A stretch of DNA of 64,000 nt from Candidatus Tumulicola sp. (GTDB lineage: Bacteria; Vulcanimicrobiota; Vulcanimicrobiia; Vulcanimicrobiales; Vulcanimicrobiaceae). Position numbers and translations under genes: made by a program. Under the pieces are notes generated by a model. That model did not search any database, had not been told where the DNA came from, and was given only the letters and a program-made list of their open reading frames with translations. Shown in pieces: positions 1 through 64,000 of this stretch. Where the stretch lies: positions 620,001 to 684,000 of the forward strand of contig DASXDT010000005.1 in assembly GCA_036490475.1 (NCBI GenBank), read 5' to 3'. Each line of letters starts with the position of its first letter. Within the stretch, counting starts at the first letter, position 1.

Positions 1-733
1 AGTGATTCCGACAAAATCGAAATGGCGAAGCGGTCGATTGCCGCGCAACTCCTTGGTGGATTAAAACCATCGTACCGTAAAAACGATCATCGAGCATGTC
101 GAAAACGGATCGAGGATTAATGAGGCGCGTCGCTATACAAAACGCTCCGCTTGATCACACCGCAGGCAACGACCGCATGGCTTGCATTCTGGACCACGAT
201 CGCGTATTCACCGCTCGTAAGTGAAAAATGGGTATGTCTACATGCGCCGATCCAGCAGCGATTTTCAACGTCTTCCCAAAGGCTCTATCTAGCTCCGAGC
301 CGCTGGACGGAGGACTCGTGCAGCTACCCGTAGCGAGGACGACGTGATAGATGCTCATCGGTGCAGAAGCGGTAAGCTGGGGCCAGATGTTGCTGCCTTC
401 GATACGACAGTTGCCTTGGTCGTCGCAGGCTTTTCCGACGGAAGCTATCGCAAGGCCTAAGACTCGCGAGTTGCCTAAAGTTTTTCAGAGTTACCGACGT
501 CTGCTAAGCCAGCTTCCCTGGCACGCAGTCATCGTAAGGACCGGCGGATCCAATATGGGCTGTCGCGAGAACTGCAACGAAACGTACGGTAAGAAGCGCG
601 AGCGGTCCGTTGCTCGCAAACCTTTCAAAAGCAAATACAGTGGCACCCCGCAGAGCTAGAAGGTGTCAAACGTGTGTTGTTGTCGTTGCGAGCAGCCGAA
701 ACGGCTCGCTATGAGATCACATCGGAGTCGCGA
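1..733. other. Region with no supported gene
   Basis: I see no convincing gene here. A reading frame open from base 1 to the stop at 118-120 (plus strand) could be the last 39 codons of a gene outside the window, but its residues match no family I know. Two other short frames (151-333 and 351-659, plus) and one on the minus strand (155-358) have no ribosome binding site or recognisable motif and overlap each other. An imperfect hairpin at 688-709 (arms GCGAGC/GCTCGC) lies just past the 3' end of the minus-strand lipoprotein gene but has no T-run, so it is only a weak terminator candidate. Confidence 0.5.
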
Positions 734-1723
734 CTACTGAGGTACTGCGATGATATCGAGCTTCTTGAAACCCTTGTACGTCGCTAAAAGCGTCGGCGGG
801 ACACTCGATAGCCACCCTTTCGCCGGTCTCGCAAAGGCGTAGACGCATTCGTTGTGGGCATCGGCCACGTAGGCGATCGATGCGTCGCCGTTCAATGCGA
901 CGCCGCCGATCGATCCGTCCTTATCGGGCACGCGAATCAACGATCCGCCCGAGGGCGACGAAATCGAAACGAGCCCGCGTGCGCCGTCGACGGGCGTCAG
1001 GACATCCTCGTCGTTATCCGCGGCGCCGCCGATGAGGGCGATCGTGCCGATGCCAAAGCAGCTACCTTCGGTGTATTTGCCGCCGGCGGTGCGCGTGAAG
1101 GGACGGACGCTCGCGAAACCGCAGCCACCCGAAACGATGACGTTCTTTCCGTTGGGCGTCGAGAGAACCGACGCGGCGTTCGTCGAATTCTCAATCACGA
1201 CCGTTGGGCCGTGCTTGCCCATCTTGCCGCGAGGAAAGAAGTACACCGCCTGTTGGCCGTAGTCGCTGACGTAGACGTTATCGTGCGCGTCGACGGAAAC
1301 GTCAGTCAGCTCCGGCACACCCGATCCGCCCTGCAAGCTCGGTGCGTCGAGTTGGCGCACGAGCGTGCCGGTATCGGTAAAGATCTGCACGCACGCGGCG
1401 CACGGATTCGAGCTCGATCCAGTTACCGTCGTATAGATGCTACCGTGCGCATCGGCGGCAAGACCTTGCGCCACTCCATTGCCCGGAGAGAACTGCTTTG
1501 TTACTTGCGCTTTTCCGTTCGCAATCGAAAAGACCGTAATCGTTCCGTTCGAGTAATCGAGATTGAAAAGTTCGGTGAGGCCGCCCGATGCTGCACGCCG
1601 TACGTCGCTGCCGGGCGCCGTCGAGCCGGTAAATGGAAGCGTATGCTGCGCCGACGTTACGCTCGAGCAACCAGCCAGCGCGAGCGCTGCGGCGCCGAGA
1701 GCGGCTAAAAGTACAGTCTTCAT
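734..1723 (-). CDS. Lipoprotein with beta-propeller (NHL-like) repeats
   Basis: The 329-residue product starts with a typical lipoprotein signal: MKTVLLAA, a hydrophobic stretch, then the lipobox LAGC at about residues 16-19. The rest has repeated units of the type AHGSIYTTV, AHDNVYVSD and ASIAYVADA, each a strand-turn-strand with a small-residue-rich loop, as seen in NHL/SMP-30 style propellers. It is probably an envelope-anchored propeller; its ligand is unknown. The ATG has a weak purine-rich AGAGG sequence upstream. It diverges from the next operon across a 222-bp gap that includes a hairpin at 1773-1796 (GCCCGC/GCGGGC). Confidence 0.75.
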   Translation of the reverse strand: MKTVLLAALGAAALALAGCSSVTSAQHTLPFTGSTAPGSDVRRAASGGLTELFNLDYSNGTITVFSIANGKAQVTKQFSPGNGVAQGLAADAHGSIYTTVTGSSSNPCAACVQIFTDTGTLVRQLDAPSLQGGSGVPELTDVSVDAHDNVYVSDYGQQAVYFFPRGKMGKHGPTVVIENSTNAASVLSTPNGKNVIVSGGCGFASVRPFTRTAGGKYTEGSCFGIGTIALIGGAADNDEDVLTPVDGARGLVSISSPSGGSLIRVPDKDGSIGGVALNGDASIAYVADAHNECVYAFARPAKGWLSSVPPTLLATYKGFKKLDIIAVPQ

Positions 1724-1945
1724 CTGCCTCTATTTGCTGCGTGGTGCCTCGAGTCATTCGCACAACAGGTCTGCCCGCGACGAACGATTTGCGGGCTCTT
1801 TGCAAGCGCCGCATCGTGCTCAACGAACGTTCAAGTCTTTGCCTTACATCCAAGAGCCATCTCAGCTCGTTACCTGGCTGAGGTTCGCGTCTCAGTCTCA
1901 AACGGCGAAACGCGCAACAAGCAAGATCCCTCGAGGAGTGACATC

Positions 1946-2008
1946 ATGAAATCCAACACGCTGCCTGGCGCCGAAAATCCAGAGCGAGCGCAACGCGATG
2001 CTTCGTAG
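1946..2008 (+). CDS. Possible 20-codon leader peptide
   Basis: A short frame, ATG at 1946 to TAG at 2006-2008, has a much better ribosome binding site (GAGGAG, 7 nt upstream) than the secreted-protein gene whose ATG at 1998 lies inside it. Its stop overlaps that start region in another frame, the arrangement expected of a coupled leader peptide. The encoded 20 residues (MKSNTLPGAE at the start) have no recognisable motif. The strong Shine-Dalgarno is visible; translation and a regulatory role are inference. Confidence 0.3.
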   Translation: MKSNTLPGAENPERAQRDAS

Positions 2009-2603
2009 CCACTGCCTTTCGATCGGTCGCTTTGCCGGAATCGTTCTTGCGGTCGCTCTTTCGGCAAACGTGGCAGGGACGGCGCTCGCGAGTCTTGCGC
2101 CAAATCGCACGCAAACGACACAATACCTCGGCCAGCCGGACCTGCCGCTGACAGCGGCCGTCGTTGCGGCCGGAGGAGGAGCGAAACACTTCAGCGCGCT
2201 TGCGTTGCTATCGGTATTGACCGGTCCAAAAGATGCCGTCGAAGTCGGTCGTCTGACGCGACGCTTTGGCAAGGTGCGCGTCGCAGCGTTCGCGGCGACG
2301 TTCGACCGCGCGGTCGACGATGCGCTGGCAACCGCCAGGAAGGCCGGCGTCTCGTTGCCTAAGCCGTCGGCATACCTGGCAGATGGCGGACATTTGTCGG
2401 CGGCGTTGCTCGTTGCCGGCACGATGGGCAATGGGCGTTTCGACGTCGGTTATATGCTGGAGCACCTCGTCTCGCGCAAAATTCACGTTGCGATCATGCA
2501 CCAGCTCAATGGCGATCCTAACGTCGGCCATCAGAGCAATGCGGATTTTCACATTATGCTTACCGCGCTGATGATGGATCTCAAATCGCAATACGGTCTG
2601 TAA
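1998..2603 (+). CDS. Secreted protein of unknown function
   Basis: The 201-residue product has an N-terminal export signal (about residues 10-31, hydrophobic, ending near TALAS). The mature part is a single Ala-rich, probably helical domain with conserved-looking stretches GGGAKHFSALALL and GHQSNADFHIMLTALMMDL near the C-terminus. I do not recognise the family. The stop TAA overlaps the next ATG (TAATG at 2601-2605), so it is probably co-translated with the following lipoprotein. The ATG at 1998 lacks a clear ribosome binding site of its own and may depend on the upstream leader frame. Confidence 0.65.
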   Translation: MLRSHCLSIGRFAGIVLAVALSANVAGTALASLAPNRTQTTQYLGQPDLPLTAAVVAAGGGAKHFSALALLSVLTGPKDAVEVGRLTRRFGKVRVAAFAATFDRAVDDALATARKAGVSLPKPSAYLADGGHLSAALLVAGTMGNGRFDVGYMLEHLVSRKIHVAIMHQLNGDPNVGHQSNADFHIMLTALMMDLKSQYGL

Positions 2604-3106
2604 TGCACGTGATTCGCCTGCGCTCCCCGTACGCGGTCCTTTTCGCCGTCGCAACCTTGCTCTCGGCGTGCTCCAAGCAGGATGCGGGTGAACATCGTAC
2701 TCAGGCACCTCAGTTCGTCGTCGTCGACGATCGCATTGTCGGCAGTAGAGCGGACCAATTCTTGTATTCGGGCCGTTGGGAACGCGTTCGGGGCCGCCAC
2801 GATGGCCGGCATGCCGGTACCAGCACGCGCAGCTTTACCCCGGGCGACACGGTATCGCTATTCTATTTCGGTCGCCGTTGCGAGCTCTTCGGCGTGGCGG
2901 GGCCTCAGGGTGGCCCCGCCACCCTGGTCGACGAAACGCATCACACCATCAACTTCCACGCTCGTTCGGTACAAATGAAATCGGTGTATCTCAGTCCGTG
3001 GCTGCCCGACGGTCCGCACACGATGGTCGTTACGGTTGGCGTGCAGACGAAGGGGTCGGCGCGAAATGGTTACGTGAATATCGACTACGCGCGCATCGAC
3101 AAATAA
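2603..3106 (+). CDS. Lipoprotein with carbohydrate-binding-like beta domain
   Basis: The 167-residue product begins with a lipoprotein signal whose lipobox LSAC lies near residues 20-23. The mature region is beta-rich, with the pattern SFTPGDTVSLFYFG, FGVAGPQGGPATLVD, LPDGPHTMVV and a final VNIDYARI. That pattern resembles jelly-roll carbohydrate-binding modules found in surface proteins (from memory of such folds). It is coupled to the upstream secreted-protein gene by a TAATG overlap, and transcription probably ends at the terminator at 3113-3138. Function beyond surface binding is unknown. Confidence 0.65.
   Translation: MHVIRLRSPYAVLFAVATLLSACSKQDAGEHRTQAPQFVVVDDRIVGSRADQFLYSGRWERVRGRHDGRHAGTSTRSFTPGDTVSLFYFGRRCELFGVAGPQGGPATLVDETHHTINFHARSVQMKSVYLSPWLPDGPHTMVVTVGVQTKGSARNGYVNIDYARIDK
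2894..2926 (+). repeat. Two overlapping, mutually exclusive hairpins
   Basis: Inside the lipoprotein gene, GTGGCGGGGCC (2894-2904) pairs perfectly with 2912-2922 across a 7-nt loop, and CAGGGTGGC (2906-2914) pairs perfectly with 2918-2926 across a 3-nt loop. The two stems share bases, so only one can form at a time. It could be chance in GC-rich coding sequence. Confidence 0.4.
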
Positions 3107-3112
3107 CTATCA

Positions 3113-3138
3113 AAAATCCACCTGTTAGGGTGGATTTT
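3113..3138. terminator. Bidirectional intrinsic terminator
   Basis: A perfect 10-bp stem, AAAATCCACC (3113-3122) with GGTGGATTTT (3129-3138), encloses a 6-nt loop. It sits between the convergent lipoprotein gene (plus) and ssrA (minus). Because the stem has A/T ends, each strand leaves a short U-run, of five on the minus strand. Confidence 0.75.
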
Positions 3139-3146
3139 CGGAAACT

Positions 3147-3501
3147 TGGTGGAGCTGTCGGGGTACTGCCCCCCGAGTCCAAGAAGCCTAAACGGCGCAT
3201 TCTCCAGGCTCAGCTTTGATTTTAGCTTACTCGAGCGGCCGCCTCAAAGCGCGGTGTACCGTTCGCAGCAGATCGTTTGTCTCGCCCGCGCGTCCGATCA
3301 TTCGCGCGAACCAGCCCGAGTTTATGGCCGGAGAGCAGAGCGGCTCGGGCCGACCCTCTGCGTCCGGTGGCTAACCTAAGTTAGGCAGCCAGTGCGTATT
3401 GATTATCGGCAGATATTGCCGTTGCGATCGTTTTAGGAGGGCTCGCAACTCCGCCTGCTAACGCCGATCACGGATCTTCCTGTCGAACCTATTTCAGCCC
3501 C
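3147..3501 (-). ncRNA. ssrA: tmRNA (transfer-messenger RNA), one-piece
   Basis: The minus-strand RNA (355 nt) starts GGGGCTGAAATAGGTTCGAC, the usual tmRNA 5' end, and finishes CAGCTCCACCA. The 7-bp acceptor stem GGGGCTG/CAGCTCC forms with one G-U pair and CCA is encoded. The tag frame runs from GCA at 3425 to TAA at 3381-3383 and gives ATAISADNQYALAA, with the canonical ALAA protease signal; the resume triplet follows ATC, similar to the GTC in E. coli. The T arm is odd: a 6-bp stem TCGGGG/CCCCGA with loop GGCAGTA in place of TTCRANY. The RNA rescues stalled ribosomes together with SmpB. No protein gene in this stretch is real. Confidence 0.95.
3381..3425 (-). other. tmRNA tag-peptide reading frame
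   Basis: Fourteen codons plus stop within ssrA encode the proteolysis tag ATAISADNQYALAA. The final ALAA is the motif recognised by ClpXP-type proteases. The resume codon is assigned as GCA by alignment of the preceding triplet with the E. coli pattern; a start one or two codons upstream is possible. Confidence 0.8.
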
Positions 3502-3508
3502 ATGATCG

Positions 3509-3532
3509 TGCTCCGGGCCGAAACCCGGAGCA
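3509..3532 (-). other. Strong hairpin just upstream of mature tmRNA 5' end
   Basis: A perfect 9-bp stem, TGCTCCGGG (3509-3517) with CCCGGAGCA (3524-3532), lies 7 nt before the mature 5' end of ssrA and just after its -10 element. It would form the 5' leader of the tmRNA precursor, normally removed by RNase P. It could also stop read-through from the upstream membrane-protein gene, but no T-run follows it. Confidence 0.5.
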
Positions 3533-3535
3533 ATC

Positions 3536-3544
3536 ACTATAACA
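3536..3544 (-). promoter_or_regulatory. Extended -10 promoter of ssrA
   Basis: On the minus strand the bases read TGTTATAGT, which fits the extended -10 form TGn-TATAnT. It lies about 35 nt upstream of the mature tmRNA 5' end, leaving room for a short processed leader. No good -35 hexamer is visible at 16-18 nt, as is usual for extended -10 promoters. Confidence 0.45.
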
Positions 3545-3574
3545 CGCGCGTCAATGCGCCGGTTTCGGTCTTGG

Positions 3575-3940
3575 CTAGCGCGCTTCTTCGCGCTTGGAGC
3601 CTTGATGCATCAGGGTCGAAACGATCATCATGAGGATCGCTCCGTACAGATTGGCCAGCCACGGGCTGATCTCGCCGGTCGTGTGGAAGTTGGGCGTCAC
3701 CCAAACCGTAATCGCGAACAAAATATAGTTGACCACGATCGAGAACAGGCCCAGCGTCACGATGGTCAGCGGCAGCGAGAGAAGCCGCAGAATCGGTCCG
3801 AGGACCGCGTTAACGATGCCGAAGATCAATGCCGCGATCAGCGCGGTTCCGACGGTCACGCCGTGATTAAAACCCGGGACGTACTTGGCGATCAGATACA
3901 ACGCGATCGCGTTGACGATAAAGCGAAGAAGCAATTCCAT
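3575..3940 (-). CDS. Phage-holin-4-like small membrane protein
   Basis: The 121-residue product has four hydrophobic segments and the features of the YvlD / phage holin family 4 group: an N-terminal MELLLRFIVNAIALYL helix, the GIVNAVLGPILRLLSLPLTIVTLG stretch spanning the middle (split here only for description) and a polar C-terminal tail. Family members are small inner-membrane proteins of uncertain role and are not evidence of a prophage. It lies 49 bp downstream of uvrC on the same strand and may be the last gene of that unit. Confidence 0.8.
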   Translation of the reverse strand: MELLLRFIVNAIALYLIAKYVPGFNHGVTVGTALIAALIFGIVNAVLGPILRLLSLPLTIVTLGLFSIVVNYILFAITVWVTPNFHTTGEISPWLANLYGAILMMIVSTLMHQGSKREEAR

Positions 3941-3989
3941 CCGGCTCTCCTTTTGACGGTTGCGAACGGGCGCAGCCTTGCTTGGCTTC

Positions 3990-5951
3990 CTACGCGGGAG
4001 ACTGCAGTCCCTGTTTTACCTTGGCCGCCAGCGCCGGCGTCATGCCTTTGACCGCGGCGATTTCGTCGATGCTGGCGCGCCGGATGCCGGCAGCCGAGCC
4101 GAACGCCGTCAGCAAGCGCTTTTTGCGCGTGGGGCCGACACCGTCGAGCCCATCGAGCGCTGACTGCATCATCGACTTGGCACGCCGTTGGCGATGATAC
4201 GTTACGGCGAAGCGGTGCGCTTCGTCGCGGATCCGTTGGACCAAATGCAGCGCGGCCGAGTTGGGCGGCAGCACGATCGGGTCCGAGCTCCCGGGCAAGT
4301 ACAGCCACTCGTGCTCTTTGGCCAATCCCGCGACGGAAAGTCCGGTCATATCGAGTTCTTCGAGCACCTCTACCACCGCGCTGAGCTGCCCTTTGCCGCC
4401 GTCGATCAGCAGCAGATCGGGTTTCTTGTTGAACTTCTCTTTACGCGCCAGCTCGCGCTCCATCGGCTGCTCTTCTTTATCCGTCACCCGGCGCAAATAG
4501 CGTAAGCGACGCCGTAGCGTCTCTTGCATCATCGCAAAGTCGTTGGGGCCACGATCGTACTGAATCTTGAACTTGCGATATTCGCTCTTCTTCGCTCGGC
4601 CCTCGACGAACACAACCATCGAAGCGACCGGATTGGTCCCCGCAATATTCGAGATGTCGTAACACTCGATGCGGTGCGGCATTTCCGGCAGCTCCAGCGC
4701 ATCTGCCAAATCGGTGAGCGAACGCGCTTGCGCCGTCTCTTGCACTTCTTGGTGGGCGAGGAACGCCTTGAGGTTCTGCTCGGCGTTTTCATGCACAAGC
4801 CGCATGTATTCGGCTCGAACGCCGCGTTGCGGCACGAGAATTCGAACGCGTTGGCCCTTAATCGACGAAAGCCAGCCTTCGATCGTCGGGCGCTCCTCGG
4901 GTAGCTGCTCGACCAGCACTTCCTTTGGAACCGCATTCGAGTTGCCCGGACGAGCGCGCCGTTTCAGCGCAACCGGCACCTCGTTTTCGCGCGCGACGCG
5001 TCCGGTCGAAAACGTCGCCCCTTCGGGCGCTCCGGCGGTCCGCGCCGTATAAAATTGCGCGAGAAACCCATCCATCAGCGTCGCGTCGGACTGGTCGTGC
5101 ACGCCGTCGAGAATGAAGTGCTCTTGGCCGATCAACTTGCCGCCGCGAACGAAGAAGACTTGCATGCAGGCTTGGTCGCGGGAACGAGCGATCGCGATCA
5201 GATCCATGTCGAGCCGCGACTTCCAAACGACCTTCTGGTTTTCGGTGACCCGCCGCAGTTGTACGATACGATCGCGAATGCGTGCCGCCGATTCGTAACT
5301 ATATTGTTCGGCAGCGTGGCTCATCTCGGTGTTGAGCCGCGAAAACAACGTGTCTTGTTTGCCTTCGAGAAACAGCACTGCTTCGTCGATCATCGCATCG
5401 TACTCCGGCTCGGATTGCAAGCCAACGCATGGCGCCAGACACCGTTTGATGTGATATTGCAGGCACGGACGTTTACGCTTGCCGTCGATCGGCTCGCGAC
5501 AGGTGCGCAGCGGAAATACCAACCGCACGACGTCGATCAGTTCGCGCAAGCCATGAGCGTTGGTATACGGGCCGAAATAGCGGGCGCCGTCGTCCTTGAC
5601 CATCCGCGTGAACACGATCCGCGGGTACGCCTCGTTGGTCACCTTGAGATACGGATAACGCTTGTCGTCGCGCAACCGGACGTTGAACGGCGGCTGGTGC
5701 CGCTTGATCAGATTGGCTTCGAGGATCAGCGCTTCGATTTCGTTGGTGACGACGATCGTCCGCACATCGACCACGCGTTCCACCATGGCCGCCGTGCGTA
5801 TATGATGGACCGAGCCGGCTTGAAAATACGAACGAACGCGGCTGCGCAACGACACGGCTTTACCGATGTACAGAATCTCGCCGCCGGAGCCAACCATCAG
5901 GTAGACTCCGGGTGCGTCGGGTATTTGCGTCAGCGTTTCTTCGCGCGTCAC
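3990..5951 (-). CDS. uvrC: UvrABC excinuclease subunit C
   Basis: UvrC makes both cuts beside a DNA lesion in nucleotide excision repair. The 653-residue protein has the GIY-YIG nuclease at its N-terminus (GVYLM at 15-19, ILYIGKA about ten residues later), a UVR helix-turn region near the middle (SAARIRDRIVQLRRV), the RNase H-like C-terminal nuclease (ECYDISNIAGT, LLIDGGKGQL) and closing helix-hairpin-helix motifs (LDGLDGVGPTRKKRLL). The frame stays open far upstream, but that part is the DedA gene read out of frame. The GTG at 5951 overlaps the DedA stop as GTGA and starts just before the first conserved block, so it is chosen. Confidence 0.95.
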   Translation of the reverse strand: MTREETLTQIPDAPGVYLMVGSGGEILYIGKAVSLRSRVRSYFQAGSVHHIRTAAMVERVVDVRTIVVTNEIEALILEANLIKRHQPPFNVRLRDDKRYPYLKVTNEAYPRIVFTRMVKDDGARYFGPYTNAHGLRELIDVVRLVFPLRTCREPIDGKRKRPCLQYHIKRCLAPCVGLQSEPEYDAMIDEAVLFLEGKQDTLFSRLNTEMSHAAEQYSYESAARIRDRIVQLRRVTENQKVVWKSRLDMDLIAIARSRDQACMQVFFVRGGKLIGQEHFILDGVHDQSDATLMDGFLAQFYTARTAGAPEGATFSTGRVARENEVPVALKRRARPGNSNAVPKEVLVEQLPEERPTIEGWLSSIKGQRVRILVPQRGVRAEYMRLVHENAEQNLKAFLAHQEVQETAQARSLTDLADALELPEMPHRIECYDISNIAGTNPVASMVVFVEGRAKKSEYRKFKIQYDRGPNDFAMMQETLRRRLRYLRRVTDKEEQPMERELARKEKFNKKPDLLLIDGGKGQLSAVVEVLEELDMTGLSVAGLAKEHEWLYLPGSSDPIVLPPNSAALHLVQRIRDEAHRFAVTYHRQRRAKSMMQSALDGLDGVGPTRKKRLLTAFGSAAGIRRASIDEIAAVKGMTPALAAKVKQGLQSPA

Positions 5952-6589
5952 CGCGAGTTCGAATCGCCCTCCCGGGTCGAAGGGTTGCGTTTCCGCATGA
6001 GCGACCAAACGATTATTCCGGCCACGACGACAATCACGGCGATAATTCCGCCAAGCGTACCCCAGCGATGCAGGAGCGGTAAAATTCGATCCAAGTGATC
6101 GCCCAGCTGGTAGCCCAGGCCGACGAGCAGGCTGCACAGCACGAGCGAACTCAGCAGCGTCCATAATATGAACGCGCCGTAATGCATCTCGGCAATGCCG
6201 GCCGGAAAACCGGCCACGCCGCGGACCACGGGTAGAAAGCGGCAGATGAAAATCGAAAACGTGCCGTAGCGGGCGAAAAACCCGTGCACCACTTCGAGCT
6301 GACGGTGATGGAAACCGACGTACTTTCCATACCGTTCCAAGACCGGCACCCCGCCGTAACGACCGATCGCATACGCGAGAGTCTGCCCTGCGCATTCGCC
6401 CGAGACCACGACGGCGATCGTCAGCCAGATACTTGCCAAATGTTTCGTCGCCGTCAAGGCACCGGATATCGGAAGCACCAGTTCGGCACCGACCGGTAAT
6501 CCAATATTACCCATCACCATCGTTAGGAACAGGCCGCCATACCCATACTTGTCGATCAGGTCGATGACGAAGTGCTGCAGATGTTCCAT
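5948..6589 (-). CDS. DedA / SNARE-associated family membrane protein
   Basis: The 213-residue membrane protein has the DedA signatures: GNIGLPVGAELVLP near the N-terminus, a Gly-rich GRYGG segment and the FICRFLPVVRGVAGFPAG motif with conserved Arg residues in the middle. DedA proteins act in inner-membrane lipid or proton-dependent transport, including undecaprenyl-phosphate flipping in some members. It starts 3 nt after the Clp N-domain gene and overlaps uvrC by 4 nt, suggesting one transcription unit; a functional link to repair is not implied. Confidence 0.9.
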   Translation of the reverse strand: MEHLQHFVIDLIDKYGYGGLFLTMVMGNIGLPVGAELVLPISGALTATKHLASIWLTIAVVVSGECAGQTLAYAIGRYGGVPVLERYGKYVGFHHRQLEVVHGFFARYGTFSIFICRFLPVVRGVAGFPAGIAEMHYGAFILWTLLSSLVLCSLLVGLGYQLGDHLDRILPLLHRWGTLGGIIAVIVVVAGIIVWSLMRKRNPSTREGDSNSR

Positions 6590-6592
6590 GGA

Positions 6593-6997
6593 CTAGTCGG
6601 CCCGCGTCGGAGCGTTGTGGGCGGCGGCTTGCCGCAACACCTCGGCGGCCAAGCTCCCGCCTTCTTCGCGAAGCGCTTCGAACAAATCGAACGGCGCGAT
6701 CTCACGGTCGGGGGCCCGCGTTTCGGCCAATGCGACGATCTTGCGCAACCGTGGCGTAAGCAGAATGCCTTCCCAGGCGCGCTCTTCTCCGGTCACAAAG
6801 CTGCGGCGAATTTCTGCATGTACTGCTCCAGCGTCGATGCCGCCGGCCGCGAGTTCCGCCGCGATCGCGTCGTCTCGCTCGTCCAGCAACGCGAGCAACA
6901 AATGCTCGACGCCAACGTAATAGTGGCTGTGGTTGCGGCACTCTTGCTCAGCCGCACGGAGAACCCGTCGCGACGCCGAGTCGAAATTCGAAAACAC
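6593..6997 (-). CDS. Stand-alone Clp N-terminal domain protein
   Basis: The 134-residue protein is essentially one Clp_N domain: two related four-helix repeats, the first with YYVGVEHLLLALL and the second with LTPRLRKIVALAE and IAPFDLFEAL. In ClpA/ClpC this domain binds adaptors and substrates. No AAA+ ATPase module follows, so it may act as an adaptor or decoy for a Clp unfoldase encoded elsewhere (inference). It lies between tRNA-Pro and the DedA gene, and the DedA start follows its stop by 3 nt. Confidence 0.85.
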   Translation of the reverse strand: MFSNFDSASRRVLRAAEQECRNHSHYYVGVEHLLLALLDERDDAIAAELAAGGIDAGAVHAEIRRSFVTGEERAWEGILLTPRLRKIVALAETRAPDREIAPFDLFEALREEGGSLAAEVLRQAAAHNAPTRAD

Positions 6998-7036
6998 GCC
7001 TCTCCCGGCTTCATAGTTGAAAAAGTCGGGGAACTA

Positions 7037-7110
<74 letters not shown>

Positions 7111-7196
7111 ATGAAGCTTCTCGTTTTATTAGACCATACGCGCCGTGTCCTGCCGCCAGGGAATGGCGCCGAGGCTGGGAAAGGCCTGAGCCGCCC

Positions 7197-7874
7197 ATGC
7201 AATACCTAATCGTCGGGTGCGGCCGCGTCGGGTCGGCACTCGCGAAATACCTCGACCTCGATGGCCACGAGGTCAACGTCGTCGACGAAGACCCATCCGC
7301 TTTCAAACGCCTTGGCCCCAAGTTTAAGGGCCACGTGATGGTCGGTACCGGTATCGACTACGACGTGCTCAAACGTGCCGGCGCGACCACCGCCGATGGG
7401 TTCGTGGCCGTCACCAACGGCGACAACCGCAACATCATGGCGGCGCTCATCGCCCAACGCATGTTCAAGATCAAGCGTATCGTCGCGCGCATCTACGATC
7501 CGGCTCGCGGCCAAATGTATCGCGAACTCGGCGTGCAGACGGTCTGCCCGACGACCGTCGGCGCCAAACTGATCCGCGACGTGCTGATGGAAGCGCCCTG
7601 GAATACGTTGCAATCCTTCGACTTCGGAAAGTTGACGTCGATTTCGGCGGTCATTACGCACGCCGACGCAGGCAAGATCGTTCGCGATATCGAGGACCGC
7701 GGTCGGGTGCGCATCGCAGCCGTTCGTCGTGAAGGCGGGGGCGTCTATATCGCAACCGGCGACATGGTGCTCGAGGAGGGCGACGAGATCAACGCGGTCA
7801 TCGCACCCGAAGCCATCAGCGCCTTCGCACAGCGTTTCTCGAGCGCCGCGCCCGGCGCGAGGATGTCCGCATGA
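7197..7874 (+). CDS. TrkA-type K+ uptake regulator (first of a pair)
   Basis: The 225-residue protein has an N-terminal Rossmann fold that binds NAD(H) (GCGRVGSALA near residues 7-16, acidic VVDED about 20 residues later) and a C-terminal RCK_C/TrkA_C domain (VYIATGDMVLEEGDEINAV). Such RCK proteins gate Trk/Ktr potassium transporters. Classical TrkA has two such halves in one chain; here each half is a separate gene and the next gene supplies the other. The ATG at 7197 is chosen because it begins the fold directly; the longer open frame runs into the tRNA. No TrkH or KtrB gene is in the window. Confidence 0.88.
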   Translation: MQYLIVGCGRVGSALAKYLDLDGHEVNVVDEDPSAFKRLGPKFKGHVMVGTGIDYDVLKRAGATTADGFVAVTNGDNRNIMAALIAQRMFKIKRIVARIYDPARGQMYRELGVQTVCPTTVGAKLIRDVLMEAPWNTLQSFDFGKLTSISAVITHADAGKIVRDIEDRGRVRIAAVRREGGGVYIATGDMVLEEGDEINAVIAPEAISAFAQRFSSAAPGARMSA

Positions 7875-7886
7875 GGATGTCCGCAT
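7859..7886 (+). repeat. 14-bp tandem duplication at gene junction
   Basis: GAGGATGTCCGCAT occurs twice, back to back (7859-7872 and 7873-7886). The first copy holds the last codons and stop of the first trkA-like gene; the second copy supplies the GAGG ribosome-binding sequence just before the ATG of the second at 7888. Confidence 0.85.
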
Positions 7887-7887
7887 A

Positions 7888-8577
7888 ATGTTCGTCCTGA
7901 TCGTCGGCGGCGGAAAAGTGGGCTCGAATCTCACCCGCGCGTTACTCAATCAAGGCCACGAAGTCGTCGTGATCGAGAAAGATGCCCGCAAGGCAAAGTC
8001 GCTGGAGCGCCTCGTCGATCGTCAGGTGACCGTCGTCGGCGACGGCTGCGATCCCGCGGTGCTCGAAACGGCCGGCGTCGCTCGAGCCGACGTCGTGGTA
8101 GCCGATACCGGCGACGACGAAGACAACTTGGTCGTCGTGTTGCTGTCGAAGCGCAAATCGAAAGCGCAGTGTATCGCTCGGGTCAACAACCCCGCCAACA
8201 AACTGATCTTCGATTCGATCGACGCTGAAGACCCGGTGATCGTGATCTCTTCGACCGAGCTGATTCTCGACGTGCTGAACCAGCACGTCAATGCCTCCAA
8301 CTGCCGCTCGTTTATGGAAACGATGCACCTGTTCGGCAAAGGCGAGATGCAGTTGTTACGCGTCGCGGTACGCGACACGTCCCCGGTACAAGGCAAGCCG
8401 TTGGGCGATTTGAACCTGCCGCGCAACTCGGTGGTGGTCGCGATCGACCGTCCCGACATGGACTTGCAAATTCCAACCGGCGATACGGTGCTTCATGCCG
8501 GCGACTCGATGATCGTGATCGTGAAGAACGGTGCGGCCGAGCGCATTCGCGCGCTTATCGGCGGTCCGGCAGCCTAA
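7888..8577 (+). CDS. TrkA-type K+ uptake regulator (second of a pair)
   Basis: The 229-residue protein has the same architecture as its upstream neighbour: an NAD-binding Rossmann motif (VGGGKVGSNLTRALL near the start, VVIEKD strand) and a C-terminal RCK_C domain (IPTGDTVLHAGDSMIVIV). Together the two could form the equivalent of one four-domain TrkA. It starts 13 nt after the first gene, behind a duplicated GAGG. Its last 23 nt overlap the end of hypF on the other strand. Confidence 0.88.
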   Translation: MFVLIVGGGKVGSNLTRALLNQGHEVVVIEKDARKAKSLERLVDRQVTVVGDGCDPAVLETAGVARADVVVADTGDDEDNLVVVLLSKRKSKAQCIARVNNPANKLIFDSIDAEDPVIVISSTELILDVLNQHVNASNCRSFMETMHLFGKGEMQLLRVAVRDTSPVQGKPLGDLNLPRNSVVVAIDRPDMDLQIPTGDTVLHAGDSMIVIVKNGAAERIRALIGGPAA

Positions 8578-10798
8578 CCGCGGCGATTGCCGCTTGTCCG
8601 AGCGCGATGCCCCCGTCGTTGGGCGGCACCATCGTATTGAGCCATAAACGCTCGCCGAAGGCTTCGGACAACTGTTCGATCAGCAGCCCGTTTTGAAATA
8701 CCCCACCCGACGCAACGACCGGACGCTTCGTATCGATGGCAGCCGCAGCTTCGACGCACGCCTGCGCGACCGCGCTATGGAACGCGCGCGCGATGTCGCA
8801 CGGCTCGCGACCGTTGCGGCGATCCCGAACGATGCTCCCGAGCAACGGGCGATAGTCGAGGGTGCCATCGCGCAACGGAAACGGATACGCATCGGCATTT
8901 CCGTCGCGCGCTAACTGCTCCACCCACATGGCCGCCTGACCCTCGAACGTCATCTCGCGCGTGAATCCGAGCAAGGCCGCCACCGCGTCGAAGAGTCGGC
9001 CCATCGACGTGGTCGCAAACGTTCGTACGCCGCTGCGCGCCAGCGCGACCGCGGCACCGTAGCGGGGTGGAAACGAAAACGGCGGCGCGATCAGATCTGG
9101 AAGGTCCTCGACCTCGAGCAAAAATCCGGCGGCCGCGGCGACCGGATGCCGTGCGGCGGCGTCGCCACCCGGCAACAGCGCCGGCCGTAGCGAAAGCGCC
9201 CGCACGAATCCGTCGCAGACGCTGCCCGTAAAAACTTCGCCGCCCCAAATCGTGCCGTCGTCGCCATATCCCGTACCGTCGAACCCCAATCCGACGACGG
9301 ACCGGTCCAGCTCGCCGCGCTCGGCCAGCACGCTGGCGACGTGCGCGCGATGGTGCTGCACGGCGATATGTCGAGCGGCCTCGAGTCCCAGCGCATATTG
9401 CGTGGATACGTACTGCGGGTGTAGGTCGTGTGCCACGACGAGTTGCCGCCGATCGACTTCGTACATCGCGCACAGATCGTCGATCGCCGTTCGAAACGAA
9501 CGCGCGACGTCGTAGTGATCCAAGTCGCCGAGATGTTGGCCGGCAAATGCTTGTCCCTCGACGACCAGTACCAACGCATTCTTGAGATCGCCGCCAACGG
9601 CAAGAATCGGCGCGCGTGATGGGAGCGATGCCACGGCGCGCGGTGCGTAGCCGCGACCATGCCGCAAGACGCTCGGACCGTTTGGCCCGACGCGAACGAC
9701 CGAATCGTCCAGACGCCGCGCGATCGGCCGTTCACCGATCAAAAACGCGTCGACGATCCCGTCGAGCCGTTGTCGCGCATCCTCGTCGTCGTAGGCGATT
9801 GGCTCGCTCGAGCGATTTCCGCTGGTCATCACCAGCCACGGCGGCGCGCCCGCGTCGAACAGCGCGTGATGCAGCGGCGTGTGTGCGAGCATCACGCCGA
9901 GATCGCGGTTGTCGGGGGCGACGTCCAGCAATGCGCGTTTGGCCGGCGCGAGGACGATCGGCCGCGCGATCGACGTTAACAACGTATCGATCTCGGGCGT
10001 CGTATGAATCAAGGCGCGCGCGCCGTCGAGGTCGCGCACCATCACCGCGAACGGCCGTTCCTTACGAAACTTGCGTTCGCGAACCGCGCGCACCGCATCC
10101 GGGTTTGCGGCGTCGCACGCCACGTGATAACCGCCGAGACCCTTTATTGCCAGCACCTTGCCTTCGCGTAACAGTTCGGACCCGCGCCGCACGGCATCCG
10201 GGCCGCGCGCCGTTTCAGTCCCATACTCCAGAACGAACTCCGGACCGCACCGCGGACACGCAACCGGCTGGGCGTGGAATCGCCGTTCGAGCGGATCGCG
10301 ATATTCGCGCGCGCAGGGCTCGCACATCGGCCAATCGCGCATCGTCGTGTTTGGCCGGTCGTAGGGCAGTTGCGTGACGATCGTGTAGCGCGGTCCACAA
10401 TTCGTGCAATTGACATACGCGTATCCGAAACGCCGATCGGCCGGGTCGCGCAACTCCGCCAAACAATCGGTGCAGACTGCGAGGTCGGGCGAAACCCGCA
10501 CGCTGACGTCGCCGGTGCGCTGCGTCGCCTCGATGGTAAACTCGGTAAAGGTGCCGGCCGGCGCTTGGCCGATGTCGATCTCGGCGAGTGCAGAGGCAGC
10601 GGGCGCCTCGTCGACCAGCGCCGCGACGAACGCGTCGATGTCGAGATCGCTGCCTTGCGCCCGAATCTCGACCCCGCGCTCGCCATTGCGCACCCATCCC
10701 ACGATCGAATGTCGCGCCGCCAAACGGTAGACGAACGGCCTGAAGCCGACGCCTTGGACGACTCCCGAGATGTGGATGCGCAGCGTGCGTTGCTTCAC
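8555..10798 (-). CDS. hypF: Carbamoyltransferase HypF for [NiFe]-hydrogenase maturation
   Basis: HypF makes the thiocarbamate that becomes the CN ligands of the active-site iron, passing it to HypE. The 747-residue protein has all expected parts in order: acylphosphatase domain (GVVQGVGFRPFVYRLA), two zinc-finger units (CTDC...CTNC and CEPC...CPRC), a YrdC-like domain and a Kae1-like carbamoyltransferase with the metal-binding HHRAHVASVLAE. Length is normal for the family. The GTG at 10798 precedes the acylphosphatase block directly and lies 11 nt after the glutaredoxin-like gene. It is the last gene of the hydrogenase operon and converges on the trkA pair. Confidence 0.95.
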   Translation of the reverse strand: MKQRTLRIHISGVVQGVGFRPFVYRLAARHSIVGWVRNGERGVEIRAQGSDLDIDAFVAALVDEAPAASALAEIDIGQAPAGTFTEFTIEATQRTGDVSVRVSPDLAVCTDCLAELRDPADRRFGYAYVNCTNCGPRYTIVTQLPYDRPNTTMRDWPMCEPCAREYRDPLERRFHAQPVACPRCGPEFVLEYGTETARGPDAVRRGSELLREGKVLAIKGLGGYHVACDAANPDAVRAVRERKFRKERPFAVMVRDLDGARALIHTTPEIDTLLTSIARPIVLAPAKRALLDVAPDNRDLGVMLAHTPLHHALFDAGAPPWLVMTSGNRSSEPIAYDDEDARQRLDGIVDAFLIGERPIARRLDDSVVRVGPNGPSVLRHGRGYAPRAVASLPSRAPILAVGGDLKNALVLVVEGQAFAGQHLGDLDHYDVARSFRTAIDDLCAMYEVDRRQLVVAHDLHPQYVSTQYALGLEAARHIAVQHHRAHVASVLAERGELDRSVVGLGFDGTGYGDDGTIWGGEVFTGSVCDGFVRALSLRPALLPGGDAAARHPVAAAAGFLLEVEDLPDLIAPPFSFPPRYGAAVALARSGVRTFATTSMGRLFDAVAALLGFTREMTFEGQAAMWVEQLARDGNADAYPFPLRDGTLDYRPLLGSIVRDRRNGREPCDIARAFHSAVAQACVEAAAAIDTKRPVVASGGVFQNGLLIEQLSEAFGERLWLNTMVPPNDGGIALGQAAIAAVRLPDRR

Positions 10799-10809
10799 CG
10801 GAACGCTGG

Positions 10810-11049
10810 TCACGCCGGCGGAGGCGCGCTCCCGACGTAACACGAGCGTCCATGCCAGCCGACTTCCAGCACCGTTCCGTCTTCGACCAGCGTCGGAACG
10901 GCGGCCGACGGCGTCATGGCTAATAGCCGGGTTCGGGCGTCTGCGTCCGCGTCGACGTCGTACTCCACAAAAACACGGCCACTCCACTCGAGCTGCTCGC
11001 GCAAATCCGGGGTGTACGGGCAGCTCGCGCTTCCGAATAACTCGAGCAC
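10810..11049 (-). CDS. Glutaredoxin-like small protein (Uxx-star type)
   Basis: This 79-residue thioredoxin-fold protein starts VLELFGSAS, then C10-P-Y-T13, a CxxT active-site-like turn, then FVEYDVD and a cis-Pro segment TPSAAVPTLVEDG; a second Cys lies near the end in GWHGRSC (Cys70). From memory this pattern fits the Uxx-star (seleno)protein group, where the first position is Sec or Cys; here it is Cys. Its GTG follows the SIS-gene stop after one base (TGACGTG). Its position between SIS and hypF suggests a redox role in hydrogenase assembly, but that is inference. Confidence 0.7.
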   Translation of the reverse strand: MLELFGSASCPYTPDLREQLEWSGRVFVEYDVDADADARTRLLAMTPSAAVPTLVEDGTVLEVGWHGRSCYVGSAPPPA

Positions 11050-11050
11050 G

Positions 11051-12250
11051 TCAGAGGAATTCCTCGCCGAGGGCCAGCCCCTCACGCACGATGTGATAGA
11101 TCGTGCCTTGGACTTCTTGAATGCGCGGGATGTAGTCCGAATGCACCACGATGGCGCGATCGGCCAACTCGCGCCGCACGATTTCGCCGCCATCATATCC
11201 GAGCAATGCGACGGTGAGCATGCCGCGCTTCCGCGCCTCTTCGAGCCCGGCGATCACGTTGCGCGATCCACCGCTCGTCGAGAAGGCGAACGCGACGTCG
11301 CCGCGCCGTCCGTGCGCAATAATTTGTCGCACGAACACAACATCGACGCCAACGTCGTTCGAAACTGCGGATAAAATCGCGGGTTCGAGCGAGAGCGACA
11401 GTGCCGGTATCGAAGCCGCGCCGTCTTCGGGCATCACGCAATCCAGCGCGAAGTCGGTCGCATCGGTCGCCGAACCGCCGTTGCCGAAGGCGAGAACTTG
11501 CGCCCCGCGGGCCACGCGCTCGGCCACGGCAACGATCGTATCGGCGATCGTCGCGCTCATCTCGCGCGCCGTGGCCTGGCGCAGGGCACGCGCGTCCCGC
11601 GCTTTGGCCTCGATCGATTCCGCTACGCTGCGGTCGAGCGACTCGTCGGGGCGCTCGCGCGCCTCGCCGAGAAACGGATACAGAAACGAAGCGGCGCCGA
11701 CATCGGTGCCACCGATTTCACGATGCTCGAAATACACGTGGACGCTTTCGTATAGCGTGTGGCCGAGAATCTCGAACAATTCCTGATGCAGATGCGCGTC
11801 GTCGCTGGGCGCGGCGACCGCATAATCGGCGCGATCGCCCGGAAACGCCACGGTCAGCGCGCCTCGTTCGCGCGCGCGATCGAGCACGGCCTGCACTAGG
11901 TCGTCACCCTGCGGCGGCCCTAGACCGACCACGATATCGTCCGGACGGACGACCGCATCGACCCAACGCTCCGGCGCGACGCTTAAATCCATGGCCGGAA
12001 GCGCGCGCTTACCGACGATCACCGGATGCACGAATTCGACCGAAAGATGCTGCGCGTCGGTCGCGTATGGGCCTCGTCCCACGGCCAGCAATCGTCCACC
12101 GCGGTCGAAACGCTCGAACACTCGGCGAGCGGCGCGCGCCAACGGCAGCGCCTCGCGCGCGAAAAATGCGTCGGCAATCGCATCGCGTGCGGCAAACCGG
12201 TCGGCAACCCACGTCGTGAGGCGCGCGCGGCGATCGAGACCGGTCAACAT
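11051..12250 (-). CDS. Tandem SIS-domain protein in hydrogenase operon
   Basis: The 399-residue protein contains two sugar-isomerase (SIS) domains. The second has the full phosphosugar-binding signature AFGNGGSATDATDFALDC and STSGGSRNVIAGLEEAR, like GmhA-type phosphoheptose isomerases; the first has a divergent copy (AVGRGPYATDAQHLSVEF). SIS proteins are frequent but unexplained members of group 1h hydrogenase clusters. The ATG at 12250 overlaps the hypE stop by 7 nt and begins the first domain; the longer open frame is hypE out of frame. A simple carbohydrate role is also possible. Confidence 0.8.
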   Translation of the reverse strand: MLTGLDRRARLTTWVADRFAARDAIADAFFAREALPLARAARRVFERFDRGGRLLAVGRGPYATDAQHLSVEFVHPVIVGKRALPAMDLSVAPERWVDAVVRPDDIVVGLGPPQGDDLVQAVLDRARERGALTVAFPGDRADYAVAAPSDDAHLHQELFEILGHTLYESVHVYFEHREIGGTDVGAASFLYPFLGEARERPDESLDRSVAESIEAKARDARALRQATAREMSATIADTIVAVAERVARGAQVLAFGNGGSATDATDFALDCVMPEDGAASIPALSLSLEPAILSAVSNDVGVDVVFVRQIIAHGRRGDVAFAFSTSGGSRNVIAGLEEARKRGMLTVALLGYDGGEIVRRELADRAIVVHSDYIPRIQEVQGTIYHIVREGLALGEEFL

Positions 12251-13302
12251 ATTCGCGGCAGCGGATCTCCAACGAGCATGTCGACAACGCGCGTTCCGCC
12301 GTAGGCTGTGGTCGCGATCACCATGCCGGCCGGGGCGTCGCGAACCTCGCCGATGCACGCAGCCTGCTCTCCGCCCGGAAGCGCGCGCAAGGCCGCCAGT
12401 GCGGCGTCGGCAACGTTGTCGGCGACGAGAGCGAGCATCTGCCCTTCGTTCGCGATGTGCAACGGATCGAGGCCGAGCAGTTCGCACGCGCCACGCACCT
12501 CGTCTCGCAACGGAACGCGTTCTTCGGAAATTGCGATCGCATGGTGCGAGCCGCGAACCAACTCGTTGAGCGCGGTCGCGACGCCGCCGCGCGTCGGATC
12601 GCGCATCCAGCGCAGTCCGCTGCCGCACGCTTCTAATAACGCGTCCACGAACGGCCAGAGCGGCCGCGTATCGGAATGCAGATCCGTTTCGAAATCTAAA
12701 TCTCCGCGCGCCAGCAAGATCGTGATGCCATGATCGCCGATCGGTCCGGTGAGCAGCACGCGGTCGCCGCTCACGATTCGATCCGGTCCGAGCGACGCTC
12801 GCTGGTCGACGATCCCGATGCCGAAGGTGGTGACGTACAGCCCGTCGGCCATGCCGTGCTCGACGACTTTGGTATCGCCGCCGACGATCGGAACGCCGGC
12901 ACGTGCGGCGGCATTCGCCATGGTTTCGATTTCGGCGCGCAACACGTCGCTCGGGAGACCGGCCTCGACGATCAGCGTGGCCATCAACGCGTGGGCGCGC
13001 GCACCCGACACGGCAAGATCGTTGACCGTCCCGTTCACCGCCAGTTCGCCGATCGAACCGCCCGGAAAGCGCAGCGGCTTGACGACATAGCCGTCGGCCG
13101 TCGTCGCGACGCGCGTTCCGCCCAGCGAAAACACGGCCGCGTCCGAAAGCTGCGCTAACACCGGGTTGGCGAACGCCGGCGCGATCAAACTTTCGACTAA
13201 ACGGCGCGAGGCTTTCCCGCCGGCCCCGTGCGCCATTTCGATCTGCGCATCGGTGAAGCGCAGGCGCGACGCCGGCGCGGCAGCTCGATCCAACGTATCC
13301 AC
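12244..13302 (-). CDS. hypE: Hydrogenase maturation protein HypE
   Basis: HypE receives the carbamoyl group from HypF on its C-terminal Cys, dehydrates it to thiocyanate and passes CN to the HypC-HypD complex. The sequence ends PRIC, the diagnostic tail with the acceptor Cys. Other family blocks are AHGAGGKASRRL near the start, VNGTVNDLAVSGA and MRDPTRGGVATALNEL, as in the PurM/AIRS ATP-binding fold. I chose the GTG at 13302, one base after the hypD stop (TAACGTG), which gives about 352 residues; an ATG at 13341, overlapping hypD, is the alternative. Confidence 0.93.
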   Translation of the reverse strand: MDTLDRAAAPASRLRFTDAQIEMAHGAGGKASRRLVESLIAPAFANPVLAQLSDAAVFSLGGTRVATTADGYVVKPLRFPGGSIGELAVNGTVNDLAVSGARAHALMATLIVEAGLPSDVLRAEIETMANAAARAGVPIVGGDTKVVEHGMADGLYVTTFGIGIVDQRASLGPDRIVSGDRVLLTGPIGDHGITILLARGDLDFETDLHSDTRPLWPFVDALLEACGSGLRWMRDPTRGGVATALNELVRGSHHAIAISEERVPLRDEVRGACELLGLDPLHIANEGQMLALVADNVADAALAALRALPGGEQAACIGEVRDAPAGMVIATTAYGGTRVVDMLVGDPLPRIC

Positions 13303-13303
13303 G

Positions 13304-14422
13304 TTACGCGGTTGCGGCGGCTGGCTCGTCGATGCGTGCATAGCGGTAATACGCAGCGCACGCACCTTCGCTCGACACCATCAACGCGCCAATAGGGTGC
13401 TCGGGATTACATTCTTTACCGAACAACTTGCACTGCGGCGGCTTCAACACACCCTTGAGGATCTCGCCGCATTGCGCGGCCTTGGGATCGGTAACGCGCA
13501 CGCCCGGAACGTCGAAGATGCGCTCCGCGTCCCATGCGGCGAACGCGTCGGAGAGTTTGAGCGCTGACTGGGAGATGAATCCCAAACCGCGCCACTCGAA
13601 GTACGGTCGCAACTCGAACGTTTGCGCCATGGCGCGCAAGGCCGGAATGTTTCCGTCCCACGGTACGATGCGCCGGTATTGGTTTTCGACCTCGGCGCGT
13701 CCCTCGCGCAACTGCACGAGAATCCGCGCGATCGACTCGAGCATATCCAGCGGTTCGAAACCCGAGATCACGATCGGCTTCCCGTAGTCGCGCGAAACGA
13801 ATTCGTACGGCCGGCAGCCGGTGACGGTCGAGACGTGTCCCGGCCCGATGAATGCGTCTAACCGCATGTCGGGCGAATCCAAAATTGCGCGCATCGCCGG
13901 CACGATCGTGACGTGGTTGCAAAAGACCGAGAAATTCGTAATACCAAGTTCTTTGGCGCGCAGCAGCGTCAGCGCGGTCGACGGCGCCGTCGTTTCGAAA
14001 CCGATGGCAAAAAAGCAAACGTGACGATCGGGTTCGTTCTGTGCGATGCGCAAGGCGTCGAGCGGCGAGTAGACCATGCGAACGTCGGATCCCCGGGCCT
14101 TGAACTCGAGCGGCGTGCCCCTCGTTCCCGGAACGCGCATCATATCGCCGAACGCGGTCAAGATGGTACCGGGATGTTCGACGATCGAAAGACCGTCGTC
14201 GACGCGCCCCATGGGTAGCACGCACACCGGACAGCCGGGACCGTGGATGAGCTCGATGTTGTCGGGCAACAAATCTTTGAGGCCGTGACGATAGATCGCG
14301 TGGGTGTGGCCGCCGCACACCTCCATAATGCGGTAATGGCGATCCGGATCGATCTGTCGCTCGATCTCGCGAACGACGTTTCGAATTAACTGCGGATCGC
14401 GATACTCGTCGACGTACTTCAC
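13304..14422 (-). CDS. hypD: Hydrogenase maturation protein HypD
   Basis: HypD is the iron-sulfur scaffold on which the Fe(CN)2CO unit is built together with HypC. The 372-residue protein keeps the signature Cys motifs: EVCGGHTHAI near residue 35, GPGCPVCVLP near residue 62 and the C-terminal cluster region CKLFGKECNPEHPIGALMV plus EGACAAYYRY. Length is normal. Its GTG start overlaps the hypC stop by 4 nt (GTGA). Confidence 0.96.
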   Translation of the reverse strand: MKYVDEYRDPQLIRNVVREIERQIDPDRHYRIMEVCGGHTHAIYRHGLKDLLPDNIELIHGPGCPVCVLPMGRVDDGLSIVEHPGTILTAFGDMMRVPGTRGTPLEFKARGSDVRMVYSPLDALRIAQNEPDRHVCFFAIGFETTAPSTALTLLRAKELGITNFSVFCNHVTIVPAMRAILDSPDMRLDAFIGPGHVSTVTGCRPYEFVSRDYGKPIVISGFEPLDMLESIARILVQLREGRAEVENQYRRIVPWDGNIPALRAMAQTFELRPYFEWRGLGFISQSALKLSDAFAAWDAERIFDVPGVRVTDPKAAQCGEILKGVLKPPQCKLFGKECNPEHPIGALMVSSEGACAAYYRYARIDEPAAATA

Positions 14423-14709
14423 GTAGGCGCCTCGGGCGAATCGGAAAACGCGTAGCCGCGCACTTCTTCCATCGCCGGCATTTCCTCGCCGAGCATCCGC
14501 AGCAGCTCGAGTTGTTCGCGCGCTTGATCCTCTTCAATTCGGCTCATCGCGAAGCCGACGTGAATGAGCACCCAATCGCCGGGGCGTATCCCGGGATCGG
14601 CGATCAAGCCGACGTTAATCGTCCGCCGAACACCGGCGACGTCGACCTTCGCGAACAGCGGATCGTCCGCGTTACACTCGACGATTTGACCGGGTATTGC
14701 CAAGCACAC
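14419..14709 (-). CDS. hypC: Hydrogenase maturation chaperone HypC
   Basis: HypC carries the iron centre from the HypD scaffold to the large-subunit precursor. The 96-residue protein begins MCLAIPGQIVE, with Cys2, the residue that binds iron and the large subunit, and has the VGLIADPGIRPGDWVLIHVGFAM block typical of HypC (named here in two parts: VGLIADPG and GDWVLIHVGFAM). The start is GTG. It overlaps hypD by 4 nt. Confidence 0.96.
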   Translation of the reverse strand: MCLAIPGQIVECNADDPLFAKVDVAGVRRTINVGLIADPGIRPGDWVLIHVGFAMSRIEEDQAREQLELLRMLGEEMPAMEEVRGYAFSDSPEAPT

Positions 14710-14724
14710 GTGACGTCGAACCCG

Positions 14725-14838
14725 CTACATCGCCTCGGATTTGAGGTAACGCACAAGTTCGGGGCCTTGCTGCGCCAACACGACCAATGCGCCCAGGACG
14801 ATCAGCGTCGCCAATCCGCCCGTCCAATTAATTTTCAC
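14725..14838 (-). CDS. 37-residue single-pass membrane peptide (DUF6893-like)
   Basis: A 37-codon frame from GTG at 14838 to TAG at 14725 fills the gap between the maturation protease and hypC. It has one membrane helix (LATLIVLGALVVLA) followed by a polar C-terminus, GPELVRYLKSEAM. From memory this matches the DUF6893 small proteins found at the same position in actinobacterial hydrogenase clusters (hydrophobic helix, then a RYL-type motif near the end). It overlaps the protease stop by 11 nt. It may be a membrane tether or assembly factor for the otherwise soluble hydrogenase; this is inference. Confidence 0.7.
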   Translation of the reverse strand: MKINWTGGLATLIVLGALVVLAQQGPELVRYLKSEAM

Positions 14839-15640
14839 GTTCGCGCTCCTTCGATTCGGTAGTGAGTTCGTCGATGAGCCGTCGCACGGCATCTGCGGCC
14901 GGCACGATTGCGAATCGGACCGGTTCGCTGAGTTCTTCGGTTATTTCCCCCGAATCCGGGTCGGGCACCGTTTCGGGCTCGCAGGTTACGACCAGCGTCT
15001 TGCGCGGCAACGTTCCCAACCGGCGAGCCAGCGCCAGCACGCTCACCGGATCCATGCCGTGCCCTTCGATAGCGCGTGCCGGAAGGTCGTCAATCTCGGG
15101 ATCGATCACGCTGACCGTTCCCGGTGATTCGCCGCGAGCGGCAAGATCTATGAGGATCGCGGCGTCGTACCCGTCGACCAGCGCATACGCTAGATCGAAT
15201 CCACGGATGCCAAACTCGATCGCATCGACGCCGGCGGGAAGCGCAGATTTCTGCAGATTTCGAACGACATGCAGTCCGAACGCATCGTCGCCCAAAAAAA
15301 CGTTGCCGATACCGGCGATCAACACTCGGGCAGGTAGCGCCGCACCGGCGACCGCTTCGACTTCGTTGGGACGAAAGAAAAAACGATGCGCAAGGCTCCG
15401 GCCTTTGCCGAGCGTTCGCGCCGGATCGGCGTCGAGGATGACCGCCAGCGAGACGTTTCCCTCGAGATCCTCGATGACGGCGTCGACGCTCGCTAACCGG
15501 CCGTCTAACCCGCGCGAGATCGGATCCTGCGCAGCCTCTGGCCGCAGCCGCACGACGGTCCCGGCGCGCACGATCGTATCGCCGACGGTGACGCTTTGCA
15601 CGCCCGGGCGCGACAGCTCGTCCCATGCTTCGAGGTTCAC
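14828..15640 (-). CDS. Hydrogenase maturation protease with extra N-terminal domain
   Basis: The C-terminal part (about residues 105-265) is a HycI/HupD-type endopeptidase: RVLIAGIGNVFLGDDAFG holds the first metal-binding acid, a central ALVDGYDAAILIDLA block the second, and GHGMDPVSVLALAR the His. It would remove the large-subunit tail after nickel insertion. The first ~100 residues form a separate small beta-rich domain (GDTIVRAGTVVRLRP, HRFFFRPNEVE) of unknown role. The GTG at 15640 overlaps the upstream stop as GTGA. Total 270 residues, longer than the usual ~160-residue protease because of the added domain. Confidence 0.88.
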   Translation of the reverse strand: MNLEAWDELSRPGVQSVTVGDTIVRAGTVVRLRPEAAQDPISRGLDGRLASVDAVIEDLEGNVSLAVILDADPARTLGKGRSLAHRFFFRPNEVEAVAGAALPARVLIAGIGNVFLGDDAFGLHVVRNLQKSALPAGVDAIEFGIRGFDLAYALVDGYDAAILIDLAARGESPGTVSVIDPEIDDLPARAIEGHGMDPVSVLALARRLGTLPRKTLVVTCEPETVPDPDSGEITEELSEPVRFAIVPAADAVRRLIDELTTESKEREREN

Positions 15641-16596
15641 GGTGCCGCCGGTCCATTCGAGCGCACGGCGCCGTGCAAACGCGCCAGCTCGTGTGGGTCG
15701 AGTTGCAACGAACGATCGAGCAGTTCGCCGGCGCGCGGATCGGTCGCACGAATTTCGTCGCGCTCTGCCTCGGTGAGCGCGCGGATGTTGTGCACGAGTA
15801 GTTCGTCGATTTCTCCCGCGTCGAACCAATCACCCGGACTCTCCGGAGCGATTCGCGGCCGGTCTTCGAGGATGATCGGTGCCGCGAAAACGGTCGTCGT
15901 GTCGGGCTCCGGAAGCGCCAACACCGGCCACAGTCCCTCGGTGCGGCACGCTTCGGCCGCGACGCGCAACGCCTCCGGCGGGTCGACGGTCGAAACGAAC
16001 CCACCCGGGGTCGCATGCGCCACGACGTGACACGCGAGCAACGTCGAGCCTAAGGCATCTTCTCGTCCGGCACCGTTCCATTCCGTCTCGTTGGCGATGT
16101 CGACGCGCAAACGGTAGCCGTTCTGGACCGGTTCGAGGACACACGTCAGGCGTGCGCGCAGCTGGCGGGCAGATCGGTGCAACACGACGCCGCTGCCGGC
16201 GTCCTCATCGCGAACGAACGACTCGCAGACGATCGGGCGCTCGACATTCGCTCCAGGCTCGATATCCGCCGTCGCTTCTTCTTCGATGGCCTCGTCCCAC
16301 GTGACGTACCGGCGATCGTCGATTACTGCTTCATCGACGGACGCGCCGTCGACCAGCACTTGCCGATGGACCAGCCGCAAGAAACGCACCGTAATGCAAA
16401 CGGCCATTGGCCCATCGACGAGCAGGGCATCGAACGCAGCTCGACTGCGATCGGCGGCGACGCCAGCGTACGCTTCCGGATAAATTCCACCGAGCGTGAA
16501 GCGATGCCGGTTTTTTTGCGCGCTTCGCCGGTACGGCCACAGCAGATAGCCTTCGTATAGCACCGTGCGTGCCAACGTTCGCAGCGTGTCGTTCAC
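15637..16596 (-). CDS. Unknown protein of group 1h hydrogenase cluster (319 aa)
   Basis: I do not recognise a fold family for this 319-residue soluble protein. It starts with GTG one base after the previous stop (TAACGTG) and overlaps the protease gene by 4 nt. Visible features are an N-terminal TVLYEGYLLWPYRRSA segment, an Arg-rich central beta region (RFLRLVHRQVLVDG) and an acidic C-terminal third. Proteins of similar size occur at this point in actinobacterial group 1h clusters (recollection), so it is probably an assembly factor specific to this hydrogenase type. Confidence 0.75.
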   Translation of the reverse strand: MNDTLRTLARTVLYEGYLLWPYRRSAQKNRHRFTLGGIYPEAYAGVAADRSRAAFDALLVDGPMAVCITVRFLRLVHRQVLVDGASVDEAVIDDRRYVTWDEAIEEEATADIEPGANVERPIVCESFVRDEDAGSGVVLHRSARQLRARLTCVLEPVQNGYRLRVDIANETEWNGAGREDALGSTLLACHVVAHATPGGFVSTVDPPEALRVAAEACRTEGLWPVLALPEPDTTTVFAAPIILEDRPRIAPESPGDWFDAGEIDELLVHNIRALTEAERDEIRATDPRAGELLDRSLQLDPHELARLHGAVRSNGPAAP

Positions 16597-16597
16597 G

Positions 16598-17254
16598 TTA
16601 CGGCTCGCGTCCCGATAGCAACGCCTCGATCGTCGAGTCCCACGTCGTCAGCCCGTGCTGAGCACGATACGTCTGTAAACGCCGCAACAGGCGGTCGTCG
16701 ATTCGCAGCCAGGCGGTACCGTTGAACACGGCGTCGACGGCCGCGCGCCAGGTCGACACGTCGATGCGGAAAGCGATTTCCGTATCCCACGGCAGCTTGC
16801 CGGCCAGCATGCGTTCGCCGCCCCGATAGAACACGGTTCCAGTCGGCAGAATTTCGACCGGAATGAAGCCGCCCTCGAGCGCGGTTGCGTATTTGACGGC
16901 GACCATGTCGAATTCGTAACCGCACGGCAAAATCACGGTCGTATCTACGCTGTCTTCGAATGCCGGTACGTTGATCGTTCCGCGAGTCCAGACGATCGGT
17001 CCGATCGAGCGATCCCAATCGCCGTCCGAGCCGAATAGCTCGCGCAAACGGCCTCGCTCTGCGTCGCTGTAACGGCGGCGTTCGGCGGCGATTCGAACGT
17101 CGACGTTCAACGCCAATCCCAACACCGAAACGCCCGCCTCGGCCGCGATCGACAGCGTTGCGCGCAGCGACGGCGTTGCAGCATCGGTGGCTGCCTGGAC
17201 GCTGCGCACGCCGAACTGCAGACGCGGCATCGCGCCGAGCGCGGCGTCGATCAC
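16598..17254 (-). CDS. DUF6084-like hydrogenase-cluster protein
   Basis: The 218-residue protein has strong matches, from memory, to the DUF6084 pattern: the RRRYSDAERGRLRELFG segment, a Trp-containing TRGTINVPAF stretch, LPCGYEFDMVAVKY, GTVFYRGGERM and the final LTTWDSTIEALL. It is soluble and lacks Cys pairs, so it is unlikely to bind a metal cluster. The GTG at 17254 overlaps the stop of the 71-residue gene as GTGA; the longer open frame upstream is that gene and DUF5947 out of frame. Role: unknown assembly or electron-transfer partner. Confidence 0.82.
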   Translation of the reverse strand: MIDAALGAMPRLQFGVRSVQAATDAATPSLRATLSIAAEAGVSVLGLALNVDVRIAAERRRYSDAERGRLRELFGSDGDWDRSIGPIVWTRGTINVPAFEDSVDTTVILPCGYEFDMVAVKYATALEGGFIPVEILPTGTVFYRGGERMLAGKLPWDTEIAFRIDVSTWRAAVDAVFNGTAWLRIDDRLLRRLQTYRAQHGLTTWDSTIEALLSGREP

Positions 17255-17466
17255 GGCGGAGAGAGGTTCGGCATCTGCGGAAGAATCGGATCTCGCGCTT
17301 CGGCGTTGATACCGGTCGAGCGCTCCGCCGTCGACGTTCCATTGGGAAGATGGCCGGGCTGCTTCTCGTAGTTTCCGACGCTGTTCCCTTGCTTGATGCC
17401 CTCGACGTGTGACGTCATATCGGGGCTTACGTGTATAAAGGCTCGCAACAGCGATTTCAAATCCAT
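17251..17466 (-). CDS. Small unknown protein of hydrogenase operon (71 aa)
   Basis: This 71-residue protein starts at ATG 17466, which has a strong ribosome binding site, GAGGAG, 6 nt upstream; a TTG at 17472 lies inside that spacer and is less likely. The product begins MDLKSLLRAFIHVSPDM and ends in a Pro-rich tail (ILPQMPNLSPP) with no Cys and no membrane segment. It lies between DUF5947-like and DUF6084-like genes and overlaps the latter by 4 nt. I do not recognise the family; it may be a linker or adaptor peptide for the complex. Confidence 0.7.
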   Translation of the reverse strand: MDLKSLLRAFIHVSPDMTSHVEGIKQGNSVGNYEKQPGHLPNGTSTAERSTGINAEARDPILPQMPNLSPP

Positions 17467-17468
17467 CG

Positions 17469-18098
17469 TCAACTCCTCGTGCGCGCGTCGGCGCGCGGTG
17501 AAAGCTCGTCGAAAAAACGCGCGACCTCGCGCCGTACCGTATCGCCGCCCCCGATACCATGCCAGTGCTTACGAAATAGCGCGACCAATCGGAAACAAAC
17601 GTCGATGCCCGTCAACCAGTAGCGAGGCGGCTTCGCGAGCCGATCGACCAATACGGCTTCTACTTGCGGTTGCAAGGAGTGCAGTGCCGGGTTGGCGTCT
17701 TCGATTTCCGTCCACGAGTCGAGCGGCAGCGTCGACTCGATGCGACCCGCCGGACTCGGATAATATGCCCGAATCGTGCCGTCGCCGCCGCGCACGAAGA
17801 ACGCGAGCTCGACCGGTATGCGCAACGAACGCCAGGCAGATTCGTCGATGTCGATCGCTACAGGACGCCGGCGCTCCGGCACGAGCCGGTACTTGTCGCC
17901 TCCTGCTGCGTCATGATCGAACAGCAGCGCACACGGGCGGCACGCGCACAGTATCTCGCCGGCCGACAGCTCGAGCACGTGACGATGCTGTTCCGGCACG
18001 TTGGCGCCGCATAATTCGCACCGCTCCGGCGCGTCCGTCGCCTGACGACGCACGCCAGAGCCATCGATCAGCGCGCGCAACCGCGACGGAGCGGTCAC
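17469..18098 (-). CDS. DUF5947-like zinc-ribbon protein of hydrogenase cluster
   Basis: The 209-residue protein has a Cys-rich unit near residues 25-60, CELCG followed by an HRHVLEL strand and CACRPCALLFD, which looks like a zinc or iron-sulfur site, then a beta-rich region (YRLVPERRRPVAI, RAYYPSPAGRIES) and a C-terminal Trp-rich segment (YWLTGIDVCFRLVALFRKHW). The pattern fits DUF5947 proteins of group 1h clusters (from memory). The GTG at 18098 overlaps the NifU-like stop as GTGA. It may hold a redox or structural metal centre that interacts with the hydrogenase. Confidence 0.82.
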   Translation of the reverse strand: MTAPSRLRALIDGSGVRRQATDAPERCELCGANVPEQHRHVLELSAGEILCACRPCALLFDHDAAGGDKYRLVPERRRPVAIDIDESAWRSLRIPVELAFFVRGGDGTIRAYYPSPAGRIESTLPLDSWTEIEDANPALHSLQPQVEAVLVDRLAKPPRYWLTGIDVCFRLVALFRKHWHGIGGGDTVRREVARFFDELSPRADARTRS

Positions 18099-18559
18099 AG
18101 TACGACCAGGGAATGCGCCGGTTGCTCTTCGGCCTCGACACGTGCGATCTCGGGTGCTGCCGCGCATATGGCCTCTTCGATCGCCGACTTGAGCGTGACC
18201 GAGGATGCAGCACAGCCGTTGCACGTGCCCGACATACGGACGCGCACTACGTCGCCGTCGATCGCGGCTAACTCGACGTTGCCGCCGTGGGAGGCGATGT
18301 ACGGGCGTACGCCGTCAAGTGCCGCGCCGACGCGGTCCGTCAGCGTGTCCGGATGGAGATCGTGCAATACTAACAGCGGTCCGACGGCTTGGTCGTCGGC
18401 CAACTGGCGGACGAGTTGCGGCGACGATCGCACCGTCGCTATCACCCTCCGGAGTGCACCCCCGTAGAGCTGAAGTAGTCCGGAAATCGCCGCCAGCGCG
18501 CGCTCGTCCTCGACGCCCGCCAGCAGCGCTTCGAGTTCGTCGACATCGTGCGCCGGCAC
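18095..18559 (-). CDS. NifU C-terminal-domain-like Fe-S protein
   Basis: The 154-residue protein has a helical N-terminal part and a C-terminal Nfu domain with the CxxC cluster motif (SGTCNGCAASSVTLKSAIEEAI spans the motif; key residues are the two Cys of CNGC). Such domains bind or transfer a [4Fe-4S] cluster. Immediately downstream of the large subunit, it may carry electrons or deliver clusters to the small subunit. The GTG at 18559 lies 14 nt after the large-subunit stop; the frame upstream of it is the large-subunit gene out of frame. Confidence 0.88.
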   Translation of the reverse strand: MPAHDVDELEALLAGVEDERALAAISGLLQLYGGALRRVIATVRSSPQLVRQLADDQAVGPLLVLHDLHPDTLTDRVGAALDGVRPYIASHGGNVELAAIDGDVVRVRMSGTCNGCAASSVTLKSAIEEAICAAAPEIARVEAEEQPAHSLVVL

Positions 18560-18573
18560 GTACGGAGCCTCGC

Positions 18574-20361
18574 TTAGCCTTGCGGTCCGAAGATCGGCGA
18601 ATGCACCCGTTCGACCGTCTTGCCGTTGCCCACGTACATATGCACGCCGCACGGTAAACACGGATCGAAGCTACGCACCGCTCGCATGATGTCGACGCCG
18701 CGAAAATCGTCCGGGCCGTTCTCTTCGAACAGCGGCGTGCCTTGCACCGCATCTTCGTAGGGTCCCAACCGTCCGTCCGAATCGCGCGGATTGCCGTTCC
18801 AACAGGTCGGCGGCCACGGTTGATAGTTCGCGATCTTTCCCTCGCGAATCACCAAATGATGCGACAGCACGCCTCGCACGGCTTCGTGAAATCCGCACCC
18901 GATGGCTTCCTCGGGAACTTCGAAATCGTTGAACGTCTTGGTCTGGCCGCGTCGAACGAGATCCAGCGCCTGCTCGATGAAATGCACCGCTTGCGCTGCC
19001 GCGTAGGCGACAAAGTACACGCGCGCCCGGTCGCGCTCGAGCGCGTTCGACCACTTCGGAATCTTCCACTCGAACGTCGTCTCGGGAAAGGCGCGCGATT
19101 TCGGCAGGTTGATCTGCACGCTGTGGCCGGTCGATTTCACATATCCGGTGTCGACGATACCGGCCAGCGCGGTCGACCAGAGTCGCGCGAGCGCGCCGCC
19201 GCCGGTGTCGATCGCGACGGTTTCGGCGGTGTCAGGATTCACCCACCGGGGGCTCATCACCCAACTATACTTTCCGCCGTTCAAATCGCGCTTTTGCGGT
19301 TTCGGAAGCGTCGTGACGTTCCACGGATGCCGCCGGTCGACCGGATTTCCCAGCGGGTCGCGCTCGACGAACATCTCCTCGTTCGTCCAATCTTGATAGT
19401 ACGAACTACCCAGCATGATTCGAATGCCGAGGTTGATCTGCACGAGATCGGTCGTCACGAGTTTGCCGTCGATCACGACGCCCGGGGTGACCTTCATCTT
19501 GCGGCCCCAGTCGGTCATGTGCTCGTAACGGTAGTCGCATTCGAACGGATCCTGGAACGATCCCCAGCAGCCCATCGCGATGCGCCGTTGCCCGACTTTT
19601 TCGTATCCCGGTAACGCATCGTAGAAGAAATCGAAGACGTCGTCGTTCATCGGAACGGCTTTTTTGATAAAGTCCAACACGCTCAACAAGCGCGAAAGGT
19701 AATCGGTGAAAATTTGCGGCGTCGCGACGGTTCCGGTACCGCCCGGATACAGCGTCGACGGATGAACGTGCCGCCCTTCCATAAGGCAGAACATTTCGCG
19801 GGTGGTGCGGCTGACTTCCAGCGCCTTTAGGTACAGTTCGCCCGTGAACGGGTTGAAGGCGCGCATGATATCGGCGATCGTTTTGTAGCCGTGAATATGG
19901 CTGTTCGGCGCCTTCGTTTTTTCGGCTTTGGCCAGAACGCTGGGATTCGTCTCTTTCACGATCTGCTCGCAGAAATCGACGAAGACCAGGTTGTCTTGGA
20001 AAATCGTATGGTCGAAGATGTATTCGGCCGCCTCACCCAAATTGAAAATTAATTCGGCCATCGGCGTCATACGAATGCCGTAGGCCATGTTTTGTGCGTA
20101 CACCGAACATGTCGTGTGATTGTCGCCGCAGATGCCGCAGATGCGGCTGGTAATAAACCCCGCATCGCGCGGATCTTTACCCTTCATGAACACGCTGTAG
20201 CCGCGGAACATCGACGACGTGCTCTTGCATTCGACGACTTCTCGATTTTCGAAATCGATCTTGGTGTAGATTCCTAAGTTACCGACGATGCGGGTGATCG
20301 GATCCCACGAGCGCTCGACGAGCTTGCGCGGCTCGGTGCTGACGTCTTCGGCGATGCTCAT
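18574..20361 (-). CDS. hhyL: [NiFe]-hydrogenase large subunit, group 1h type
   Basis: This subunit holds the NiFe active site that splits H2. The four nickel ligands are in RICGICGDNH (Cys75, Cys78, with His82) and SFDPCLPCGVH near the end (Cys568, Cys571, His574). The 21 residues after His574 are the tail expected to be cut by the protease in the operon. The L1 motif followed by TTC and the L2 with PCGVHMY match, from memory, group 1h enzymes of Mycobacterium, Streptomyces and Ralstonia. The ATG at 20361 overlaps the small-subunit stop (ATGA); an earlier ATG lies inside that gene. 595 residues. Confidence 0.95.
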   Translation of the reverse strand: MSIAEDVSTEPRKLVERSWDPITRIVGNLGIYTKIDFENREVVECKSTSSMFRGYSVFMKGKDPRDAGFITSRICGICGDNHTTCSVYAQNMAYGIRMTPMAELIFNLGEAAEYIFDHTIFQDNLVFVDFCEQIVKETNPSVLAKAEKTKAPNSHIHGYKTIADIMRAFNPFTGELYLKALEVSRTTREMFCLMEGRHVHPSTLYPGGTGTVATPQIFTDYLSRLLSVLDFIKKAVPMNDDVFDFFYDALPGYEKVGQRRIAMGCWGSFQDPFECDYRYEHMTDWGRKMKVTPGVVIDGKLVTTDLVQINLGIRIMLGSSYYQDWTNEEMFVERDPLGNPVDRRHPWNVTTLPKPQKRDLNGGKYSWVMSPRWVNPDTAETVAIDTGGGALARLWSTALAGIVDTGYVKSTGHSVQINLPKSRAFPETTFEWKIPKWSNALERDRARVYFVAYAAAQAVHFIEQALDLVRRGQTKTFNDFEVPEEAIGCGFHEAVRGVLSHHLVIREGKIANYQPWPPTCWNGNPRDSDGRLGPYEDAVQGTPLFEENGPDDFRGVDIMRAVRSFDPCLPCGVHMYVGNGKTVERVHSPIFGPQG

Positions 20362-21431
20362 TCGCTGGCTGCCTTTCTGTCGTTCCCCCATCGGGGATCG
20401 CTGCCCGTGGTTAAGACCGGTCCGTTATGCCGCCACGACGGTTCTTCGCTGGCGGTGCGGTTGGTAATCGAACGAAGCATCCGGATGAGCTTGCCGTACG
20501 GCGCGATCAGCGTCGACGAGATCGTCGCGCCGGCCGGTTCGTCCATGAACGGCATGAACTTGTCCGGGAATCCCGGCATCGTGCAGCCGATGCAAATGCC
20601 GCCCACGTTGGGACAGCCGCCAATCCCGACCTGCCAGCCACGCTTGGTAACGTTACAGTTGACCACCGGCCCCCAGCAACCAATTTTTACTTGGCATTTG
20701 GGCGAGTTGTAGTCCATCGCGAAATCGCCTTGCTCGTAGTATCCGGCGCGGCTACAGCCTTCGTGCACCGTCTTTCCGAACAACCATTGCGGACGCTGCA
20801 TGCTATCGAGCGGAATGATCGGCGCGTTGCCGGCGGCCTGGGCCAACACCCACGCCAGCGTTTCCATGAAATTTTCGGGCTGCACCGGACATCCAGGCAC
20901 GTTAACGATCGGAAGTCCGCCGGCCGAGCGAAAATCTGCGCCGAGATAGTCGCCCAATCCCATGCAACCGGTCGGGTTTCCAGCCATAGCATGGATGCCG
21001 CCGTACGTCGCGCACGTACCGGCCGCAACGACCGCCCACGCCCTCGGCGCTAACCGATTGATCCACCAGTTGAGCGTGAGCGGCTCGCCGGTTGCCGGGT
21101 CGTTTCCCATCGACGTCCAGTAGCCGTCACCGCTGATATGTTCGTTCGGTATCGAACCTTCCACGACAAAAATAAACGGCGCGTCGAGTTCGTCGTTGGC
21201 GGCTTGGAAAAACGGTTTGAGAAATTCATCGCCACCGAACGTCGGCGATAATACTTTGTTGTGCAAATGCACTTTGGGGAGGCCGGGAATCAATCCCAGT
21301 AGCACGTCCTCGATCGACGGTTGCGACGAGTTGGTAATCGACACCGAGTCTCCGTCGCAGCTCAACCCCTCGGACGTCCACAGGATGTGAATCTCGTCGA
21401 ATTTGGGGGTAGGGGAGTATGTCGTCGCCAT
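20358..21431 (-). CDS. hhyS: [NiFe]-hydrogenase small subunit, group 1h type
   Basis: The small subunit passes electrons through three Fe-S clusters. In the N-terminal motif EGLSCDGDS, Cys25 is kept but Asp28 replaces the usual second Cys, the Asp/3-Cys proximal cluster known from the crystal structure of the actinobacterial-type Ralstonia enzyme. Other Cys motifs are GTCATYGG, NVPGCPV, HEGCSRAGYY, CWGPVVNC and GICIGCTMPGFPDKF. No Tat signal is visible, so the enzyme is probably cytoplasmic-side. The ATG at 21431 has an AAGAGG ribosome binding site. First gene of the 15-gene unit. 357 residues. Confidence 0.95.
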   Translation of the reverse strand: MATTYSPTPKFDEIHILWTSEGLSCDGDSVSITNSSQPSIEDVLLGLIPGLPKVHLHNKVLSPTFGGDEFLKPFFQAANDELDAPFIFVVEGSIPNEHISGDGYWTSMGNDPATGEPLTLNWWINRLAPRAWAVVAAGTCATYGGIHAMAGNPTGCMGLGDYLGADFRSAGGLPIVNVPGCPVQPENFMETLAWVLAQAAGNAPIIPLDSMQRPQWLFGKTVHEGCSRAGYYEQGDFAMDYNSPKCQVKIGCWGPVVNCNVTKRGWQVGIGGCPNVGGICIGCTMPGFPDKFMPFMDEPAGATISSTLIAPYGKLIRMLRSITNRTASEEPSWRHNGPVLTTGSDPRWGNDRKAASE

Positions 21432-21490
21432 ATGCGCGTACCTCTTGAACGGGATGTTACCCACGACAACGGAATCTACCCGCTCGCAAC
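21432..21490. promoter_or_regulatory. Divergent control region of hydrogenase operons
   Basis: Only 59 bp separate the starts of hhyS (minus) and hypA (plus), so both promoters must lie here or run into the genes. The minus-strand ribosome binding site AAGAGG is visible. I cannot assign -35/-10 hexamers or an operator with confidence. Confidence 0.35.
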
Positions 21491-21907
21491 GTGCACGAAA
21501 TTTCGATCGCAATGGCCATCGTCGAAGAGCTCGAGGAAGCAGCCGTCGAGTCCGGATATACACGCGTTTATGCGGTGCGTTTACAGATCGGCGAACTGTC
21601 GTGCGTGGTAAACGAAGCACTCGAATTCGCGTGGGAACTCGCTGCTGCAGATACGATCGCTTCGGGCGCGCGATTGGAGATCGAGCGGGTCGACGTTGCG
21701 CTAGAATGTCCCGCGTGCGGACGGACCGGAAAGCCGCTCGCACCGAATCACTTCGTTTGTTCGAACTGCAGTTCGGCGTCCGCGACGATCGTTCGCGGAC
21801 GGGAATTGCTCGTCGTCGCCATGGAGGTGGATGATGCCGATGCGGGTGGTGGAGATCGCGCGCTCCATCCTCAAAAAGAACTCGACGCTGGCGGACGGTC
21901 TGCGTAA
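21491..21907 (+). CDS. hypA: Nickel metallochaperone HypA
   Basis: HypA delivers nickel to the large subunit together with HypB. The protein starts (M)HEISIAMAIVEE: the Met and His2 of the nickel site are present. The zinc loop is CPACG with FVCSNC about 20 residues later, a CxxC pair. The product is 138 residues, about 20 longer than usual; the extra tail overlaps the first 77 nt of hypB, so the C-terminus may be disordered. The start is GTG with no strong ribosome binding site. Confidence 0.92.
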   Translation: MHEISIAMAIVEELEEAAVESGYTRVYAVRLQIGELSCVVNEALEFAWELAAADTIASGARLEIERVDVALECPACGRTGKPLAPNHFVCSNCSSASATIVRGRELLVVAMEVDDADAGGGDRALHPQKELDAGGRSA

Positions 21908-22628
21908 GCGATTTTCCGAACAGCGAACGTACGTCTTCAATCTACTGTCGAGTCCGGGCGCCGGCAAAACGACGCTGCTCGAAGCCTCGCTGCGGCGGCT
22001 CGACGAGCGCTATCGTGTCGCCGCCCTGGTGGGCGATCAGGCGACCGAAAACGATGCGGTGCGCCTGCGGCGCAGCGGAGTGCCGGTCAAGCAGATTACC
22101 ACCGGAGGCGAGTGCCGCCTGGACGCGATCATGATCGAAGACGCGCTGACCGGTTGGGAGCCGCCGTCGCTCGACGTCCTAGCGATCGAAAACGTCGGCA
22201 ATCTGATCTGTCCCGCCGAATACGACTTGGGCGAAGACTTACGCGTGGCACTCTTTTCCGTTACCGAAGGCGAGGACAAGCCGCTCAAGTATCCGCTGGC
22301 CTTTAATACGGCCCACGTCGTGCTGATCACCAAGATCGACCTAGCTGCAGCTGCCGAGTTCGACGAACGCGCCGCGCGCCAAGCAATCGAGCGCGTGCAT
22401 CCCGGCGTAGCGGTGCTCGGCGTCTCGTCGCGTAGCGGAGCAGGCATGGACGAGTGGATGGCGTTCCTTACTTCTCGGATCGACGCGAAGCGGTTTCCGA
22501 ACTCCACCGGCGCGACGCCACATGCACACGCGCACGCGCACGACCACCAGCACGCCGATGGTCCCGAGCACGCGCACGTGCACGACCACGCGCACACGCA
22601 CGACCATCCACACGATCACGAGCACTAA
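21831..22628 (+). CDS. hypB: Nickel-inserting GTPase HypB with C-terminal His tail
   Basis: HypB is the GTPase that drives nickel insertion. The P-loop is SSPGAGKTTLLEA near residue 42, with later SIMIBI-class motifs IENVGNLICPAEYDLGE (metal and switch region) and ITKIDL (guanine-specificity). The 265-residue chain ends in 16 His within the last ~36 residues, a nickel-storage tail. In most bacteria such a His-rich stretch, when present, is N-terminal; here it is C-terminal. A GGAGG site lies just before the ATG at 21831; an ATG at 21834 fits the spacing slightly better. It overlaps hypA. Confidence 0.93.
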   Translation: MMPMRVVEIARSILKKNSTLADGLRKRFSEQRTYVFNLLSSPGAGKTTLLEASLRRLDERYRVAALVGDQATENDAVRLRRSGVPVKQITTGGECRLDAIMIEDALTGWEPPSLDVLAIENVGNLICPAEYDLGEDLRVALFSVTEGEDKPLKYPLAFNTAHVVLITKIDLAAAAEFDERAARQAIERVHPGVAVLGVSSRSGAGMDEWMAFLTSRIDAKRFPNSTGATPHAHAHAHDHQHADGPEHAHVHDHAHTHDHPHDHEH

Positions 22629-22640
22629 CCGAGTGCGACG

Positions 22641-23738
22641 ATGAGCCAAGCGTTTGGTCTCGCGAGCCTACGCCACGTCGTCGCTAACGCATCGCCGCAA
22701 ATTCGTCGCGACATCGCGCGCATGTACTCGGTACTCGTCGTTTTCAACGTGGGCATTTGGGCTGCGGCATTAGCGCTTTTCTGGCGGCATCCGGCACTGC
22801 TCGGGACCGCGCTCCTCGCCTATACGTTCGGTTTGCGCCACGCGGTCGACGCCGACCATATCTGCGCCATCGACAACGTGACGCGCAAGCTGGTACAAGA
22901 CGGGCGCCGCCCGGTTGCGACCGGCTTCTTCTTCTCGCTCGGCCACTCGACCGTGGTTCTGGCGTTAACGGTCGCGATCGCGGTCGCCGCCACGTTCGTG
23001 AAGCATGGCTTGCCGCAACTAGCGAGCGCCGGCGGCCTTGCGGGCACGGTCGTATCGGCGACCTTCTTGTTGGCGATCGCCGTGCTGAACGCATTCGTGC
23101 TCGCCGACGTGCTGCGCGCGTTCGCCGACGTGCGGGCCGGGCGCGTCTATCACCAAGTTCGTGTCGACGAGTCCTTGCAACGCCGCGGCTTTTTCGGGCG
23201 CATTTTTTCTCCCTTACTGCGGGTCGTCGACCGCAGTTGGAAAATGTATCCGATCGGCGTGCTGTTCGGTCTGGGCTTCGACACCGCGACCGAGGTCGGA
23301 CTTCTCGGCATCGCCGCCGTCGAGAGCGGAAACGGGATGCCGGTGATGGCGATACTCGTCTTTCCGCTGTTATTCGCGGCGGGCATGTCGCTGCTCGACA
23401 CGACCGACGGCATTCTGATGCTCGGCGCGTACGGCTGGGCCTTCGTGAAACCCGTGCGCAAGCTCTATTACAACGCGGTAATCACGTTTGCATCGATCGT
23501 CGTGGCCGTCGGTGTCGGCGCTGCGGAAATACTCGGCATGGTCGTAGATCGGATGCGCCTCACCGGTCCCATTTGGAACCTAGTCGGGTCGCTCAACGAC
23601 CATCTTGGAATCCTCGGTTTCGCCGTTATCGGCTCGTTCGTCGTTATCTGGGCGGTATCGGCGTTGGTGTACAAATACCAACGCTGGGACGAGCTAATGG
23701 ACGTGCGTGAAGTTGCCGAGGGCGGCGCAGGCCCGTAG
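22641..23738 (+). CDS. Nickel/cobalt permease (NixA/HoxN family)
   Basis: The 365-residue inner-membrane protein has about eight membrane segments and the family signature in the second, RHAVDADHICAIDN (HAxxxDH), plus GFFFSLGHSTVV and FGLGFDTATEVGLL. It imports Ni2+ for hydrogenase assembly. It starts 12 nt after hypB in the same direction, so it is probably the third gene of the hypAB unit. Its last 45 nt overlap the end of the radical SAM gene on the other strand. Confidence 0.92.
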   Translation: MSQAFGLASLRHVVANASPQIRRDIARMYSVLVVFNVGIWAAALALFWRHPALLGTALLAYTFGLRHAVDADHICAIDNVTRKLVQDGRRPVATGFFFSLGHSTVVLALTVAIAVAATFVKHGLPQLASAGGLAGTVVSATFLLAIAVLNAFVLADVLRAFADVRAGRVYHQVRVDESLQRRGFFGRIFSPLLRVVDRSWKMYPIGVLFGLGFDTATEVGLLGIAAVESGNGMPVMAILVFPLLFAAGMSLLDTTDGILMLGAYGWAFVKPVRKLYYNAVITFASIVVAVGVGAAEILGMVVDRMRLTGPIWNLVGSLNDHLGILGFAVIGSFVVIWAVSALVYKYQRWDELMDVREVAEGGAGP

Positions 23739-24920
23739 TCGCTGCAGTGCGACGCGCATGCCGAGTGGCTTTCGGGGACGGCCCACCGCGTCGAAATACC
23801 ATTGCGGATCGATATTGAGCGTACGAGTTTGCACGAGAGCGACGCCCGAATCGCGCAGAAACGCTTCGGCTGCAAGGACCTCGCGCTCGTCGTCGGTCAT
23901 GCCTGGATGCGTCAGCAGATTCAAACTCGTACGCAAACCCGCGCCGACCGCGACGCGTACCGATTCCAACACTTCTGCGAGCCCATAGCCGATCGGCCGG
24001 TAATACGCCGCGTACACGTCCGGACGAAACGAGTTGAGGCTGATTCGCGCCGCATCGAGTCCGGCGTCGATGCAGCGGCGCAACCCATCCGGCATACTGC
24101 CGTTGGTGTTGATGTTGATCGTGCCATTCGATCGCGCCGCGCGAATCAACTCGATCGCGCGGGCGATCGTGGTCGAGCGTAGCAGCGGCTCGCCTTCGCA
24201 GCCCTGGCCGAACGAAATGATGCCGTCCTCGACGCGATCCAAATGCGCGATCGCAACGCGCGCCAGCTCGTCGGCGGTCGTCTCGAATGCGATACGAGTT
24301 TGCGGCGACGGAACGCCCGATTCCGGCTCTTGCTCGGAAATGCAACCGATACAGCGCGCGTTGCACTTGGGCGACACCGGCAGCGCGGCCTCGCCCCAGC
24401 GCAAAAACACGTTCTGCGCCGTAAAGCAGCCATATTCGCGCGAACACAACGCAACTTGCCGTAACACCCGATTCTCCGGATCTTCGGCGATGCGCGCGTC
24501 GAGAATCGCTTCGAGTTCACCCGGTTTAAAATTTCGCGGACGCCACTGTTCGCTTTCGTCGGTTTTCATCGCGGCGACGTACAGTTCGCCGTCGACCGCG
24601 CATGCAAACGTGTAGCCGAACAGTGGGAGATCCGGCGCCTTGCGGTCGGTCACGTAAGCCGGCACCAGCAGTCGCGTGTATCCCGACGGCAAGATGGCTG
24701 CCAGCGCGCGTCCGTCGCTGCTCGGGCCGATGTCGGTGAGCGGACGACGCTTAGGCAGCACCATCTCGACGGTACCGTCGGGCGCCGGAATCAGTTCGGC
24801 GAGCTCTGGTTCGCGGACGATTCCGCCGTCGGCCAACGTGCCGCGCTCTTCATCGAAATAGATGCGGCCGGCGGCGTCGCAATACGCCAGCGTGGCGCGT
24901 TTAGGCGCGATCGAACGCAT
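23694..24920 (-). CDS. Radical SAM protein of unknown specificity
   Basis: The 408-residue protein has an N-terminal beta-rich region of about 170 residues and then a radical SAM core with the cluster motif CNARCIGC (CxxxCxxC) near residue 180, followed by ISFGQGCEGEPLL (SAM-binding GGE-like block) and a TNGSMPDGLRR strand. Radical SAM enzymes make a 5'-deoxyadenosyl radical; the substrate here is unknown. The ATG at 24920 overlaps the dapF end by 20 nt. It is the last gene of the mutS-mutL-miaA-dapF unit and its end overlaps the nickel permease gene. Confidence 0.8.
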   Translation of the reverse strand: MRSIAPKRATLAYCDAAGRIYFDEERGTLADGGIVREPELAELIPAPDGTVEMVLPKRRPLTDIGPSSDGRALAAILPSGYTRLLVPAYVTDRKAPDLPLFGYTFACAVDGELYVAAMKTDESEQWRPRNFKPGELEAILDARIAEDPENRVLRQVALCSREYGCFTAQNVFLRWGEAALPVSPKCNARCIGCISEQEPESGVPSPQTRIAFETTADELARVAIAHLDRVEDGIISFGQGCEGEPLLRSTTIARAIELIRAARSNGTININTNGSMPDGLRRCIDAGLDAARISLNSFRPDVYAAYYRPIGYGLAEVLESVRVAVGAGLRTSLNLLTHPGMTDDEREVLAAEAFLRDSGVALVQTRTLNIDPQWYFDAVGRPRKPLGMRVALQRLRACAALGNFTHVH

Positions 24921-25713
24921 CGCGCGCAACGGTTGTATCGAACACACGCACGGCCGGACCGACCAGGATTGCACTTCCGTCGTCAGCCCATTCGACCGTC
25001 AATCGCCCGCCCGGGACGTGCACCTCGATTGGATCGCGGTGCTTCCATGTAAGCGCGGCGACGGCGGCGGATGCAACGGCTCCAGTCCCACACGCACGCG
25101 TGTGGCCGACGCCGCGCTCCCAATGCAGCACGTCCAAATGACGGTCGTGCAGAACGGCGGTGTGCACGTTGGTCCCGTTGGGAAAACGCCGATCGTTCTG
25201 CAACGCTCGCGCGTACGATCCCAACTCCGGCTCGTCGGTGCTAGTGCGAACCAACACGACGTGCGGATTGCCGAGGTCGACGAACCATGCGTCGGGATTG
25301 CCTTCGAGGCGTTCGGGTATCGCTCGTCCCATGGCGACTCGCACCAGAAATTCCGGCTCGGTCGACTCGACGTTCGTACGAACGATGCCGGCGGCAGTCT
25401 CGAACGCGATCGCGCTGCCTTCGCCGGCTTCGTACAGCCAACGCGCCGCGCAACGAACACCGTTACCGCACATCTCTGCCGAGCTGCCGTCGGCGTTGAG
25501 CACGCGCATCGCAATAACCGCTCCGCTTTGGATCGGCTTTTCGAGCGCCAACACACCGTCGGCGCCCACGCCGGTGCGCCGGTCGCAAACGCGTCGCGCG
25601 AATGCCTCGGGGTGAGCGAGCGTTTGCGCGCGGACATCGATCACCACGAAATCGTTTTCGGTGCCGTGCATTTTGGTCAAAGCGATCGCGCCATCGCGTA
25701 CCGTACGGGACAT
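24901..25713 (-). CDS. dapF: Diaminopimelate epimerase
   Basis: DapF converts LL- to meso-diaminopimelate for lysine and peptidoglycan. The 270-residue protein has both active-site Cys motifs: MCGNGVRC in the first half and RACGTGA in the second; KMHGTENDFVVID is the usual start block. The ATG at 25713 lies one base after the miaA stop. Length and order are normal for the family. Confidence 0.95.
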   Translation of the reverse strand: MSRTVRDGAIALTKMHGTENDFVVIDVRAQTLAHPEAFARRVCDRRTGVGADGVLALEKPIQSGAVIAMRVLNADGSSAEMCGNGVRCAARWLYEAGEGSAIAFETAAGIVRTNVESTEPEFLVRVAMGRAIPERLEGNPDAWFVDLGNPHVVLVRTSTDEPELGSYARALQNDRRFPNGTNVHTAVLHDRHLDVLHWERGVGHTRACGTGAVASAAVAALTWKHRDPIEVHVPGGRLTVEWADDGSAILVGPAVRVFDTTVARDAFDRA

Positions 25714-25714
25714 C

Positions 25715-26611
25715 TCAGTCGGGCTTCTCACGCCAGCCGAGCTTCTCCCGTACTATGCCGGCGACGTGCCCGGGCGAAACCCACTCGATACCGGGTTCCC
25801 GCCGAAACCACGCGATTTGGCGTCGCGCGTAGCGTTTGGTCGCTCGCATCAACGTCGTCCGCAACTCTTCCTCGGTACTCCAGCCGCGCAGATATGCCAG
25901 CGCCTGCGGATAGCCGACCGCGCTCCCGGCGACCGCGTTTGGCCCGATTCGCTCGGCTTCCTCGATCAAGCCGCTTGCAAGCATGTGTGCGGTTCGAGTC
26001 GCGATGCGTTGGTCGATCTCGGCAACCGGCACTTCCAGCGCGACCTTGAAGAACTCGGGACGGCGCATTGCATCCGTGCCGTTGGGGATCGGCGGATCGG
26101 CCAATCGAATTTCCAGCGCACGCAGCACGCGATAGGTGTCGTTCGGATCGATCGCCGCCGCCCGGCGCGAATCTAACCGCACGAGCCATTGATGCAAGAA
26201 GCCCGGTTCGTGCACCGATGCTTCGCGTCGTAGCCGCGCCCGCAGTTGCTCGTCGTAGGCGCGCGCGAGACCCACGCTACCGGTCAACGCGCGAATATAA
26301 AAGCCCGTTCCACCGGCAACGATCGCGCGCTTTCCACGCGCCTGAATATCGGCGATCGCGGCCAATGCGTCGCGTTCGAAACGTCCGGCCGAATAACGCT
26401 CGTATGGGTCGACCATTGCGACGCAATGATGCCGCACCGCGGACAGCGCCTCGGACGACGGTGCCGCCGTCCCGATCGGCATATCGTTATAGATCTGTCG
26501 CGAATCCGCGCCGACGATCTCCGCGTCGAAACGCAACGCCAAGTCGAACGCCAACGGCGTCTTGCCGGCAGCGGTCGCTCCGGCGATCACCAGCACGGTC
26601 GAATCGCTCAT
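25715..26611 (-). CDS. miaA: tRNA dimethylallyltransferase MiaA
   Basis: MiaA adds the dimethylallyl group to A37 of tRNAs reading UNN codons; MiaB, encoded upstream, then methylthiolates it. The 298-residue protein has the P-loop GATAAGKTPLA near residue 10, DSRQIYNDMPIGTA, and GGTGFYIRAL. The ATG at 26611 lies 5 nt after the mutL stop and begins MSDSTVLVIAG; the open frame upstream is mutL out of frame. Confidence 0.95.
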   Translation of the reverse strand: MSDSTVLVIAGATAAGKTPLAFDLALRFDAEIVGADSRQIYNDMPIGTAAPSSEALSAVRHHCVAMVDPYERYSAGRFERDALAAIADIQARGKRAIVAGGTGFYIRALTGSVGLARAYDEQLRARLRREASVHEPGFLHQWLVRLDSRRAAAIDPNDTYRVLRALEIRLADPPIPNGTDAMRRPEFFKVALEVPVAEIDQRIATRTAHMLASGLIEEAERIGPNAVAGSAVGYPQALAYLRGWSTEEELRTTLMRATKRYARRQIAWFRREPGIEWVSPGHVAGIVREKLGWREKPD

Positions 26612-26616
26612 TTGAT

Positions 26617-28293
26617 TCAGCGCTTGAACAAGCGCGCGACTGCGTCCGGCGGCAGCCGCACCATCGTCGGCCGTCCGTGCGGACAATGCATCGGATTCGT
26701 GCACCGCTGTAACCGCTCGACCAGCATCGCCATCTCGGCGGTTTCGAGCCGTTCGCCCGCGACCGTCACCGAGTGACATGCCAAGGAGGCCCAGATGCGC
26801 TCGCGCACGTTGCGTTGTCGCGGCTCGCCGATATCGTCCAGAAAGCCCATGACGTCGAAGGCTCGCGCCCCGTATCCGGCCGGAGTCGAAACGACGCGAA
26901 ATGCCCGGTCGCCAAAAGGTTCGATCGTCAAACCGCCCTCGTGCAGCGCTTCGAGCGTCTGCTCCAGCATAGCGGCACGTGCAGCGTCGAGTTCGACAAC
27001 GTGCGGAACCAGCAGCGGTTCGCTCGGCGCGCCGGCCGATGCGCGCTCGACAATTTGTTCGTAGGCGATGCGTTCGTGCGCGGCATGTTGGTCGACCAAC
27101 ACGAGATCGTCGCCGTCGAACGCCACGACGTACGTGCGATGCAGCTGTCCGGCGATTCGCAGGCCGCTCGCCACGACATCGCCCCCAGCGAGCGGTTCGA
27201 AGAGCGATACGACGCTCGAAAACGATGCATCCTCGGGGGGCGCCGGCGAAATGCCCGACGCCGCCAAGTCGCCGGTACGCTCGTGAAAGCGGCGCGTGGC
27301 ATCGGCCGTCAACGTGGCGGTCATCGCGCGGCGCACGCCGTCGAAGACTTGCGCCGCATAGCGCAAACGCACGTCGCTCTTCGTCGGGTGCACGTTCGGA
27401 TCGATATGCGATGCGGGAAGCTCCAAAAAGAGCGCACCGTACGGATGGCGCCCGCTCATCGCATAGGTGGCATATCCGGCACTCCAGGCACCCGCCAGGA
27501 GCGCGCCGCGCAACAGCCGGCCGTTGACGAACAGCAGTTGCATGCGCCGGTCGGGACGATCCGATCCGGGAGCGCTAATAAATCCGGAGATCGTGCCGCC
27601 GATCGACGCGGCGGCGGCCGGGTCGAGTGGAAGCAACGCCTCCACCGCGCGCCGGCCGAACACCATCGCCAATCGCTCGCGCGGGTCGTCCGTGCCGGGC
27701 ATCACCCACACGTCGCTGCCATCGTGACGCAACGTGAACGTCGTTTGCGGATACGCTAGCGCGAAGCTCGACAGCCAGGTAGAAATACGTGCGAACTCGT
27801 TGGCCGGCGAGCGTAAATATTCGCGACGCACCGGCACGTTAGCGAACAACGCGGATGCCCGCACGCGCGTTCCCGGTGCGGATGCCACCGGCTCGACCTC
27901 GCCGGCGCGTTCGCCGTGTGCCTCGATCCGATATCCGACTTGCGATTCGGCTACGCGAGAAGTAACTTGCACGTTGGCAACGGAGGCGATCGACGCCAAA
28001 CCCTCGCCGCGAAAACCCAGCGTCGCAATCGATTCCAAGTCGGATGCACCGCGCAGCTTACTGGTCGCATAACGGCGCACGGCTAACGGCAGTTCCTGGG
28101 GCGCGATCCCGCCTCCATCGTCGATCACTTCGATGAGGTCGCTGCCGCCGCGTTCGATCGAAACGACGACCCGGCGCGCACCCGCATCGAGCGCATTCTC
28201 GACTAGCTCTTTGACGACCGACGCGGGACGCTCGATAACTTCGCCGGCGGCAATTTGCCCGATCGTTTCTTGATCGAGCTCGACGATCGCCAC
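26617..28293 (-). CDS. mutL: DNA mismatch repair endonuclease MutL
   Basis: MutL couples MutS mismatch recognition to strand removal. The N-terminal GHKL ATPase has GEVIERPASVVKELVENALDAG (parts GEVIERP and ELVENALDAG) and DDGGGI, GFRGEGLASI. The C-terminal part carries the endonuclease metal motif DQHA(X)2E(X)4E, read as DQHAAHERIAYE near residue 400, plus CPHGRP near the end, so this MutL should nick DNA and not rely on MutH. The GTG at 28293 follows the mutS stop after one base (TAACGTG). 558 residues. Confidence 0.95.
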   Translation of the reverse strand: MAIVELDQETIGQIAAGEVIERPASVVKELVENALDAGARRVVVSIERGGSDLIEVIDDGGGIAPQELPLAVRRYATSKLRGASDLESIATLGFRGEGLASIASVANVQVTSRVAESQVGYRIEAHGERAGEVEPVASAPGTRVRASALFANVPVRREYLRSPANEFARISTWLSSFALAYPQTTFTLRHDGSDVWVMPGTDDPRERLAMVFGRRAVEALLPLDPAAAASIGGTISGFISAPGSDRPDRRMQLLFVNGRLLRGALLAGAWSAGYATYAMSGRHPYGALFLELPASHIDPNVHPTKSDVRLRYAAQVFDGVRRAMTATLTADATRRFHERTGDLAASGISPAPPEDASFSSVVSLFEPLAGGDVVASGLRIAGQLHRTYVVAFDGDDLVLVDQHAAHERIAYEQIVERASAGAPSEPLLVPHVVELDAARAAMLEQTLEALHEGGLTIEPFGDRAFRVVSTPAGYGARAFDVMGFLDDIGEPRQRNVRERIWASLACHSVTVAGERLETAEMAMLVERLQRCTNPMHCPHGRPTMVRLPPDAVARLFKR

Positions 28294-28294
28294 G

Positions 28295-30805
28295 TTACTG
28301 CGGATACAGGAGCGCGAGTTGCGTCTCGACCGCCGCGGGCCGTGCGGGGGTTTTGCGCATCGGCACCTGCGCTTCGACATCGGCCTGTCCGGCGAGCGTT
28401 TCGCCGATCTCTCGCGCGCGCTCGACCACTGAGGCCGGCAATCCCGCCATGCGTGCAACCTCGATGCCGAACGAACGCGACGAGCTGCCGGGCGCCACGC
28501 GGTGCGAGAACACCGGCGCGCCGCCGCGCGACATATTTTCGACCGCGGTGATGTGGTAGTTGGCAACCAAGTTCCAATGATCGGCCAGCGCGCATAACTC
28601 GTGGAAGTGCGTCGCGAACAGCACCATCGGGGCGCGTTCGTCGAGTGCCAGCAAGAACTCGCAGATGGCTTGCGCGATCGACAAACCGTCGAGCGTGCCG
28701 GTGCCGCGACCGACCTCGTCGATCAGTAGCAGCGAGCGATCGGTGCTGCGTCGCAGAATATTGGCAGCCTCGGCCATTTCCATATAGAAGGTCGACTGCC
28801 CGGAGGCTAAGTCGTCGCCGGCACCGATGCGCGTGAAGATGCGGTCGACGACGCCGAGCCGCATCGATGCGGCGGGCACAAACGAACCGATCTGCGCCAT
28901 GATCGTCAGCAGGCCGGTTTGCCGGAGATAGGTCGATTTGCCGCCCATGTTCGGCCCGGTCAGTAAGATAAATCGATGATCGCCGGCTCGCAGCGTGCAG
29001 TCGTTGGCGACGAACTGCGCGTGCAACACCGCCTCCATAACCGGATGCCGTCCGGCTTCGATTGCCAACTCGCTCGAGTCGTCGAAGCGCGGTCGCACGT
29101 AGCCGCGCTCGGCCGCGCACAACGCCAAAGCCGCGACCGCGTCGATTTCCGCGATGGCATCGGCTGCGTCGAGCAAGTCGTCGATACGCGCCGTTACACG
29201 GGCGCACAATTCGTCGAATAAACGCTGCTCGAGCCGCTCCTGCCGCGACTGTGCGGTTGCGATCGCCGTTTCCAACGCCTTGAGTTCCGGCGTTACGTAA
29301 CGTTCGGCATTCGTGAGCGTTTGTTTACGAACGTATCGTTCCGGAACCAAGGCATTGTGTGCGTTTCCGACCTCCAATGCGTAACCATAGGCACTGGCAT
29401 ATCGAATTTTCAGCGATTTGATGCCGGTGAGATTGCGCTCGCGTTCTTCGAGTTGCGCCAGCTGCGAGCGGGCGTCACCGCGTAACGCAACGCACTCGGC
29501 CAACTCCCGATCGCTTTCGGGGCGAATCGCGCCGCCATCGGTCATGTGCGCCGGCAATTCGTCTGCCAGCGTGTTCCGCAGGTCGTCGAGCAGGGCGCCG
29601 AATTCGCCGATGTGTAGCGCGGCCGGCTCCAATGCTGCGGTGACGGCTTGGCGAATCGGTCCCAAGCATTCCAATGTGCGGCGCAACGAGCCGAGATCGC
29701 GCGGTCCGGCGCGTCCCAGTCGCACTTTTTGTGCGATGCGTTCGAGATCGAAACAACCTTTGAGCAGCTCGCGCAACGCTTCGCGCCTGGCGTGCTCGCC
29801 GATCAGCGATTCGACCGCATCCTGCCGCGACTCGATGGCGGCGCGGTCGACCAACGGTGCGAGTATCCAGCGCCCGAGCATGCGCGATCCCATCGCAGTA
29901 GCGCAGCGATTGAGCGTTGCAAATAAGGTTGCTCGTGCGTTCTGCCCGGTCGGGCGCATCAGTTCGAGATGCTTGCGCGTCGAAGCGTCGAGCTCGAGAA
30001 ACGTGCGCGTGCGATACAGCGCCGTCGCGCGCAACCCGGTCGTCGACAAATCCTGCCGTCGATCGTTGCCCGCCACGCCTGTACGGCGCACGAACGCGGC
30101 CAACACGTCGAGCGCGCGGCGTATGCCGGTCGACTCGTTGCGCGAAAAGCCCTCGATCGGCACGTCGTCGATCGCCATAGCGGCACCGAGTGCCGGCGCG
30201 GTAACGCGCGAGCCCGATCCGTCGAGATCGGCCGTCAAGATCGCTCGTAGATCGGCTGGAACGTCGGCCACGATTTCGGCCGGCGCGACCCGGTTGAGCT
30301 CGGCGAGAAGTTCTTCGTACGCATCCACGCCGGAGAGCGCGGTTGCCGAGCACGAGCCGGTCGAGACGTCGGCAAATGCCAATGCATAGGTGCTCTCGAA
30401 GGCCGAAACGGCGGCCAAATAGTTGTTGCTGCTGCCGTCGAGCAACTGTTCTTCGAACAGCGTACCCGGCGTTACTAAACGCACGACGTCGCGGCGCACC
30501 AATCGATTCGGTTGCGGAACCTCGAGTTGCTCGGCCAATGCAACGACGAATCGCTGCGCAACGAGTTTCGCAAGATATTGCGCCAGCGCATGGTGCGGAA
30601 CGCCGGCCATCGCAACGCGCCGGCCCCCGCCCGCCTCTTTGCTGGTAAGCGCGATTTGCAATGCGCGCGCCACCGTCTCGGCGTCCTCGCCATAGGCTTC
30701 GTAAAAGTCGCCGACGCGCGATAGCAAAACGGCCTCCGGATGCTTGGCTTTCATCCCGAAGTATTGCTCGAGCATTGGAGAGAATTTCGCGCCGGCGTCG
30801 CTCAC
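28295..30805 (-). CDS. mutS: DNA mismatch recognition protein MutS
   Basis: MutS binds mispairs and small loops. The 836-residue protein has the mismatch-reading FxE motif as Phe34-Tyr-Glu36 (GDFYEAYG), the connector and lever domains, and the ABC-type ATPase with Walker A TGPNMGGKST near residue 615 and LLLIDEVGRGT. Length is normal. The ATG at 30805 lies 36 bp after the GH18 lipoprotein gene. It starts the mutS-mutL-miaA-dapF set. Confidence 0.96.
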   Translation of the reverse strand: MSDAGAKFSPMLEQYFGMKAKHPEAVLLSRVGDFYEAYGEDAETVARALQIALTSKEAGGGRRVAMAGVPHHALAQYLAKLVAQRFVVALAEQLEVPQPNRLVRRDVVRLVTPGTLFEEQLLDGSSNNYLAAVSAFESTYALAFADVSTGSCSATALSGVDAYEELLAELNRVAPAEIVADVPADLRAILTADLDGSGSRVTAPALGAAMAIDDVPIEGFSRNESTGIRRALDVLAAFVRRTGVAGNDRRQDLSTTGLRATALYRTRTFLELDASTRKHLELMRPTGQNARATLFATLNRCATAMGSRMLGRWILAPLVDRAAIESRQDAVESLIGEHARREALRELLKGCFDLERIAQKVRLGRAGPRDLGSLRRTLECLGPIRQAVTAALEPAALHIGEFGALLDDLRNTLADELPAHMTDGGAIRPESDRELAECVALRGDARSQLAQLEERERNLTGIKSLKIRYASAYGYALEVGNAHNALVPERYVRKQTLTNAERYVTPELKALETAIATAQSRQERLEQRLFDELCARVTARIDDLLDAADAIAEIDAVAALALCAAERGYVRPRFDDSSELAIEAGRHPVMEAVLHAQFVANDCTLRAGDHRFILLTGPNMGGKSTYLRQTGLLTIMAQIGSFVPAASMRLGVVDRIFTRIGAGDDLASGQSTFYMEMAEAANILRRSTDRSLLLIDEVGRGTGTLDGLSIAQAICEFLLALDERAPMVLFATHFHELCALADHWNLVANYHITAVENMSRGGAPVFSHRVAPGSSSRSFGIEVARMAGLPASVVERAREIGETLAGQADVEAQVPMRKTPARPAAVETQLALLYPQ

Positions 30806-30841
30806 GACGGCTTTCTATCCACGGACTTCGTCAGGACGCTC

Positions 30842-31861
30842 CTACGTACCGAGGGCGCTGCCGATAGCGGTGACATAGGTTCCCAGGGGATAACCGGTAC
30901 CGTTCATCGGCGCTTGCGGGTTATCCAAATCGAGATCCCAAATCATGATCCCGCGGTAACCGTTCGTGACGATCCAGCTCGCGTAGTTGCTGCAGTCGGC
31001 CGGTTTGAGGAACGAACCGTCGTCGCCCTCGCCGATCATCAATCCCATCACGACCTTACTGGCCGGAAACTTCTTGCCGCCGCCGACCGGTACGTTCGAA
31101 AACTCCTTGACGATGTCGAGATAACAGTCGTCCGAAGAGCCCGGCGTGTATTGGCACTTCGGATTGGTCGACGGCTTCCACCCGTACTGATCGTAATCCA
31201 TAATGTTGACGTAATCGATGTCGTTACCGGCCTTCTTAAGGATCGAGCGATCTTCGCCGAAACCTTGGGAAAGGTCGACCTTCGGATCGGCGCCGGCCGA
31301 ATCGGCATCGAAGCTGATCACCGCGTCGGGAAACGCTTTGCGCGTTGCCTTGATGACGCCGACCAGTTGCTGGCGGCCATTGGACTTCGTTTGAATCACT
31401 TCATCGTCAAAATCGAAACCGTCGTAAATCCCCGGATTCTTTTTCAAGTACGCTTTTAGATTCGTTACGAATTGTTTGGTATCGGTGATGTTGAAGGTCG
31501 ACGTCGCGCCGCCGAACGACAATAACACTTTGCCGCCCTGCTGGTGGATCGTCTTCGCGCCGGGCGCGAGCGGGTAGGTATTTTGCGGATCGGAAATTTG
31601 GTTTGAGTTGGCGATACTGAACGCGACGTCGACGTTGGTAACCGTCGCCGGTACGCTGCCCAACATATTGAACGCGTCCTGGCCGTTCCAGTCGGACCAC
31701 GACTCCCAAAACCCAACGAACTCGGTCGGCCGCGACGGCGATTGGCGCGTACTTTGCGAAGATACGGTACCCGGCGGCAACGGCGCCGCGCCACCATGGC
31801 ACGACGCGAGCACGACGGCTAGTGCGAGGATCGAAGCTGGGACGAAGCGTGTGACGTTCAC
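30842..31861 (-). CDS. GH18-like (chitinase-family) lipoprotein
   Basis: The 339-residue product has a lipoprotein signal with lipobox VLASC near residues 18-22. The catalytic barrel keeps the GH18 signature DGxDxDxE as DGFDFDDE near residue 150, with VLLSFGGA on the preceding strand and MDYDQYGW later. GH18 enzymes cut chitin, peptidoglycan or other GlcNAc polymers, or only bind them. The start is GTG overlapping the miaB stop by 4 nt. An envelope-anchored glycosidase between two RNA/DNA maintenance genes is unusual but the coupling is clear. Confidence 0.82.
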   Translation of the reverse strand: MNVTRFVPASILALAVVLASCHGGAAPLPPGTVSSQSTRQSPSRPTEFVGFWESWSDWNGQDAFNMLGSVPATVTNVDVAFSIANSNQISDPQNTYPLAPGAKTIHQQGGKVLLSFGGATSTFNITDTKQFVTNLKAYLKKNPGIYDGFDFDDEVIQTKSNGRQQLVGVIKATRKAFPDAVISFDADSAGADPKVDLSQGFGEDRSILKKAGNDIDYVNIMDYDQYGWKPSTNPKCQYTPGSSDDCYLDIVKEFSNVPVGGGKKFPASKVVMGLMIGEGDDGSFLKPADCSNYASWIVTNGYRGIMIWDLDLDNPQAPMNGTGYPLGTYVTAIGSALGT

Positions 31862-33261
31862 AGTAAGCTCACCATCGGACGCTCGACCGGCGAAGCGGCG
31901 TCGTCAAAGCGTCGCGCGCGGCCCACGATCGTTCCCATGCAACCCCAAACGTGCGCCGATTCGATACGAACGTCGAGCCACGGCTGCGAAGCGTACGACG
32001 CCTCATCGTAGCCGGGCGGTTTGGGTGCCACGACGGTCACGTTGTCGGTTGCCTTCGTGGCCAACTTGCCGGCGTCTTTCTTCGAGTCGCCGGCGATCAG
32101 CACGCGAACCGTCGTGCCCAGCTTGCGGTCGTGGTAGGCGCGGGTCGCGGCGTTTTGCGCATCGACCAGTCGCCCGAACCGCTCGGTAACCGCGTCGTGC
32201 GGCACCTGTTCCCAATTCGCTGCGGGCGTGCCGCGGCGGATCGAATACATAAACGTGAAAGCGTTAGCGAACACGCCGCTGCGCACGTACTCCAGCGTGT
32301 GCATGAAATCGCTTTCCGTTTCACCCGGAAACCCAACGATGATATCGGTGGTGATAGCCCAGTTCGGAAGATACTGCCGGATCGCGGCGACTTTCTCTGC
32401 GAACAGCGCCGCCGTGTACTTGCGATTCATTCGGCGTAGCACCGGATCGCTGAACGATTGCAGCGGAAGGTGCATGCGCGGATTGCATTGTGGCACGGCG
32501 GCCAAATCGCGAATAATCTTGGCGGTAAAATCTTTAGGATGCGGCGAGATGAACGCCAGACGTTCCAGGCCTTCGATAGCTGCGGCGGCGCGACAAAGAT
32601 CTCCGAAGTCGGTGCCGCTAACCGGATCGTTCCAGGCGTTGACCGTCTGGCCGACCAGCATCACCTCACGCGCGCCTTCTGCGACTCGCGCTTCAACATC
32701 GCGCAGCACGTCGGCCATCGGGCGGTGATCGAAGCGGCCGCGGACGTGCGGCACGATGCAGAACGTGCAATAATACGAACAGCCGCGTTGCACGTTCACG
32801 AACGCGCGAAGATGCGAGAACGGGCCGGCCACGGCATCCGGGGTTCCACCGAGCGCGACCGCGAGCTCGTTAGCGGCCGACGGGCCGCCGGACTCGCGAT
32901 CGAAATCCGGCTCCCAGTCGACTAGCCGGTCGCCCAACTCTCGCAGTTGGCGCGTGCCGAATACCGCATCGACGTGTGGTGCCAGGGACTGCATGCGATC
33001 GCGATCCTGCTCGGCCAAACAGCCCATGACGACCAAACGTACCGACGGATCGGCGTCTTTGAGCACTTTGAAATGATTCATCCGGCCGTAGGCGCGCCGC
33101 TCGGCGTTGTCGCGGACCGTGCACGTGTTGAGCACCAGCACGTCGGCGTCTTCGGGCGACGTCACGATGGCATAGCCGGCCGACGTCGCGCGATCCGCCA
33201 CATACTGCGAATCGGCTTCATTCATCTGACAGCCGAACGTCTCGATATAAATGCTCGCCAT
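31858..33261 (-). CDS. miaB: tRNA methylthiotransferase MiaB
   Basis: MiaB adds the methylthio group to i6A37 made by MiaA. The 467-residue protein has an N-terminal UPF0004 domain with cluster Cys in ETFGCQMNEAD, NTCTVRDNAE and VMGCLAEQ, then the radical SAM core with RGCSYYCTFCIVP (CxxxCxxC) and a C-terminal TRAM-like region. Length is normal for the family. It diverges from der (78 bp apart) and overlaps the GH18 gene by 4 nt. Confidence 0.94.
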   Translation of the reverse strand: MASIYIETFGCQMNEADSQYVADRATSAGYAIVTSPEDADVLVLNTCTVRDNAERRAYGRMNHFKVLKDADPSVRLVVMGCLAEQDRDRMQSLAPHVDAVFGTRQLRELGDRLVDWEPDFDRESGGPSAANELAVALGGTPDAVAGPFSHLRAFVNVQRGCSYYCTFCIVPHVRGRFDHRPMADVLRDVEARVAEGAREVMLVGQTVNAWNDPVSGTDFGDLCRAAAAIEGLERLAFISPHPKDFTAKIIRDLAAVPQCNPRMHLPLQSFSDPVLRRMNRKYTAALFAEKVAAIRQYLPNWAITTDIIVGFPGETESDFMHTLEYVRSGVFANAFTFMYSIRRGTPAANWEQVPHDAVTERFGRLVDAQNAATRAYHDRKLGTTVRVLIAGDSKKDAGKLATKATDNVTVVAPKPPGYDEASYASQPWLDVRIESAHVWGCMGTIVGRARRFDDAASPVERPMVSLL

Positions 33262-33339
33262 GGGTCACCCGCGTGGTTCGCTTTGTCCGCAAGGTGTTCC
33301 GGCCCATGGTTTTGCTCGGTCGCTGCGAAGCTAAAGGCC

Positions 33340-34725
33340 GTGGAAGTTGCTAGCGACTCGGGCCAAGAGAGCGCCGCCCTTCGTCCGGCCATCGTCGCGA
33401 TCGTCGGGCGTCCCAACGTCGGCAAGAGCGCCTTGTTCAACCGGCTCGTCGGCCAGCGCTTGGCGATCGTCGAAGATACCGCGGGCGTAACGCGCGACCG
33501 CCTGTACGCAATTTGCGACTGGCGCGGCCGCACGTTCGGCCTGGTCGATACGGCGGGAATCGATCCGGAAGCCGACTCCGTACACGGCGATGCGCTCGGA
33601 GCGGCCGCCCGGCGGCAAGCCGAAGCCGCCGCCTCGGAAGCGGACGTCGTAGTGTTCGTCGTCGATGCGATGGCCGGACGGCATCCGCTCGACGATGAAG
33701 TGGCATCGATTCTGCGGCGCGGGCACCGCAAAGTGGTGCTGGCCGCCAATAAATCGGAGTCGCCGGCTGCGGCTGCCTCGGCGATAGCCGAGTTTTCGCG
33801 TTTGGGGTTCGGCGAGCCGGTGACCGTGTCAGCGCTGCATGGCGAAGGCTCCGGCGATTTGCTCGACATGGTGGTGGAGGCATTGCCGGAGCGTCCGGAT
33901 GCGACCGGCGGCGGCGAGTTGGCGCTAGCAATCATCGGACGGCCGAACGTCGGCAAAAGCTCCCTCCTCAACGCATTGTTGGGCGAAGAGCGCGCGATCG
34001 TGAGCGACGTTCCGGGAACGACGCGGGACGCAATCGATACCTTGATGACCGGGCGCGACCGCACGATTCGTTTGATCGACACGGCGGGCGTCCGCAAGCA
34101 GCCGCAAGCGCACGGATCGATCGAATATTATTCCGCCCTGCGCTCCCTCAAGGCACTTTCGCGTTGCGACATCGCGCTGCTGGTGTTCGACGCGATGGTC
34201 GGCGTGACGGCGCAAGACCGGCGGCTCGCCGGTTTCGCGATCGAAGAACGCAAAGGCCTCATATTGATCGGCAATAAGTGGGATCTCGTCCGCGAACAGG
34301 GCGAGTTCAGCCAGGGCGAGCTGGCCAACGTGATCCACGATCTGCTGCCGTTTGCGAAATTTGCACCGGTCGCGTTTCTTTCGGCCAAAACGCATCGCAG
34401 GCTCGGAAGCCTGCTGCCGGTCGTCGATCGCGTCGCAGAAAACTTACAACGCCGTATTCCCACCGCGCGCTTGAACGCGGTAGTGCGGGCGGCCGTTCTC
34501 GCGCATCCGCCGCCGGCTTCGGGTGGCCGCGTTTTGAAGATTTTTTATGCGACCCAGCCCGGCGTCAGCCCGCCGCTCTTCGTCTTCATCTGCACCGATC
34601 CCGAAAAGGTTCCGACGCACTACAAGCGGTTTCTCGAGAACGTGCTGCGGCAAGAGTTCGACTTCGAAGGCGTTCCGTTGACGTTCCAATTTCGGCCGCG
34701 CAGCGCGGGCGACGACGTCGAGTGA
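33340..34725 (+). CDS. der: Ribosome biogenesis GTPase Der (EngA)
   Basis: Der has two tandem GTPase domains and a KH domain and is needed for 50S ribosome assembly. The 461-residue protein has two P-loops, GRPNVGKSALFN near residue 24 and GRPNVGKSSLLN near residue 203, each followed by DTAGI or DTAGV. The C-terminal KH-like part has YYSALRSLKAL and KILPPVVDRV-like segments. The GTG at 33340 has AAAGG just upstream; the longer open frame upstream overlaps miaB. It overlaps plsY by 4 nt. Confidence 0.95.
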   Translation: MEVASDSGQESAALRPAIVAIVGRPNVGKSALFNRLVGQRLAIVEDTAGVTRDRLYAICDWRGRTFGLVDTAGIDPEADSVHGDALGAAARRQAEAAASEADVVVFVVDAMAGRHPLDDEVASILRRGHRKVVLAANKSESPAAAASAIAEFSRLGFGEPVTVSALHGEGSGDLLDMVVEALPERPDATGGGELALAIIGRPNVGKSSLLNALLGEERAIVSDVPGTTRDAIDTLMTGRDRTIRLIDTAGVRKQPQAHGSIEYYSALRSLKALSRCDIALLVFDAMVGVTAQDRRLAGFAIEERKGLILIGNKWDLVREQGEFSQGELANVIHDLLPFAKFAPVAFLSAKTHRRLGSLLPVVDRVAENLQRRIPTARLNAVVRAAVLAHPPPASGGRVLKIFYATQPGVSPPLFVFICTDPEKVPTHYKRFLENVLRQEFDFEGVPLTFQFRPRSAGDDVE

Positions 34726-35321
34726 CCCTCGCTCTCGGCGCGGCTGCGGTCCTCGCTACGTTTTTGGTTGGTTCGATTCCATTCGGCTATTTGATCGGGA
34801 AGGTCGCGTTTCGCACCGACATCCGGCGCGAAGGCTCCGGCAACATCGGCGCGATGAACGCACTGCGCACGCTCGGAAAGCGCGGCGCCGCGTCGGTGCT
34901 CGTGCTCGACGCACTCAAAGGCTTCGTTCCGGCGTTTATTGCCGTACGGGCGGGCATGCCGGATCTCGCGGCGTGCGTTGCTGCGGCTGCCGTCCTCGGA
35001 CATTGCTTCTCACCCTGGCTTGGATGGCGCGGCGGAAAAGGCGTCGCAACCTCATTCGGGGCGGTGTTCGCATTCAGCTGGCTGGCAGGTCTTCTGACGG
35101 CTGCGGCCTGGGCAGCAGGGGCCGGAACCACTCGCTACTCCTCGGTCGGATCCATGCTCGGCAGCGTCCTGACCCCTGTTTTTGTCTGGTTCACCACCCG
35201 CTCGCCGGCCGAAACGATCTACGCCGGCCTGGCCGCCCTTCTCGTCTTGTATTTACATCGCGGAAACATCGCGCGCTTGCGGGCGGGCACCGAACGCGCG
35301 ATCGGCGCCGACCCCGCCTAG
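34722..35321 (+). CDS. plsY: Acyl-phosphate glycerol-3-phosphate acyltransferase PlsY
   Basis: PlsY is the inner-membrane enzyme that makes lysophosphatidic acid, the first step of phospholipid synthesis. The 199-residue protein has about five membrane segments and the three family motifs: GSIPFGYLIG at the start, REGSGNIGAMNALRTLG in the first loop, and LGHCFSPWLGWRGGKGVATSFG (active loop with HxxxxxxxxGGKG). The GTG at 34722 overlaps the der stop (GTGA). Confidence 0.95.
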   Translation: MTLALGAAAVLATFLVGSIPFGYLIGKVAFRTDIRREGSGNIGAMNALRTLGKRGAASVLVLDALKGFVPAFIAVRAGMPDLAACVAAAAVLGHCFSPWLGWRGGKGVATSFGAVFAFSWLAGLLTAAAWAAGAGTTRYSSVGSMLGSVLTPVFVWFTTRSPAETIYAGLAALLVLYLHRGNIARLRAGTERAIGADPA

Positions 35322-35367
35322 CCGCTCGCCAGGGCTTGTCCAATCCCTAACCGTAAAAGCCGAAGTC

Positions 35368-35928
35368 ATGATTTCGTCCAACGAACTTCGTAACGGCGTC
35401 ACCATCATCGTCGACGGCCACCTGTGGACCGTCATCGAATTTCTCCATGTGAAGCCGGGCAAAGGATCGGCCTTCGTTCGCACGCGTCTGCGCAACGTTC
35501 GTTCGGGTGGAACCCTGGAGCGCACGTTCCGCGCGGGCGAAAAACTCGAGCGGGCGACCGTCGACAACCGCCAGATGCAGATGCTGTATAACGATGGCGA
35601 CGGGTACCATTTCATGGACCAGGAGACGTTCGAGAACGTCACGCTGCAGCGCGACGTGATCGGCGATCCGGCCGACTTCCTCAAAGACGGCATGGTGGTC
35701 GACGTTCAGACCCACGACGGCGTTCCGATCGGCGTCGACCTGCCGGCGCACGTCGAGCTCCTGATCGTCGAAACGGATCCTGGGTTCAAAGGCGATACGG
35801 CCACCAACGCCACCAAACCGGCCAAACTCGAGACCGGAGCGACCGTTCAGGTGCCGCTGTTCGTCGAATCCGGCAACGTGATCCGCATCGATACGCGCGA
35901 CCGGCGCTACATCGGCCGCGCCACCTAA
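35368..35928 (+). CDS. efp: Elongation factor P
   Basis: EF-P relieves ribosome stalling on polyproline stretches, which matters for the Pro-rich secreted proteins in this window. The 186-residue protein starts MISSNELRNG; the functional loop is KPGKGSAF with Lys32 at the tip, the residue modified in many bacteria. Which modification occurs cannot be told from the sequence, and no epmA/epmB or earP gene is nearby. The C-terminal DTRDRRYIGRA is typical. It starts 46 bp after plsY. Confidence 0.95.
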   Translation: MISSNELRNGVTIIVDGHLWTVIEFLHVKPGKGSAFVRTRLRNVRSGGTLERTFRAGEKLERATVDNRQMQMLYNDGDGYHFMDQETFENVTLQRDVIGDPADFLKDGMVVDVQTHDGVPIGVDLPAHVELLIVETDPGFKGDTATNATKPAKLETGATVQVPLFVESGNVIRIDTRDRRYIGRAT

Positions 35929-35940
35929 ACGGCACTCGTC

Positions 35941-37812
35941 GTGCGACGGCGTTTGCGAACGCTCGGCGTCGCACTGCTCGCAAGCATAGTAGCGGCCGGG
36001 ATTGCGATCGCGCTCGAAAACTTTCCCGAATCCGTTTTTCCGCTCGGTAATCGAATCGCCGATTTGTCGCTGCACGTCGCCGCGTCGTCGTCCGTCACGC
36101 AGTGGGGCTGGATGCACCCGGCATACGAAACGGATGCCAATCCGAATCTCGGCATCGTAACCATCGACGACGCCACGTTTCACTCGATGGGTTTTCCGTT
36201 GCCGCGTTCGGTGTACGGAACGTTGCTCGATCGACTACGGGCTGCCGGCGCAAAGGCGGTCGCGTTCGACATTCAGTTTCTCGAACCGAGTGGCGATCCG
36301 CGGCAAGACGCGGCGTTCGCCGCAGCCTTACGGCAGATGCCTTCGGCATTAGCGTTTCCCCTCAGCACGACAGCCGGCGGGCGCATCGCCGAACAGCGTC
36401 CGATTCCGTCCTTGGCGAACGCGGCGGCCGCCATCGGTTACGTAACGGTCGACGCACCGGGCGGCTACGTCATCGGCGAACCGCCCGCGATCGAAACGCA
36501 AGGCGACGGAACGCACGGAAACGAGCGTCTGCTATCGCTGCCGGTCGCGGCCGTCGACACGTTCGCGGGTCATCCGATCCAACCGTCGACCATACCCGTC
36601 GATCGAAGCGGCCGCATGCTGGTGCTTCCGCCCGCAACCGCGCACCATCAGGATCCCGGCGGCAGCGACGTCCAGACGCAGTCCTTTGCGGGACGCGGAA
36701 TGCTCTCGTTTGCGGACGCGTTGAAAAGTACGCCGCAAGCGTTGCGTCCGTTCGCGAACGGCGCGTTAGTCTACGTCGGTGCGACCGCTGCCGGACTCTT
36801 CGACGTTTCGACCACCGCAGGTCGCGGACGCGTTCCGGGCCTCTACATCGTCGCGCGCCTCGCGGACCAACTGATGCGTGGGTTCTACCTGCGCCCCGCA
36901 CCAGCAATACTCGACGCCTCCGTCACGCTCTTGCTTGCACTATTAGCAGCACTACTGGTGGTGTACGTGCGCGTCGGAGCGGCGGCGCTGGCGGTTTTTG
37001 CGGCAACCCTCGCGTACGCGTGCTTCGACGTGTGGCTGTTCGTCGAACATCTCTATTGGCTGGATTTGGCGCACGTCGTGCTGGCGATCGTCGTCGCGAC
37101 GCTGGCCACCGGGGTCTACCGCGTCGCGACCGAGAGCGGCCAGCGCCGGATGGTGACGCAACTGTTCGGCATGCACGTGAGTCCGGCGGTCGTCGGCGAG
37201 ATTCTCCGACACGACGATCCGGCCGATGCGATCGCGCTACGCGGAAAACGCGTCCGCGCCACGATTTTTTACAGCGACATCCGCGGATTTACGTCGTTGA
37301 GCGAGACGATGGAGCCCGAAGCGGTCTACGCACAGCTCAACGAATATTTCGACGCCATGTGTGCGATCATATTCGAACGCGGCGGCTACGTCGACAAGTT
37401 TATCGGCGACTGCGTAATGGCGGTGTTTTCGGCTCCATTTCAAACGCCGGACGACGCGCGCAACGCCGTGACGGCCGCGATCGAACAGCAGCGCGAAATC
37501 GAGCGCCTCAACGAGCGTTGGTCTGCTGCGGGCAGACCAACGTTAGCCGTTGGAATGGGGATCAACACCGGCGAGGTCGTGATGGGCAACCTCGGCGCGA
37601 GTTCGCGCATGAACTATACCGTCGTCGGCGACGCAGTCAACTTGGCCGCGCGGTTATATAATATCGCGGCCGGCGGCGAAATCATCATCAGCCAATCGAC
37701 ATACGAAGCCTGCGGAGCGCCGGCCCATGTCGAAGCGCTCGAGCCCGTTTCGGTTCGGGGAAAGAGCCAACCGGTCACGATCTACCGCGTTCTCGATACC
37801 GGCCTGCAATGA
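35941..37812 (+). CDS. CHASE2-domain adenylate/guanylate cyclase
   Basis: The 623-residue membrane protein has an N-terminal anchor, an extracytoplasmic CHASE2 sensor domain (about residues 40-330, with IVTIDDATFHSMGFPLPR and YVGATAAGLFD), three membrane segments near residues 330-395 and a C-terminal class III cyclase. The cyclase keeps both metal Asp residues, in FYSDIRGFTSLSE and IGDCVMAVF, plus VGDAVNLAARL. It should convert ATP or GTP to a cyclic nucleotide in response to an envelope signal that is not known. The start is GTG, 12 bp after efp. The stop overlaps the next gene (ATGA). Confidence 0.9.
   Translation: MRRRLRTLGVALLASIVAAGIAIALENFPESVFPLGNRIADLSLHVAASSSVTQWGWMHPAYETDANPNLGIVTIDDATFHSMGFPLPRSVYGTLLDRLRAAGAKAVAFDIQFLEPSGDPRQDAAFAAALRQMPSALAFPLSTTAGGRIAEQRPIPSLANAAAAIGYVTVDAPGGYVIGEPPAIETQGDGTHGNERLLSLPVAAVDTFAGHPIQPSTIPVDRSGRMLVLPPATAHHQDPGGSDVQTQSFAGRGMLSFADALKSTPQALRPFANGALVYVGATAAGLFDVSTTAGRGRVPGLYIVARLADQLMRGFYLRPAPAILDASVTLLLALLAALLVVYVRVGAAALAVFAATLAYACFDVWLFVEHLYWLDLAHVVLAIVVATLATGVYRVATESGQRRMVTQLFGMHVSPAVVGEILRHDDPADAIALRGKRVRATIFYSDIRGFTSLSETMEPEAVYAQLNEYFDAMCAIIFERGGYVDKFIGDCVMAVFSAPFQTPDDARNAVTAAIEQQREIERLNERWSAAGRPTLAVGMGINTGEVVMGNLGASSRMNYTVVGDAVNLAARLYNIAAGGEIIISQSTYEACGAPAHVEALEPVSVRGKSQPVTIYRVLDTGLQ
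37516..37542 (+). repeat. Perfect 11-bp inverted repeat within cyclase gene
   Basis: CGTTGGTCTGC (37516-37526) and GCAGACCAACG (37532-37542) pair perfectly across the 5-nt loop TGCGG. It is in frame within the cyclase domain and could pause translation or be a protein-binding site; it may equally be chance. Confidence 0.4.
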
Positions 37813-38579
37813 ATCAATGGGTGCTCTTTGTCGTGGCCGCTTGCGCGGGCGCGCTTGGTGCGATGGTCGGCTTGGGCGGCGGCTTCATCCTCGTTCCAAT
37901 TTTACGCTTGGCGTTTGGATTCGCGCCGGCCGAGGCGGCCGGAACGTCGTTGTTGCTGATCGTGGCCAGCAGCGCGAGTTCGACCATCACCTACTTGATG
38001 CAAAAACGAGTACACGTCCGAATTGGGCTTTTGATCGCGGCCGGCGGGCTGCCCGGCAGCATCGCGGGCGGCTTTGCGTCGCAGCACATCTCCGCTCCGG
38101 TGTTCGACATCGTGCTGGCCGTCTTACTCATCGCGGTCGCGATCGATTTGAGTTGGAACGCAAGCAAACGCATGCGGGGCCGGCCCGAACACGAACACGT
38201 GCGCGCGCTCAAGGGCATGTCGTATCGCGCCGCGCTGCTGATGGGTGTTGTGGTCGGCCTGTTTTCGAGTCTCTTCGGCGTAGGCGGCGGCGTCGTGATG
38301 GTTCCGGCGCTGTTGTATTTTTCCGAACTGCCGATCCACGCAATTAGCGCGACGTCACAATTTGGAATCTTGCTCACCTCGCCGGTCGGCTTAGGGTTTC
38401 ATGCCTTCGCGCACGACATCGACCTGCGCGATGTCGTTCCGTTGTTGGCCGGCGGTCTCGTCGGCGGACCGGTCGGGGCTCGCCTGTCGCGCAAACTCAA
38501 GTCGCCGCAGTTGGTGTTCGTAGTCTCGTGCGCGCTGGTCATTGTCGCGGGATCGTTGATATGGCGGCACCTGCGGTAA
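37809..38579 (+). CDS. TauE/SafE family permease
   Basis: The 256-residue membrane protein has two repeated halves of about four membrane helices each, with the family Gly-rich motif GAMVGLGGGFILVP in the first and SSLFGVGGGVVMVPALL in the second. Members export sulfite, sulfoacetate or similar anions, or import others; the substrate here is unknown. It is coupled by ATGA to the cyclase gene. Confidence 0.9.
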   Translation: MNQWVLFVVAACAGALGAMVGLGGGFILVPILRLAFGFAPAEAAGTSLLLIVASSASSTITYLMQKRVHVRIGLLIAAGGLPGSIAGGFASQHISAPVFDIVLAVLLIAVAIDLSWNASKRMRGRPEHEHVRALKGMSYRAALLMGVVVGLFSSLFGVGGGVVMVPALLYFSELPIHAISATSQFGILLTSPVGLGFHAFAHDIDLRDVVPLLAGGLVGGPVGARLSRKLKSPQLVFVVSCALVIVAGSLIWRHLR

Positions 38580-38595
38580 CGAAAGCGGCGACACG

Positions 38596-39819
38596 TTGAA
38601 ACGCGCGCGAGCGGCCGGCATCTTCGCTTCGGCGGCATTTCGCCAATACTTTATCGGGCAGTCGCTCAGCTTGCTGGGCGACGGACTGCGCTTGTTGGCC
38701 GTGCCGCTGCTGGCCTACCACCTCACGCATTCGGCCCTGTCGACCGGCGCCGCCATCATCTGCGAGGTCGTGCCGTTTTCGATCTTTTCGCTGGTCGGCG
38801 GTTCGCTGGCCGATCGTATCGACCGGCGCAAGCTGATGATCGGGTGCGACGCCATTCGCTTTGCGGTCATGGCGTTTTTCGCGATCGCGTATTGGTATCA
38901 CGTGTTGTCGCTCGGCATGATCTACGCCGGCTTGGTAGTCATCTCGATCTGTGCGGCCGCCTTCATGGGTGGCCAATCGTCGAGCATTCCATATTTATTG
39001 GGCCGCGAACGCTCTACCCAAGCGGTCGCCACCTTAATGACCGTAGAAAACATCTCATACTTAGTAACGCCGGCTATCGGCGGCGCAATCTTTGCGTGGG
39101 TCGGTCCGCTCCCCGCGCTGACGCTCAACGCCGCGACCTATCTCGCCTCGCAAATTTCCCTGTCGCGCATTTCGTCGCTGGGTCCTGACGAACCGCAAGG
39201 CATACCGACCCTCTCGCATCTCGCGCACGATATCAAGCTCGGGTTTTCGTATCTGTGGAGCGACACGGGGATGCGCGCGCAAGCGATCTGCGGCTTCTTC
39301 TTCAACATTTTCGGGTTCGGCTGCTACGCCATCTTGATTCCGTTCCTAAAGCAGACATTTGGAGCGGGCGACCAAATCGTCGGTGCCTTTTGGGCGATGT
39401 CGGCTGCGGGAGCGACGGCTGGCGCATGGTTTGCATCGAAATATGCCGGACGTTGGCCGTTCGGACGCGCGTTGACGATCGCATACCTGCTCGACGCTGC
39501 ATGTTTCTTTCCGGTCGTGCTGGTGCGCAACGTCTGGGTCGTCGCAGCCTGTTGGACGATTTCGAATGCGTTCGCCAACTTCGAGATCGCACAAATTATC
39601 GGCTTTCGCATGCGGGTAACGCCGGAGGACCTCATCGGACGCGTGATGGGTGCCGTGCGGCTGTTCGTACTATCCGGATTGGCGCCAGGCATCATCGTGT
39701 TCGGTTGGATCGCCGATCATCGGAGCCCACTCGACGCTATGTGGGTGGCGTGCCTTGGATATGTCGCGATCGCGCTGGCTGCGGTCGCGATGCCGGCCGT
39801 ACGGAACGAGCGCCGATGA
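38596..39819 (+). CDS. MFS exporter (EntS-like)
   Basis: The 407-residue protein has 12 predicted membrane segments and MFS motifs such as GGSLADRIDRRKLMIG (loop 2-3) near residue 64. The overall pattern, with SLSLLGDGLRLLAVPLLAY in the first helix, resembles the EntS/MFS_3 branch that exports siderophores or small organic molecules. Start is TTG at 38596 with a weak ribosome binding site, 16 bp after TauE. The stop overlaps the next gene by 4 nt (ATGA). Confidence 0.88.
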   Translation: MKRARAAGIFASAAFRQYFIGQSLSLLGDGLRLLAVPLLAYHLTHSALSTGAAIICEVVPFSIFSLVGGSLADRIDRRKLMIGCDAIRFAVMAFFAIAYWYHVLSLGMIYAGLVVISICAAAFMGGQSSSIPYLLGRERSTQAVATLMTVENISYLVTPAIGGAIFAWVGPLPALTLNAATYLASQISLSRISSLGPDEPQGIPTLSHLAHDIKLGFSYLWSDTGMRAQAICGFFFNIFGFGCYAILIPFLKQTFGAGDQIVGAFWAMSAAGATAGAWFASKYAGRWPFGRALTIAYLLDAACFFPVVLVRNVWVVAACWTISNAFANFEIAQIIGFRMRVTPEDLIGRVMGAVRLFVLSGLAPGIIVFGWIADHRSPLDAMWVACLGYVAIALAAVAMPAVRNERR

Positions 39820-40859
39820 AACGTATCGCGAGCGCGCTCGCGATGACGCTCGCGATCGGTGCGTCGCCGGCTTGGTCGCGCCCGGTCGTTACCGGTTTTC
39901 CATTGCCGCGGCATTCGACGATCGCAACGTTTGGCTCCAAAACGTTGATGGCGGTCGCCCCCGACGGTTCGATCGCCGCGACGTTGACGATCGACGGCTA
40001 TTTGCGGCGACCGATTCTTTGGCACGGGGGCAAACGGCGCGTCTTCGCGATCGACGCGACGATCGACGGATTCGATACATCCGGAGCGCTGTTGATCGAT
40101 GGTTCTCGTCCCATGCGCTTGGACGGCCGTCGTTTGCATACGATCGACCTGAGCGCGTGCGAGAATTTTCCGCAGTCGTCGATCGGTCCGTCTGCAGCCG
40201 GTACGCTGGCGGATGGAACGCTCATCGCGACGATGCGGTCGCCGGCCATCGTTAATCTCGACGATACCAGCGGTCAGACCGCACCCGTCGTTTTGCATTT
40301 GCGCGACCGCCGGTGCTTGAATCTCGGCAACGGCATCGCCACAGCGACGGCCGGCATGTATGCCGCCGGTTACACCGCCTACATCGCCAACGTTCCGGCG
40401 CCGTCGAATGTGGCGTCCGGCCGCGAGCGTTTCGTTGCGATGCGCTGGAACGATCGCGCGCGTCAGTCACTCGGCACGGGAGCCGCGTTCGCCATCAACG
40501 CCAACGGCGAAGCGGCCGGCGCCGACGTTCCACCCGAACACGGCGGCACGTTCGGAGCGGTGCCGCATGCGCGCTACTGGAGCGCAGCGGCGGCGGCAAC
40601 GGATATCGCGCCACAACGCTCGGCGAGTGCTGCATACGCGATCGACGCTCACGGGCGCGTAACGGGGGTGTTGATGGATGCACGAGGCCGTCATCGCGCG
40701 TTTCTATGGCAGAGCGGACGGTTGCGCTTGCTCGACGATGCCGTCGCGGCACCGGGCTGGCGCTTCGAATGCGGATATGCATTCGCTCCGAACGGAGCGG
40801 TGGTTGGAATCGGAACATTCGACGGTCGTCCGGAGGCCTTCGAAGTCGAAGGCCTCTAG
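39816..40859 (+). CDS. Secreted HAF-repeat-like beta protein
   Basis: The 347-residue protein has an export signal (residues 1-21, ending near AWS). The mature part is a series of repeats with motifs such as AYAIDAHGRVTGVLMDARG and HRAFLWQSGRLRLLDD, and an earlier AFAINANGEAAGADV; the pattern fits extracellular HAF repeats. Its function is unknown. It is translationally coupled to the MFS exporter. The 3' end has an 11-bp palindrome at 40833-40856. Confidence 0.72.
   Translation: MKRIASALAMTLAIGASPAWSRPVVTGFPLPRHSTIATFGSKTLMAVAPDGSIAATLTIDGYLRRPILWHGGKRRVFAIDATIDGFDTSGALLIDGSRPMRLDGRRLHTIDLSACENFPQSSIGPSAAGTLADGTLIATMRSPAIVNLDDTSGQTAPVVLHLRDRRCLNLGNGIATATAGMYAAGYTAYIANVPAPSNVASGRERFVAMRWNDRARQSLGTGAAFAINANGEAAGADVPPEHGGTFGAVPHARYWSAAAAATDIAPQRSASAAYAIDAHGRVTGVLMDARGRHRAFLWQSGRLRLLDDAVAAPGWRFECGYAFAPNGAVVGIGTFDGRPEAFEVEGL
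40833..40856. repeat. 11-bp palindrome at end of HAF gene
   Basis: GAGGCCTTCGA (40833-40843) pairs with TCGAAGGCCTC (40846-40856), ending just before the TAG stop and 14 bp before the fumC stop on the other strand. It could act as a terminator-like or RNA-stability hairpin between convergent genes; no T-run follows. Confidence 0.45.
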
Positions 40860-40869
40860 ACAGGTGGGG

Positions 40870-42297
40870 TTACTTCGGCTTGGTCATCTCACGCGGAACG
40901 ACGATCGCGTCGTACTGCTTCTCGTCGACGTGACCGAGCGATAGCGCCGCTTCCTTGAGCGTCGTGCCATGGTGATGGGCGTGCTTGGCGATCGCGGCCG
41001 CGTTATCGTATCCGATGTGCGGCGACAGCGCGGTGACGACCATCAGCGATTGATCGAGATACTTCTTGATCTGCTCTTCGTTGGCTTCCAGCCCGTCGAC
41101 CGCATGTTCGCGGAACATCGTGCACGCATCGCGCAGCAGCGTGGTCGAGTGTAGGAAGTTGTAGATCATGACCGGATTGAACACGTTGAGCTCGAAGTTG
41201 CCCTGCGAAGCTCCGAACGAGATGGCGGTGTCGTTGCCGTAGACCTGGACGCACACCATCGTCATCGCTTCGGACTGCGTCGGATTGACTTTACCCGGCA
41301 TGATCGAGCTACCCGGCTCGTTCTCCGGCAGAACCAACTCGCCGATACCGGCGCGCGGGCCGGATGCCAGCCAGCGAATGTCGTTGGCGATTTTCATCAG
41401 CGCGGCGGCCAGCGTCTTGAGCGCGCCGGACGCGAATACGAAATCGTCGTGCGACGCGAGCGCCGCAAACTTATTCGGATGCGAGCGAAACGGCAGGCCG
41501 GTCAGGTCGGCTAACGTTGTAGCCGTGCGCTCGCCGAACTCTGGGTGCGCGTTGAGGCCGGTGCCGACGGCGGTGCCGCCGATGGCGAGATCGTAGAGCT
41601 GCTCGAGCGCGAGTTTGCAAGCGTGCATCGCGCGATCGAGTTGGTTGACGTAGCCCGAGAACTCTTGCTCGAGCGTCAACGGCGTCGCATCTTGTAAGTG
41701 CGTTCTTCCGACCTTGACGATATGCGACCAACTCTTGGCTTTTTTATCGAGTGCATCGCGTAACTGCTCCACGGCCGGCAGCATTCCGGTCATCGCCTCG
41801 GCGGCGGCCACGTGCATGGCGGTCGGGAACGTGTCGTTGGAGGACTGCGACATGTTCACGTGGTCGTTCGGATGGATCGGTTTCTTCGATCCCATTTCGC
41901 CGCCGGCCAACTCGATGGCGCGGTTCGAAATGACTTCGTTCACGTTCATGTTCGTTTGCGTGCCCGAACCGGTTTGCCACACGCGCAGCGGGAAATGCCG
42001 GTCGAGTTTGCCGTCGACGACTTCGTCGGCTGCGCGCACGATCAGATCGGCCTTTTCGGCGTCGAGCTTACCGAGATCGCGGTTGACCATCGCGGCGGCC
42101 TTCTTGAGGCGTGCCATAGCGACGATCACCGGCTTGGGCATGACGTCGCGCGGCCAAACGCCGTCGCCGATGTCGAAATGAATTAACGAGCGCGCCGATT
42201 GCGCGCCGTAGTAGACGTCGGAGGGAACGTCGATCTTGCCCATCGAGTCGGTCTCGACGCGCGTGGTCCCCTTGGCGGAAGCGTTGGTGATAGTCAT
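40870..42297 (-). CDS. fumC: Class II fumarate hydratase
   Basis: FumC interconverts fumarate and malate in the TCA cycle and needs no iron-sulfur cluster. The 475-residue protein has the superfamily signature [11 protein letters not shown] and the FumC blocks [14 protein letters not shown] and [14 protein letters not shown]. Length is normal. It is divergent from the GNAT gene and convergent with the HAF gene. Confidence 0.95.
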
Positions 42298-42392
42298 TGC
42301 CGCTTATCTTCGCTCGCCGCGGCCTTTTCGCGCCTGGACCTAGGTCGCACAGGCTCAAGGGAGCGACGTTCGGCCCGGCGCAGAAGCGACAA

Positions 42393-42854
42393 ATGACGAT
42401 GCAACCGGCCGTTCGGCGTGCGACCTTTGCCGACAGCGAATCGCTGGCGCCCGTTTTCGACGCGTACCGGACGTTCTTCACCGGCGCCTCCGATCCGGAC
42501 GGTTCCCGCGCGTTTTTGAGCGACCGCCTCCAACGCGAAGAGTCGGTCGTGTTCGGAGCGTTCGACGGCGAGCGCACCGCCGGTTTCTTGCAGTTGTATC
42601 CGCTCTTTTCGTCGTGGTACGCGAAGCGCCAGTGGTTCCTCAGCGACCTGTTCGTCGATCCGGAGTACCAACGCCGCGGAATCGCGCGCAGGTTGCTCGA
42701 TGCGAGTACGCAGTTCGCGCGCGAAACGCAGTCGCGCTCGGTTCTCGTGGAACTGCCGTTTTCCGAACCGCACTTGATAAAGCTGTACGAAGCGGCCGGC
42801 TACGGCCGCGATACGGTGTTCGCGCTCTACCGTTTGACGCTCGCCGGGGCTTAG
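42393..42854 (+). CDS. GNAT-family N-acetyltransferase
   Basis: The 153-residue protein has the GNAT fold with acetyl-CoA-binding motif A, LFVDPEYQRRGIARRLLDA (key residues Q/R-x-x-G-x-G/A), and a LYEAAGYGRDTVF segment near the end. The substrate is unknown. The ATG at 42393 is favoured over the open frame upstream because it begins the fold; ATG 42399 is also possible. Its stop overlaps the SprT-like gene end by 4 nt. Confidence 0.85.
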   Translation: MTMQPAVRRATFADSESLAPVFDAYRTFFTGASDPDGSRAFLSDRLQREESVVFGAFDGERTAGFLQLYPLFSSWYAKRQWFLSDLFVDPEYQRRGIARRLLDASTQFARETQSRSVLVELPFSEPHLIKLYEAAGYGRDTVFALYRLTLAGA

Positions 42855-43402
42855 CCGCGCCGCGCGGCCGTCAAACCCGAAACGGTGTCGCCGACGACGC
42901 GCGTTTCGACGATCTCGTACATCGTCAACGGAAACTTTGGATCGAAGCGATGTTTGTTACAGCGCGGGCAGCTCGACGGCTTTCCCGGGCGCTTCTTACG
43001 CAAGATTTCGAACGAGCAGTGTTCGCACCGCAAAATGTAGCGCTTGGACGATTCGTTGAGCGGCCGCACGTTGCCGAGATCGTGATAGATCGACGTCATC
43101 CCGCAGTCGCGCAGTTTCTTGCGAAAGCGCGGCGTGTGCCCGGTCTCGCGATAGCGGTCGTAGCACCATGCGTGCACCATCTCGTGCGTCAGCGTTTCTT
43201 CCAGCGCTTCGGGATATTTGCGAAAGTGCTTGGGCGATAGCTCGATCAACATCGGACGCACCCCGTAGGTTATGCGACCGGCCGAGTTGGAGAAACGTTC
43301 GTTATAACGGATCCGGCAGTCGGGAACTTCGCCGTGAAAAAACTGGTAGTTCAGACGGGCGAAGAGCAGTTGCAGATCGGATTCGGCGGGCAAGAGTGGC
43401 AT
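42851..43402 (-). CDS. SprT-like zinc metalloprotease
   Basis: The 183-residue protein has the protease motif HEMVH (His73, Glu74, His77) and a third ligand likely at HTPRF, plus a C-terminal zinc ribbon (CEHC and CPRC). SprT-like proteins of this layout resemble DNA-protein crosslink proteases such as Spartan and the bacterial SprT group. The gene diverges from the TPR gene with only 27 bp between the starts. Confidence 0.85.
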   Translation of the reverse strand: MPLLPAESDLQLLFARLNYQFFHGEVPDCRIRYNERFSNSAGRITYGVRPMLIELSPKHFRKYPEALEETLTHEMVHAWCYDRYRETGHTPRFRKKLRDCGMTSIYHDLGNVRPLNESSKRYILRCEHCSFEILRKKRPGKPSSCPRCNKHRFDPKFPLTMYEIVETRVVGDTVSGLTAARRG

Positions 43403-43429
43403 AATGTCGATTCGGAAGGCGTCTTCGGC

Positions 43430-43873
43430 GTGCGTTCGAACGAGTCTTTCGTGTCGCGCACGACGTCCGGATTGCCGTTGAAAATCTACCTGCCGATCGT
43501 CGTCGTGCTTGGGGCGGCGTTTCTCGCGCTTATGGCCTATTTAGTCGCGGACGGGTTCGGCGTTACCGGCTCGGTATTCGGCTCGACCGCGAAAACCGGC
43601 GCGCCGGCGACGTCGCAGGGTACCCAAAACGCCGTCGAAGGCGGACCGCCCCCGGCCGTCATGGCGCAACTATCGTCGCTACGAGCGCGCATCGCGTCGC
43701 ACCCGAACGACGACGTTGCGCTGACGCAGCTCGGCGATATGTACCTGGCTGCAAATAAGTTTTCGGACGCGATTCCGTTCTATCGGCGAGCGCTCAAGGC
43801 CAACCCGCACAATGTCGCGGCGCAAACGGGCTTGGAACAAGCGCAAGATGCTTTGAACGGATCCTCGAGGTAA
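43430..43873 (+). CDS. Membrane-anchored TPR protein
   Basis: The 147-residue product has one N-terminal membrane helix (LPIVVVLGAAFLALMAYLV) and a C-terminal pair of TPR repeats (VALTQLGDMYLAANKFSDAIPFYRRALKANP is one; key residues G, Y, F, A, P). It is a small anchor or scaffold, partner unknown. I chose the GTG at 43430; the open frame continues upstream into the SprT-like gene on the other strand, which I judge real, so the upstream part is not included. Confidence 0.65.
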   Translation: MRSNESFVSRTTSGLPLKIYLPIVVVLGAAFLALMAYLVADGFGVTGSVFGSTAKTGAPATSQGTQNAVEGGPPPAVMAQLSSLRARIASHPNDDVALTQLGDMYLAANKFSDAIPFYRRALKANPHNVAAQTGLEQAQDALNGSSR

Positions 43874-43899
43874 TCGCGCAGAGGCGGGTAGAACCAGGC

Positions 43900-44205
43900 T
43901 TACAACCTTGCAAGAACGACGAAAACCGCTACGATGCTTACGACTGGAGCGGCGCAGCAACCAATAACGGCGCCCGATGCTAATGGCATCAGATTTTCGA
44001 TTTGTGAAGTCAGGGCGACTGGGACGGCAAGCCCTACGAGAAGCGAGCACAGTATGAGACCGATCATTACCCACAACATGACTGTGGGATTATACGACGT
44101 TCCCAATAGGTGCAGACCCAGAAAAAATCCAGCAGTAAGCAGACAAGTCGCGACGGCGAGGCCAATGGTCGCGCCGAACCAAAATCGCGGAGAAGACAGG
44201 GGCAT
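43900..44205 (-). CDS. Small three-helix membrane protein
   Basis: The 101-residue product has three clear hydrophobic segments (GATIGLAVATCLLTAGFF, VMLWVMIGLILCSLLVGLAV, LASGAVIGCCAAPVVSIVAVF) and no other motif. No known family is recognised. It lies between the TPR gene and the HMGL-family synthase and may belong with the latter, which ends 10 bp away on the same strand. Confidence 0.6.
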   Translation of the reverse strand: MPLSSPRFWFGATIGLAVATCLLTAGFFLGLHLLGTSYNPTVMLWVMIGLILCSLLVGLAVPVALTSQIENLMPLASGAVIGCCAAPVVSIVAVFVVLARL

Positions 44206-44215
44206 CGTTAACGAA

Positions 44216-45607
44216 CTACGCGGGTTGCGCCGCCCCCAATGCGACGGCGATTTCCACCACGTCGTCTTCGTTCAACGACAGGCCGCGCATCGTTCGCTCG
44301 TGCTCTTCGATAGCGCGCTCGCTGCGGTTGGACGCCGCGCGTTCTTCGCGCAAGCGTTTGACTTCGTCGGTCACTCGGTGAGCCAGTTCCGGCGACGGCT
44401 CGACGCCGGCCGCCTTGAGACGCGCTCCGTGCTTGCGCAAGGTCTCCTCGACCAGAGCGACGCCCGAATGCTTGCCAAAAATAAAGCTGGTGTGCGCGCC
44501 GACGACCTCAGCCGGCACGGCTTCGTACATGCGGTGGTCGATCAAAATGGCGTGAGTGTGAATGCCCGACTCGTGCGCGAACACTTGCGTTCCAACGATC
44601 GGCTCGTGAGGTTGCATCGGAATGCCGCTCATGCGTTCCATGAAACGCGACAGCTCGCGCAGTTTGGAGTATTGAAAGCCCGGAATCTCGATGCCGTACA
44701 GCACGCGCAACGCGACGACGTATTCGTGCAGCTTCACGTTGCCGGCGCGCTCGCCATAACCGTTTGCCGTCAGCGAAACGACCTTGAACCCGCACGAGGT
44801 CGCCTCGATAGCGTTGGCGGTTCCTAAACCGTAGTCGTTGTGCAAATGCGCGACGAGCGGTAATCCGTCCGGCAATCCGGCGACGATCCGCGAGCAATAC
44901 CAGCGCGTCGCCTGCGGTGTTAGCGTACCGACCGTATCCGGCCAGGCCGGGCGAGTTCCGCCCGCTTCCAGGCCGGCTTTGAAATAGCGGATGAAATAGT
45001 CGACGTCGCCGCGGCTGCCATCTTCGGCGCCGAACTCTATGCGCTCGACACCGCGACTGCGAGCGTGCGCGATGGCATCGCACTGCAAACGAATGTTGGC
45101 TTCGCGATAGAAATCGAGCGGCCGGTCGAGCCATTCGCTCTCGTCGTGTCCCTCGAAGCGCAGTAGCGTCTTACCAATTTTGTACTTGAGATGCAGATCG
45201 CTTCCGCTGGTAAAAATGAAGAACGTTACTTCGCGCGGGTCGACGTTGACCGCGCGCAGCGTCTCGACCGTGACGTCGATGTCGTGACGGTTGCTGCGGC
45301 ACATGACGACGATCTCGACGTCGCCGAGTTCGCCCTTGCGTTTGGCATCCATGACCAGCTGTAGGGTGCGGCGATCGCCTTCAGACGCCGCCGGAAATCC
45401 GACGCTCATGATGTGAACGCCCATCGCGGCGATGGTTTTCGCGATTTCGAGTTTCTGCGACGGAGTATAGCAGACGCCCGGCATTTGCTCGCCGTCGCGC
45501 AGCGTTTCGTCGTACAGACGGATCGATGCCGGATCGGGGAACGGCACCTCGCGCGTAAACTCTAAGGGATCGCGGATCAGCCGCTCGATCGGTTCGCGAA
45601 GTTCCAT
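44216..45607 (-). CDS. HMGL-family acyl-CoA condensing enzyme (2-isopropylmalate/homocitrate synthase-like)
   Basis: The 463-residue protein has the Claisen-condensing enzyme hallmarks: LYDETLRDGEQ at the start of the barrel, the metal-binding HLHNDYGLGTANAIEA and NGYGERAGNVKLHE, and FAHESGIHTHAIL in a later segment. It condenses an acyl-CoA with a 2-oxo acid. The C-terminal regulatory domain of true LeuA is not clearly present, so homocitrate, isopropylmalate or a related synthase cannot be told apart. The ATG at 45607 lies 11 nt after the ndh stop, suggesting coupling to the type II NADH dehydrogenase. Confidence 0.8.
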   Translation of the reverse strand: MELREPIERLIRDPLEFTREVPFPDPASIRLYDETLRDGEQMPGVCYTPSQKLEIAKTIAAMGVHIMSVGFPAASEGDRRTLQLVMDAKRKGELGDVEIVVMCRSNRHDIDVTVETLRAVNVDPREVTFFIFTSGSDLHLKYKIGKTLLRFEGHDESEWLDRPLDFYREANIRLQCDAIAHARSRGVERIEFGAEDGSRGDVDYFIRYFKAGLEAGGTRPAWPDTVGTLTPQATRWYCSRIVAGLPDGLPLVAHLHNDYGLGTANAIEATSCGFKVVSLTANGYGERAGNVKLHEYVVALRVLYGIEIPGFQYSKLRELSRFMERMSGIPMQPHEPIVGTQVFAHESGIHTHAILIDHRMYEAVPAEVVGAHTSFIFGKHSGVALVEETLRKHGARLKAAGVEPSPELAHRVTDEVKRLREERAASNRSERAIEEHERTMRGLSLNEDDVVEIAVALGAAQPA

Positions 45608-45618
45608 CTTTGGTGGTT

Positions 45619-46896
45619 CTACGACGGCTTGCCGGGCTCTTCGCGCTCGACGCGCAGCTCGGCGATATCGCGCGGGAAGATCAGGTCGAGCGTCCAGTCG
45701 AACGCCACGCGAACCTGCCGGTCGAGGCCGGGCAACCGTAGCAAGTAATACGACCGCCATAGGAACCACGCTAAAAAGCCGGTGATCACCCGGTCGCCGG
45801 GAAGCTGCGCGACCGCCTTGCGGCCGCCAAGCGCTGCCATCATGCCGAGCGAATGGTATTTGAACGGCAACGTCGGCTGGTTACGTATGACGCGCACGAT
45901 GTTTGAGGCCAGATGCGGCCCTTCTCGAATCGCGTGCTGCGCCGTCATCGGATACGGTTTGCCCGTCTCATCGGGAATCGACGCGCAGTCGCCCAGCGCC
46001 CACACGGACGGATCCGAAACCGAACGCATATCCGCACCGGTGACGATCGCGCCTCGTTTCGTTTTCTCGAGCGGAAGGCCGGCCGCCATCGGCGACGGCG
46101 CGACACCGGCGCTCCATACGATCGTCGCACTGTCGATGCGTCTTCCGCTCTGCAACGTCAAGCCGTTTTCGTCGGCCGAGGCAACGCCGTCGCCGGTCAT
46201 CACTTCAATGCCGCGGCGTTTCAAAACACGCTCGGCGTAGACGCCCATCTTTGCCGGCAATCCGGCGAGCAGTGTCGCACCTGCTTCGACCAAAACCATG
46301 CGAACGTCGTCGAGCCGGATGTTGCGATAGAAACGAACGACGCTGCGAAAGAGCTCGTACATTTCGCCGGCCGCTTCCACACCGGTAAAGCCGCCGCCAA
46401 CGACCACGAGCGTCAACAGTTCTCGCCGTCGCCGGACGTCGTCGGTCGTATCGGCGAGTTCGAGCAGCCACACCAGCCGATTGCGCAGCGCGTCGGCATC
46501 GTGCAGCGTTTTCAGCGCCCACACGTTTTTTTCAACGCCCGGCAATCCGAAGGTCGACGTCGACGAGCCCATCGCCAGCACGACGTAGTCGTACGGCAAC
46601 GTGCGGCGCCGTCCGGTGAGCACGTGACGGTATTCCAGCGACCGACTCGCGACATCGATGCGTTCGACGTCGCTCAAAATGAAGTTGCTGCGTCGTAGCT
46701 GCGTGCGAATCGGGGTAACGACGTGCCGCACTTCGAGCTCGCCGGACGTGACTTCGGGCAGCATGGGTGTGAAAAGCGTATAATTATCGCGGCTCAGCAC
46801 GACGATGTCGGCTTCGCCGGGGCGCAGGTGGCGTTCGAGTTGCGCAGCGACGGCGATTCCACCGAATCCGCCGCCGACGATGGCGATAACAGGCAC
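45619..46896 (-). CDS. ndh: Type II NADH dehydrogenase
   Basis: This peripheral flavoprotein oxidises NADH and reduces quinone without pumping protons. The 425-residue protein has two dinucleotide-binding motifs, GGGFGGIAVA at the start (FAD) and VVGGGFTGVEAAGEM in the middle (NAD), and the VWALGDCASIPDETGKPYPM block (FAD/quinone side). The C-terminus has a hydrophobic or amphipathic membrane-binding segment. It diverges from the M50 gene (29 bp). Confidence 0.92.
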   Translation of the reverse strand: MPVIAIVGGGFGGIAVAAQLERHLRPGEADIVVLSRDNYTLFTPMLPEVTSGELEVRHVVTPIRTQLRRSNFILSDVERIDVASRSLEYRHVLTGRRRTLPYDYVVLAMGSSTSTFGLPGVEKNVWALKTLHDADALRNRLVWLLELADTTDDVRRRRELLTLVVVGGGFTGVEAAGEMYELFRSVVRFYRNIRLDDVRMVLVEAGATLLAGLPAKMGVYAERVLKRRGIEVMTGDGVASADENGLTLQSGRRIDSATIVWSAGVAPSPMAAGLPLEKTKRGAIVTGADMRSVSDPSVWALGDCASIPDETGKPYPMTAQHAIREGPHLASNIVRVIRNQPTLPFKYHSLGMMAALGGRKAVAQLPGDRVITGFLAWFLWRSYYLLRLPGLDRQVRVAFDWTLDLIFPRDIAELRVEREEPGKPS

Positions 46897-46925
46897 GAGG
46901 CACCTTGGCGGTTGAAGGGAGCGCC

Positions 46926-47744
46926 GTGGATTACCTTCCGCACGACGGCGACGAGAACACGCCGCCTCCCGCTCCCCAGCCGCAACGCTCGCGTGGATGG
47001 ATCGGAACCGCCGGCGCGGCCGCGCTCGCGTTTCTGCTCAAGTTCAAACTATTGCTGTTCGTGGGTATCAAAGTGCTGGCGCCGCTGTGGACGTTCGCGC
47101 TGTCGCTCTGGCTCTACGTCGTTATCTTCGGATGGCGGCTCGCGGTCGTCGTGATGCTCGTGCTGCTCGCGCACGAGCTCGGACACTACTTCGCGTTTCG
47201 CGCCTACGGATTGCCGGTTCGTCTTCCGTCCTTCGTTCCGTTGCTCGGTGCATTTACGGCCGGCACGGCCGCCGCAAACCTAGAAGACGACGCCTACATC
47301 TCGCTCGCCGGCCCGGTAACCGGTTTGGGGTTATCGGTAGCGTGCGTGCTGCTGGCGCAAGCGTACGATGCCCGCTTCTGGTATGCGTGCGCCGACGTCG
47401 CGGCGTTTTTAAATCTCTTCAATATGATTCCCACGCCGCCGTTCGACGGCGGACGGATCGTCGGCGCGGTGTGGCCGCCGTTATGGATCGGCGGATTCGC
47501 ACTGTTTATCGCCGGCGCATTCCTTTGGCACTTTCCGGTGTTTTTAGTGATCATCATCGGCGTACTCGGCCTGCCGTCGATCGTTTCGACGTTGCGCGGC
47601 CACCCCGACCCGCGCGCCGCCACGATGACCCTCGCCGCCCGCGTACGCGTCGGAGTTTGGTATCTCGGAACGACGTTGGGGTTATTCGCGCTGGTCGGCT
47701 ACGCGCACGCTGCGGCGACCGGCGCAACCGCGCCCGGGTGGTAG
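46926..47744 (+). CDS. M50-family site-2 protease
   Basis: The 272-residue membrane protease has the zinc motif HELGHY (HExxH) in a membrane segment and the second metal motif NMIPTPPFDGGRI (NxxPxxxxDGG). Such proteases cut substrates inside the membrane, often activating transcription factors. A signal partner is not visible. The GTG at 46926 has a strong GAAGGGAG site 6 nt upstream; the TTG at 46905 gives a longer form and is less likely. It overlaps the next gene by 7 nt. Confidence 0.88.
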   Translation: MDYLPHDGDENTPPPAPQPQRSRGWIGTAGAAALAFLLKFKLLLFVGIKVLAPLWTFALSLWLYVVIFGWRLAVVVMLVLLAHELGHYFAFRAYGLPVRLPSFVPLLGAFTAGTAAANLEDDAYISLAGPVTGLGLSVACVLLAQAYDARFWYACADVAAFLNLFNMIPTPPFDGGRIVGAVWPPLWIGGFALFIAGAFLWHFPVFLVIIIGVLGLPSIVSTLRGHPDPRAATMTLAARVRVGVWYLGTTLGLFALVGYAHAAATGATAPGW

Positions 47745-49174
47745 GACGCCGGGGCCTTCTTCTCGCCGTCGCGCTGCTGTGTTACATTGCGGCGGTAGCA
47801 GCGGTGCGTCCGCATTCGACGCCCGGACCCTTCGTTCGTGATTTCGAAGCGTATTGGAGTGCGGGACGCGTAGCCGACGCCGGAAACCATGCGTATAGCC
47901 GCGACGTGTGGCGAGCCGAACGTACGGTACCGGGCGTCGACCGCTCGCGAGACGAGGTGCTGCCGTTCGTCGGGCCGCCGTACGGCTTGTGGATCTGGCG
48001 TATCTTCGGACGATTCGAGTATCCGGCGGCCGCGCACGTTTGGTGGGCGATGCTTGCGATCGCCATTGCCGGGCTAGCCGTCTCCGCATTGATCGGATCC
48101 GGGTTGACGCCGCGCGCACCGCCGGCGATCGCCGCGATACTCTTTGCGTTTTCGTTCGGTCCAATAACCAGCGGGCTCGCGCTCGGACAAGTCACCGCGA
48201 TCGCGATGTTGGGAGCGTGCTGCGCTGCGCTGTGGGCGGATGGCGGTATCGCACGAACGACCGTCGCCACGCTGTTCGCCGCGTTACAACCCAATATTGC
48301 GGTTGGAACGCTCGCACTGGTACGGCGGCCGGTGACGGCGATCGCGATCGCCGGCGCGACGATCGTTGCCTATCTGCTCGGTGCCGCGTCGGCCGGTTGG
48401 TCGTGGCCGTTTCCGTACTTCTATCTCTTAGCAGCGCATGCAGGTGCAGAACGGTTTGCGACGATTCAATTCGCGCCGTCGGCGATTCTCTACGGCGCCG
48501 GAATAGCACCGCCGGTCGCGATTGCCGGCGGAGTTGTCGTAACCGCGGTCGCGTTGGTGTTCGCCGTCGTCGCATTCTTGAGAATCCGCGATACGTATGC
48601 ACGCTTCGCATGCTTGGCGGCAGTAATTCCATTCGTTGTAGGTTTCGCGCACGAACACGATCTGATCGTGGCGTTTCCGGCGGCACTGCTGACGGCGGCG
48701 CGATCCCGCGGAACGACGCGTGCCGTCGCCGCGTTCGCGACGTTGTTGGTGGCCGTGGATTGGCTGGGGATGGCGCAACGGCCGACCGGCGTGCTGCAGA
48801 GCGCGCTGTTAGCCATTGCGACCGGTTGTCTCTTCGCTGCGTTCGGGCCGAAGAACATCTCCGAACTCGTTGCTGCGCCGGTCTTCTGCGCGCTGTTTAC
48901 GGCGGCTGCGTGGCTCGCGATCCAGCATCCAATTGCAGTATGGCCAGATGCGCTGGGCACGTTTCACGCGACCGGCTCGAGCGCAGCCGCGGTCTGGCAC
49001 GCCGAACTCGAACGTAACGGATTATTTTCCGTCAATCCGGCGGCCGCGTTGCTGCGCGCGTTTTCGCTGGCTGGATGCGCGTTGTTGGCGGCCGCCGTCT
49101 ACCGAGAGGCTCTAGTTGTCGACGTCCATCATGTTGTCGAACGGCGTCCACGCGTTGGGCTTGAATCCGGTTAA
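47738..49174 (+). CDS. GT87/DUF2029-like membrane glycosyltransferase
   Basis: The 478-residue protein has about 10-12 membrane segments and an N-terminal periplasmic loop with FEAYWSAGRVADAGNHAYS and PFVGPPYGLWIW, features of the GT87 (DUF2029) family of polyprenyl-linked mannosyl/arabinosyl-type transferases. The donor and product are unknown. The GTG at 47738 overlaps the M50 stop by 7 nt. The C-terminal 63 nt overlap the end of the downstream peptide-binding lipoprotein gene on the other strand, so the final ~20 residues may not be conserved. Confidence 0.72.
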   Translation: MVGRRGLLLAVALLCYIAAVAAVRPHSTPGPFVRDFEAYWSAGRVADAGNHAYSRDVWRAERTVPGVDRSRDEVLPFVGPPYGLWIWRIFGRFEYPAAAHVWWAMLAIAIAGLAVSALIGSGLTPRAPPAIAAILFAFSFGPITSGLALGQVTAIAMLGACCAALWADGGIARTTVATLFAALQPNIAVGTLALVRRPVTAIAIAGATIVAYLLGAASAGWSWPFPYFYLLAAHAGAERFATIQFAPSAILYGAGIAPPVAIAGGVVVTAVALVFAVVAFLRIRDTYARFACLAAVIPFVVGFAHEHDLIVAFPAALLTAARSRGTTRAVAAFATLLVAVDWLGMAQRPTGVLQSALLAIATGCLFAAFGPKNISELVAAPVFCALFTAAAWLAIQHPIAVWPDALGTFHATGSSAAAVWHAELERNGLFSVNPAAALLRAFSLAGCALLAAAVYREALVVDVHHVVERRPRVGLESG

Positions 49175-50743
49175 GCCTTTGCTATACGTAAATCCCACCT
49201 GTGGATTCGACAGGACGATGGTGGGAGCGTTTTCGACGATCAGTTTGATTTCTTTATCCAGCAGCGCCTTCTGCTGGTTTTCATCGTACGTTGCCTTAGC
49301 TGCTTCCAGCATCGTATCGAGTTGCTTGTTGCAGAAATGCGTGACGTTCTGTCCGTTGGGCGGGATCTGATTGCATTCCCAGTTGTTCGAAATATCGACG
49401 CCCGGGGTCGATTGCCACGAGAAGAACGTCATGTCCCACTTGCCGCCGTAGACGATCCCATGATCCTGAAATGGCGCGAAAAACGTCGCCGGCGCGAACT
49501 GCTTCGTTTGAATGTCGATGCCGACTTCTTTCAGCCACTGGCGAACGTTTTCGACGATACTGTCCGCCGACGGCGAGCCGGTAAAGTACGGGAAGAAGAG
49601 CGATAACTTCTGCCCGTTCTTCACGCGAATCCCGCCCGGCCCCACTTTCCAGCCGGCTTGATCGAGTAGCGCTCGAGCTTTATCCGGATCGAACGGGACC
49701 AACGCGATGTCCTTGGGTGCCAGGGGATTCACCGACGGCACGACGCTTTCGGATGCGACGCCATAACCGTGCGCGATCTTCTTGATCAATTCCGGACGAT
49801 TGATCGCGAACCGAATCGCCTGGCGAACGCGCACGTCGCTTACCAGCGGACGGGTCACGTTGAAATCGATATGGTTATACAGCGGGCTCGTTTCCAGGTC
49901 GGTTTGCAACGCAGAGATCGCCTTCATTTGATCGATGTACGAAGACGGCACGTTGGGCCATAGGTTGACTTCGCCGGTTTGCATCTGCGTCGCCAGGGTC
50001 GGGATCGACGCGACGAGTCGATACGTGATGTGTTTGAGCTTCGGCTCGCCACGGAAATAGTACGGATTTGCTTCGAGCTCGACGTTATCGCCACGATGCC
50101 ATGCAACCACCCGGAACGGCCCGATACCGACCGGCTTCGAGTTGTACGGAACCTGGTTGATGGTGGCGTATTGTGCCAGCAAGTGCTTGGGCAAAATGTC
50201 CGGATTGGCACCGGCGCTGCCAAAGAACGTCGGTAGAAATGGGGAGTACGGCCTGCTGAGATGATAGACGACGGTAAACTTATCCGGCTCGTCGATCTTT
50301 TGAATTAGATTCCAGCCGTCGCGACCGACCTCGTTGTTGTTGGGATTCAACACCACTTTGGTCGTAAAAACCACGTCGTCGCCGTCGAAGGGAGCGCCGT
50401 CCGACCACTTCACATTCTTGCGGATGTGCCACGTGATTGTCTTGCCGTCTTTGCTGATCCCGCCATTTGCCAGCGAGGGAACTTGCGTGGCCAGCTCGGG
50501 ATACGGATTGTTGTCGACGTCGTATTTCACGAGATACGCTTGCGAAAGCTCGGAGATATATCCGAGCGTCAGTTCGGTAAAGAGATGCGGATTGAGGCTC
50601 GTGATATCGCCCGATCCGTCGGCCAGGGTCAGCGAATGCGTCTTTACAGCGCCGCTCTCTCCGGCCTTCGAACAAGAACATAGCAACGCCGCGGCGACGA
50701 GGACTGCCAGCGGGCGCAAGTCACTAGGTTTGAGGTGGGTCAA
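49112..50743 (-). CDS. Peptide/nickel-type ABC substrate-binding lipoprotein
   Basis: The 543-residue protein has a lipoprotein signal with lipobox LLCSC (about residues 20-24) and a SBP_bac_5 domain with family blocks LADGSGDITSLNPHL, KWSDGAPFDGDDV, RVRQAIRFAINRPELI and IELALLDQAGWKVGPGG-like segments. It binds oligopeptides or similar solutes in the periplasm. No permease or ATPase gene is nearby. Start is TTG at 50743 with a strong AAGGAG site. It is a paralogue of the next gene upstream. Confidence 0.85.
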   Translation of the reverse strand: MTHLKPSDLRPLAVLVAAALLCSCSKAGESGAVKTHSLTLADGSGDITSLNPHLFTELTLGYISELSQAYLVKYDVDNNPYPELATQVPSLANGGISKDGKTITWHIRKNVKWSDGAPFDGDDVVFTTKVVLNPNNNEVGRDGWNLIQKIDEPDKFTVVYHLSRPYSPFLPTFFGSAGANPDILPKHLLAQYATINQVPYNSKPVGIGPFRVVAWHRGDNVELEANPYYFRGEPKLKHITYRLVASIPTLATQMQTGEVNLWPNVPSSYIDQMKAISALQTDLETSPLYNHIDFNVTRPLVSDVRVRQAIRFAINRPELIKKIAHGYGVASESVVPSVNPLAPKDIALVPFDPDKARALLDQAGWKVGPGGIRVKNGQKLSLFFPYFTGSPSADSIVENVRQWLKEVGIDIQTKQFAPATFFAPFQDHGIVYGGKWDMTFFSWQSTPGVDISNNWECNQIPPNGQNVTHFCNKQLDTMLEAAKATYDENQQKALLDKEIKLIVENAPTIVLSNPQVGFTYSKGLTGFKPNAWTPFDNMMDVDN

Positions 50744-50779
50744 GGTCGAGGCTCCTTGTTTACTCCAAGCAACAACGGG

Positions 50780-52450
50780 TTAGATCGAATATGCCCAGGG
50801 ATTCCAGAATGCCGAAATCACCGGCGAAGGGTCGAATCCTTTGAAGTCGGTGTTATAGACGTACGGAACGCGCGAAAAGCTGATGATGATGGTCGGAACG
50901 TCGATCAGTAACTGCTGCTGAACGATCGTGTAATCGCGCTTGCGTCGCGTCTGATCGACCGTCTTGAGCGCATCGGCCATCGCGTCGCTGGCCTTGCGGT
51001 TCGCCCAGAACATCGCGTTTTGCCCGCGCGGCGCGAAGTTATCTTCCGAATAGATTGCATTGTCGTCGGGATCGGCCGCACCAGCCCACGAAAATAGGGC
51101 TACGTCGTAGTGTCCGCCTTCTAACGTGCCGCTGGGGGAGTTATCGAAAAACTGGCTGCTCGGATAATTCTTCACGTCCGCTTGAACGCCGACGTCGTGC
51201 CATTGGTGCTGCACGACGGTTTGCAGTGCCTTGCCGTAGTTCGACTCGTTCTGGGTGCTCAACTCGAACTCCAGCCGTTGGCCGTTTTTGACGCGGATGC
51301 CGTCCGGACCGACTTTCCAACCGGCTGCATCGAGAATCTGCCGGGCTTTATCCGGATCGAACAAGTGGTGCTCGATGTTGTTCGTGTACGCCCACGAAAG
51401 TTTGGGGCTCTGGTCGGTTTCGGCAGCAATAGCAGAGCCGTGCAGGATCTTATCGATGATTTCGTTGCGATTGGTCGCGTACGCCAGCGCTAGGCGAACG
51501 CTGTGGTCGTTGATGACCGGATGTTTCAGATTGAAGTCGATGTGCGCGAAGAGAAACGAATCGACGCGAATCGCCGTCAATCCATTATTGGGGTCGGCAG
51601 CCAAGGCTTCGTATTGCGGCCACTTCATCGCGGAACCGGTCCCCAGCATATCCAGTTCGTGCGTTTGCAGTTCCGTTTCTTCGGTATTCTCGTCCGAGAG
51701 AATCTTGTACACGACGGTCGTCAGTTTCGGCTTGCCGAGATAGAAGTCGGGGTTCGCGACCATTCGCACTTCTTGCCCGCGAATCCACGACGTTACTTTA
51801 AAGGGGCCGCTGCCGATCGGCAGTGAGTTGTAGGGCGCGGTGTTGAACGAGCCTTTGTCGTCGTTGTACTTCGCCAGGATATGCTCCGGCAGGATCGGCG
51901 CGTTGCCGTTGACGCTCCACAACTGCTGCAAGAACGGCGCATATAAACGCTTCATATGAATGACGGCGACGTACGGATCGGTGCAATCGATCTTGGCGAT
52001 ATCTTTAAAACCATCGGTCGTCACGACGTTATTCTTCGGGTTCATCACGACTTGCCGGGTAAACTCGAGATCCCGGCACGTCAGCTGCTGTCCGTCCTGC
52101 CACTTAATATTATGACGTAATTTATACTTCAGCGTTAGACCGTCGCGGCTCACGTCGCCGTTGGCAACCGTGGGGATTTCGCTCAGGGCATCCGGTATAG
52201 GCCGGGATTTCGAGTCGTAGCGAACGGTCCACGAATAGATGAACATCGCCAACGTGAGCGTCGGCGAACCCGCGTCGAGTACCGGGTTGAGACCCTTCGG
52301 ATCGGTTCCCTCCGAGAAGCGGAACACGCCCGGTTGCGTCCATGGGTGACGGCCGGTATCGCCGGCAGCGCCGCTGCTTACCTTGCTGCAGCCTGCCGCG
52401 GATGCCACGAACGCCAATAACAGCGCCGCCCAAGCAGCTTTACGAATCAT
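50780..52450 (-). CDS. Peptide-type ABC substrate-binding lipoprotein
   Basis: The 556-residue protein has a lipoprotein signal with lipobox SAAGC (about residues 17-21) and a SBP_bac_5 domain (FRFSEGTDPKGLNP, IKWQDGQQLTCRDLEF, ATNRNEIIDKILHGSA). It is paralogous to the next gene downstream. The start ATG sits just after a hairpin that contains its own ribosome binding site (52453-52474). No permease genes are nearby, so either the pair is orphan or it feeds a transporter encoded elsewhere. Confidence 0.85.
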   Translation of the reverse strand: MIRKAAWAALLLAFVASAAGCSKVSSGAAGDTGRHPWTQPGVFRFSEGTDPKGLNPVLDAGSPTLTLAMFIYSWTVRYDSKSRPIPDALSEIPTVANGDVSRDGLTLKYKLRHNIKWQDGQQLTCRDLEFTRQVVMNPKNNVVTTDGFKDIAKIDCTDPYVAVIHMKRLYAPFLQQLWSVNGNAPILPEHILAKYNDDKGSFNTAPYNSLPIGSGPFKVTSWIRGQEVRMVANPDFYLGKPKLTTVVYKILSDENTEETELQTHELDMLGTGSAMKWPQYEALAADPNNGLTAIRVDSFLFAHIDFNLKHPVINDHSVRLALAYATNRNEIIDKILHGSAIAAETDQSPKLSWAYTNNIEHHLFDPDKARQILDAAGWKVGPDGIRVKNGQRLEFELSTQNESNYGKALQTVVQHQWHDVGVQADVKNYPSSQFFDNSPSGTLEGGHYDVALFSWAGAADPDDNAIYSEDNFAPRGQNAMFWANRKASDAMADALKTVDQTRRKRDYTIVQQQLLIDVPTIIISFSRVPYVYNTDFKGFDPSPVISAFWNPWAYSI

Positions 52451-52452
52451 CC

Positions 52453-52474
52453 AGCCCTCCTTCGTTGGAGGGCT
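52453..52474 (-). promoter_or_regulatory. Hairpin that sequesters the ribosome binding site
   Basis: On the minus strand AGCCCTCC pairs with GGAGGGCT (8 bp, 6-nt loop AACGAA), and the GGAGGG of the 3' arm is the Shine-Dalgarno sequence for the ATG at 52450. Folding would hide the site and block translation of the peptide-binding lipoprotein, so unfolding (temperature, protein or RNA partner) could control it. It might also serve as a terminator for TolC, but no T-run is present. Confidence 0.5.
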
Positions 52475-52520
52475 ACGTTATGCCGATTGCCTGGGCGCCC
52501 CTGTGCCGCGCGATGCGACG

Positions 52521-54062
52521 CTAGAGTTGCAGGTCGGTCGTGCCGGTCGCGTACAGATAGTTCTGTTGCGCGTTTTGAACGCCGTAAATCGCTTGAATGT
52601 TATCGGCTTGCGCGGTCGCGAGGTTGGCTTCGGCGGTGACCACGTTGATGATCGTCGTGGCGCCGACTTTGTATTGCGCTTGCGTGGCGTCCAGCGAAAC
52701 GCGCGCGGCATTGAGCTCCGAATTCGTCTGGACCAGCAGTGCGCGAGCCGAGATCAGGTTCGCCAATGCCGAGCGCACGTCGGATTCGACCTGCAGGCGC
52801 GTTTGATTGTAGTTCGCGTTGGCCGTATCGAGCGTGGCCGCGGCTAACGCTACGTTGTAGTTCGTTACGCCTTGGTCGTAGATCGGCACCGTCAGCGTCA
52901 AACCGATCGCCTTGTCGTTGGAAAACGCGTTCGTGTTGTAGGCATTCGTGTATGGCGAAGATAGCGTACGGGTGGCGCCGTAGCTGGCGGCACCGCTAAG
53001 AATCGGGAATCGCGCCAACTTTGCATAGCGCAAGTTCTCCTGATCAGAGGTTACCGTGTAGTTCGAGGACAGAAAATCGGGGCGCAATAAAAACGCGCGC
53101 TTGAGCGACAGCGCATACGTCGGATTCGATTGGTTCGCTTGCTGCGAAATCTGTTTCGGGACCGCTTCGGCGTCGGCATCTAAGCCGAGCGTCGTGTTAA
53201 AGGTGGATTGCGCGGCGATCGCCGAGCCCTGTGCGGTTACCAAGTTACCGCGCGATTGAGCCGTTTGAAACTGTGCGGCGGCTAAGTCTGACCGCGCGGC
53301 GGCGCCATTCTTGATCTGCGCTACCACCGCTGCTTCGTTGACTTCGAACTCTTTGACCAACTGAGCGTCGGCCACTACCGTCGCGTTGTCTTGCAGAACT
53401 GCGTAGTACGCGGTGGCGACGTTAAACGCGAGCGTTTGCAGATCGCGCAACAGCGTTGCCCGTCCGGCATAGTCTGCGTACTTAGCCGAGTGGATGTTGG
53501 CGATCGTGCGGCCACCATCGTAGATCAACTGTTGTAGGTTGATCGTGGCCGATTCCGACGTCGTTCGCCCGCTCGCGCTGGAACCGAGTCCACCGCTTCC
53601 GGTCGGCTGCACGGTCGGAATGGGGCTCGGGCCGATGCCACCCGGCACGTTGACCCCGAACCCCTGGGTGCTGTACTCGTTGCCGAGTTGGGCCGTTCCG
53701 CTGAGGCCCGGTAACAAGGCCTGTTTCGACGACGTATAGCGCGCATGAATGGCGGCCCATTGTGCGTTGGCCTGCGCGAAAACGGGCGAAAGAGCGACCG
53801 CAATCTTGACTGCCTGCTGCACGGTAACGACGGTCGGAATTCCGGCTTTCTGCGTGAGATGCGCGACGTCGGGTGCCGGCGTTCCATACGCCGGATAGGG
53901 CAACGGCGTTCCACCGTTCGTCGGCAACGGTACCGGCGAGGGCAAAGTGACGCCGCCGTCGCCCGCCGGGGTTTGCGCCAGACCCAAGACCGGAACTCCG
54001 GCAGCGATTAAGATCGCAGCCGAAACTGCGCGGGTCACGTTGGCCTTCTTCATTATCCTCAT
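52521..54062 (-). CDS. TolC-family outer-membrane efflux protein
   Basis: The 513-residue protein has an N-terminal export signal ending near GLAQ and a Pro-rich stretch, then two OEP repeats of coiled-coil and beta-barrel type (INLQQLIYDGGRTIANI and LTVPIYDQGVTNYNVALA). It forms the outer-membrane channel of a tripartite efflux pump. The ATG at 54062 lies 2 nt after the adaptor stop; an ATG at 54053 with GAGG just upstream is an alternative. No inner-membrane RND or ABC pump is nearby. Confidence 0.88.
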   Translation of the reverse strand: MRIMKKANVTRAVSAAILIAAGVPVLGLAQTPAGDGGVTLPSPVPLPTNGGTPLPYPAYGTPAPDVAHLTQKAGIPTVVTVQQAVKIAVALSPVFAQANAQWAAIHARYTSSKQALLPGLSGTAQLGNEYSTQGFGVNVPGGIGPSPIPTVQPTGSGGLGSSASGRTTSESATINLQQLIYDGGRTIANIHSAKYADYAGRATLLRDLQTLAFNVATAYYAVLQDNATVVADAQLVKEFEVNEAAVVAQIKNGAAARSDLAAAQFQTAQSRGNLVTAQGSAIAAQSTFNTTLGLDADAEAVPKQISQQANQSNPTYALSLKRAFLLRPDFLSSNYTVTSDQENLRYAKLARFPILSGAASYGATRTLSSPYTNAYNTNAFSNDKAIGLTLTVPIYDQGVTNYNVALAAATLDTANANYNQTRLQVESDVRSALANLISARALLVQTNSELNAARVSLDATQAQYKVGATTIINVVTAEANLATAQADNIQAIYGVQNAQQNYLYATGTTDLQL

Positions 54063-54064
54063 GC

Positions 54065-55321
54065 TTAGTGGGTTTTAGGCGCGCCGGCCGCGGGCGCCGC
54101 TTGCCCGTTGTTCACGGCCACGACGCTACCGTCTTTGAGTGCGTCCGGACGCGTCGTGATGACCTGCGTTCCAGCCGTGATCCGTGGGCTCATGACCTGC
54201 GCCAGCGTGTCGGTTTCGACGCCTACCCGCACCGGCACGGCGACGGCTTTGTTACCCTCGATCATGTACACGGTGCTGCCGCTCTGATCTTGTGCGACGG
54301 CGCTGCGCGGAACGACGATTGCATCGTTGGCCTGCTGTCTTACGAGCGTCGCGTCGATCAGCATGCCGCCGCGCAACACATCGCCGGGATTGCTCATCTG
54401 AAGGCGAGCTAAATACGACAGCGTTCCGGACGTAGGCACCGCATTGACGGTCTGGATGCGCTCCGTGAAGGTCTTGTCCGGAAGCGACGAAGTTTTGAAC
54501 CGCATGACCGTTCCAGGGCGCACGTACGCCAGATCTTCGTCCGGAACGTTTACGTTGATCCAGACGATGTCGGTGCGCGAGATTTGCAAAACGGGTTGCG
54601 ACGGGCTTGCGTACGCGCCCGGATCGAGCAGGCGGTTGGAAATCACGCCCTCGAACGGCGCGTACACGGTCGTCTGCGAAAGCTGCGTGCTCAAGACGTT
54701 GGCTTGGGCCGAGGCGGCGACGGCCGACGCTTGCTGCGCTTTGACGTTCTCTGCGCTTACAACGTTATTACGCAATCCGACGACCGAGTTGTTATATGTC
54801 GATTGCGCTTGCACGTAGCTGGCCTCAGACTGCTGTAATGCGGTCTGCGAAACGTACCCTTGCTTATAGAGTTGTTTATTTTGCTCGTAGACCAGTTTTG
54901 CGTTCTCGAGCGAGGCTTTGGCGGTGACGACCGCAGCGTTATTGGTCTGCGTCTGCACCGGCAGGCCGACCGCGGCACCTTTTGCGGACGCATCCTGCTG
55001 CGATGCTTGTGCCTGCGCTTGCGACAGCTGCGCTTGTAGCGTCGAAGGATCGATTTGTGCCAGCAACGCGCCCTTATGAACGACGTCGCCGATATTGACT
55101 GTTACCTTGACGACCGTTCCGCTCTGTTGAAAGGCGAGCGTCGACTGTTCGAACGGAGCGATCTGTCCGTCGAGGGTGATGTACGTCGCAATATTTTGAC
55201 GCGTCGCCGCAGCGGCGTCGACGCTAAGCGGCGGCGCTTGCATCGCGCCTCCGCCTTTTCCGCAGCCGCTCAGCACCAGCGTGGCGGCGAGCACGGCAAT
55301 TCCCAGCCGTTGATAGTGCAT
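54065..55321 (-). CDS. RND-type periplasmic adaptor lipoprotein (HlyD/AcrA family)
   Basis: The 418-residue protein has a lipoprotein signal with lipobox LSGC near residues 17-20 and the adaptor order: lipoyl/barrel-sandwich halves (YITLDGQIAPFEQSTLAFQQ, VYAPFEGVISNRLLDPGAY) around a long alpha-helical hairpin rich in Gln/Ala, then the beta-barrel and membrane-proximal parts (LRGGMLIDATL). It would link an inner-membrane pump to TolC, but the pump is missing here. The ATG at 55321 has an AGGAGA site; the frame upstream is the thioesterase gene out of frame. Confidence 0.9.
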   Translation of the reverse strand: MHYQRLGIAVLAATLVLSGCGKGGGAMQAPPLSVDAAAATRQNIATYITLDGQIAPFEQSTLAFQQSGTVVKVTVNIGDVVHKGALLAQIDPSTLQAQLSQAQAQASQQDASAKGAAVGLPVQTQTNNAAVVTAKASLENAKLVYEQNKQLYKQGYVSQTALQQSEASYVQAQSTYNNSVVGLRNNVVSAENVKAQQASAVAASAQANVLSTQLSQTTVYAPFEGVISNRLLDPGAYASPSQPVLQISRTDIVWINVNVPDEDLAYVRPGTVMRFKTSSLPDKTFTERIQTVNAVPTSGTLSYLARLQMSNPGDVLRGGMLIDATLVRQQANDAIVVPRSAVAQDQSGSTVYMIEGNKAVAVPVRVGVETDTLAQVMSPRITAGTQVITTRPDALKDGSVVAVNNGQAAPAAGAPKTH

Positions 55322-55471
55322 GTCTCTCCTAGTTAGGTTTGGGTCCACAAGCCGGTTTCTCGTACATATACGGCGGCCGCAGACATTTGATTCATAGCTT
55401 GCGGCGTGAACCCTTGGCAAGCGGGCCGTGCAGCATGACCTTACGCACTTCGAGGCGTACTCTCCGACCGC

Positions 55472-55867
55472 ATGACCGCGAAACTCGACGTCGGCCGCGC
55501 GTACAGTCTGCAGAATCGCGTCGACGAATGGATGACGGCCGAGAAGACCGGCAATCCCGGTGTCGACGTGCTCGCCACGTCGGTGCTCGTGCAACTCGTC
55601 GAAAGCGCTGCGGTTGCCTGCATCGAGCCGGTGCTCGATCCGGGCCAGATCACGTTGGGGACCCATATCGACCTCGAACACCACAAACCGGTGCCGGTTG
55701 GTTTCATCATCCGCACCGAGGTCGAGGTCGTTATGGTGGATGGGCCGCGCGTCAGCTTTGCCGTTTCGGTCTTCGACGAGCAAGAAGCCGTCGCCGAGGG
55801 CACCCACGAGCGCTATATCATGGATCGCTCGAAGTTCCGCGCCAAGCTCGAGGAAAAGCTGGCATAG
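55472..55867 (+). CDS. Fluoroacetyl-CoA-thioesterase-like hot-dog protein
   Basis: The 131-residue protein has the hot-dog fold pattern of FlK-type thioesterases. The FlK catalytic residues Thr42, Glu50 and His76 are spaced by 8 and 26; here Thr36, Glu44 and His70 have exactly the same spacing. FlK hydrolyses fluoroacetyl-CoA; most family members handle unknown acyl-CoAs, so the true substrate is open. It diverges from the adaptor gene (150 bp). Confidence 0.8.
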   Translation: MTAKLDVGRAYSLQNRVDEWMTAEKTGNPGVDVLATSVLVQLVESAAVACIEPVLDPGQITLGTHIDLEHHKPVPVGFIIRTEVEVVMVDGPRVSFAVSVFDEQEAVAEGTHERYIMDRSKFRAKLEEKLA

Positions 55868-55994
55868 TCCCGCGGCCGGGCGCCCAAGAATCGCGGGCTC
55901 GCGCTGAAGGGGTAGCAATCGGTCGTCCCCGAAAGAGAGGCTGAATTGTGCCGTTTCCCGGCCTCTCGGGATTCGCCGCAACGTCACGTCTCAC

Positions 55995-56006
55995 AACTAG
56001 CTAGTT
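55995..56006 (+). promoter_or_regulatory. 12-bp palindrome before ribosome binding site
   Basis: AACTAGCTAGTT is a perfect palindrome immediately followed by AGGAGG and the TTG start at 56018. It could be an operator or part of a structured leader for the strongly translated barrel gene. A looser hairpin (GAGAGGC with GCCTCTC) lies further upstream in the same 150-bp gap. Confidence 0.35.
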
Positions 56007-56017
56007 AGGAGGACACC

Positions 56018-57307
56018 TTGAAGCGACTGAGCACCGGAGTCCTAGCCGTGCTGATGGCAGCCGGTCTCGGACTCAATGCGGTCGCAGCCCAGTCTCCAGC
56101 ATCGCATGGCAACATTGGAACCAACGCGATCGCTCAAGACCAGGGCTCGGCCCCGGGAGCTCCGCCGGCGAATTTTGGATCCCCGCCGTCGGGACAAATC
56201 CCGATTCTGTTCAACGACCATCACGTCTATACCAAGCCCGACGTCCTCAAGCAGGGTCGTGTGTTGGCCGCGCTCGTGCGCGGTGGAACGCTCCTGATCC
56301 CGCTTCGTTCGATGTTCGAGCAAATGGGTGCTACGGTGTCGTACGACGCCGCCAGCAAGACGACGACGGTAAGCAAGTCCGGCGCCGAGGTGAAGGTCAC
56401 CGTCGGTAAGCCGGAGGTAGTGATCAATGGCGAATCGCGTCCCTTGGACGTTCCGCCGATCATCTATCAGGGCAACGTTCTCGTTCCCGTTCGCGTCATC
56501 TCGGAAGGGATGGGTGCCTACGTCCAATGGCTTCCGGACCGCCACATTGTGGTCGTTCGTTACGTCGTTGCGACGCCGCCGCCGCCCCCGCCGACCGAAG
56601 CTCCGCCGCCCCCGCCGACGCCCACGCCTACACCCTTGGTGAAGCCGTATAAGGACATCTACGCGGCCGGCGACTACATCATCTCGCCGAAGGTCTACAA
56701 CGAATTCAGCCCGGGAACCACCGCCTGCAACTCGTGCGCCGGCTTCTCGTTCCGCCTGCATGGCGCGGTTGAGTTCGACCTCGGCAACCTCCCCTGGATG
56801 GTCGAAGGCGACTATCGTCAATACAACTACCAGCATCCCAGTGGAAACGTCACCGCGATCGGTGGTCAATTCCAGACCTTCGTTCCGTCCTTCAACGTGC
56901 GCGACTACGATCTGGACGCGCGCTTTGGCCTTCGTATCCTCAAGCCCCGCATCTACATCGGCGTCGGTTACCTCTGGCGCTCGAATAATGCAGGCTATCC
57001 GGCGATTAACAACGTCGGTGGAGGCCTCGAAAAACTGCCCGACCTGGATCACCCGTTCTCGTGGTACGGCAGCGCTTACTACTACCCGAACGTGAAGGGC
57101 ACGTGCGGTACGGGCGAATGCCCGGCCGGACCCTACACGCTATCGTATAACGTTCTGAAGTACGATATCGGCGTAGACTACTCGTTCCAAGGCATCCCGC
57201 TCTTCCTCGAAGGCGGCTACCTTGGAGACCGCGGCTACAACCTAGACGCGGCCCCGAGCGGCTTCTCCGAGGCCGGACCTTATGTCGGTATCGGCATAAA
57301 GTTCTAA
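56018..57307 (+). CDS. Outer-membrane protein with copper-amine-oxidase-N domain and barrel
   Basis: The 429-residue product has an export signal (residues 1-24, ending AVAA) and a copper amine oxidase N-terminal-like domain at about 60-185 (LLIPLRSMFEQMGATVSYD and ILVPVRVISEGMGAYVQW-like repeats: LIPLRSMFEQMGA, LVPVRVISEGMGA). A Pro-rich linker (PPPPPPTEAPPPPPTPTPTP, within 190-215) follows, then a beta-barrel-like region ending in an aromatic GIGIKF, typical of outer-membrane barrels. Start is TTG with a strong GGAGG site. Role unknown; perhaps a surface or envelope-linking protein. It ends in a strong terminator. Confidence 0.8.
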   Translation: MKRLSTGVLAVLMAAGLGLNAVAAQSPASHGNIGTNAIAQDQGSAPGAPPANFGSPPSGQIPILFNDHHVYTKPDVLKQGRVLAALVRGGTLLIPLRSMFEQMGATVSYDAASKTTTVSKSGAEVKVTVGKPEVVINGESRPLDVPPIIYQGNVLVPVRVISEGMGAYVQWLPDRHIVVVRYVVATPPPPPPTEAPPPPPTPTPTPLVKPYKDIYAAGDYIISPKVYNEFSPGTTACNSCAGFSFRLHGAVEFDLGNLPWMVEGDYRQYNYQHPSGNVTAIGGQFQTFVPSFNVRDYDLDARFGLRILKPRIYIGVGYLWRSNNAGYPAINNVGGGLEKLPDLDHPFSWYGSAYYYPNVKGTCGTGECPAGPYTLSYNVLKYDIGVDYSFQGIPLFLEGGYLGDRGYNLDAAPSGFSEAGPYVGIGIKF

Positions 57308-57327
57308 CTTCGAAGTTCCGAAACAGG

Positions 57328-57359
57328 AGAGCCCCGGCGATTGCCGGGGCTCTTTTTTT
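57328..57359 (+). terminator. Strong intrinsic terminator
   Basis: A perfect 11-bp stem, AGAGCCCCGGC (57328-57338) with GCCGGGGCTCT (57343-57353), has a 4-nt loop and six further T residues. It ends the outer-membrane barrel gene and separates it from the convergent secreted-protein gene. Confidence 0.95.
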
Positions 57360-57380
57360 GTGGCGAACGGGCGGTGGAGA

Positions 57381-58238
57381 CTACGCCGGCGGATGCGGCA
57401 TCGGCGACGTGGCCGCTCGCGGCATTGGCGATGTGGCCGCGCTGGGCGCGGGTTCGGGCGACGGTGCCGGCGTCGAGTGGCGCCCCCTCGGCTCCGGTGT
57501 TTCGGTGGCCGACGGTTCCGGAGACGGCGAAGGCTTCACGCACGGCGGCGTTATGATTTGCACGATCGGCTGGCCGGGAGCGGGCGATGGCGTCGCCGTC
57601 GCATTTGGTGTCGCTTCGGGCATGACGCCTTTGGGCAACGGCGTCGGACAGAGCTGCGGTAGGACGAACCAATGTTCGACGAACCCGGTCGTAGCGGCCG
57701 TCTTTGCAGACTTCCCGAAGTACGTCGTCGGGTATTTTTGTATCAGCAATTGGTCGTAACGCCACGCCGTCTGCTGCGCCGATTGCGTATAGATTTTTCG
57801 AAATACGATGAGGCCGAGAAAATACGCACGGGCGAGCTGCGGGTCTCCCGGATACTTGGCGGCCCACTTTGCCAACGCTTCGTCGGCAAACTGCAACTTA
57901 TTAATCAGTTTTTCATCCGTGCTGTACGCGCCCGCGCTGATCGCGGCGTCTCGGAACGTGTTGTCGATTCCGAGATAGCTGATCTTCATCCGGCCGAAAT
58001 ACTCGTCTCCCGGTGCCGAGCCATTGAACTGCTGGCACTGCAAATGCTGCCACTTGCTTTTGGTCGATCCGCAGGGATCCGCGCTTTGCGACGGCGCTGG
58101 TTTTGCAGATGCTGCGGCCTTCGCAGACGGCGACGGTTTCGCGGAGGGCGCCGGTGTGGGCGCTGCTACGGCGTTGCCGAAGGGTAAGGCGCTCGCTATC
58201 GCCAGCGCCGCCATGGGCGCCAGCACAATGCGTTTCAC
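57381..58238 (-). CDS. Secreted low-complexity protein of unknown function
   Basis: The 285-residue protein has an export signal (residues 1-25, ending AVAA). The mature protein has Ala/Pro/Ser-rich ends and a central folded part with two Cys motifs (CGSTKSKWQHLQCQQF) and a probable helical region (ALAKWAAKYPGDPQLARAYFLGLIVF). The C-terminus repeats TSPMPRA/TSPMPHP. I do not recognise the family; it may be a TPR-like envelope protein. It converges with the barrel gene. Confidence 0.65.
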   Translation of the reverse strand: MKRIVLAPMAALAIASALPFGNAVAAPTPAPSAKPSPSAKAAASAKPAPSQSADPCGSTKSKWQHLQCQQFNGSAPGDEYFGRMKISYLGIDNTFRDAAISAGAYSTDEKLINKLQFADEALAKWAAKYPGDPQLARAYFLGLIVFRKIYTQSAQQTAWRYDQLLIQKYPTTYFGKSAKTAATTGFVEHWFVLPQLCPTPLPKGVMPEATPNATATPSPAPGQPIVQIITPPCVKPSPSPEPSATETPEPRGRHSTPAPSPEPAPSAATSPMPRAATSPMPHPPA

Positions 58239-58376
58239 GTGCGAATGTTCTCCTTGGGAGCGGCCCGCCCGCTCCGACGTACGCGCATTGGGATTTTAAC
58301 GTTTTCCGCTGATATGACGCGCGCCTTCCGCCACCGCGAAGGAACGTTCGCGCGGCATGCGCGAACCTGCGCGACG

Positions 58377-59675
58377 ATGAGCCGCTCGATCCGCGTCGCG
58401 GCCGTACAACTTCGCGCGCACGCTCGTGCGGACTTCGCATCCTCGGTCGACGCGACCGTTGCGAGCGCGTCGGCGGCGGCCGAGCACGCCGACCTCGCCG
58501 TGCTGCCCGAGGGAACGTTTCCGGCATACGTGCTGGAGCGCGACGACGTGGACGACGTCGCGATTGCGCGTTCGCTCGCGCGCTTACAGGACGTGGCCGC
58601 GAAGAATCGCTGCGCGATCGTGGCCGGAGCGGCGATTCGTAGCGGTGGCAAGCTGCGCAACGCCGCGGTTGTCATCGACACCGACGGTTCCATCGCAGGA
58701 CGAGCGGAGAAACTGTTCCTTTGGCACTTCGACCGGCATTGGTTCGAGGCCGGCGAACGCATCGCGCCGGTGCGGACGTCGATCGGCTCGATCGGCGCGA
58801 TGATTTGCGCCGACGGGCGCATTCCGTGGATCGCTCGCGCGTTAGTCGACCGCGGGGCCGACATCATCGCCATGCCGACCGCATGGGTCACGAGTGGACG
58901 CGATCCCGCGCTACTCGAAAACGTGCAGGCCGATCTGCTCGCGCGGATTCGCGCGCGCGAAAACCGCGTGCCGTTCGCCGGCGCGAATAAGTGCGGCGTC
59001 GAACTCGGCGCGGTCGCCTATTGCGGAAAGAGTCAGATCGTCGATGCCGACGGAAACGTCGTTGCGATCGCGAGCCAACACGATCCTGAAATCGTCCGCG
59101 CGACCGTTACGATCGGCGCGTCGCCGGTTGCACCCCGCGATGCAGACGACATTCCAGTTCGCACCCTCGCGAACGTCGCTCCCTTCCGGGTCGCGATCGC
59201 GCTCGACACGCGAGCACTCGACATCGGTCGATTGCGCGGCTTTCTCGACGTCGACTGCGTGGTTACTGCGGACGGTGGAATAGCGGAGTTGGATGGCGCG
59301 ATTCCGGCCGTTGCGATATCCGACGAACGCGCCTACGATCCGGTGGCGTTGCCGGCATATCGCCAGGCAGGCTATCGCGCCGCCGTATGGATCGCCACCG
59401 CTTCTTCGGAATGGACGGCGGCTTTCGCACGCGCGAGAGCACTCGAATTACGAATATACGTCGTGGTTTTCGATCGTTCGGCGGATCGTGCGTATGCCGT
59501 CGATCCGGATGGAGCGATCGTCGCCGGCACGTTCGGCGAATACCGGCTTGCGAGTTTTACGTTGGATCCGCGTAGGACGATGGAAACGACGGTCGCACCC
59601 GGAACCGACATCGCGGAAGGTCTCGCACGCGTCGGTACCATCGCCGGCAGGAAGGACATCGAGCCGGCAGTATGA
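58377..59675 (+). CDS. Nitrilase-superfamily hydrolase with degenerate second domain
   Basis: The N-terminal ~265 residues are a carbon-nitrogen hydrolase with the full Glu-Lys-Cys triad: Glu45 (LPEGTFP), Lys112 (AEKLFLWHF) and Cys144 (MICADGRIP). The C-terminal ~165 residues look like a second, truncated nitrilase fold without the triad (YRAAVWIATASSEW, ELRIYVVVFDRSADRAYAVDPDG). The amide or nitrile substrate is unknown. ATG 58377 begins MSRSIRVAAVQL; an upstream ATG at 58314 is possible. It overlaps the next gene by 4 nt. Confidence 0.82.
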   Translation: MSRSIRVAAVQLRAHARADFASSVDATVASASAAAEHADLAVLPEGTFPAYVLERDDVDDVAIARSLARLQDVAAKNRCAIVAGAAIRSGGKLRNAAVVIDTDGSIAGRAEKLFLWHFDRHWFEAGERIAPVRTSIGSIGAMICADGRIPWIARALVDRGADIIAMPTAWVTSGRDPALLENVQADLLARIRARENRVPFAGANKCGVELGAVAYCGKSQIVDADGNVVAIASQHDPEIVRATVTIGASPVAPRDADDIPVRTLANVAPFRVAIALDTRALDIGRLRGFLDVDCVVTADGGIAELDGAIPAVAISDERAYDPVALPAYRQAGYRAAVWIATASSEWTAAFARARALELRIYVVVFDRSADRAYAVDPDGAIVAGTFGEYRLASFTLDPRRTMETTVAPGTDIAEGLARVGTIAGRKDIEPAV

Positions 59676-60238
59676 GCGAAAGCACCCATCGCAGGTTGAG
59701 CGATTCGACCGAAATGCGCGAGAACTCAAACCGCGGCAATCGCTTGATGTCGGCGACGATCGCCGTCATCGCGGTGCTCGCCGCGCTCGGCACGCTGTTC
59801 GCGCATCATCGCTCGATCGAGGCGCTCACCTCGAAAAACCAGGCTATTCTTTTGCAAGCGCGCGCCTCGGATGCATACGCGAAATACGAAGCGAGAGTGG
59901 TCCGGTCCCAAATCGCACAAACGCTGGTCGCCGCAAACGTGATCGGCACGGCGGCCGGCAAACGGCAGTTGCAAATCATCGCCGATTCCGAACGCACGAG
60001 TTCTGCCGACGTCCTCGTCAAAGCGCAGACGCTCGAAAAGCAATCCGAAGACAAGGACGTGGAATCCGAGCACGTCCTTCGATCGTACGAAACACTCCAG
60101 ACCGCTACGACCTTCTTCGACATTTCGATCGTACTCGTTTCGATCTCGACGCTCGTAGCGACGCGCGGTTTCTTCAACGCGGCCTGCGCGATGAGCGTCA
60201 TCGGCATCGTTTTGATGATCGTCGGCTTCCGGCCGTGA
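59672..60238 (+). CDS. DUF4337-like membrane protein
   Basis: The 188-residue product has an N-terminal hydrophobic segment near residues 25-45 (LMSATIAVIAVLAALGTLF), a helical soluble middle with many Gln/Ser/Lys residues and two C-terminal hydrophobic segments (FFDISIVLVSISTLVA, MSVIGIVLMIVGF). The layout fits DUF4337 membrane proteins (from memory). Function unknown. It overlaps the nitrilase-like gene (ATGA) and the YncE-like gene (GTGA). Confidence 0.7.
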   Translation: MSESTHRRLSDSTEMRENSNRGNRLMSATIAVIAVLAALGTLFAHHRSIEALTSKNQAILLQARASDAYAKYEARVVRSQIAQTLVAANVIGTAAGKRQLQIIADSERTSSADVLVKAQTLEKQSEDKDVESEHVLRSYETLQTATTFFDISIVLVSISTLVATRGFFNAACAMSVIGIVLMIVGFRP

Positions 60239-61491
60239 AGTCGCGCGCGCTGCCGGCGGCGGCGGTCGCGGTACTGGTGGTTTGCACCGCAATGGTTTGG
60301 CGCCCGGCACCCGTTTCGCGCGCGGTCGGATCGATCGCGACGGCTCGGTGGCCTTATCTGCCCGGCAGCAGGGTTCCAATTGCAGTCGATGGATTCGCCG
60401 CTCCGTATCTCGTTCGTTTACTCGGAGACGGCAGCTTAGACGACGCCGGAACCTACGCAGTTCCCGACGACGCGAGGGCCGATGCGGCGACGTTGATCGC
60501 CGGTAACGCGGCCGGCATCGCGGCAACCACAATCTCCCTCGCCTCGCCGCCTCCACCGGAACGGGTCGAACTCGCGGTAGCCAGCTACGATGCGGGCATC
60601 GTCCTTCACCGTGCCGACAACTTCGCCGTCGACGGCGTCCTCGCAATCGGAGGTTCGCCCGGCGACACCGCAGCCAACGCAAACCGATTGTTCGCAGTCG
60701 ACACGCAGGGCGACCGGTTGACGGTCGTCGCGCGCAGCCCGTGGACCGTTACGCGAAACGCCGGCGTGCCGCTCGGCGATCAGATTGCGCTGGATACAAG
60801 CGGCGACGCATTCGTCACCAATCGCGAATTGGGTGGACGCGGCGGATTGACGCGCGTCACCCCCGGCGGGTCGGTGTCGAGCGTGGTGACCGGACAAACT
60901 GCCGAAGGCGTGGCCGTCGACTCGATTCACAACCTCGTCTACGTAGCGAATGCCAACGACGGAACGGTTGCGGTGGTCGGAGCCCAATCGATGCGCGTGG
61001 TTCGCCGCTTCCAAGCCGCCGATCGTGCGTTTTCGCTCGCCCTCAACGACGATGCAACGCGCCTGTACGTCGTCGCGAATCAGAGCGCGGATCCGCCGTT
61101 CTCGACTCCCGGCTACGTCGCATCGTTCGACCTGCGGCACTGGCCGCCGCGACGGGTGGCGCGCAGCGCGAACCTCGCGTTTCCGCTGGGCGTCGCGTAC
61201 GATGCAGCTCGCAAACGCGCGTTCGTTACCGACGAGAGCGCCGACGTCGTGTACGTGCTAAATGCGACGACCTTACGATCGCAGCGCGCGCCGCTGTCAA
61301 CCTGTCATACTCCGTGGAAACCGTACCTGGACGCGATTAGCCGGCGGTTGTACGTTCCGTGCGCGCGTTCGTCGCAAGTCGACGCGTTCGATACCACGAC
61401 GTTACGGCGCGTTCCCGGAGCGCCGTTCGACACCGGCGGCTATCCGCTGGCCGTCACGGTGATGCGTCCGGCGTCACACGGCGGCGCGTGA
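60235..61491 (+). CDS. YncE-like beta-propeller protein, membrane-anchored or secreted
   Basis: The 418-residue product has an N-terminal hydrophobic signal or anchor (about residues 5-22, AAVAVLVVCTAMVW). The rest is a seven-bladed-type propeller with YncE-like units (NLVYVANANDGTVAVV, RLYVVANQSADPP, KRAFVTDESADVVYVLNA and RRLYVPCARSSQVDAFD). Ligand unknown. GTG start overlaps the DUF4337-like stop (GTGA), and its stop overlaps the next gene. Confidence 0.8.
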   Translation: MKSRALPAAAVAVLVVCTAMVWRPAPVSRAVGSIATARWPYLPGSRVPIAVDGFAAPYLVRLLGDGSLDDAGTYAVPDDARADAATLIAGNAAGIAATTISLASPPPPERVELAVASYDAGIVLHRADNFAVDGVLAIGGSPGDTAANANRLFAVDTQGDRLTVVARSPWTVTRNAGVPLGDQIALDTSGDAFVTNRELGGRGGLTRVTPGGSVSSVVTGQTAEGVAVDSIHNLVYVANANDGTVAVVGAQSMRVVRRFQAADRAFSLALNDDATRLYVVANQSADPPFSTPGYVASFDLRHWPPRRVARSANLAFPLGVAYDAARKRAFVTDESADVVYVLNATTLRSQRAPLSTCHTPWKPYLDAISRRLYVPCARSSQVDAFDTTTLRRVPGAPFDTGGYPLAVTVMRPASHGGA

Positions 61492-63611
61492 ACCAACGCT
61501 GGGCGCGGGCGATGACGCTCGCCGCATCGCTGGCCGTCGTTCCGTGCGCGGGACGCGCGGCCGACGTTCCCGCGCTGCTCGCTCCGCCTGGCCCGTTTCC
61601 TGCGATCGCAGCGCAGGCTCCGACGATCGAAACGGTCGCGCCCGGCGTCATATACGCAGAATATCTGCTGCAAACGGCGGCCGGCCCGCTCGCGATTCAC
61701 GTCGTGTCGATCGACTCGCGTCGCAGCGACGTTCGAGTGGCCGAAGTGCAAGCGCGCGACGCCTTAGAGTCGCACGGCGAAACCGTCGGATCGATGTCGA
61801 AACGCACGGGTGCCGTCGCTGGCATTAACGGCGATTATTTCGACATCGGAAATACGTACCGGCCGACCAACGTGGTCGTGCGCGACGGGGCGTTGCTGTC
61901 GATGCCGCGCAAACGCTACGCGCTGGCGATCGAACGCAACGGAAGTCCGCAAATCGTCGAGTTCACGTTCACCGGAACGGTGACGGTGGGCTCTAGCCAG
62001 CTTCCGCTCGCGTCGGTTAACGAGTTGCCCGTTCCGGGGGGTGGTGCGGGATTGCTCACGCCCGAATTCGGCGCGGTTCCGCCCGAAGATAATCTCACGC
62101 TCGTCGCCCTGTCGCCGCTATCCGGCGGGGCCTCTCCGTCGCAGTTTCGCGTTCTGTCGGTGGCCGACAATCTCAATCGCCAACCCGCCGGCTACTACTT
62201 AGCGGTCGGTGCCAACGCGTATGGATCGTTCGATCTACCGTCCGCCGGCGACACCGCGACGGTCGACGGAGATCTGTCGCCGTTCGGCATCAAGTCCCTG
62301 ATAACGGCAATCGGAGGCGGCCCGTTGATTCTGCATCAAGGACAGTGGTACGACGATCCGGACGGTCCGCGCGGCGGCGAATACGACAAGCGCATTCCGA
62401 GTTCGGGCGCGGCCGTCACGCCCGACGGACGGCTGCTGTTGATCGAAGTCGACGGCCGGCATCCAGCGTCGAGCGTTGGCCTCACGCGTCGCGAATTTGC
62501 GGCGCTGATGCGCGGACTCGGCGCATCCGAAGGGTTGGCGTTCGATGGAGGCGGCTCGTCGACCGAAGTAGTGCGGCGGCTCGGCGACGTGCAAGCCGAA
62601 GTCGTTAATACACCATCGGACGGCATCGAACGACCGGTCGGAAACGGATTGTTCGTGTACAGCACCGATCCGGTCGGGCCGGCGGTACGAATCGTCGCGC
62701 GGCCGGGCATCGTGCGCGCGTTGCCGGGAGCACAGGTGGCGTTGCGTATCGCATCCGTCGACGCTGCCAATCACGTGGCTGGTTCGCCCAACACGGCGAC
62801 TGCGACGGTCGATCCGCCGGCGCTCGGACGAATAGACCGAGGACGCTTCGTCGCGGCACGTGCCGGCCACGGACGGATCGTGCTTCGCGATGGCGCGCTT
62901 CACGGCGAAGTGCCGGTAGAGGTGTGGGGCGCTGCGAGCGCCGTCACGATTCTGCCACGCATCGCCAACGTCGATCGCGGCGAATCGATCGATCTGTCGG
63001 CGGTCGCGGTCGACGCCCGCGGCTACGCCCTGGCGGCTCCGGCGGCGCTGCATTGGTCGGCAACGTCGGGCCGCGTCGATTCGCTCGGCCGTTTCGTCGC
63101 CGGCACCGGCAACGCTGACGTATCGGTCGAAATCGGCGGCGTCAAGACGATGGCACGGGTCACCGTCGGTTCTCACGGGGTCGACCTCGGCTTCGCGCAG
63201 CGCGCGCGGTTTATGACGATTCCGCACGGCGGACCCGGCAGTCTCACGCGTGGGCCGTGCGCGACGTGCGTCGCGCTCGATTACACGTTCGGCCCAGGCG
63301 AACGTGCCGCATACGCCACGGCCGGTGCGGCGTTGCCGCCCGGATCGATCGGCTTATCGTTCGACGTTCTCGACGACGGCAGCGGCGGCCGCGTACGAGT
63401 CGCCGTGCGCAACTCGATCAACGAAACGAGTCTGCTCGACGCCACGCCGCTCGGATCGCCCGGCTGGCGCAGGGTCGTCGTCCGATTCGGCACCGACAGC
63501 GTCGCCCCGACGCAGCTCGTCGCCATCTACGTGCTGCCGCCGAAAGGCCTGCAGCTCGCTTCCGGTCGAATCGTCCTGCGCAACGTCCGCGCTATCGTCG
63601 CTGGACAGTAA
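61488..63611 (+). CDS. Phosphodiester glycosidase family protein (NAGPA/DUF2233)
   Basis: The 707-residue protein has an export signal (residues 1-24) and a phosphodiester glycosidase domain over about 70-430, with the signature blocks GINGDYFD, GGGPLILHQGQWYDDP and AFDGGGSSTEVV. Such domains hydrolyse GlcNAc-1-phosphodiester linkages or related sugars. The C-terminal ~270 residues are beta-sandwich-like and probably bind carbohydrate or cell wall. GTG at 61488 overlaps the YncE-like stop (GTGA). Confidence 0.85.
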   Translation: MNQRWARAMTLAASLAVVPCAGRAADVPALLAPPGPFPAIAAQAPTIETVAPGVIYAEYLLQTAAGPLAIHVVSIDSRRSDVRVAEVQARDALESHGETVGSMSKRTGAVAGINGDYFDIGNTYRPTNVVVRDGALLSMPRKRYALAIERNGSPQIVEFTFTGTVTVGSSQLPLASVNELPVPGGGAGLLTPEFGAVPPEDNLTLVALSPLSGGASPSQFRVLSVADNLNRQPAGYYLAVGANAYGSFDLPSAGDTATVDGDLSPFGIKSLITAIGGGPLILHQGQWYDDPDGPRGGEYDKRIPSSGAAVTPDGRLLLIEVDGRHPASSVGLTRREFAALMRGLGASEGLAFDGGGSSTEVVRRLGDVQAEVVNTPSDGIERPVGNGLFVYSTDPVGPAVRIVARPGIVRALPGAQVALRIASVDAANHVAGSPNTATATVDPPALGRIDRGRFVAARAGHGRIVLRDGALHGEVPVEVWGAASAVTILPRIANVDRGESIDLSAVAVDARGYALAAPAALHWSATSGRVDSLGRFVAGTGNADVSVEIGGVKTMARVTVGSHGVDLGFAQRARFMTIPHGGPGSLTRGPCATCVALDYTFGPGERAAYATAGAALPPGSIGLSFDVLDDGSGGRVRVAVRNSINETSLLDATPLGSPGWRRVVVRFGTDSVAPTQLVAIYVLPPKGLQLASGRIVLRNVRAIVAGQ

Positions 63612-63620
63612 GGATATCTC

Positions 63621-64000
63621 GTGGAATTTGAAACGGCCGCGGGCCGCGCGCTGGATACTGCGGTCGCGCGCGGTGCGGAATATGCCGACACGCGCTTCGA
63701 GGTCGATCGCGCCGAACGTATCGAGGTGCGCAACGGCGTCGTCGCGACGCTGTCCGACGCGACCAGCACCGGAATGGGCGTGCGCGCGCTACTCGATGGC
63801 TCGTGGGGGTTTGCGGCAACGTCGGATTTGACCGACGCGGGTATCGACGCGGCGGCCGCACGCGCGGTCGACGTCGCTCGAGCCGGCGCCGCCATCGCGC
63901 GACGTCGCGTCGGAGCGGCACCCACTCGCGCGTACCAAGATACGTTCGAAGCCCGCATCGAGCGCGACCCACAAGACGTTCCGCTGGGCGAACGCGTGGC
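63621..64000 (+). CDS. TldD/PmbA-family protein, N-terminal part
   Basis: The frame from GTG at 63621, with AAGGAT a few bases upstream, is open to the window edge. The visible ~126 residues match the TldD/PmbA N-terminal half: AVARGAEYADTRFEVDRAERIEVRNG and the GMGVRALLDGSWGFAATSDL block (AEYADTRFE; SWGFAATSDL). TldD and TldE/PmbA form a protease that trims peptides such as modified natural products and CcdA. The metal-binding motif lies beyond the window. Confidence 0.85.
   Translation, partial: MEFETAAGRALDTAVARGAEYADTRFEVDRAERIEVRNGVVATLSDATSTGMGVRALLDGSWGFAATSDLTDAGIDAAAARAVDVARAGAAIARRRVGAAPTRAYQDTFEARIERDPQDVPLGERV

What the first reader, a model, noticed from the sequence alone, without database searches (positions are those of the whole stretch)
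8555..23738. Complete group 1h [NiFe]-hydrogenase island in one 15-gene operon plus hypAB-nickel permease
All maturation genes (hypA-F, protease), both subunits, nickel uptake and five accessory proteins of the actinobacterial-type set are present without gaps, so the enzyme can probably be made and matured from this locus alone. Group 1h enzymes are known for scavenging atmospheric H2 under energy limitation; the presence here suggests such a lifestyle. The link from genes to physiology is inference.
Basis: partly seen in the sequence, partly recalled or inferred. Interest (0 to 1): 0.75.

Follow-up and report, generated by a model that had tools for sequence, protein, structure and literature searches.

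The report
Hydrogen-oxidising gene island of mixed ancestry
[quoted passage not shown] its unusual point is that the enzyme genes look borrowed from Actinobacteria-like bacteria while the genes that assemble the enzyme are the local kind.

Summary
The island is real and complete: hypA-hypB-nickel permease on the + strand and 13 (not 15) genes on the - strand, hhyS to hypF. It is group 1h: HhyL matches the solved C. necator enzyme HofG at 999 bits, against 173 for the next chain; the core gene order of pHG1 is the same; active-site motifs and the proximal-cluster Asp are conserved. Such enzymes are already known from the host's probable phylum. Scavenging of air-level H2 remains inference: C. 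necator's group 1h enzyme has Km 3.6 uM and does not use atmospheric H2 (PMC7174314). The genome has no RuBisCO match and no CO dehydrogenase large subunit over the cut-off.

HhyS+HhyL fall in a mainly actinobacterial clade, apart from the phylum's other group 1h enzymes (AU p 4e-35 and 4e-5). HypD+HypE sit inside the host's own family (99/96). The probable borders are hypA|hhyS and protease|hypC. Two other lineages appear decoupled in the same way (groups named after seeing trees). Verdict: an ordinary enzyme system, encoded by a two-module chimera.

The parts
20358..21431 (-). hhyS, hydrogenase small subunit, 357 aa from ATG 21431; proximal-cluster motif CDGDS with Asp
   Evidence: HofK (5aa5) 547 bits, next chain 145; start; Cys columns and D28 conserved in 88 of 88 rows except C156 (60 of 88); Actinobacteria-like
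18574..20391 (-). hhyL, hydrogenase large subunit, 605 aa, motifs RICGICG and DPCLPCGVH with residues beyond the His for the protease to remove
   Evidence: HofG (5aa5) 999 bits; inside a mainly actinobacterial clade
18095..18661 (-). hhyE-like NifU-domain protein, short form (CNGC motif, no C-terminal two-CxxC part); true start perhaps GTG 18559
   Evidence: PF01106 E 2.5e-23; tail lacks CxxC; ancestry undecided (121 bits in the family, 111 outside)
17469..18098 (-). DUF5947 protein
   Evidence: PF19372 E 5.2e-62; window+family held together AU p 0.047
16598..17254 (-). DUF6084 protein (start uncertain, GTG 17254 or ATG 17230; the ORF opens at 17560)
   Evidence: PF19562 E 1e-59; model pLDDT 86, no clear PDB fold; AU p 0.003 against the family
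15637..16596 (-). unnamed 319-aa accessory protein, N-terminal part of a protein that is longer in most relatives
   Evidence: no Pfam or NCBIfam family at E 0.001; homologues in group 1h loci; AU p 1e-4 against the family; no clear fold match
14828..15640 (-). fusion: C-terminal domain of the preceding protein + hydrogenase maturation protease; GTG start at 15640 overlaps the TGA of the previous gene (GTGA)
   Evidence: same fusion in 18 of 94 loci, domain on the upstream protein in 58, own frame in 6, no hit in 12; protease TIGR00072
14419..14709 (-). hypC
   Evidence: PF01455 E 2.7e-25; best bits in the host family (123 against 105)
13304..14422 (-). hypD, only copy found in the genome
   Evidence: PF01924 E 5.8e-150; 1 match in G000; family-type
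12244..13341 (-). hypE (start uncertain: ATG 13341, GTG 13302 or other; ORF opens at 13365)
   Evidence: AIRS and AIRS_C domains; family-type
11051..12250 (-). GmhA-like SIS protein, 399 aa from ATG 12250, apparently of two SIS-like halves (ORF opens at 12628)
   Evidence: SIS_2 in the C-terminal half only; gmhA model, two stretches; the C. necator SIS protein aligns to both halves (28% and 37%)
10810..11049 (-). glutaredoxin-like protein resembling the Uxx-star type, CPYT motif and C-terminal Cys
   Evidence: PF00462; NF041212 49.7 bits (below its cut-off of 66); relatives in 5 family loci and 2 others of 94
8555..10813 (-). hypF, only copy found in the genome (start GTG 10813 or 10798)
   Evidence: TIGR00143 699 bits over cut-off 466
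21491..21907 (+). hypA, divergent from hhyS (59 bp between the starts)
   Evidence: PF01155 E 3.7e-31
21831..22628 (+). hypB with a His-rich C-terminus
   Evidence: PF02492 E 2.6e-17; groups with the host family, SH-aLRT 95.5
22641..23738 (+). nickel permease (NicO family)
   Evidence: PF03824 E 1.9e-93; a relative sits beside the same radical-SAM gene in the same-genus genome G076

Best explanation
The locus encodes a group 1h [NiFe]-hydrogenase (Hhy) and what is needed to build it. NicT and HypA/HypB supply nickel; HypC-F make and insert the Fe(CN)2CO unit; the protease trims HhyL; HhyS takes the electrons; the NifU-like HhyE and three proteins of unknown role presumably help electron delivery or assembly; aerobic oxidases are the sink. 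Gene content, homology and motifs are shown; the working of the enzyme is inferred from family knowledge. The island is a chimera: the structural block hhyS-to-protease (about 14828-21431) descends from a mainly actinobacterial lineage, while hypC-to-hypF and hypAB-nicT are of the host family's own type. The simplest account is replacement or insertion of a structural cassette beside a resident maturation set (direction and mechanism inferred).
For: HhyL 999 bits to HofG, next 173; HhyS 547 to HofK, next 145. Core order hhyS-hhyL-NifU-like-DUF5947-DUF6084-hypothetical-protease in C. necator pHG1 and in L035, L036. Small-subunit Cys columns and the proximal Asp in 88 of 88 rows, except C156 in 60 of 88. 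Structural tree, 46 rows: window in a 30-row clade (100/100), window+family rejected, AU p 4e-35. HhyL tree: the 14 other phylum rows form one clade (100/98), window outside, p 4e-5. HypD+HypE tree, 33 rows: window with family 99/96, union with 17 actinobacterial rows rejected, p 1e-7. Single genes: hhyS, DUF6084 and hyp319 reject the family, hypB joins it. Best bits favour outsiders for 7 of 17 queries (hhyS, hhyL, DUF5947, DUF6084, hyp319, its C-domain, protease) and the family for 10, nifU only narrowly. Over long stretches no other genome of 149 in the phylum has an HhyL nearer than 72%; an actinobacterial MAG has 77%. HypD and HypF single-copy; 4 COX1 matches.
Against: No expression, H2 uptake or affinity data. 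The NifU-like gene has no clear ancestry; the protease does not reject the family (AU p 0.17), DUF5947 barely does (0.047), and HypF is placed neither way (p 0.51); nicT, hypA, hypC, SIS and Grx were judged by best bits only. In the HypD+HypE tree the family clade is itself next to Solirubrobacterales-type Actinobacteria (100/99), so the maturation half is not free of actinobacterial ties. Codon use of the block is not atypical (0.483 against 0.41 +/- 0.08 for random sets): composition gives no independent sign of transfer. The window's branch is long (0.39-0.44) and its place inside the clade unresolved (81/95), so no donor can be named. Rows were picked by hand, and the outside loci came from a search with this protein.
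Confidence: 0.83

Rival explanations
1. Whole-island vertical inheritance: the window's structural genes belong to the phylum's own group 1h and only look Actinobacteria-like because the family's genes changed fast.
For: Same layout (hypBA divergent from hhySL, then DUFs, protease, hypC-D-E-SIS-Grx-F) in family members where readable.
Against: Window+family rejected for HhyS+HhyL (p 4e-35), for HhyL with 14 phylum rows (p 4e-5) and for hyp319 and DUF6084. The window also shares the domain-to-protease fusion with 18 of 94 loci, 17 of them from actinobacterial records and one acidobacterial, and with none of the 10 family loci in which the domain was found.
Confidence: 0.05
2. Ancient duplicate structural cassettes in the phylum followed by differential loss, so no recent cross-phylum transfer.
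For: Codon usage of the block is not atypical; the window branch is long.
Against: Among the 148 other phylum genomes no long HhyL of the window type was found (the fragments in G091 and G014 were not placed in a tree); it needs many losses.
Confidence: 0.12
3. A group 1h enzyme of ordinary, micromolar affinity, like C. necator's, used for locally produced H2 rather than for air (this concerns the physiology, and can be true together with the best explanation).
For: C. necator group 1h Km 3.6 uM and no atmospheric oxidation (PMC7174314); the window's HhyE is short, as in C. necator.
Against: Short HhyE tails are common (68 of 94 loci), also in a Streptomyces locus (L069), a genus in which atmospheric H2 uptake is reported (PMC6883350, passages; PMC4767420, listing).
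Confidence: 0.35

Closest known systems
Actinobacterial-type (group 1h) hydrogenase of Cupriavidus necator H16, pHG1 (HofG/HofK, PDB 5aa5)
   Same: Large subunit 73% and small subunit 68% identical; same core order; CDGDS proximal motif
   Different: There hypF follows the protease and hypA, hypB lie downstream on the same strand; SIS protein shorter; no glutaredoxin-like hit; unnamed protein longer and protease separate
Hhy of Mycobacterium smegmatis (MSMEG_2722-2718)
   Same: Group 1h with an HhyE-type NifU protein that is required for H2 oxidation (PMC6883350, passages)
   Different: The paper describes HhyE with two C-terminal CxxC motifs and a truncated subset; the window's is short. The M. 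smegmatis sequence itself was not fetched
Group 1h loci of the host's own family, including G086, which fits Vulcanimicrobium alpinus WC8-2
   Same: Closest for HypB and HypD+HypE in trees, and by best bits for HypA, HypC, SIS, Grx, HypF and NicT
   Different: HhyS/HhyL of another clade; unnamed protein unsplit in the 10 loci where the domain was found; YceI-domain genes between protease and hypC in the 5 family gaps tested, no room for them here; three of the seven other genomes tested have RuBisCO matches
Actinobacteria MAG ZMQR.bins.7 (L048)
   Same: Best HhyL match, 77%, HhyS 79%; a glutaredoxin-like gene divergent from hhyS
   Different: The C-terminal domain has its own reading frame, not fused to the protease; no hypC-F hit in the 16 kb held, whose end lies in the protease frame

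Membership tests
group 1h [NiFe]-hydrogenase | Large subunit nearest to known group 1h enzymes and apart from groups 1c, 1d, 2b, 3d | tested here: met
   (999 vs 173 bits); quick tree: on the group 1h side of a long branch. Group labels of references are recalled; no group 1l, 1m or 2a reference was knowingly included; one row (L029) looks like a wrong frame with a very long branch
group 1h [NiFe]-hydrogenase | L1 (RICGIC..H) and L2 (DPC..C) Ni-Fe ligand motifs | tested here: met
   alignment, invariant in 12 sequences
group 1h [NiFe]-hydrogenase | Asp as a ligand of the proximal FeS cluster (mentioned in PMC7174314; the motif CDGDS as its place is recalled) | tested here: met
   C25 and D28 in 88 of 88 rows
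group 1h [NiFe]-hydrogenase | Associated NifU-like/HhyE gene directly after hhyL (usual, not universal) | tested here: met
   short form
group 1h [NiFe]-hydrogenase | High affinity for H2 (sub-micromolar) | not testable with these tools
   Not universal in the group: C. necator Km 3.6 uM (PMC7174314)
atmospheric chemosynthesis (H2/CO oxidation with RuBisCO) | RuBisCO large subunit in the genome | tested here: not met
   0 matches in G000 (95.94% complete); 3 of 8 genomes positive; 5 of 14 control genomes ring
atmospheric chemosynthesis (H2/CO oxidation with RuBisCO) | Form I CO dehydrogenase large subunit | tested here: not met
   best 243 bits in G000 against a cut-off of 991; 2 of 6 genomes exceed it (G085, G076)
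island of single ancestry | Structural and maturation genes place the host in the same clade | tested here: not met

The most novel reading that the evidence does not exclude
Group 1h islands behave as two exchangeable modules. The cassette hhyS-hhyL-HhyE-DUFs-protease moves between phyla as a unit, carrying its own C-terminal protease, and plugs into a resident, more general hypA-F/nickel set. In this genome the borders lie at hypA|hhyS and protease|hypC. The same decoupling is seen in an acidobacterial MAG (L104), whose HypDE are kin of the window's family but whose HhySL are not, and in the Streptomyces/Frankia/Blastococcus group.
Probability: 0.6. Interest if true: 0.55.

Novelty: new member of a known kind. 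Interest (0 to 1): 0.38.

Why it matters
Soil bacteria that scavenge H2 with such enzymes are the primary sink in the H2 cycle (PMC6883350, abstract). If structural cassettes are traded between phyla while local maturation genes stay, HhyL trees will misjudge which organisms can mature the enzyme, and the cassette boundary predicts the smallest set that must be moved to express the enzyme in a new host (hhyS to protease). It also marks three uncharacterised proteins (DUF5947, DUF6084 and the unnamed protein) as travelling with the enzyme rather than with the general maturation set.

Tried and rejected
Rejected: a 15-gene operon (13 counted). Frameshift at 15.64 kb: considered because homologues join the two frames; rejected because 18 of 94 loci have the same split with the domain fused to the protease and the window junction is a GTGA overlap. 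The short HhyE as a sign of a broken enzyme: rejected, 68 of 94 loci are short (13 more have a long tail with fewer than two CxxC, 10 a long tail with two, 3 no hit; contig ends were not excluded). Selenocysteine in the Uxx-star-like glutaredoxin: a Cys stands there in the window and in the 7 loci with a hit.

Led nowhere: fold searches of DUF6084 and the unnamed protein (TM scores under 0.5 in the 50 rows shown of each); promoter and terminator scans; codon usage. A clean empty site: in relatives the slot by the trkA pair holds kdp genes or is short (the printout was cut, and Pfam was run on one locus, L184), so no pre-insertion site was found. In G076 (same genus, 91% complete) nicT lies by the radical-SAM gene near a contig end, and no HhyL or HypD was found, so absence there is not certain.

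Literature searches. No title or abstract start in the listings reports module exchange in group 1h islands; horizontal spread of hhyL is in print (PMC6776052, passages). Papers were seen as passages only or in listings; PMC4767420 in a listing only.
Full report
Observation. Between 8555 and 23738 the window holds a complete hydrogenase island. On the minus strand, in order of transcription: hhyS, hhyL, a NifU-like gene, DUF5947, DUF6084, an unnamed 319-aa protein, a fused domain+protease, hypC, hypD, hypE, a GmhA-like SIS protein, a glutaredoxin-like protein and hypF: 13 genes. Divergently: hypA, hypB and a nickel permease. Co-transcription is likely (many overlaps) but not shown: there are gaps of 118 bp and about 210-235 bp, and the sigma-70 consensus scan found no site in the stretch.

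Group. HhyL scores 999 bits against HofG (5aa5), the next solved chain 173; HhyS 547 against HofK, the next 145. In a quick tree with C. necator MBH, RH and SH, E. coli HyaB and HybC, and other hydrogenases of the host family, it is on the group 1h side of a long branch. One row there (L029) looks like a wrong frame, and references for 1l, 1m and 2a were not knowingly included. L1/L2 motifs are invariant in 12 sequences. The small-subunit Cys columns and the proximal Asp are in 88 of 88 rows, except C156 in 60 of 88.

Neighbourhood elsewhere. In C. necator pHG1, Methylocystis parvus and Mycobacterium intracellulare the order hhyS-hhyL-NifU/hypothetical-DUF5947-DUF6084-hypothetical-protease is the same; hyp genes are placed variously. 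So the gene set is a textbook one. A 2025 paper still lists four genes beside hhyL as of unknown function, one of them NifU-like in two of three strains (PMC12319191, passages).

Host. G000 is a 3.32-Mb, 96% complete genome in 7 contigs. In its family, 21 of 99 genomes have a match to HhyL; counted from the table, 15 (G000 included) match it at 68% or more, two of them (G091, G014) in short fragments only, and six at 48% or less. G086, one contig of 3,508,363 bp, 69% GC in the 20 kb read, with HhyL and RuBisCO, fits Vulcanimicrobium alpinus WC8-2 (3.50 Mbp, 68.4% GC, group 1h and form IE RuBisCO; PMC9758169, passages). The host is therefore probably an Eremiobacterota (Vulcanimicrobiota) bacterium; this is inference. 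Group 1h in that phylum is published (PMC9758169; PMC9561532, passages), so the finding as stated is a new member of a known kind.

Mixed ancestry. Best bits per gene over the 94 loci: the family wins for hypA, hypB, nicT, hypC, hypD, hypE, SIS, Grx and hypF; outsiders win for hhyS, hhyL, DUF5947, DUF6084, the unnamed protein, its C-domain and the protease; the NifU-like gene is close (121 against 111). For hypC, D, E, F, SIS and Grx the best outsider is the acidobacterial L104. Trees agree. HhyS+HhyL, 46 rows: window inside a 30-row clade of Actinobacteria, one Chloroflexota and two Myxococcota (100/100); window+family rejected at AU p 4e-35. HhyL alone with 14 other phylum rows: these form one clade (100/98), window outside, p 4e-5. 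HypD+HypE, 33 rows: window with five family rows (99/96), joined by L104 at 100/100 and then by four Solirubrobacterales/Thermoleophilia-type rows (100/99); union of the window with 17 actinobacterial rows rejected, p 1e-7. Single-gene tests of window+family: hhyS p 7e-52, hyp319 1e-4, DUF6084 0.003, DUF5947 0.047, protease 0.17; hypB groups with the family (95.5); hypF undecided, p 0.51. The borders are thus probably the 59-bp hypA|hhyS gap and the 118-bp protease|hypC gap. In the five family loci tested that second gap holds a YceI-domain gene, absent here.

Domain shuffling. In 58 of 94 loci the C-terminal domain of the unnamed protein is part of that protein; in 18 it is fused to the protease, as in the window; in 6 it has its own frame (three of these without a hit to the upstream part, near contig ends); in 12 it was not found. 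The window junction is a GTGA overlap. A domain that sits on either protein suggests that the two work together (inference).

Other decoupled cases. L104 (acidobacterial MAG): family+L104 rejected for HhySL (p 1e-111), yet L104's HypDE join the family; L104 with C. necator and Methylocystis rejected for HypDE (p 2e-20). Ten of the 11 rows of a structural clade (Streptomyces, Frankia, Blastococcus, Micromonosporaceae, Actinomadura and others) are rejected as one clade for HypDE, p 9e-22. These groups were named after the trees were seen, and orthology of the hyp copies within the 10-kb flanks was not proved.

Function. In M. smegmatis HhyE is required for Hhy activity (PMC6883350, passages). 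The window's HhyE lacks the C-terminal part, as do 68 of 94 loci by a simple tail rule. HypD and HypF are single-copy, and the only other PF00374 match in the genome is a weak one at C5:386951 that was not pursued, so this island likely serves this hydrogenase alone. The genome has four COX1 matches, no RuBisCO match and no CO dehydrogenase large subunit above the cut-off. The best reading is an organism, probably heterotrophic, that can respire H2 aerobically. Whether it reaches atmospheric levels is open: C. necator's group 1h enzyme does not (PMC7174314, passages).

Accessory proteins of unknown role. Models of DUF6084 (mean pLDDT 86) and of the 319-aa protein (83) are mixed, largely beta in their core, and show no convincing PDB match.

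Verdict. Real, well assigned, ordinary in kind. The added result is a chimeric island with well-supported phylogenetic conflict, and a hint that the two modules are exchanged repeatedly.

Noticed in passing
window 3147-3501 (-): Rfam finds a tmRNA gene at 114 bits that the ARAGORN scan of the same window did not report.
   Followed up: no
window 7017-8577 (+) and L183-L188: Two TrkA-type genes flank the island; in six relatives the neighbouring slot holds what in L184 are kdpA, B, C, KdpD and a two-component pair (Pfam on L184 only, the rest by similarity), while G000 has its KdpD-like protein on another contig.
   Followed up: partly
window 23694-24974 (-): A radical-SAM gene conserved at 61-73% identity in 14 of 14 other genomes searched, overlapping the 3' end of the nickel permease; function unknown.
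   Followed up: no
L104 (acidobacterial MAG): Carries a SIS, a glutaredoxin-like gene and HypDE akin to the window's family, with HhySL of another clade.
   Followed up: partly
L036 (Mycobacterium intracellulare plasmid): Its HhyL groups with the host phylum's clade (100/97) rather than with the other Actinobacteria in the tree, and the island is followed by NADH dehydrogenase genes on the plasmid.
   Followed up: no
L039, L040, L045, L046, L047: YceI-domain genes lie between protease and hypC in these family islands; their link to the hydrogenase is unknown.
   Followed up: partly
window 35941-37809 (+): CHASE2 plus adenylate/guanylate cyclase protein followed by a TauE-type permease.
   Followed up: no
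window 46997-49171 (+) and 39255-40856 (+): Two large open frames (725 and 534 aa) without a Pfam match at E 1e-5.
   Followed up: no

What the first reader, a model, noticed from the sequence alone, without database searches (positions are those of the whole stretch)
15637..17466. Two uncharacterised proteins (319 and 71 aa) fixed inside the hydrogenase operon
Between protease and DUF5947-like lie a 319-aa and a 71-aa protein with no family I recognise, both with overlapping or closely coupled starts. Their tight retention suggests assembly or electron-transfer roles specific to this hydrogenase type, so they are good candidates for undescribed maturation factors.
Basis: inference. Interest (0 to 1): 0.6.

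Follow-up and report, generated by a model that had tools for sequence, protein, structure and literature searches.

The report
Hydrogenase-specific accessory proteins beside HhyL
Two unexplained genes in a bacterial operon for an air-hydrogen-burning enzyme are real and conserved; the larger accompanies this one enzyme type almost without exception and has traded a domain with the enzyme's maturation protease, so it is probably a dedicated assembly factor whose role can be tested directly.

Summary
The two ORFs are real, but a third protein, DUF6084 (16598-17230), lies between them. The 319-aa protein (P319) has no Pfam or NCBIfam family. It is the orthologue of C. necator PHG069, already noted in the literature as an ORF of unknown function. 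It follows group 1h [NiFe]-hydrogenase almost perfectly: 12/12 plasmids, and 60 of 65 genomes in three phyla against 2 of 533 genomes without it. It is absent beside other [NiFe]-hydrogenases.

New here: (1) A roughly 80-residue SH3-like domain (D) is C-terminal on P in one lineage, a separate ORF in another, and N-terminal on the maturation protease in the window. This links P to the protease. (2) The core of P319 resembles the jelly-roll domain of the DISARM helicase DrmA (Z 11; DrmA profile best E 2e-6; profile-profile score above all controls). (3) Its most conserved segments are predicted poorly ordered, and it has no conserved Cys pair. That favours partner binding and assembly over electron transfer.

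The 71-aa protein is a genuine coding gene but confined to one HhyL clade, so it is not a general group 1h factor. Most likely function of P319: a dedicated HhyL assembly factor working with the protease (about 0.5). No function has been shown experimentally.

The parts
15637..16596 (-). P319: 319-aa group 1h-specific protein (orthologue of C. necator PHG069); DrmA-like jelly-roll core about residues 14-242, C-terminal helices 259-309
17251..17466 (-). S71: 71-aa lineage-restricted small protein with conserved C-terminus (RSTGIN...MPNLSPA in the family)
16598..17230 (-). DUF6084 protein (210 aa from ATG 17230), lies between the two proteins of the finding
   Evidence: PF19562, E 5e-60; start read from sequence
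14828..15640 (-). 270-aa hydrogenase maturation protease (HycI/HupD type) with N-terminal domain D; GTG start overlaps P319 stop
15334..15640 (-). domain D (SH3-like small barrel), here fused to the protease; C-terminal on P or a free ORF in other lineages
17469..18224 (-). DUF5947 protein (start uncertain)
   Evidence: PF19372, E 5e-62
18095..18661 (-). NifU-domain protein (same operon position as PHG066; probably HhyE)
18574..20391 (-). HhyL, large subunit of group 1h [NiFe]-hydrogenase with C-terminal tail after DPCLPCGVH
20358..21428 (-). HhyS, small subunit
14419..14709 (-). HypC, next gene after the protease

Best explanation
P319 is an accessory (assembly/maturation) factor dedicated to group 1h [NiFe]-hydrogenase. 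Its jelly-roll core is a scaffold. Two very conserved segments that the model leaves poorly ordered (residues 11-40 and 241-270) bind the hydrogenase precursor or another operon protein. The SH3-like domain D, part of the same protein in the other lineage, links this complex to the C-terminal endopeptidase, so that HhyL is held for tail cleavage and assembly with HhyS. In the window D has moved onto the protease, so P319 and the D-protease together do the job that the long P-D protein plus plain protease does in C. necator. S71 is a clade-specific, probably extended peptide that binds one of these partners. Shown: specificity for group 1h, operon position, D relocation, absence of a conserved Cys pair. 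Inferred: binding to HhyL and the protease, and timing of cleavage.
For: 12 of 12 plasmids with group 1h HhyL have P and none of the 113 with other [NiFe]-hydrogenases do. In three phyla 60 of 65 genomes with group 1h HhyL have P against 2 of 533 without. Two of the five misses, both full-length HhyL, are contig ends. Domain D is fused to P, free, or fused to the protease: a Rosetta-stone link between P and the protease. No conserved Cys pair (C217 92%, H190 98%, H308 89%), and the most conserved blocks have low pLDDT, Spearman -0.58, p 6e-4. P is absent from every solved structure by profile search, although C. necator HofG is in 5aa5, so it is probably not a stable subunit.
Against: No experiment on any member was found. 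In three genomes P-D lies upstream of hhyL, away from the protease gene (L128-L130), so P is tied to HhyL more strictly than to the protease. A domain fused to two neighbours may only be a general adaptor. Low pLDDT in a conserved segment may reflect a shallow alignment. Absence from a crystal structure does not exclude a loosely bound subunit.
Confidence: 0.5

Rival explanations
1. P319 is a structural or anchoring subunit of the mature Hhy complex (membrane or quinone docking, oligomer scaffold) rather than a maturation factor.
For: Same operon as the structural genes and as strictly linked to HhyL as a subunit would be; in L128-L130 it sits directly upstream of the structural genes.
Against: D is shared with the protease, a maturation enzyme; no P-family chain in any PDB entry, including the one that holds C. 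necator HofG.
Confidence: 0.2
2. P319 carries electrons from Hhy to the respiratory chain (the first reader's other suggestion; PHG067, a different ORF of the same operon, was proposed as electron acceptor).
For: Operon position; a neighbouring ORF was proposed as electron acceptor (PMC6883350).
Against: No conserved Cys pair and no cofactor-binding family.
Confidence: 0.06
3. P319 mainly serves the operon's other unknown proteins (NifU-like, DUF5947, DUF6084), for example as scaffold for Fe-S delivery to HhyS.
For: NifU-DUF5947-(S71)-DUF6084-P is a fixed block in nearly all loci.
Against: DUF6084 was not found near P in L128-L130; the only fusion seen is with the domain shared with the protease.
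Confidence: 0.2

Closest known systems
C. necator H16 pHG1 WP_011153991.1 (PHG069 by operon order), 476-aa protein of the actinobacterial-type hydrogenase operon
   Same: 36% identity over 96% of P319, same place between DUF6084 and the protease; recorded only as ORF of unknown function (PMC4377017)
   Different: Carries domain D at its own C-terminus with a plain 183-aa protease; no S71
DrmA, helicase of the anti-phage system DISARM, N-terminal jelly-roll domain (7s9v/7s9w residues about 148-423)
   Same: Fold and weak sequence match over the whole core: VIA-align Z 11.0 and 10.8, 179-184 aligned residues, rmsd 4.1-4.4; PADLOC DrmA profile hits 11 of 38 members, best E 2.3e-6; hhalign 33.1 against controls of at most 20.6
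   Different: P319 has none of DrmA's helicase domains and has a different C-terminal helical part
hhaABC conserved hypothetical proteins of the Thermomicrobium roseum hhy operon
   Same: Hypothetical proteins encoded with hhyLS and upregulated with them (PMC6776052)
   Different: The paper's names were not matched protein by protein here
HycI/HupD hydrogenase maturation proteases
   Same: The gene after P319 has this protease domain (TIGR00072 E 1e-30)
   Different: N-terminal domain D, absent from the proteases of C. necator, M. intracellulare and other P-D lineages

Membership tests
P319 / PHG069 family of group 1h hydrogenase operons | homology over the core and position between DUF6084 and the protease in an hhy operon | tested here: met
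P319 / PHG069 family of group 1h hydrogenase operons | C-terminal domain D on the same chain (a feature of one lineage, not of the family) | tested here: not met
   in the window D is on the protease
DISARM DrmA | SF2 helicase RecA domains | tested here: not met
   319 aa, no helicase family hit
DISARM DrmA | N-terminal jelly-roll domain shared with P319 | tested here: met
   fold Z 11, DrmA profile best E 2.3e-6, hhalign above shuffled, reversed and family controls but E only 0.002, and noise level against class 1 DrmA alone
HypA-F and other named hydrogenase maturation families | match to a curated family model | tested here: not met
   no Pfam or NCBIfam hit for P319 or S71; isolated weak hits only across family members
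Fe-S or other redox carrier | conserved cysteine motif | tested here: not met
   one 92% conserved and one 75% conserved Cys only in P319, the latter Ser in the window; no invariant Cys in the S71 family
structural subunit of group 1h hydrogenase | present in the solved enzyme | tested here: inconclusive
   no PDB chain matches the P profile while HofG of 5aa5 is found; a loose subunit could be lost
assembly/maturation factor | loss of the gene impairs HhyL processing or assembly | not testable with these tools
   needs a deletion strain
domain D: SH3-like barrels (KOW, Tudor, PetP, NdhS, BAH) | fold | tested here: inconclusive
   best Z 7-8.1 to many SH3-like barrels, none standing out; no Pfam family

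The most novel reading that the evidence does not exclude
The P319 core is a true homologue of the DrmA jelly-roll domain. One domain family would then serve both as part of the chassis of an anti-phage helicase and as the scaffold of an assembly factor dedicated to atmospheric-H2 hydrogenases, where it works with a mobile SH3-like adaptor that evolution has placed on P, on its own, or on the protease.
Probability: 0.45. Interest if true: 0.65.

Novelty: new variant of a known kind. Interest (0 to 1): 0.48.

Why it matters
Group 1h hydrogenases oxidise hydrogen from air. How they mature, and what the conserved unknown genes of their operons do, is not established in the literature read here. 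Strict co-occurrence, a domain exchange with the maturation protease and a fold assignment turn an unknown ORF into a specific, testable hypothesis in a standard laboratory strain (C. necator H16, PHG069). The link to DrmA would also give a relative outside defence systems to a DrmA region for which the structure paper reported no known homology (PMC9142583).

Tried and rejected
Pfam, NCBIfam and PDB sequence searches with P319 and S71 gave nothing usable. Secretins of the injectisome type ranked high in Foldseek but with rmsd near 28 A and TM below 0.2, and Z of 4 or less on realignment: rejected as beta-strand noise. NCBIfam hits of single members (best 0.0009, a beta-lactamase model) were taken as the noise level. 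Domain D weakly hits Pfam VMAP-M0 in 2 of 39 members (E 0.0013); not claimed. S71 was searched for in P-D genomes in six frames as a fused or relocated piece; no credible hit. A DrmA family search of Actinomycetota found mainly ordinary helicases through the RecA part, so DrmA sequences were taken from plasmids instead. P against class 1 DrmA N-termini alone gave a score at noise level (14.2), which weakens the homology claim.

Full report
Observation. The window carries, on the minus strand, hhyS-hhyL-NifU-DUF5947-S71-DUF6084-P319-protease-hypC-hypD-hypE-SIS-hypF, with hypA-hypB divergent. Starts are tightly coupled, including a GTGA overlap between P319 and a 270-aa protease.

Who has P319. 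A scan of GTDB species genomes gave 80 loci at 35-48% identity, nearly all in the order HhyS HhyL NifU DUF5947 (S71) DUF6084 P protease. In the plasmid collection the 12 records with P are exactly the 12 with group 1h HhyL (at least 67% identity); the other 113 records with [NiFe]-hydrogenases have none. Whole-genome profiles: own phylum, 17 genomes with group 1h HhyL, 16 with P, 0 of 132 others; Actinomycetota, 29 with HhyL, 25 with P, 1 of 219 others; Chloroflexota, 19 of 19, 1 of 182 others. I counted HhyL fragments as group 1h by score per residue. Of the five misses, G082 and G178 hold HhyL close to a contig end. G279, G300 and G244 have partial HhyL and were not followed up. The two P without HhyL are G293 (P 958 bp from a contig start, with S71, DUF6084, D, protease and hyp genes) and a fragment in G586. 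Genomes with a hydrogenase scoring about 450-600 bits, apparently a sister group, lack P unless they also have group 1h.

Known literature. C. necator H16 pHG1 has the orthologous operon. By operon order the P orthologue is PHG069; PHG066-069 are listed as proteins of unknown function (PMC4377017). HhyE, a putative iron-sulfur protein encoded downstream of hhyL in M. smegmatis, is required for H2 consumption; [quoted passage not shown] That HhyE corresponds to the NifU-like gene is my inference from gene order. Conserved hypotheticals hhaABC are named in T. roseum (PMC6776052). The library lacks most subscription papers, so earlier remarks on PHG069 may be missed.

Domain exchange. In C. necator, M. 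intracellulare, Methylocystis, S. fungicidicus, a Chloroflexi genome and the window's own relatives P is mostly about 407-476 aa and the protease is a plain one, about 150-190 aa in the annotated records. In the window and most Streptomyces, Nonomuraea, Actinomadura and Solirubrobacterales P is about 300-380 aa and the protease about 240-330 aa (start choices are approximate). A profile of the extra N-terminal part of the long proteases finds the C-terminus of the long P proteins at E 1e-26 to 3e-43. In six loci the domain is a separate ORF between the two genes (L035, L116, L117, L118, L132, L139). On a HhyL tree the three arrangements need 4 changes against 25.5 for shuffled labels. AlphaFold gives D as a small barrel (pLDDT 80) resembling many SH3-like folds at Z 7-8, so only the general fold class can be claimed. 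A shared domain that moves between two neighbouring proteins is classical indirect evidence that they act together.

Fold of P319. The model is good (pLDDT 88, pTM 0.85). Residues 14-242 match the DrmA helicase of DISARM (7s9w/7s9v, residues 148-423) at Z 11.0 and 10.8 with 179-184 aligned residues; the next family is at 6.3. The PADLOC DrmA profile independently hits 11 of 38 family members, best E 2.3e-6, for L036 over 65-295 against profile 90-319; the window's own protein does not reach the threshold. Profile-profile alignment with seven DrmA-like N-termini scores 33.1 over 251 collinear columns. Fourteen other families of the operon score 9.5-18.2, 40 column-shuffled controls at most 20.6 and the reversed alignment 13.8. 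The hhalign E-value is only 0.002 and class 1 DrmA alone scores as noise, so I call homology likely, not proven. The domain is called a jelly roll in PMC12458937, and the DrmA structure paper found no known homologue for regions outside RecA (PMC9142583).

Residues. Invariant positions cluster in YEGYxLxPY...KN..R (11-40) and P..L...P...FD..EI (240-263 and on to 267), exactly where the model is least confident. There is no conserved Cys pair. This suggests partner-binding segments and argues against a redox carrier.

S71. It is under purifying selection: of 2,556 pairs, the 2,355 with pS between 0.1 and 0.6 were used, median dN/dS 0.55, below 1 in 97% of those pairs. The C-terminus is near-invariant and no Cys is invariant. 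It marks one HhyL clade (support 99), with two changes on the tree, and is absent from all P-D genomes tested outside that clade. It therefore cannot be a general requirement of group 1h enzymes. Its role is unknown; an extended peptide bound to a partner is my guess.

Origin. The window's HhyL groups with a Solirubrobacteraceae genome (77% identity, support 100), whereas most relatives in its own family lie in the other clade. Horizontal acquisition of the operon is the simplest reading; it was not tested further.

Verdict.

Noticed in passing
L092 4963-6018, L093 2909-3964, L094 3284-4363, L095 3131-4219: The small-subunit (HhyS/HofK) genes are annotated in these records as 'hydrogenase expression protein HypE', apparently a misannotation (my HhyS profile finds the small subunit at that place in the operon).
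   Followed up: partly
window 11051-12298: A protein of about 415 aa with SIS (phosphoheptose-isomerase-like) domains sits in the hyp part of the operon; SIS-domain genes recur next to hhy operons in many genomes, including C. necator. Role unknown.
   Followed up: no
window 8555-22628: The operon's HhyL belongs to a different clade from that of most relatives in the same family, suggesting horizontal acquisition; L012/L111 (G079) is the other Eremiobacterota locus with S71.
   Followed up: partly
L128, L129, L130: P-D lies upstream of hhyL (of hhyS too in L129 and L130), away from the protease gene, and no DUF6084 was found in the stretch.
   Followed up: no
G214:C4, G219:C1, G248:C1; G525:C2, G479:C23: Several genomes carry hydrogenase large subunits scoring about 450-600 bits against the group 1h profile, an apparent sister group without P319.
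   Followed up: no
G152:C321 and G152:C653: This Chloroflexota genome holds two full group 1h HhyL genes but only one P319 homologue was found.
   Followed up: no
L079 and L080: Streptomyces carminius appears twice with hhy loci giving the same match statistics on two contigs.
   Followed up: no
window 15334-15640: Domain D weakly resembles Pfam VMAP-M0 (PF19916) in 2 of 39 members, E 0.0013.
   Followed up: no
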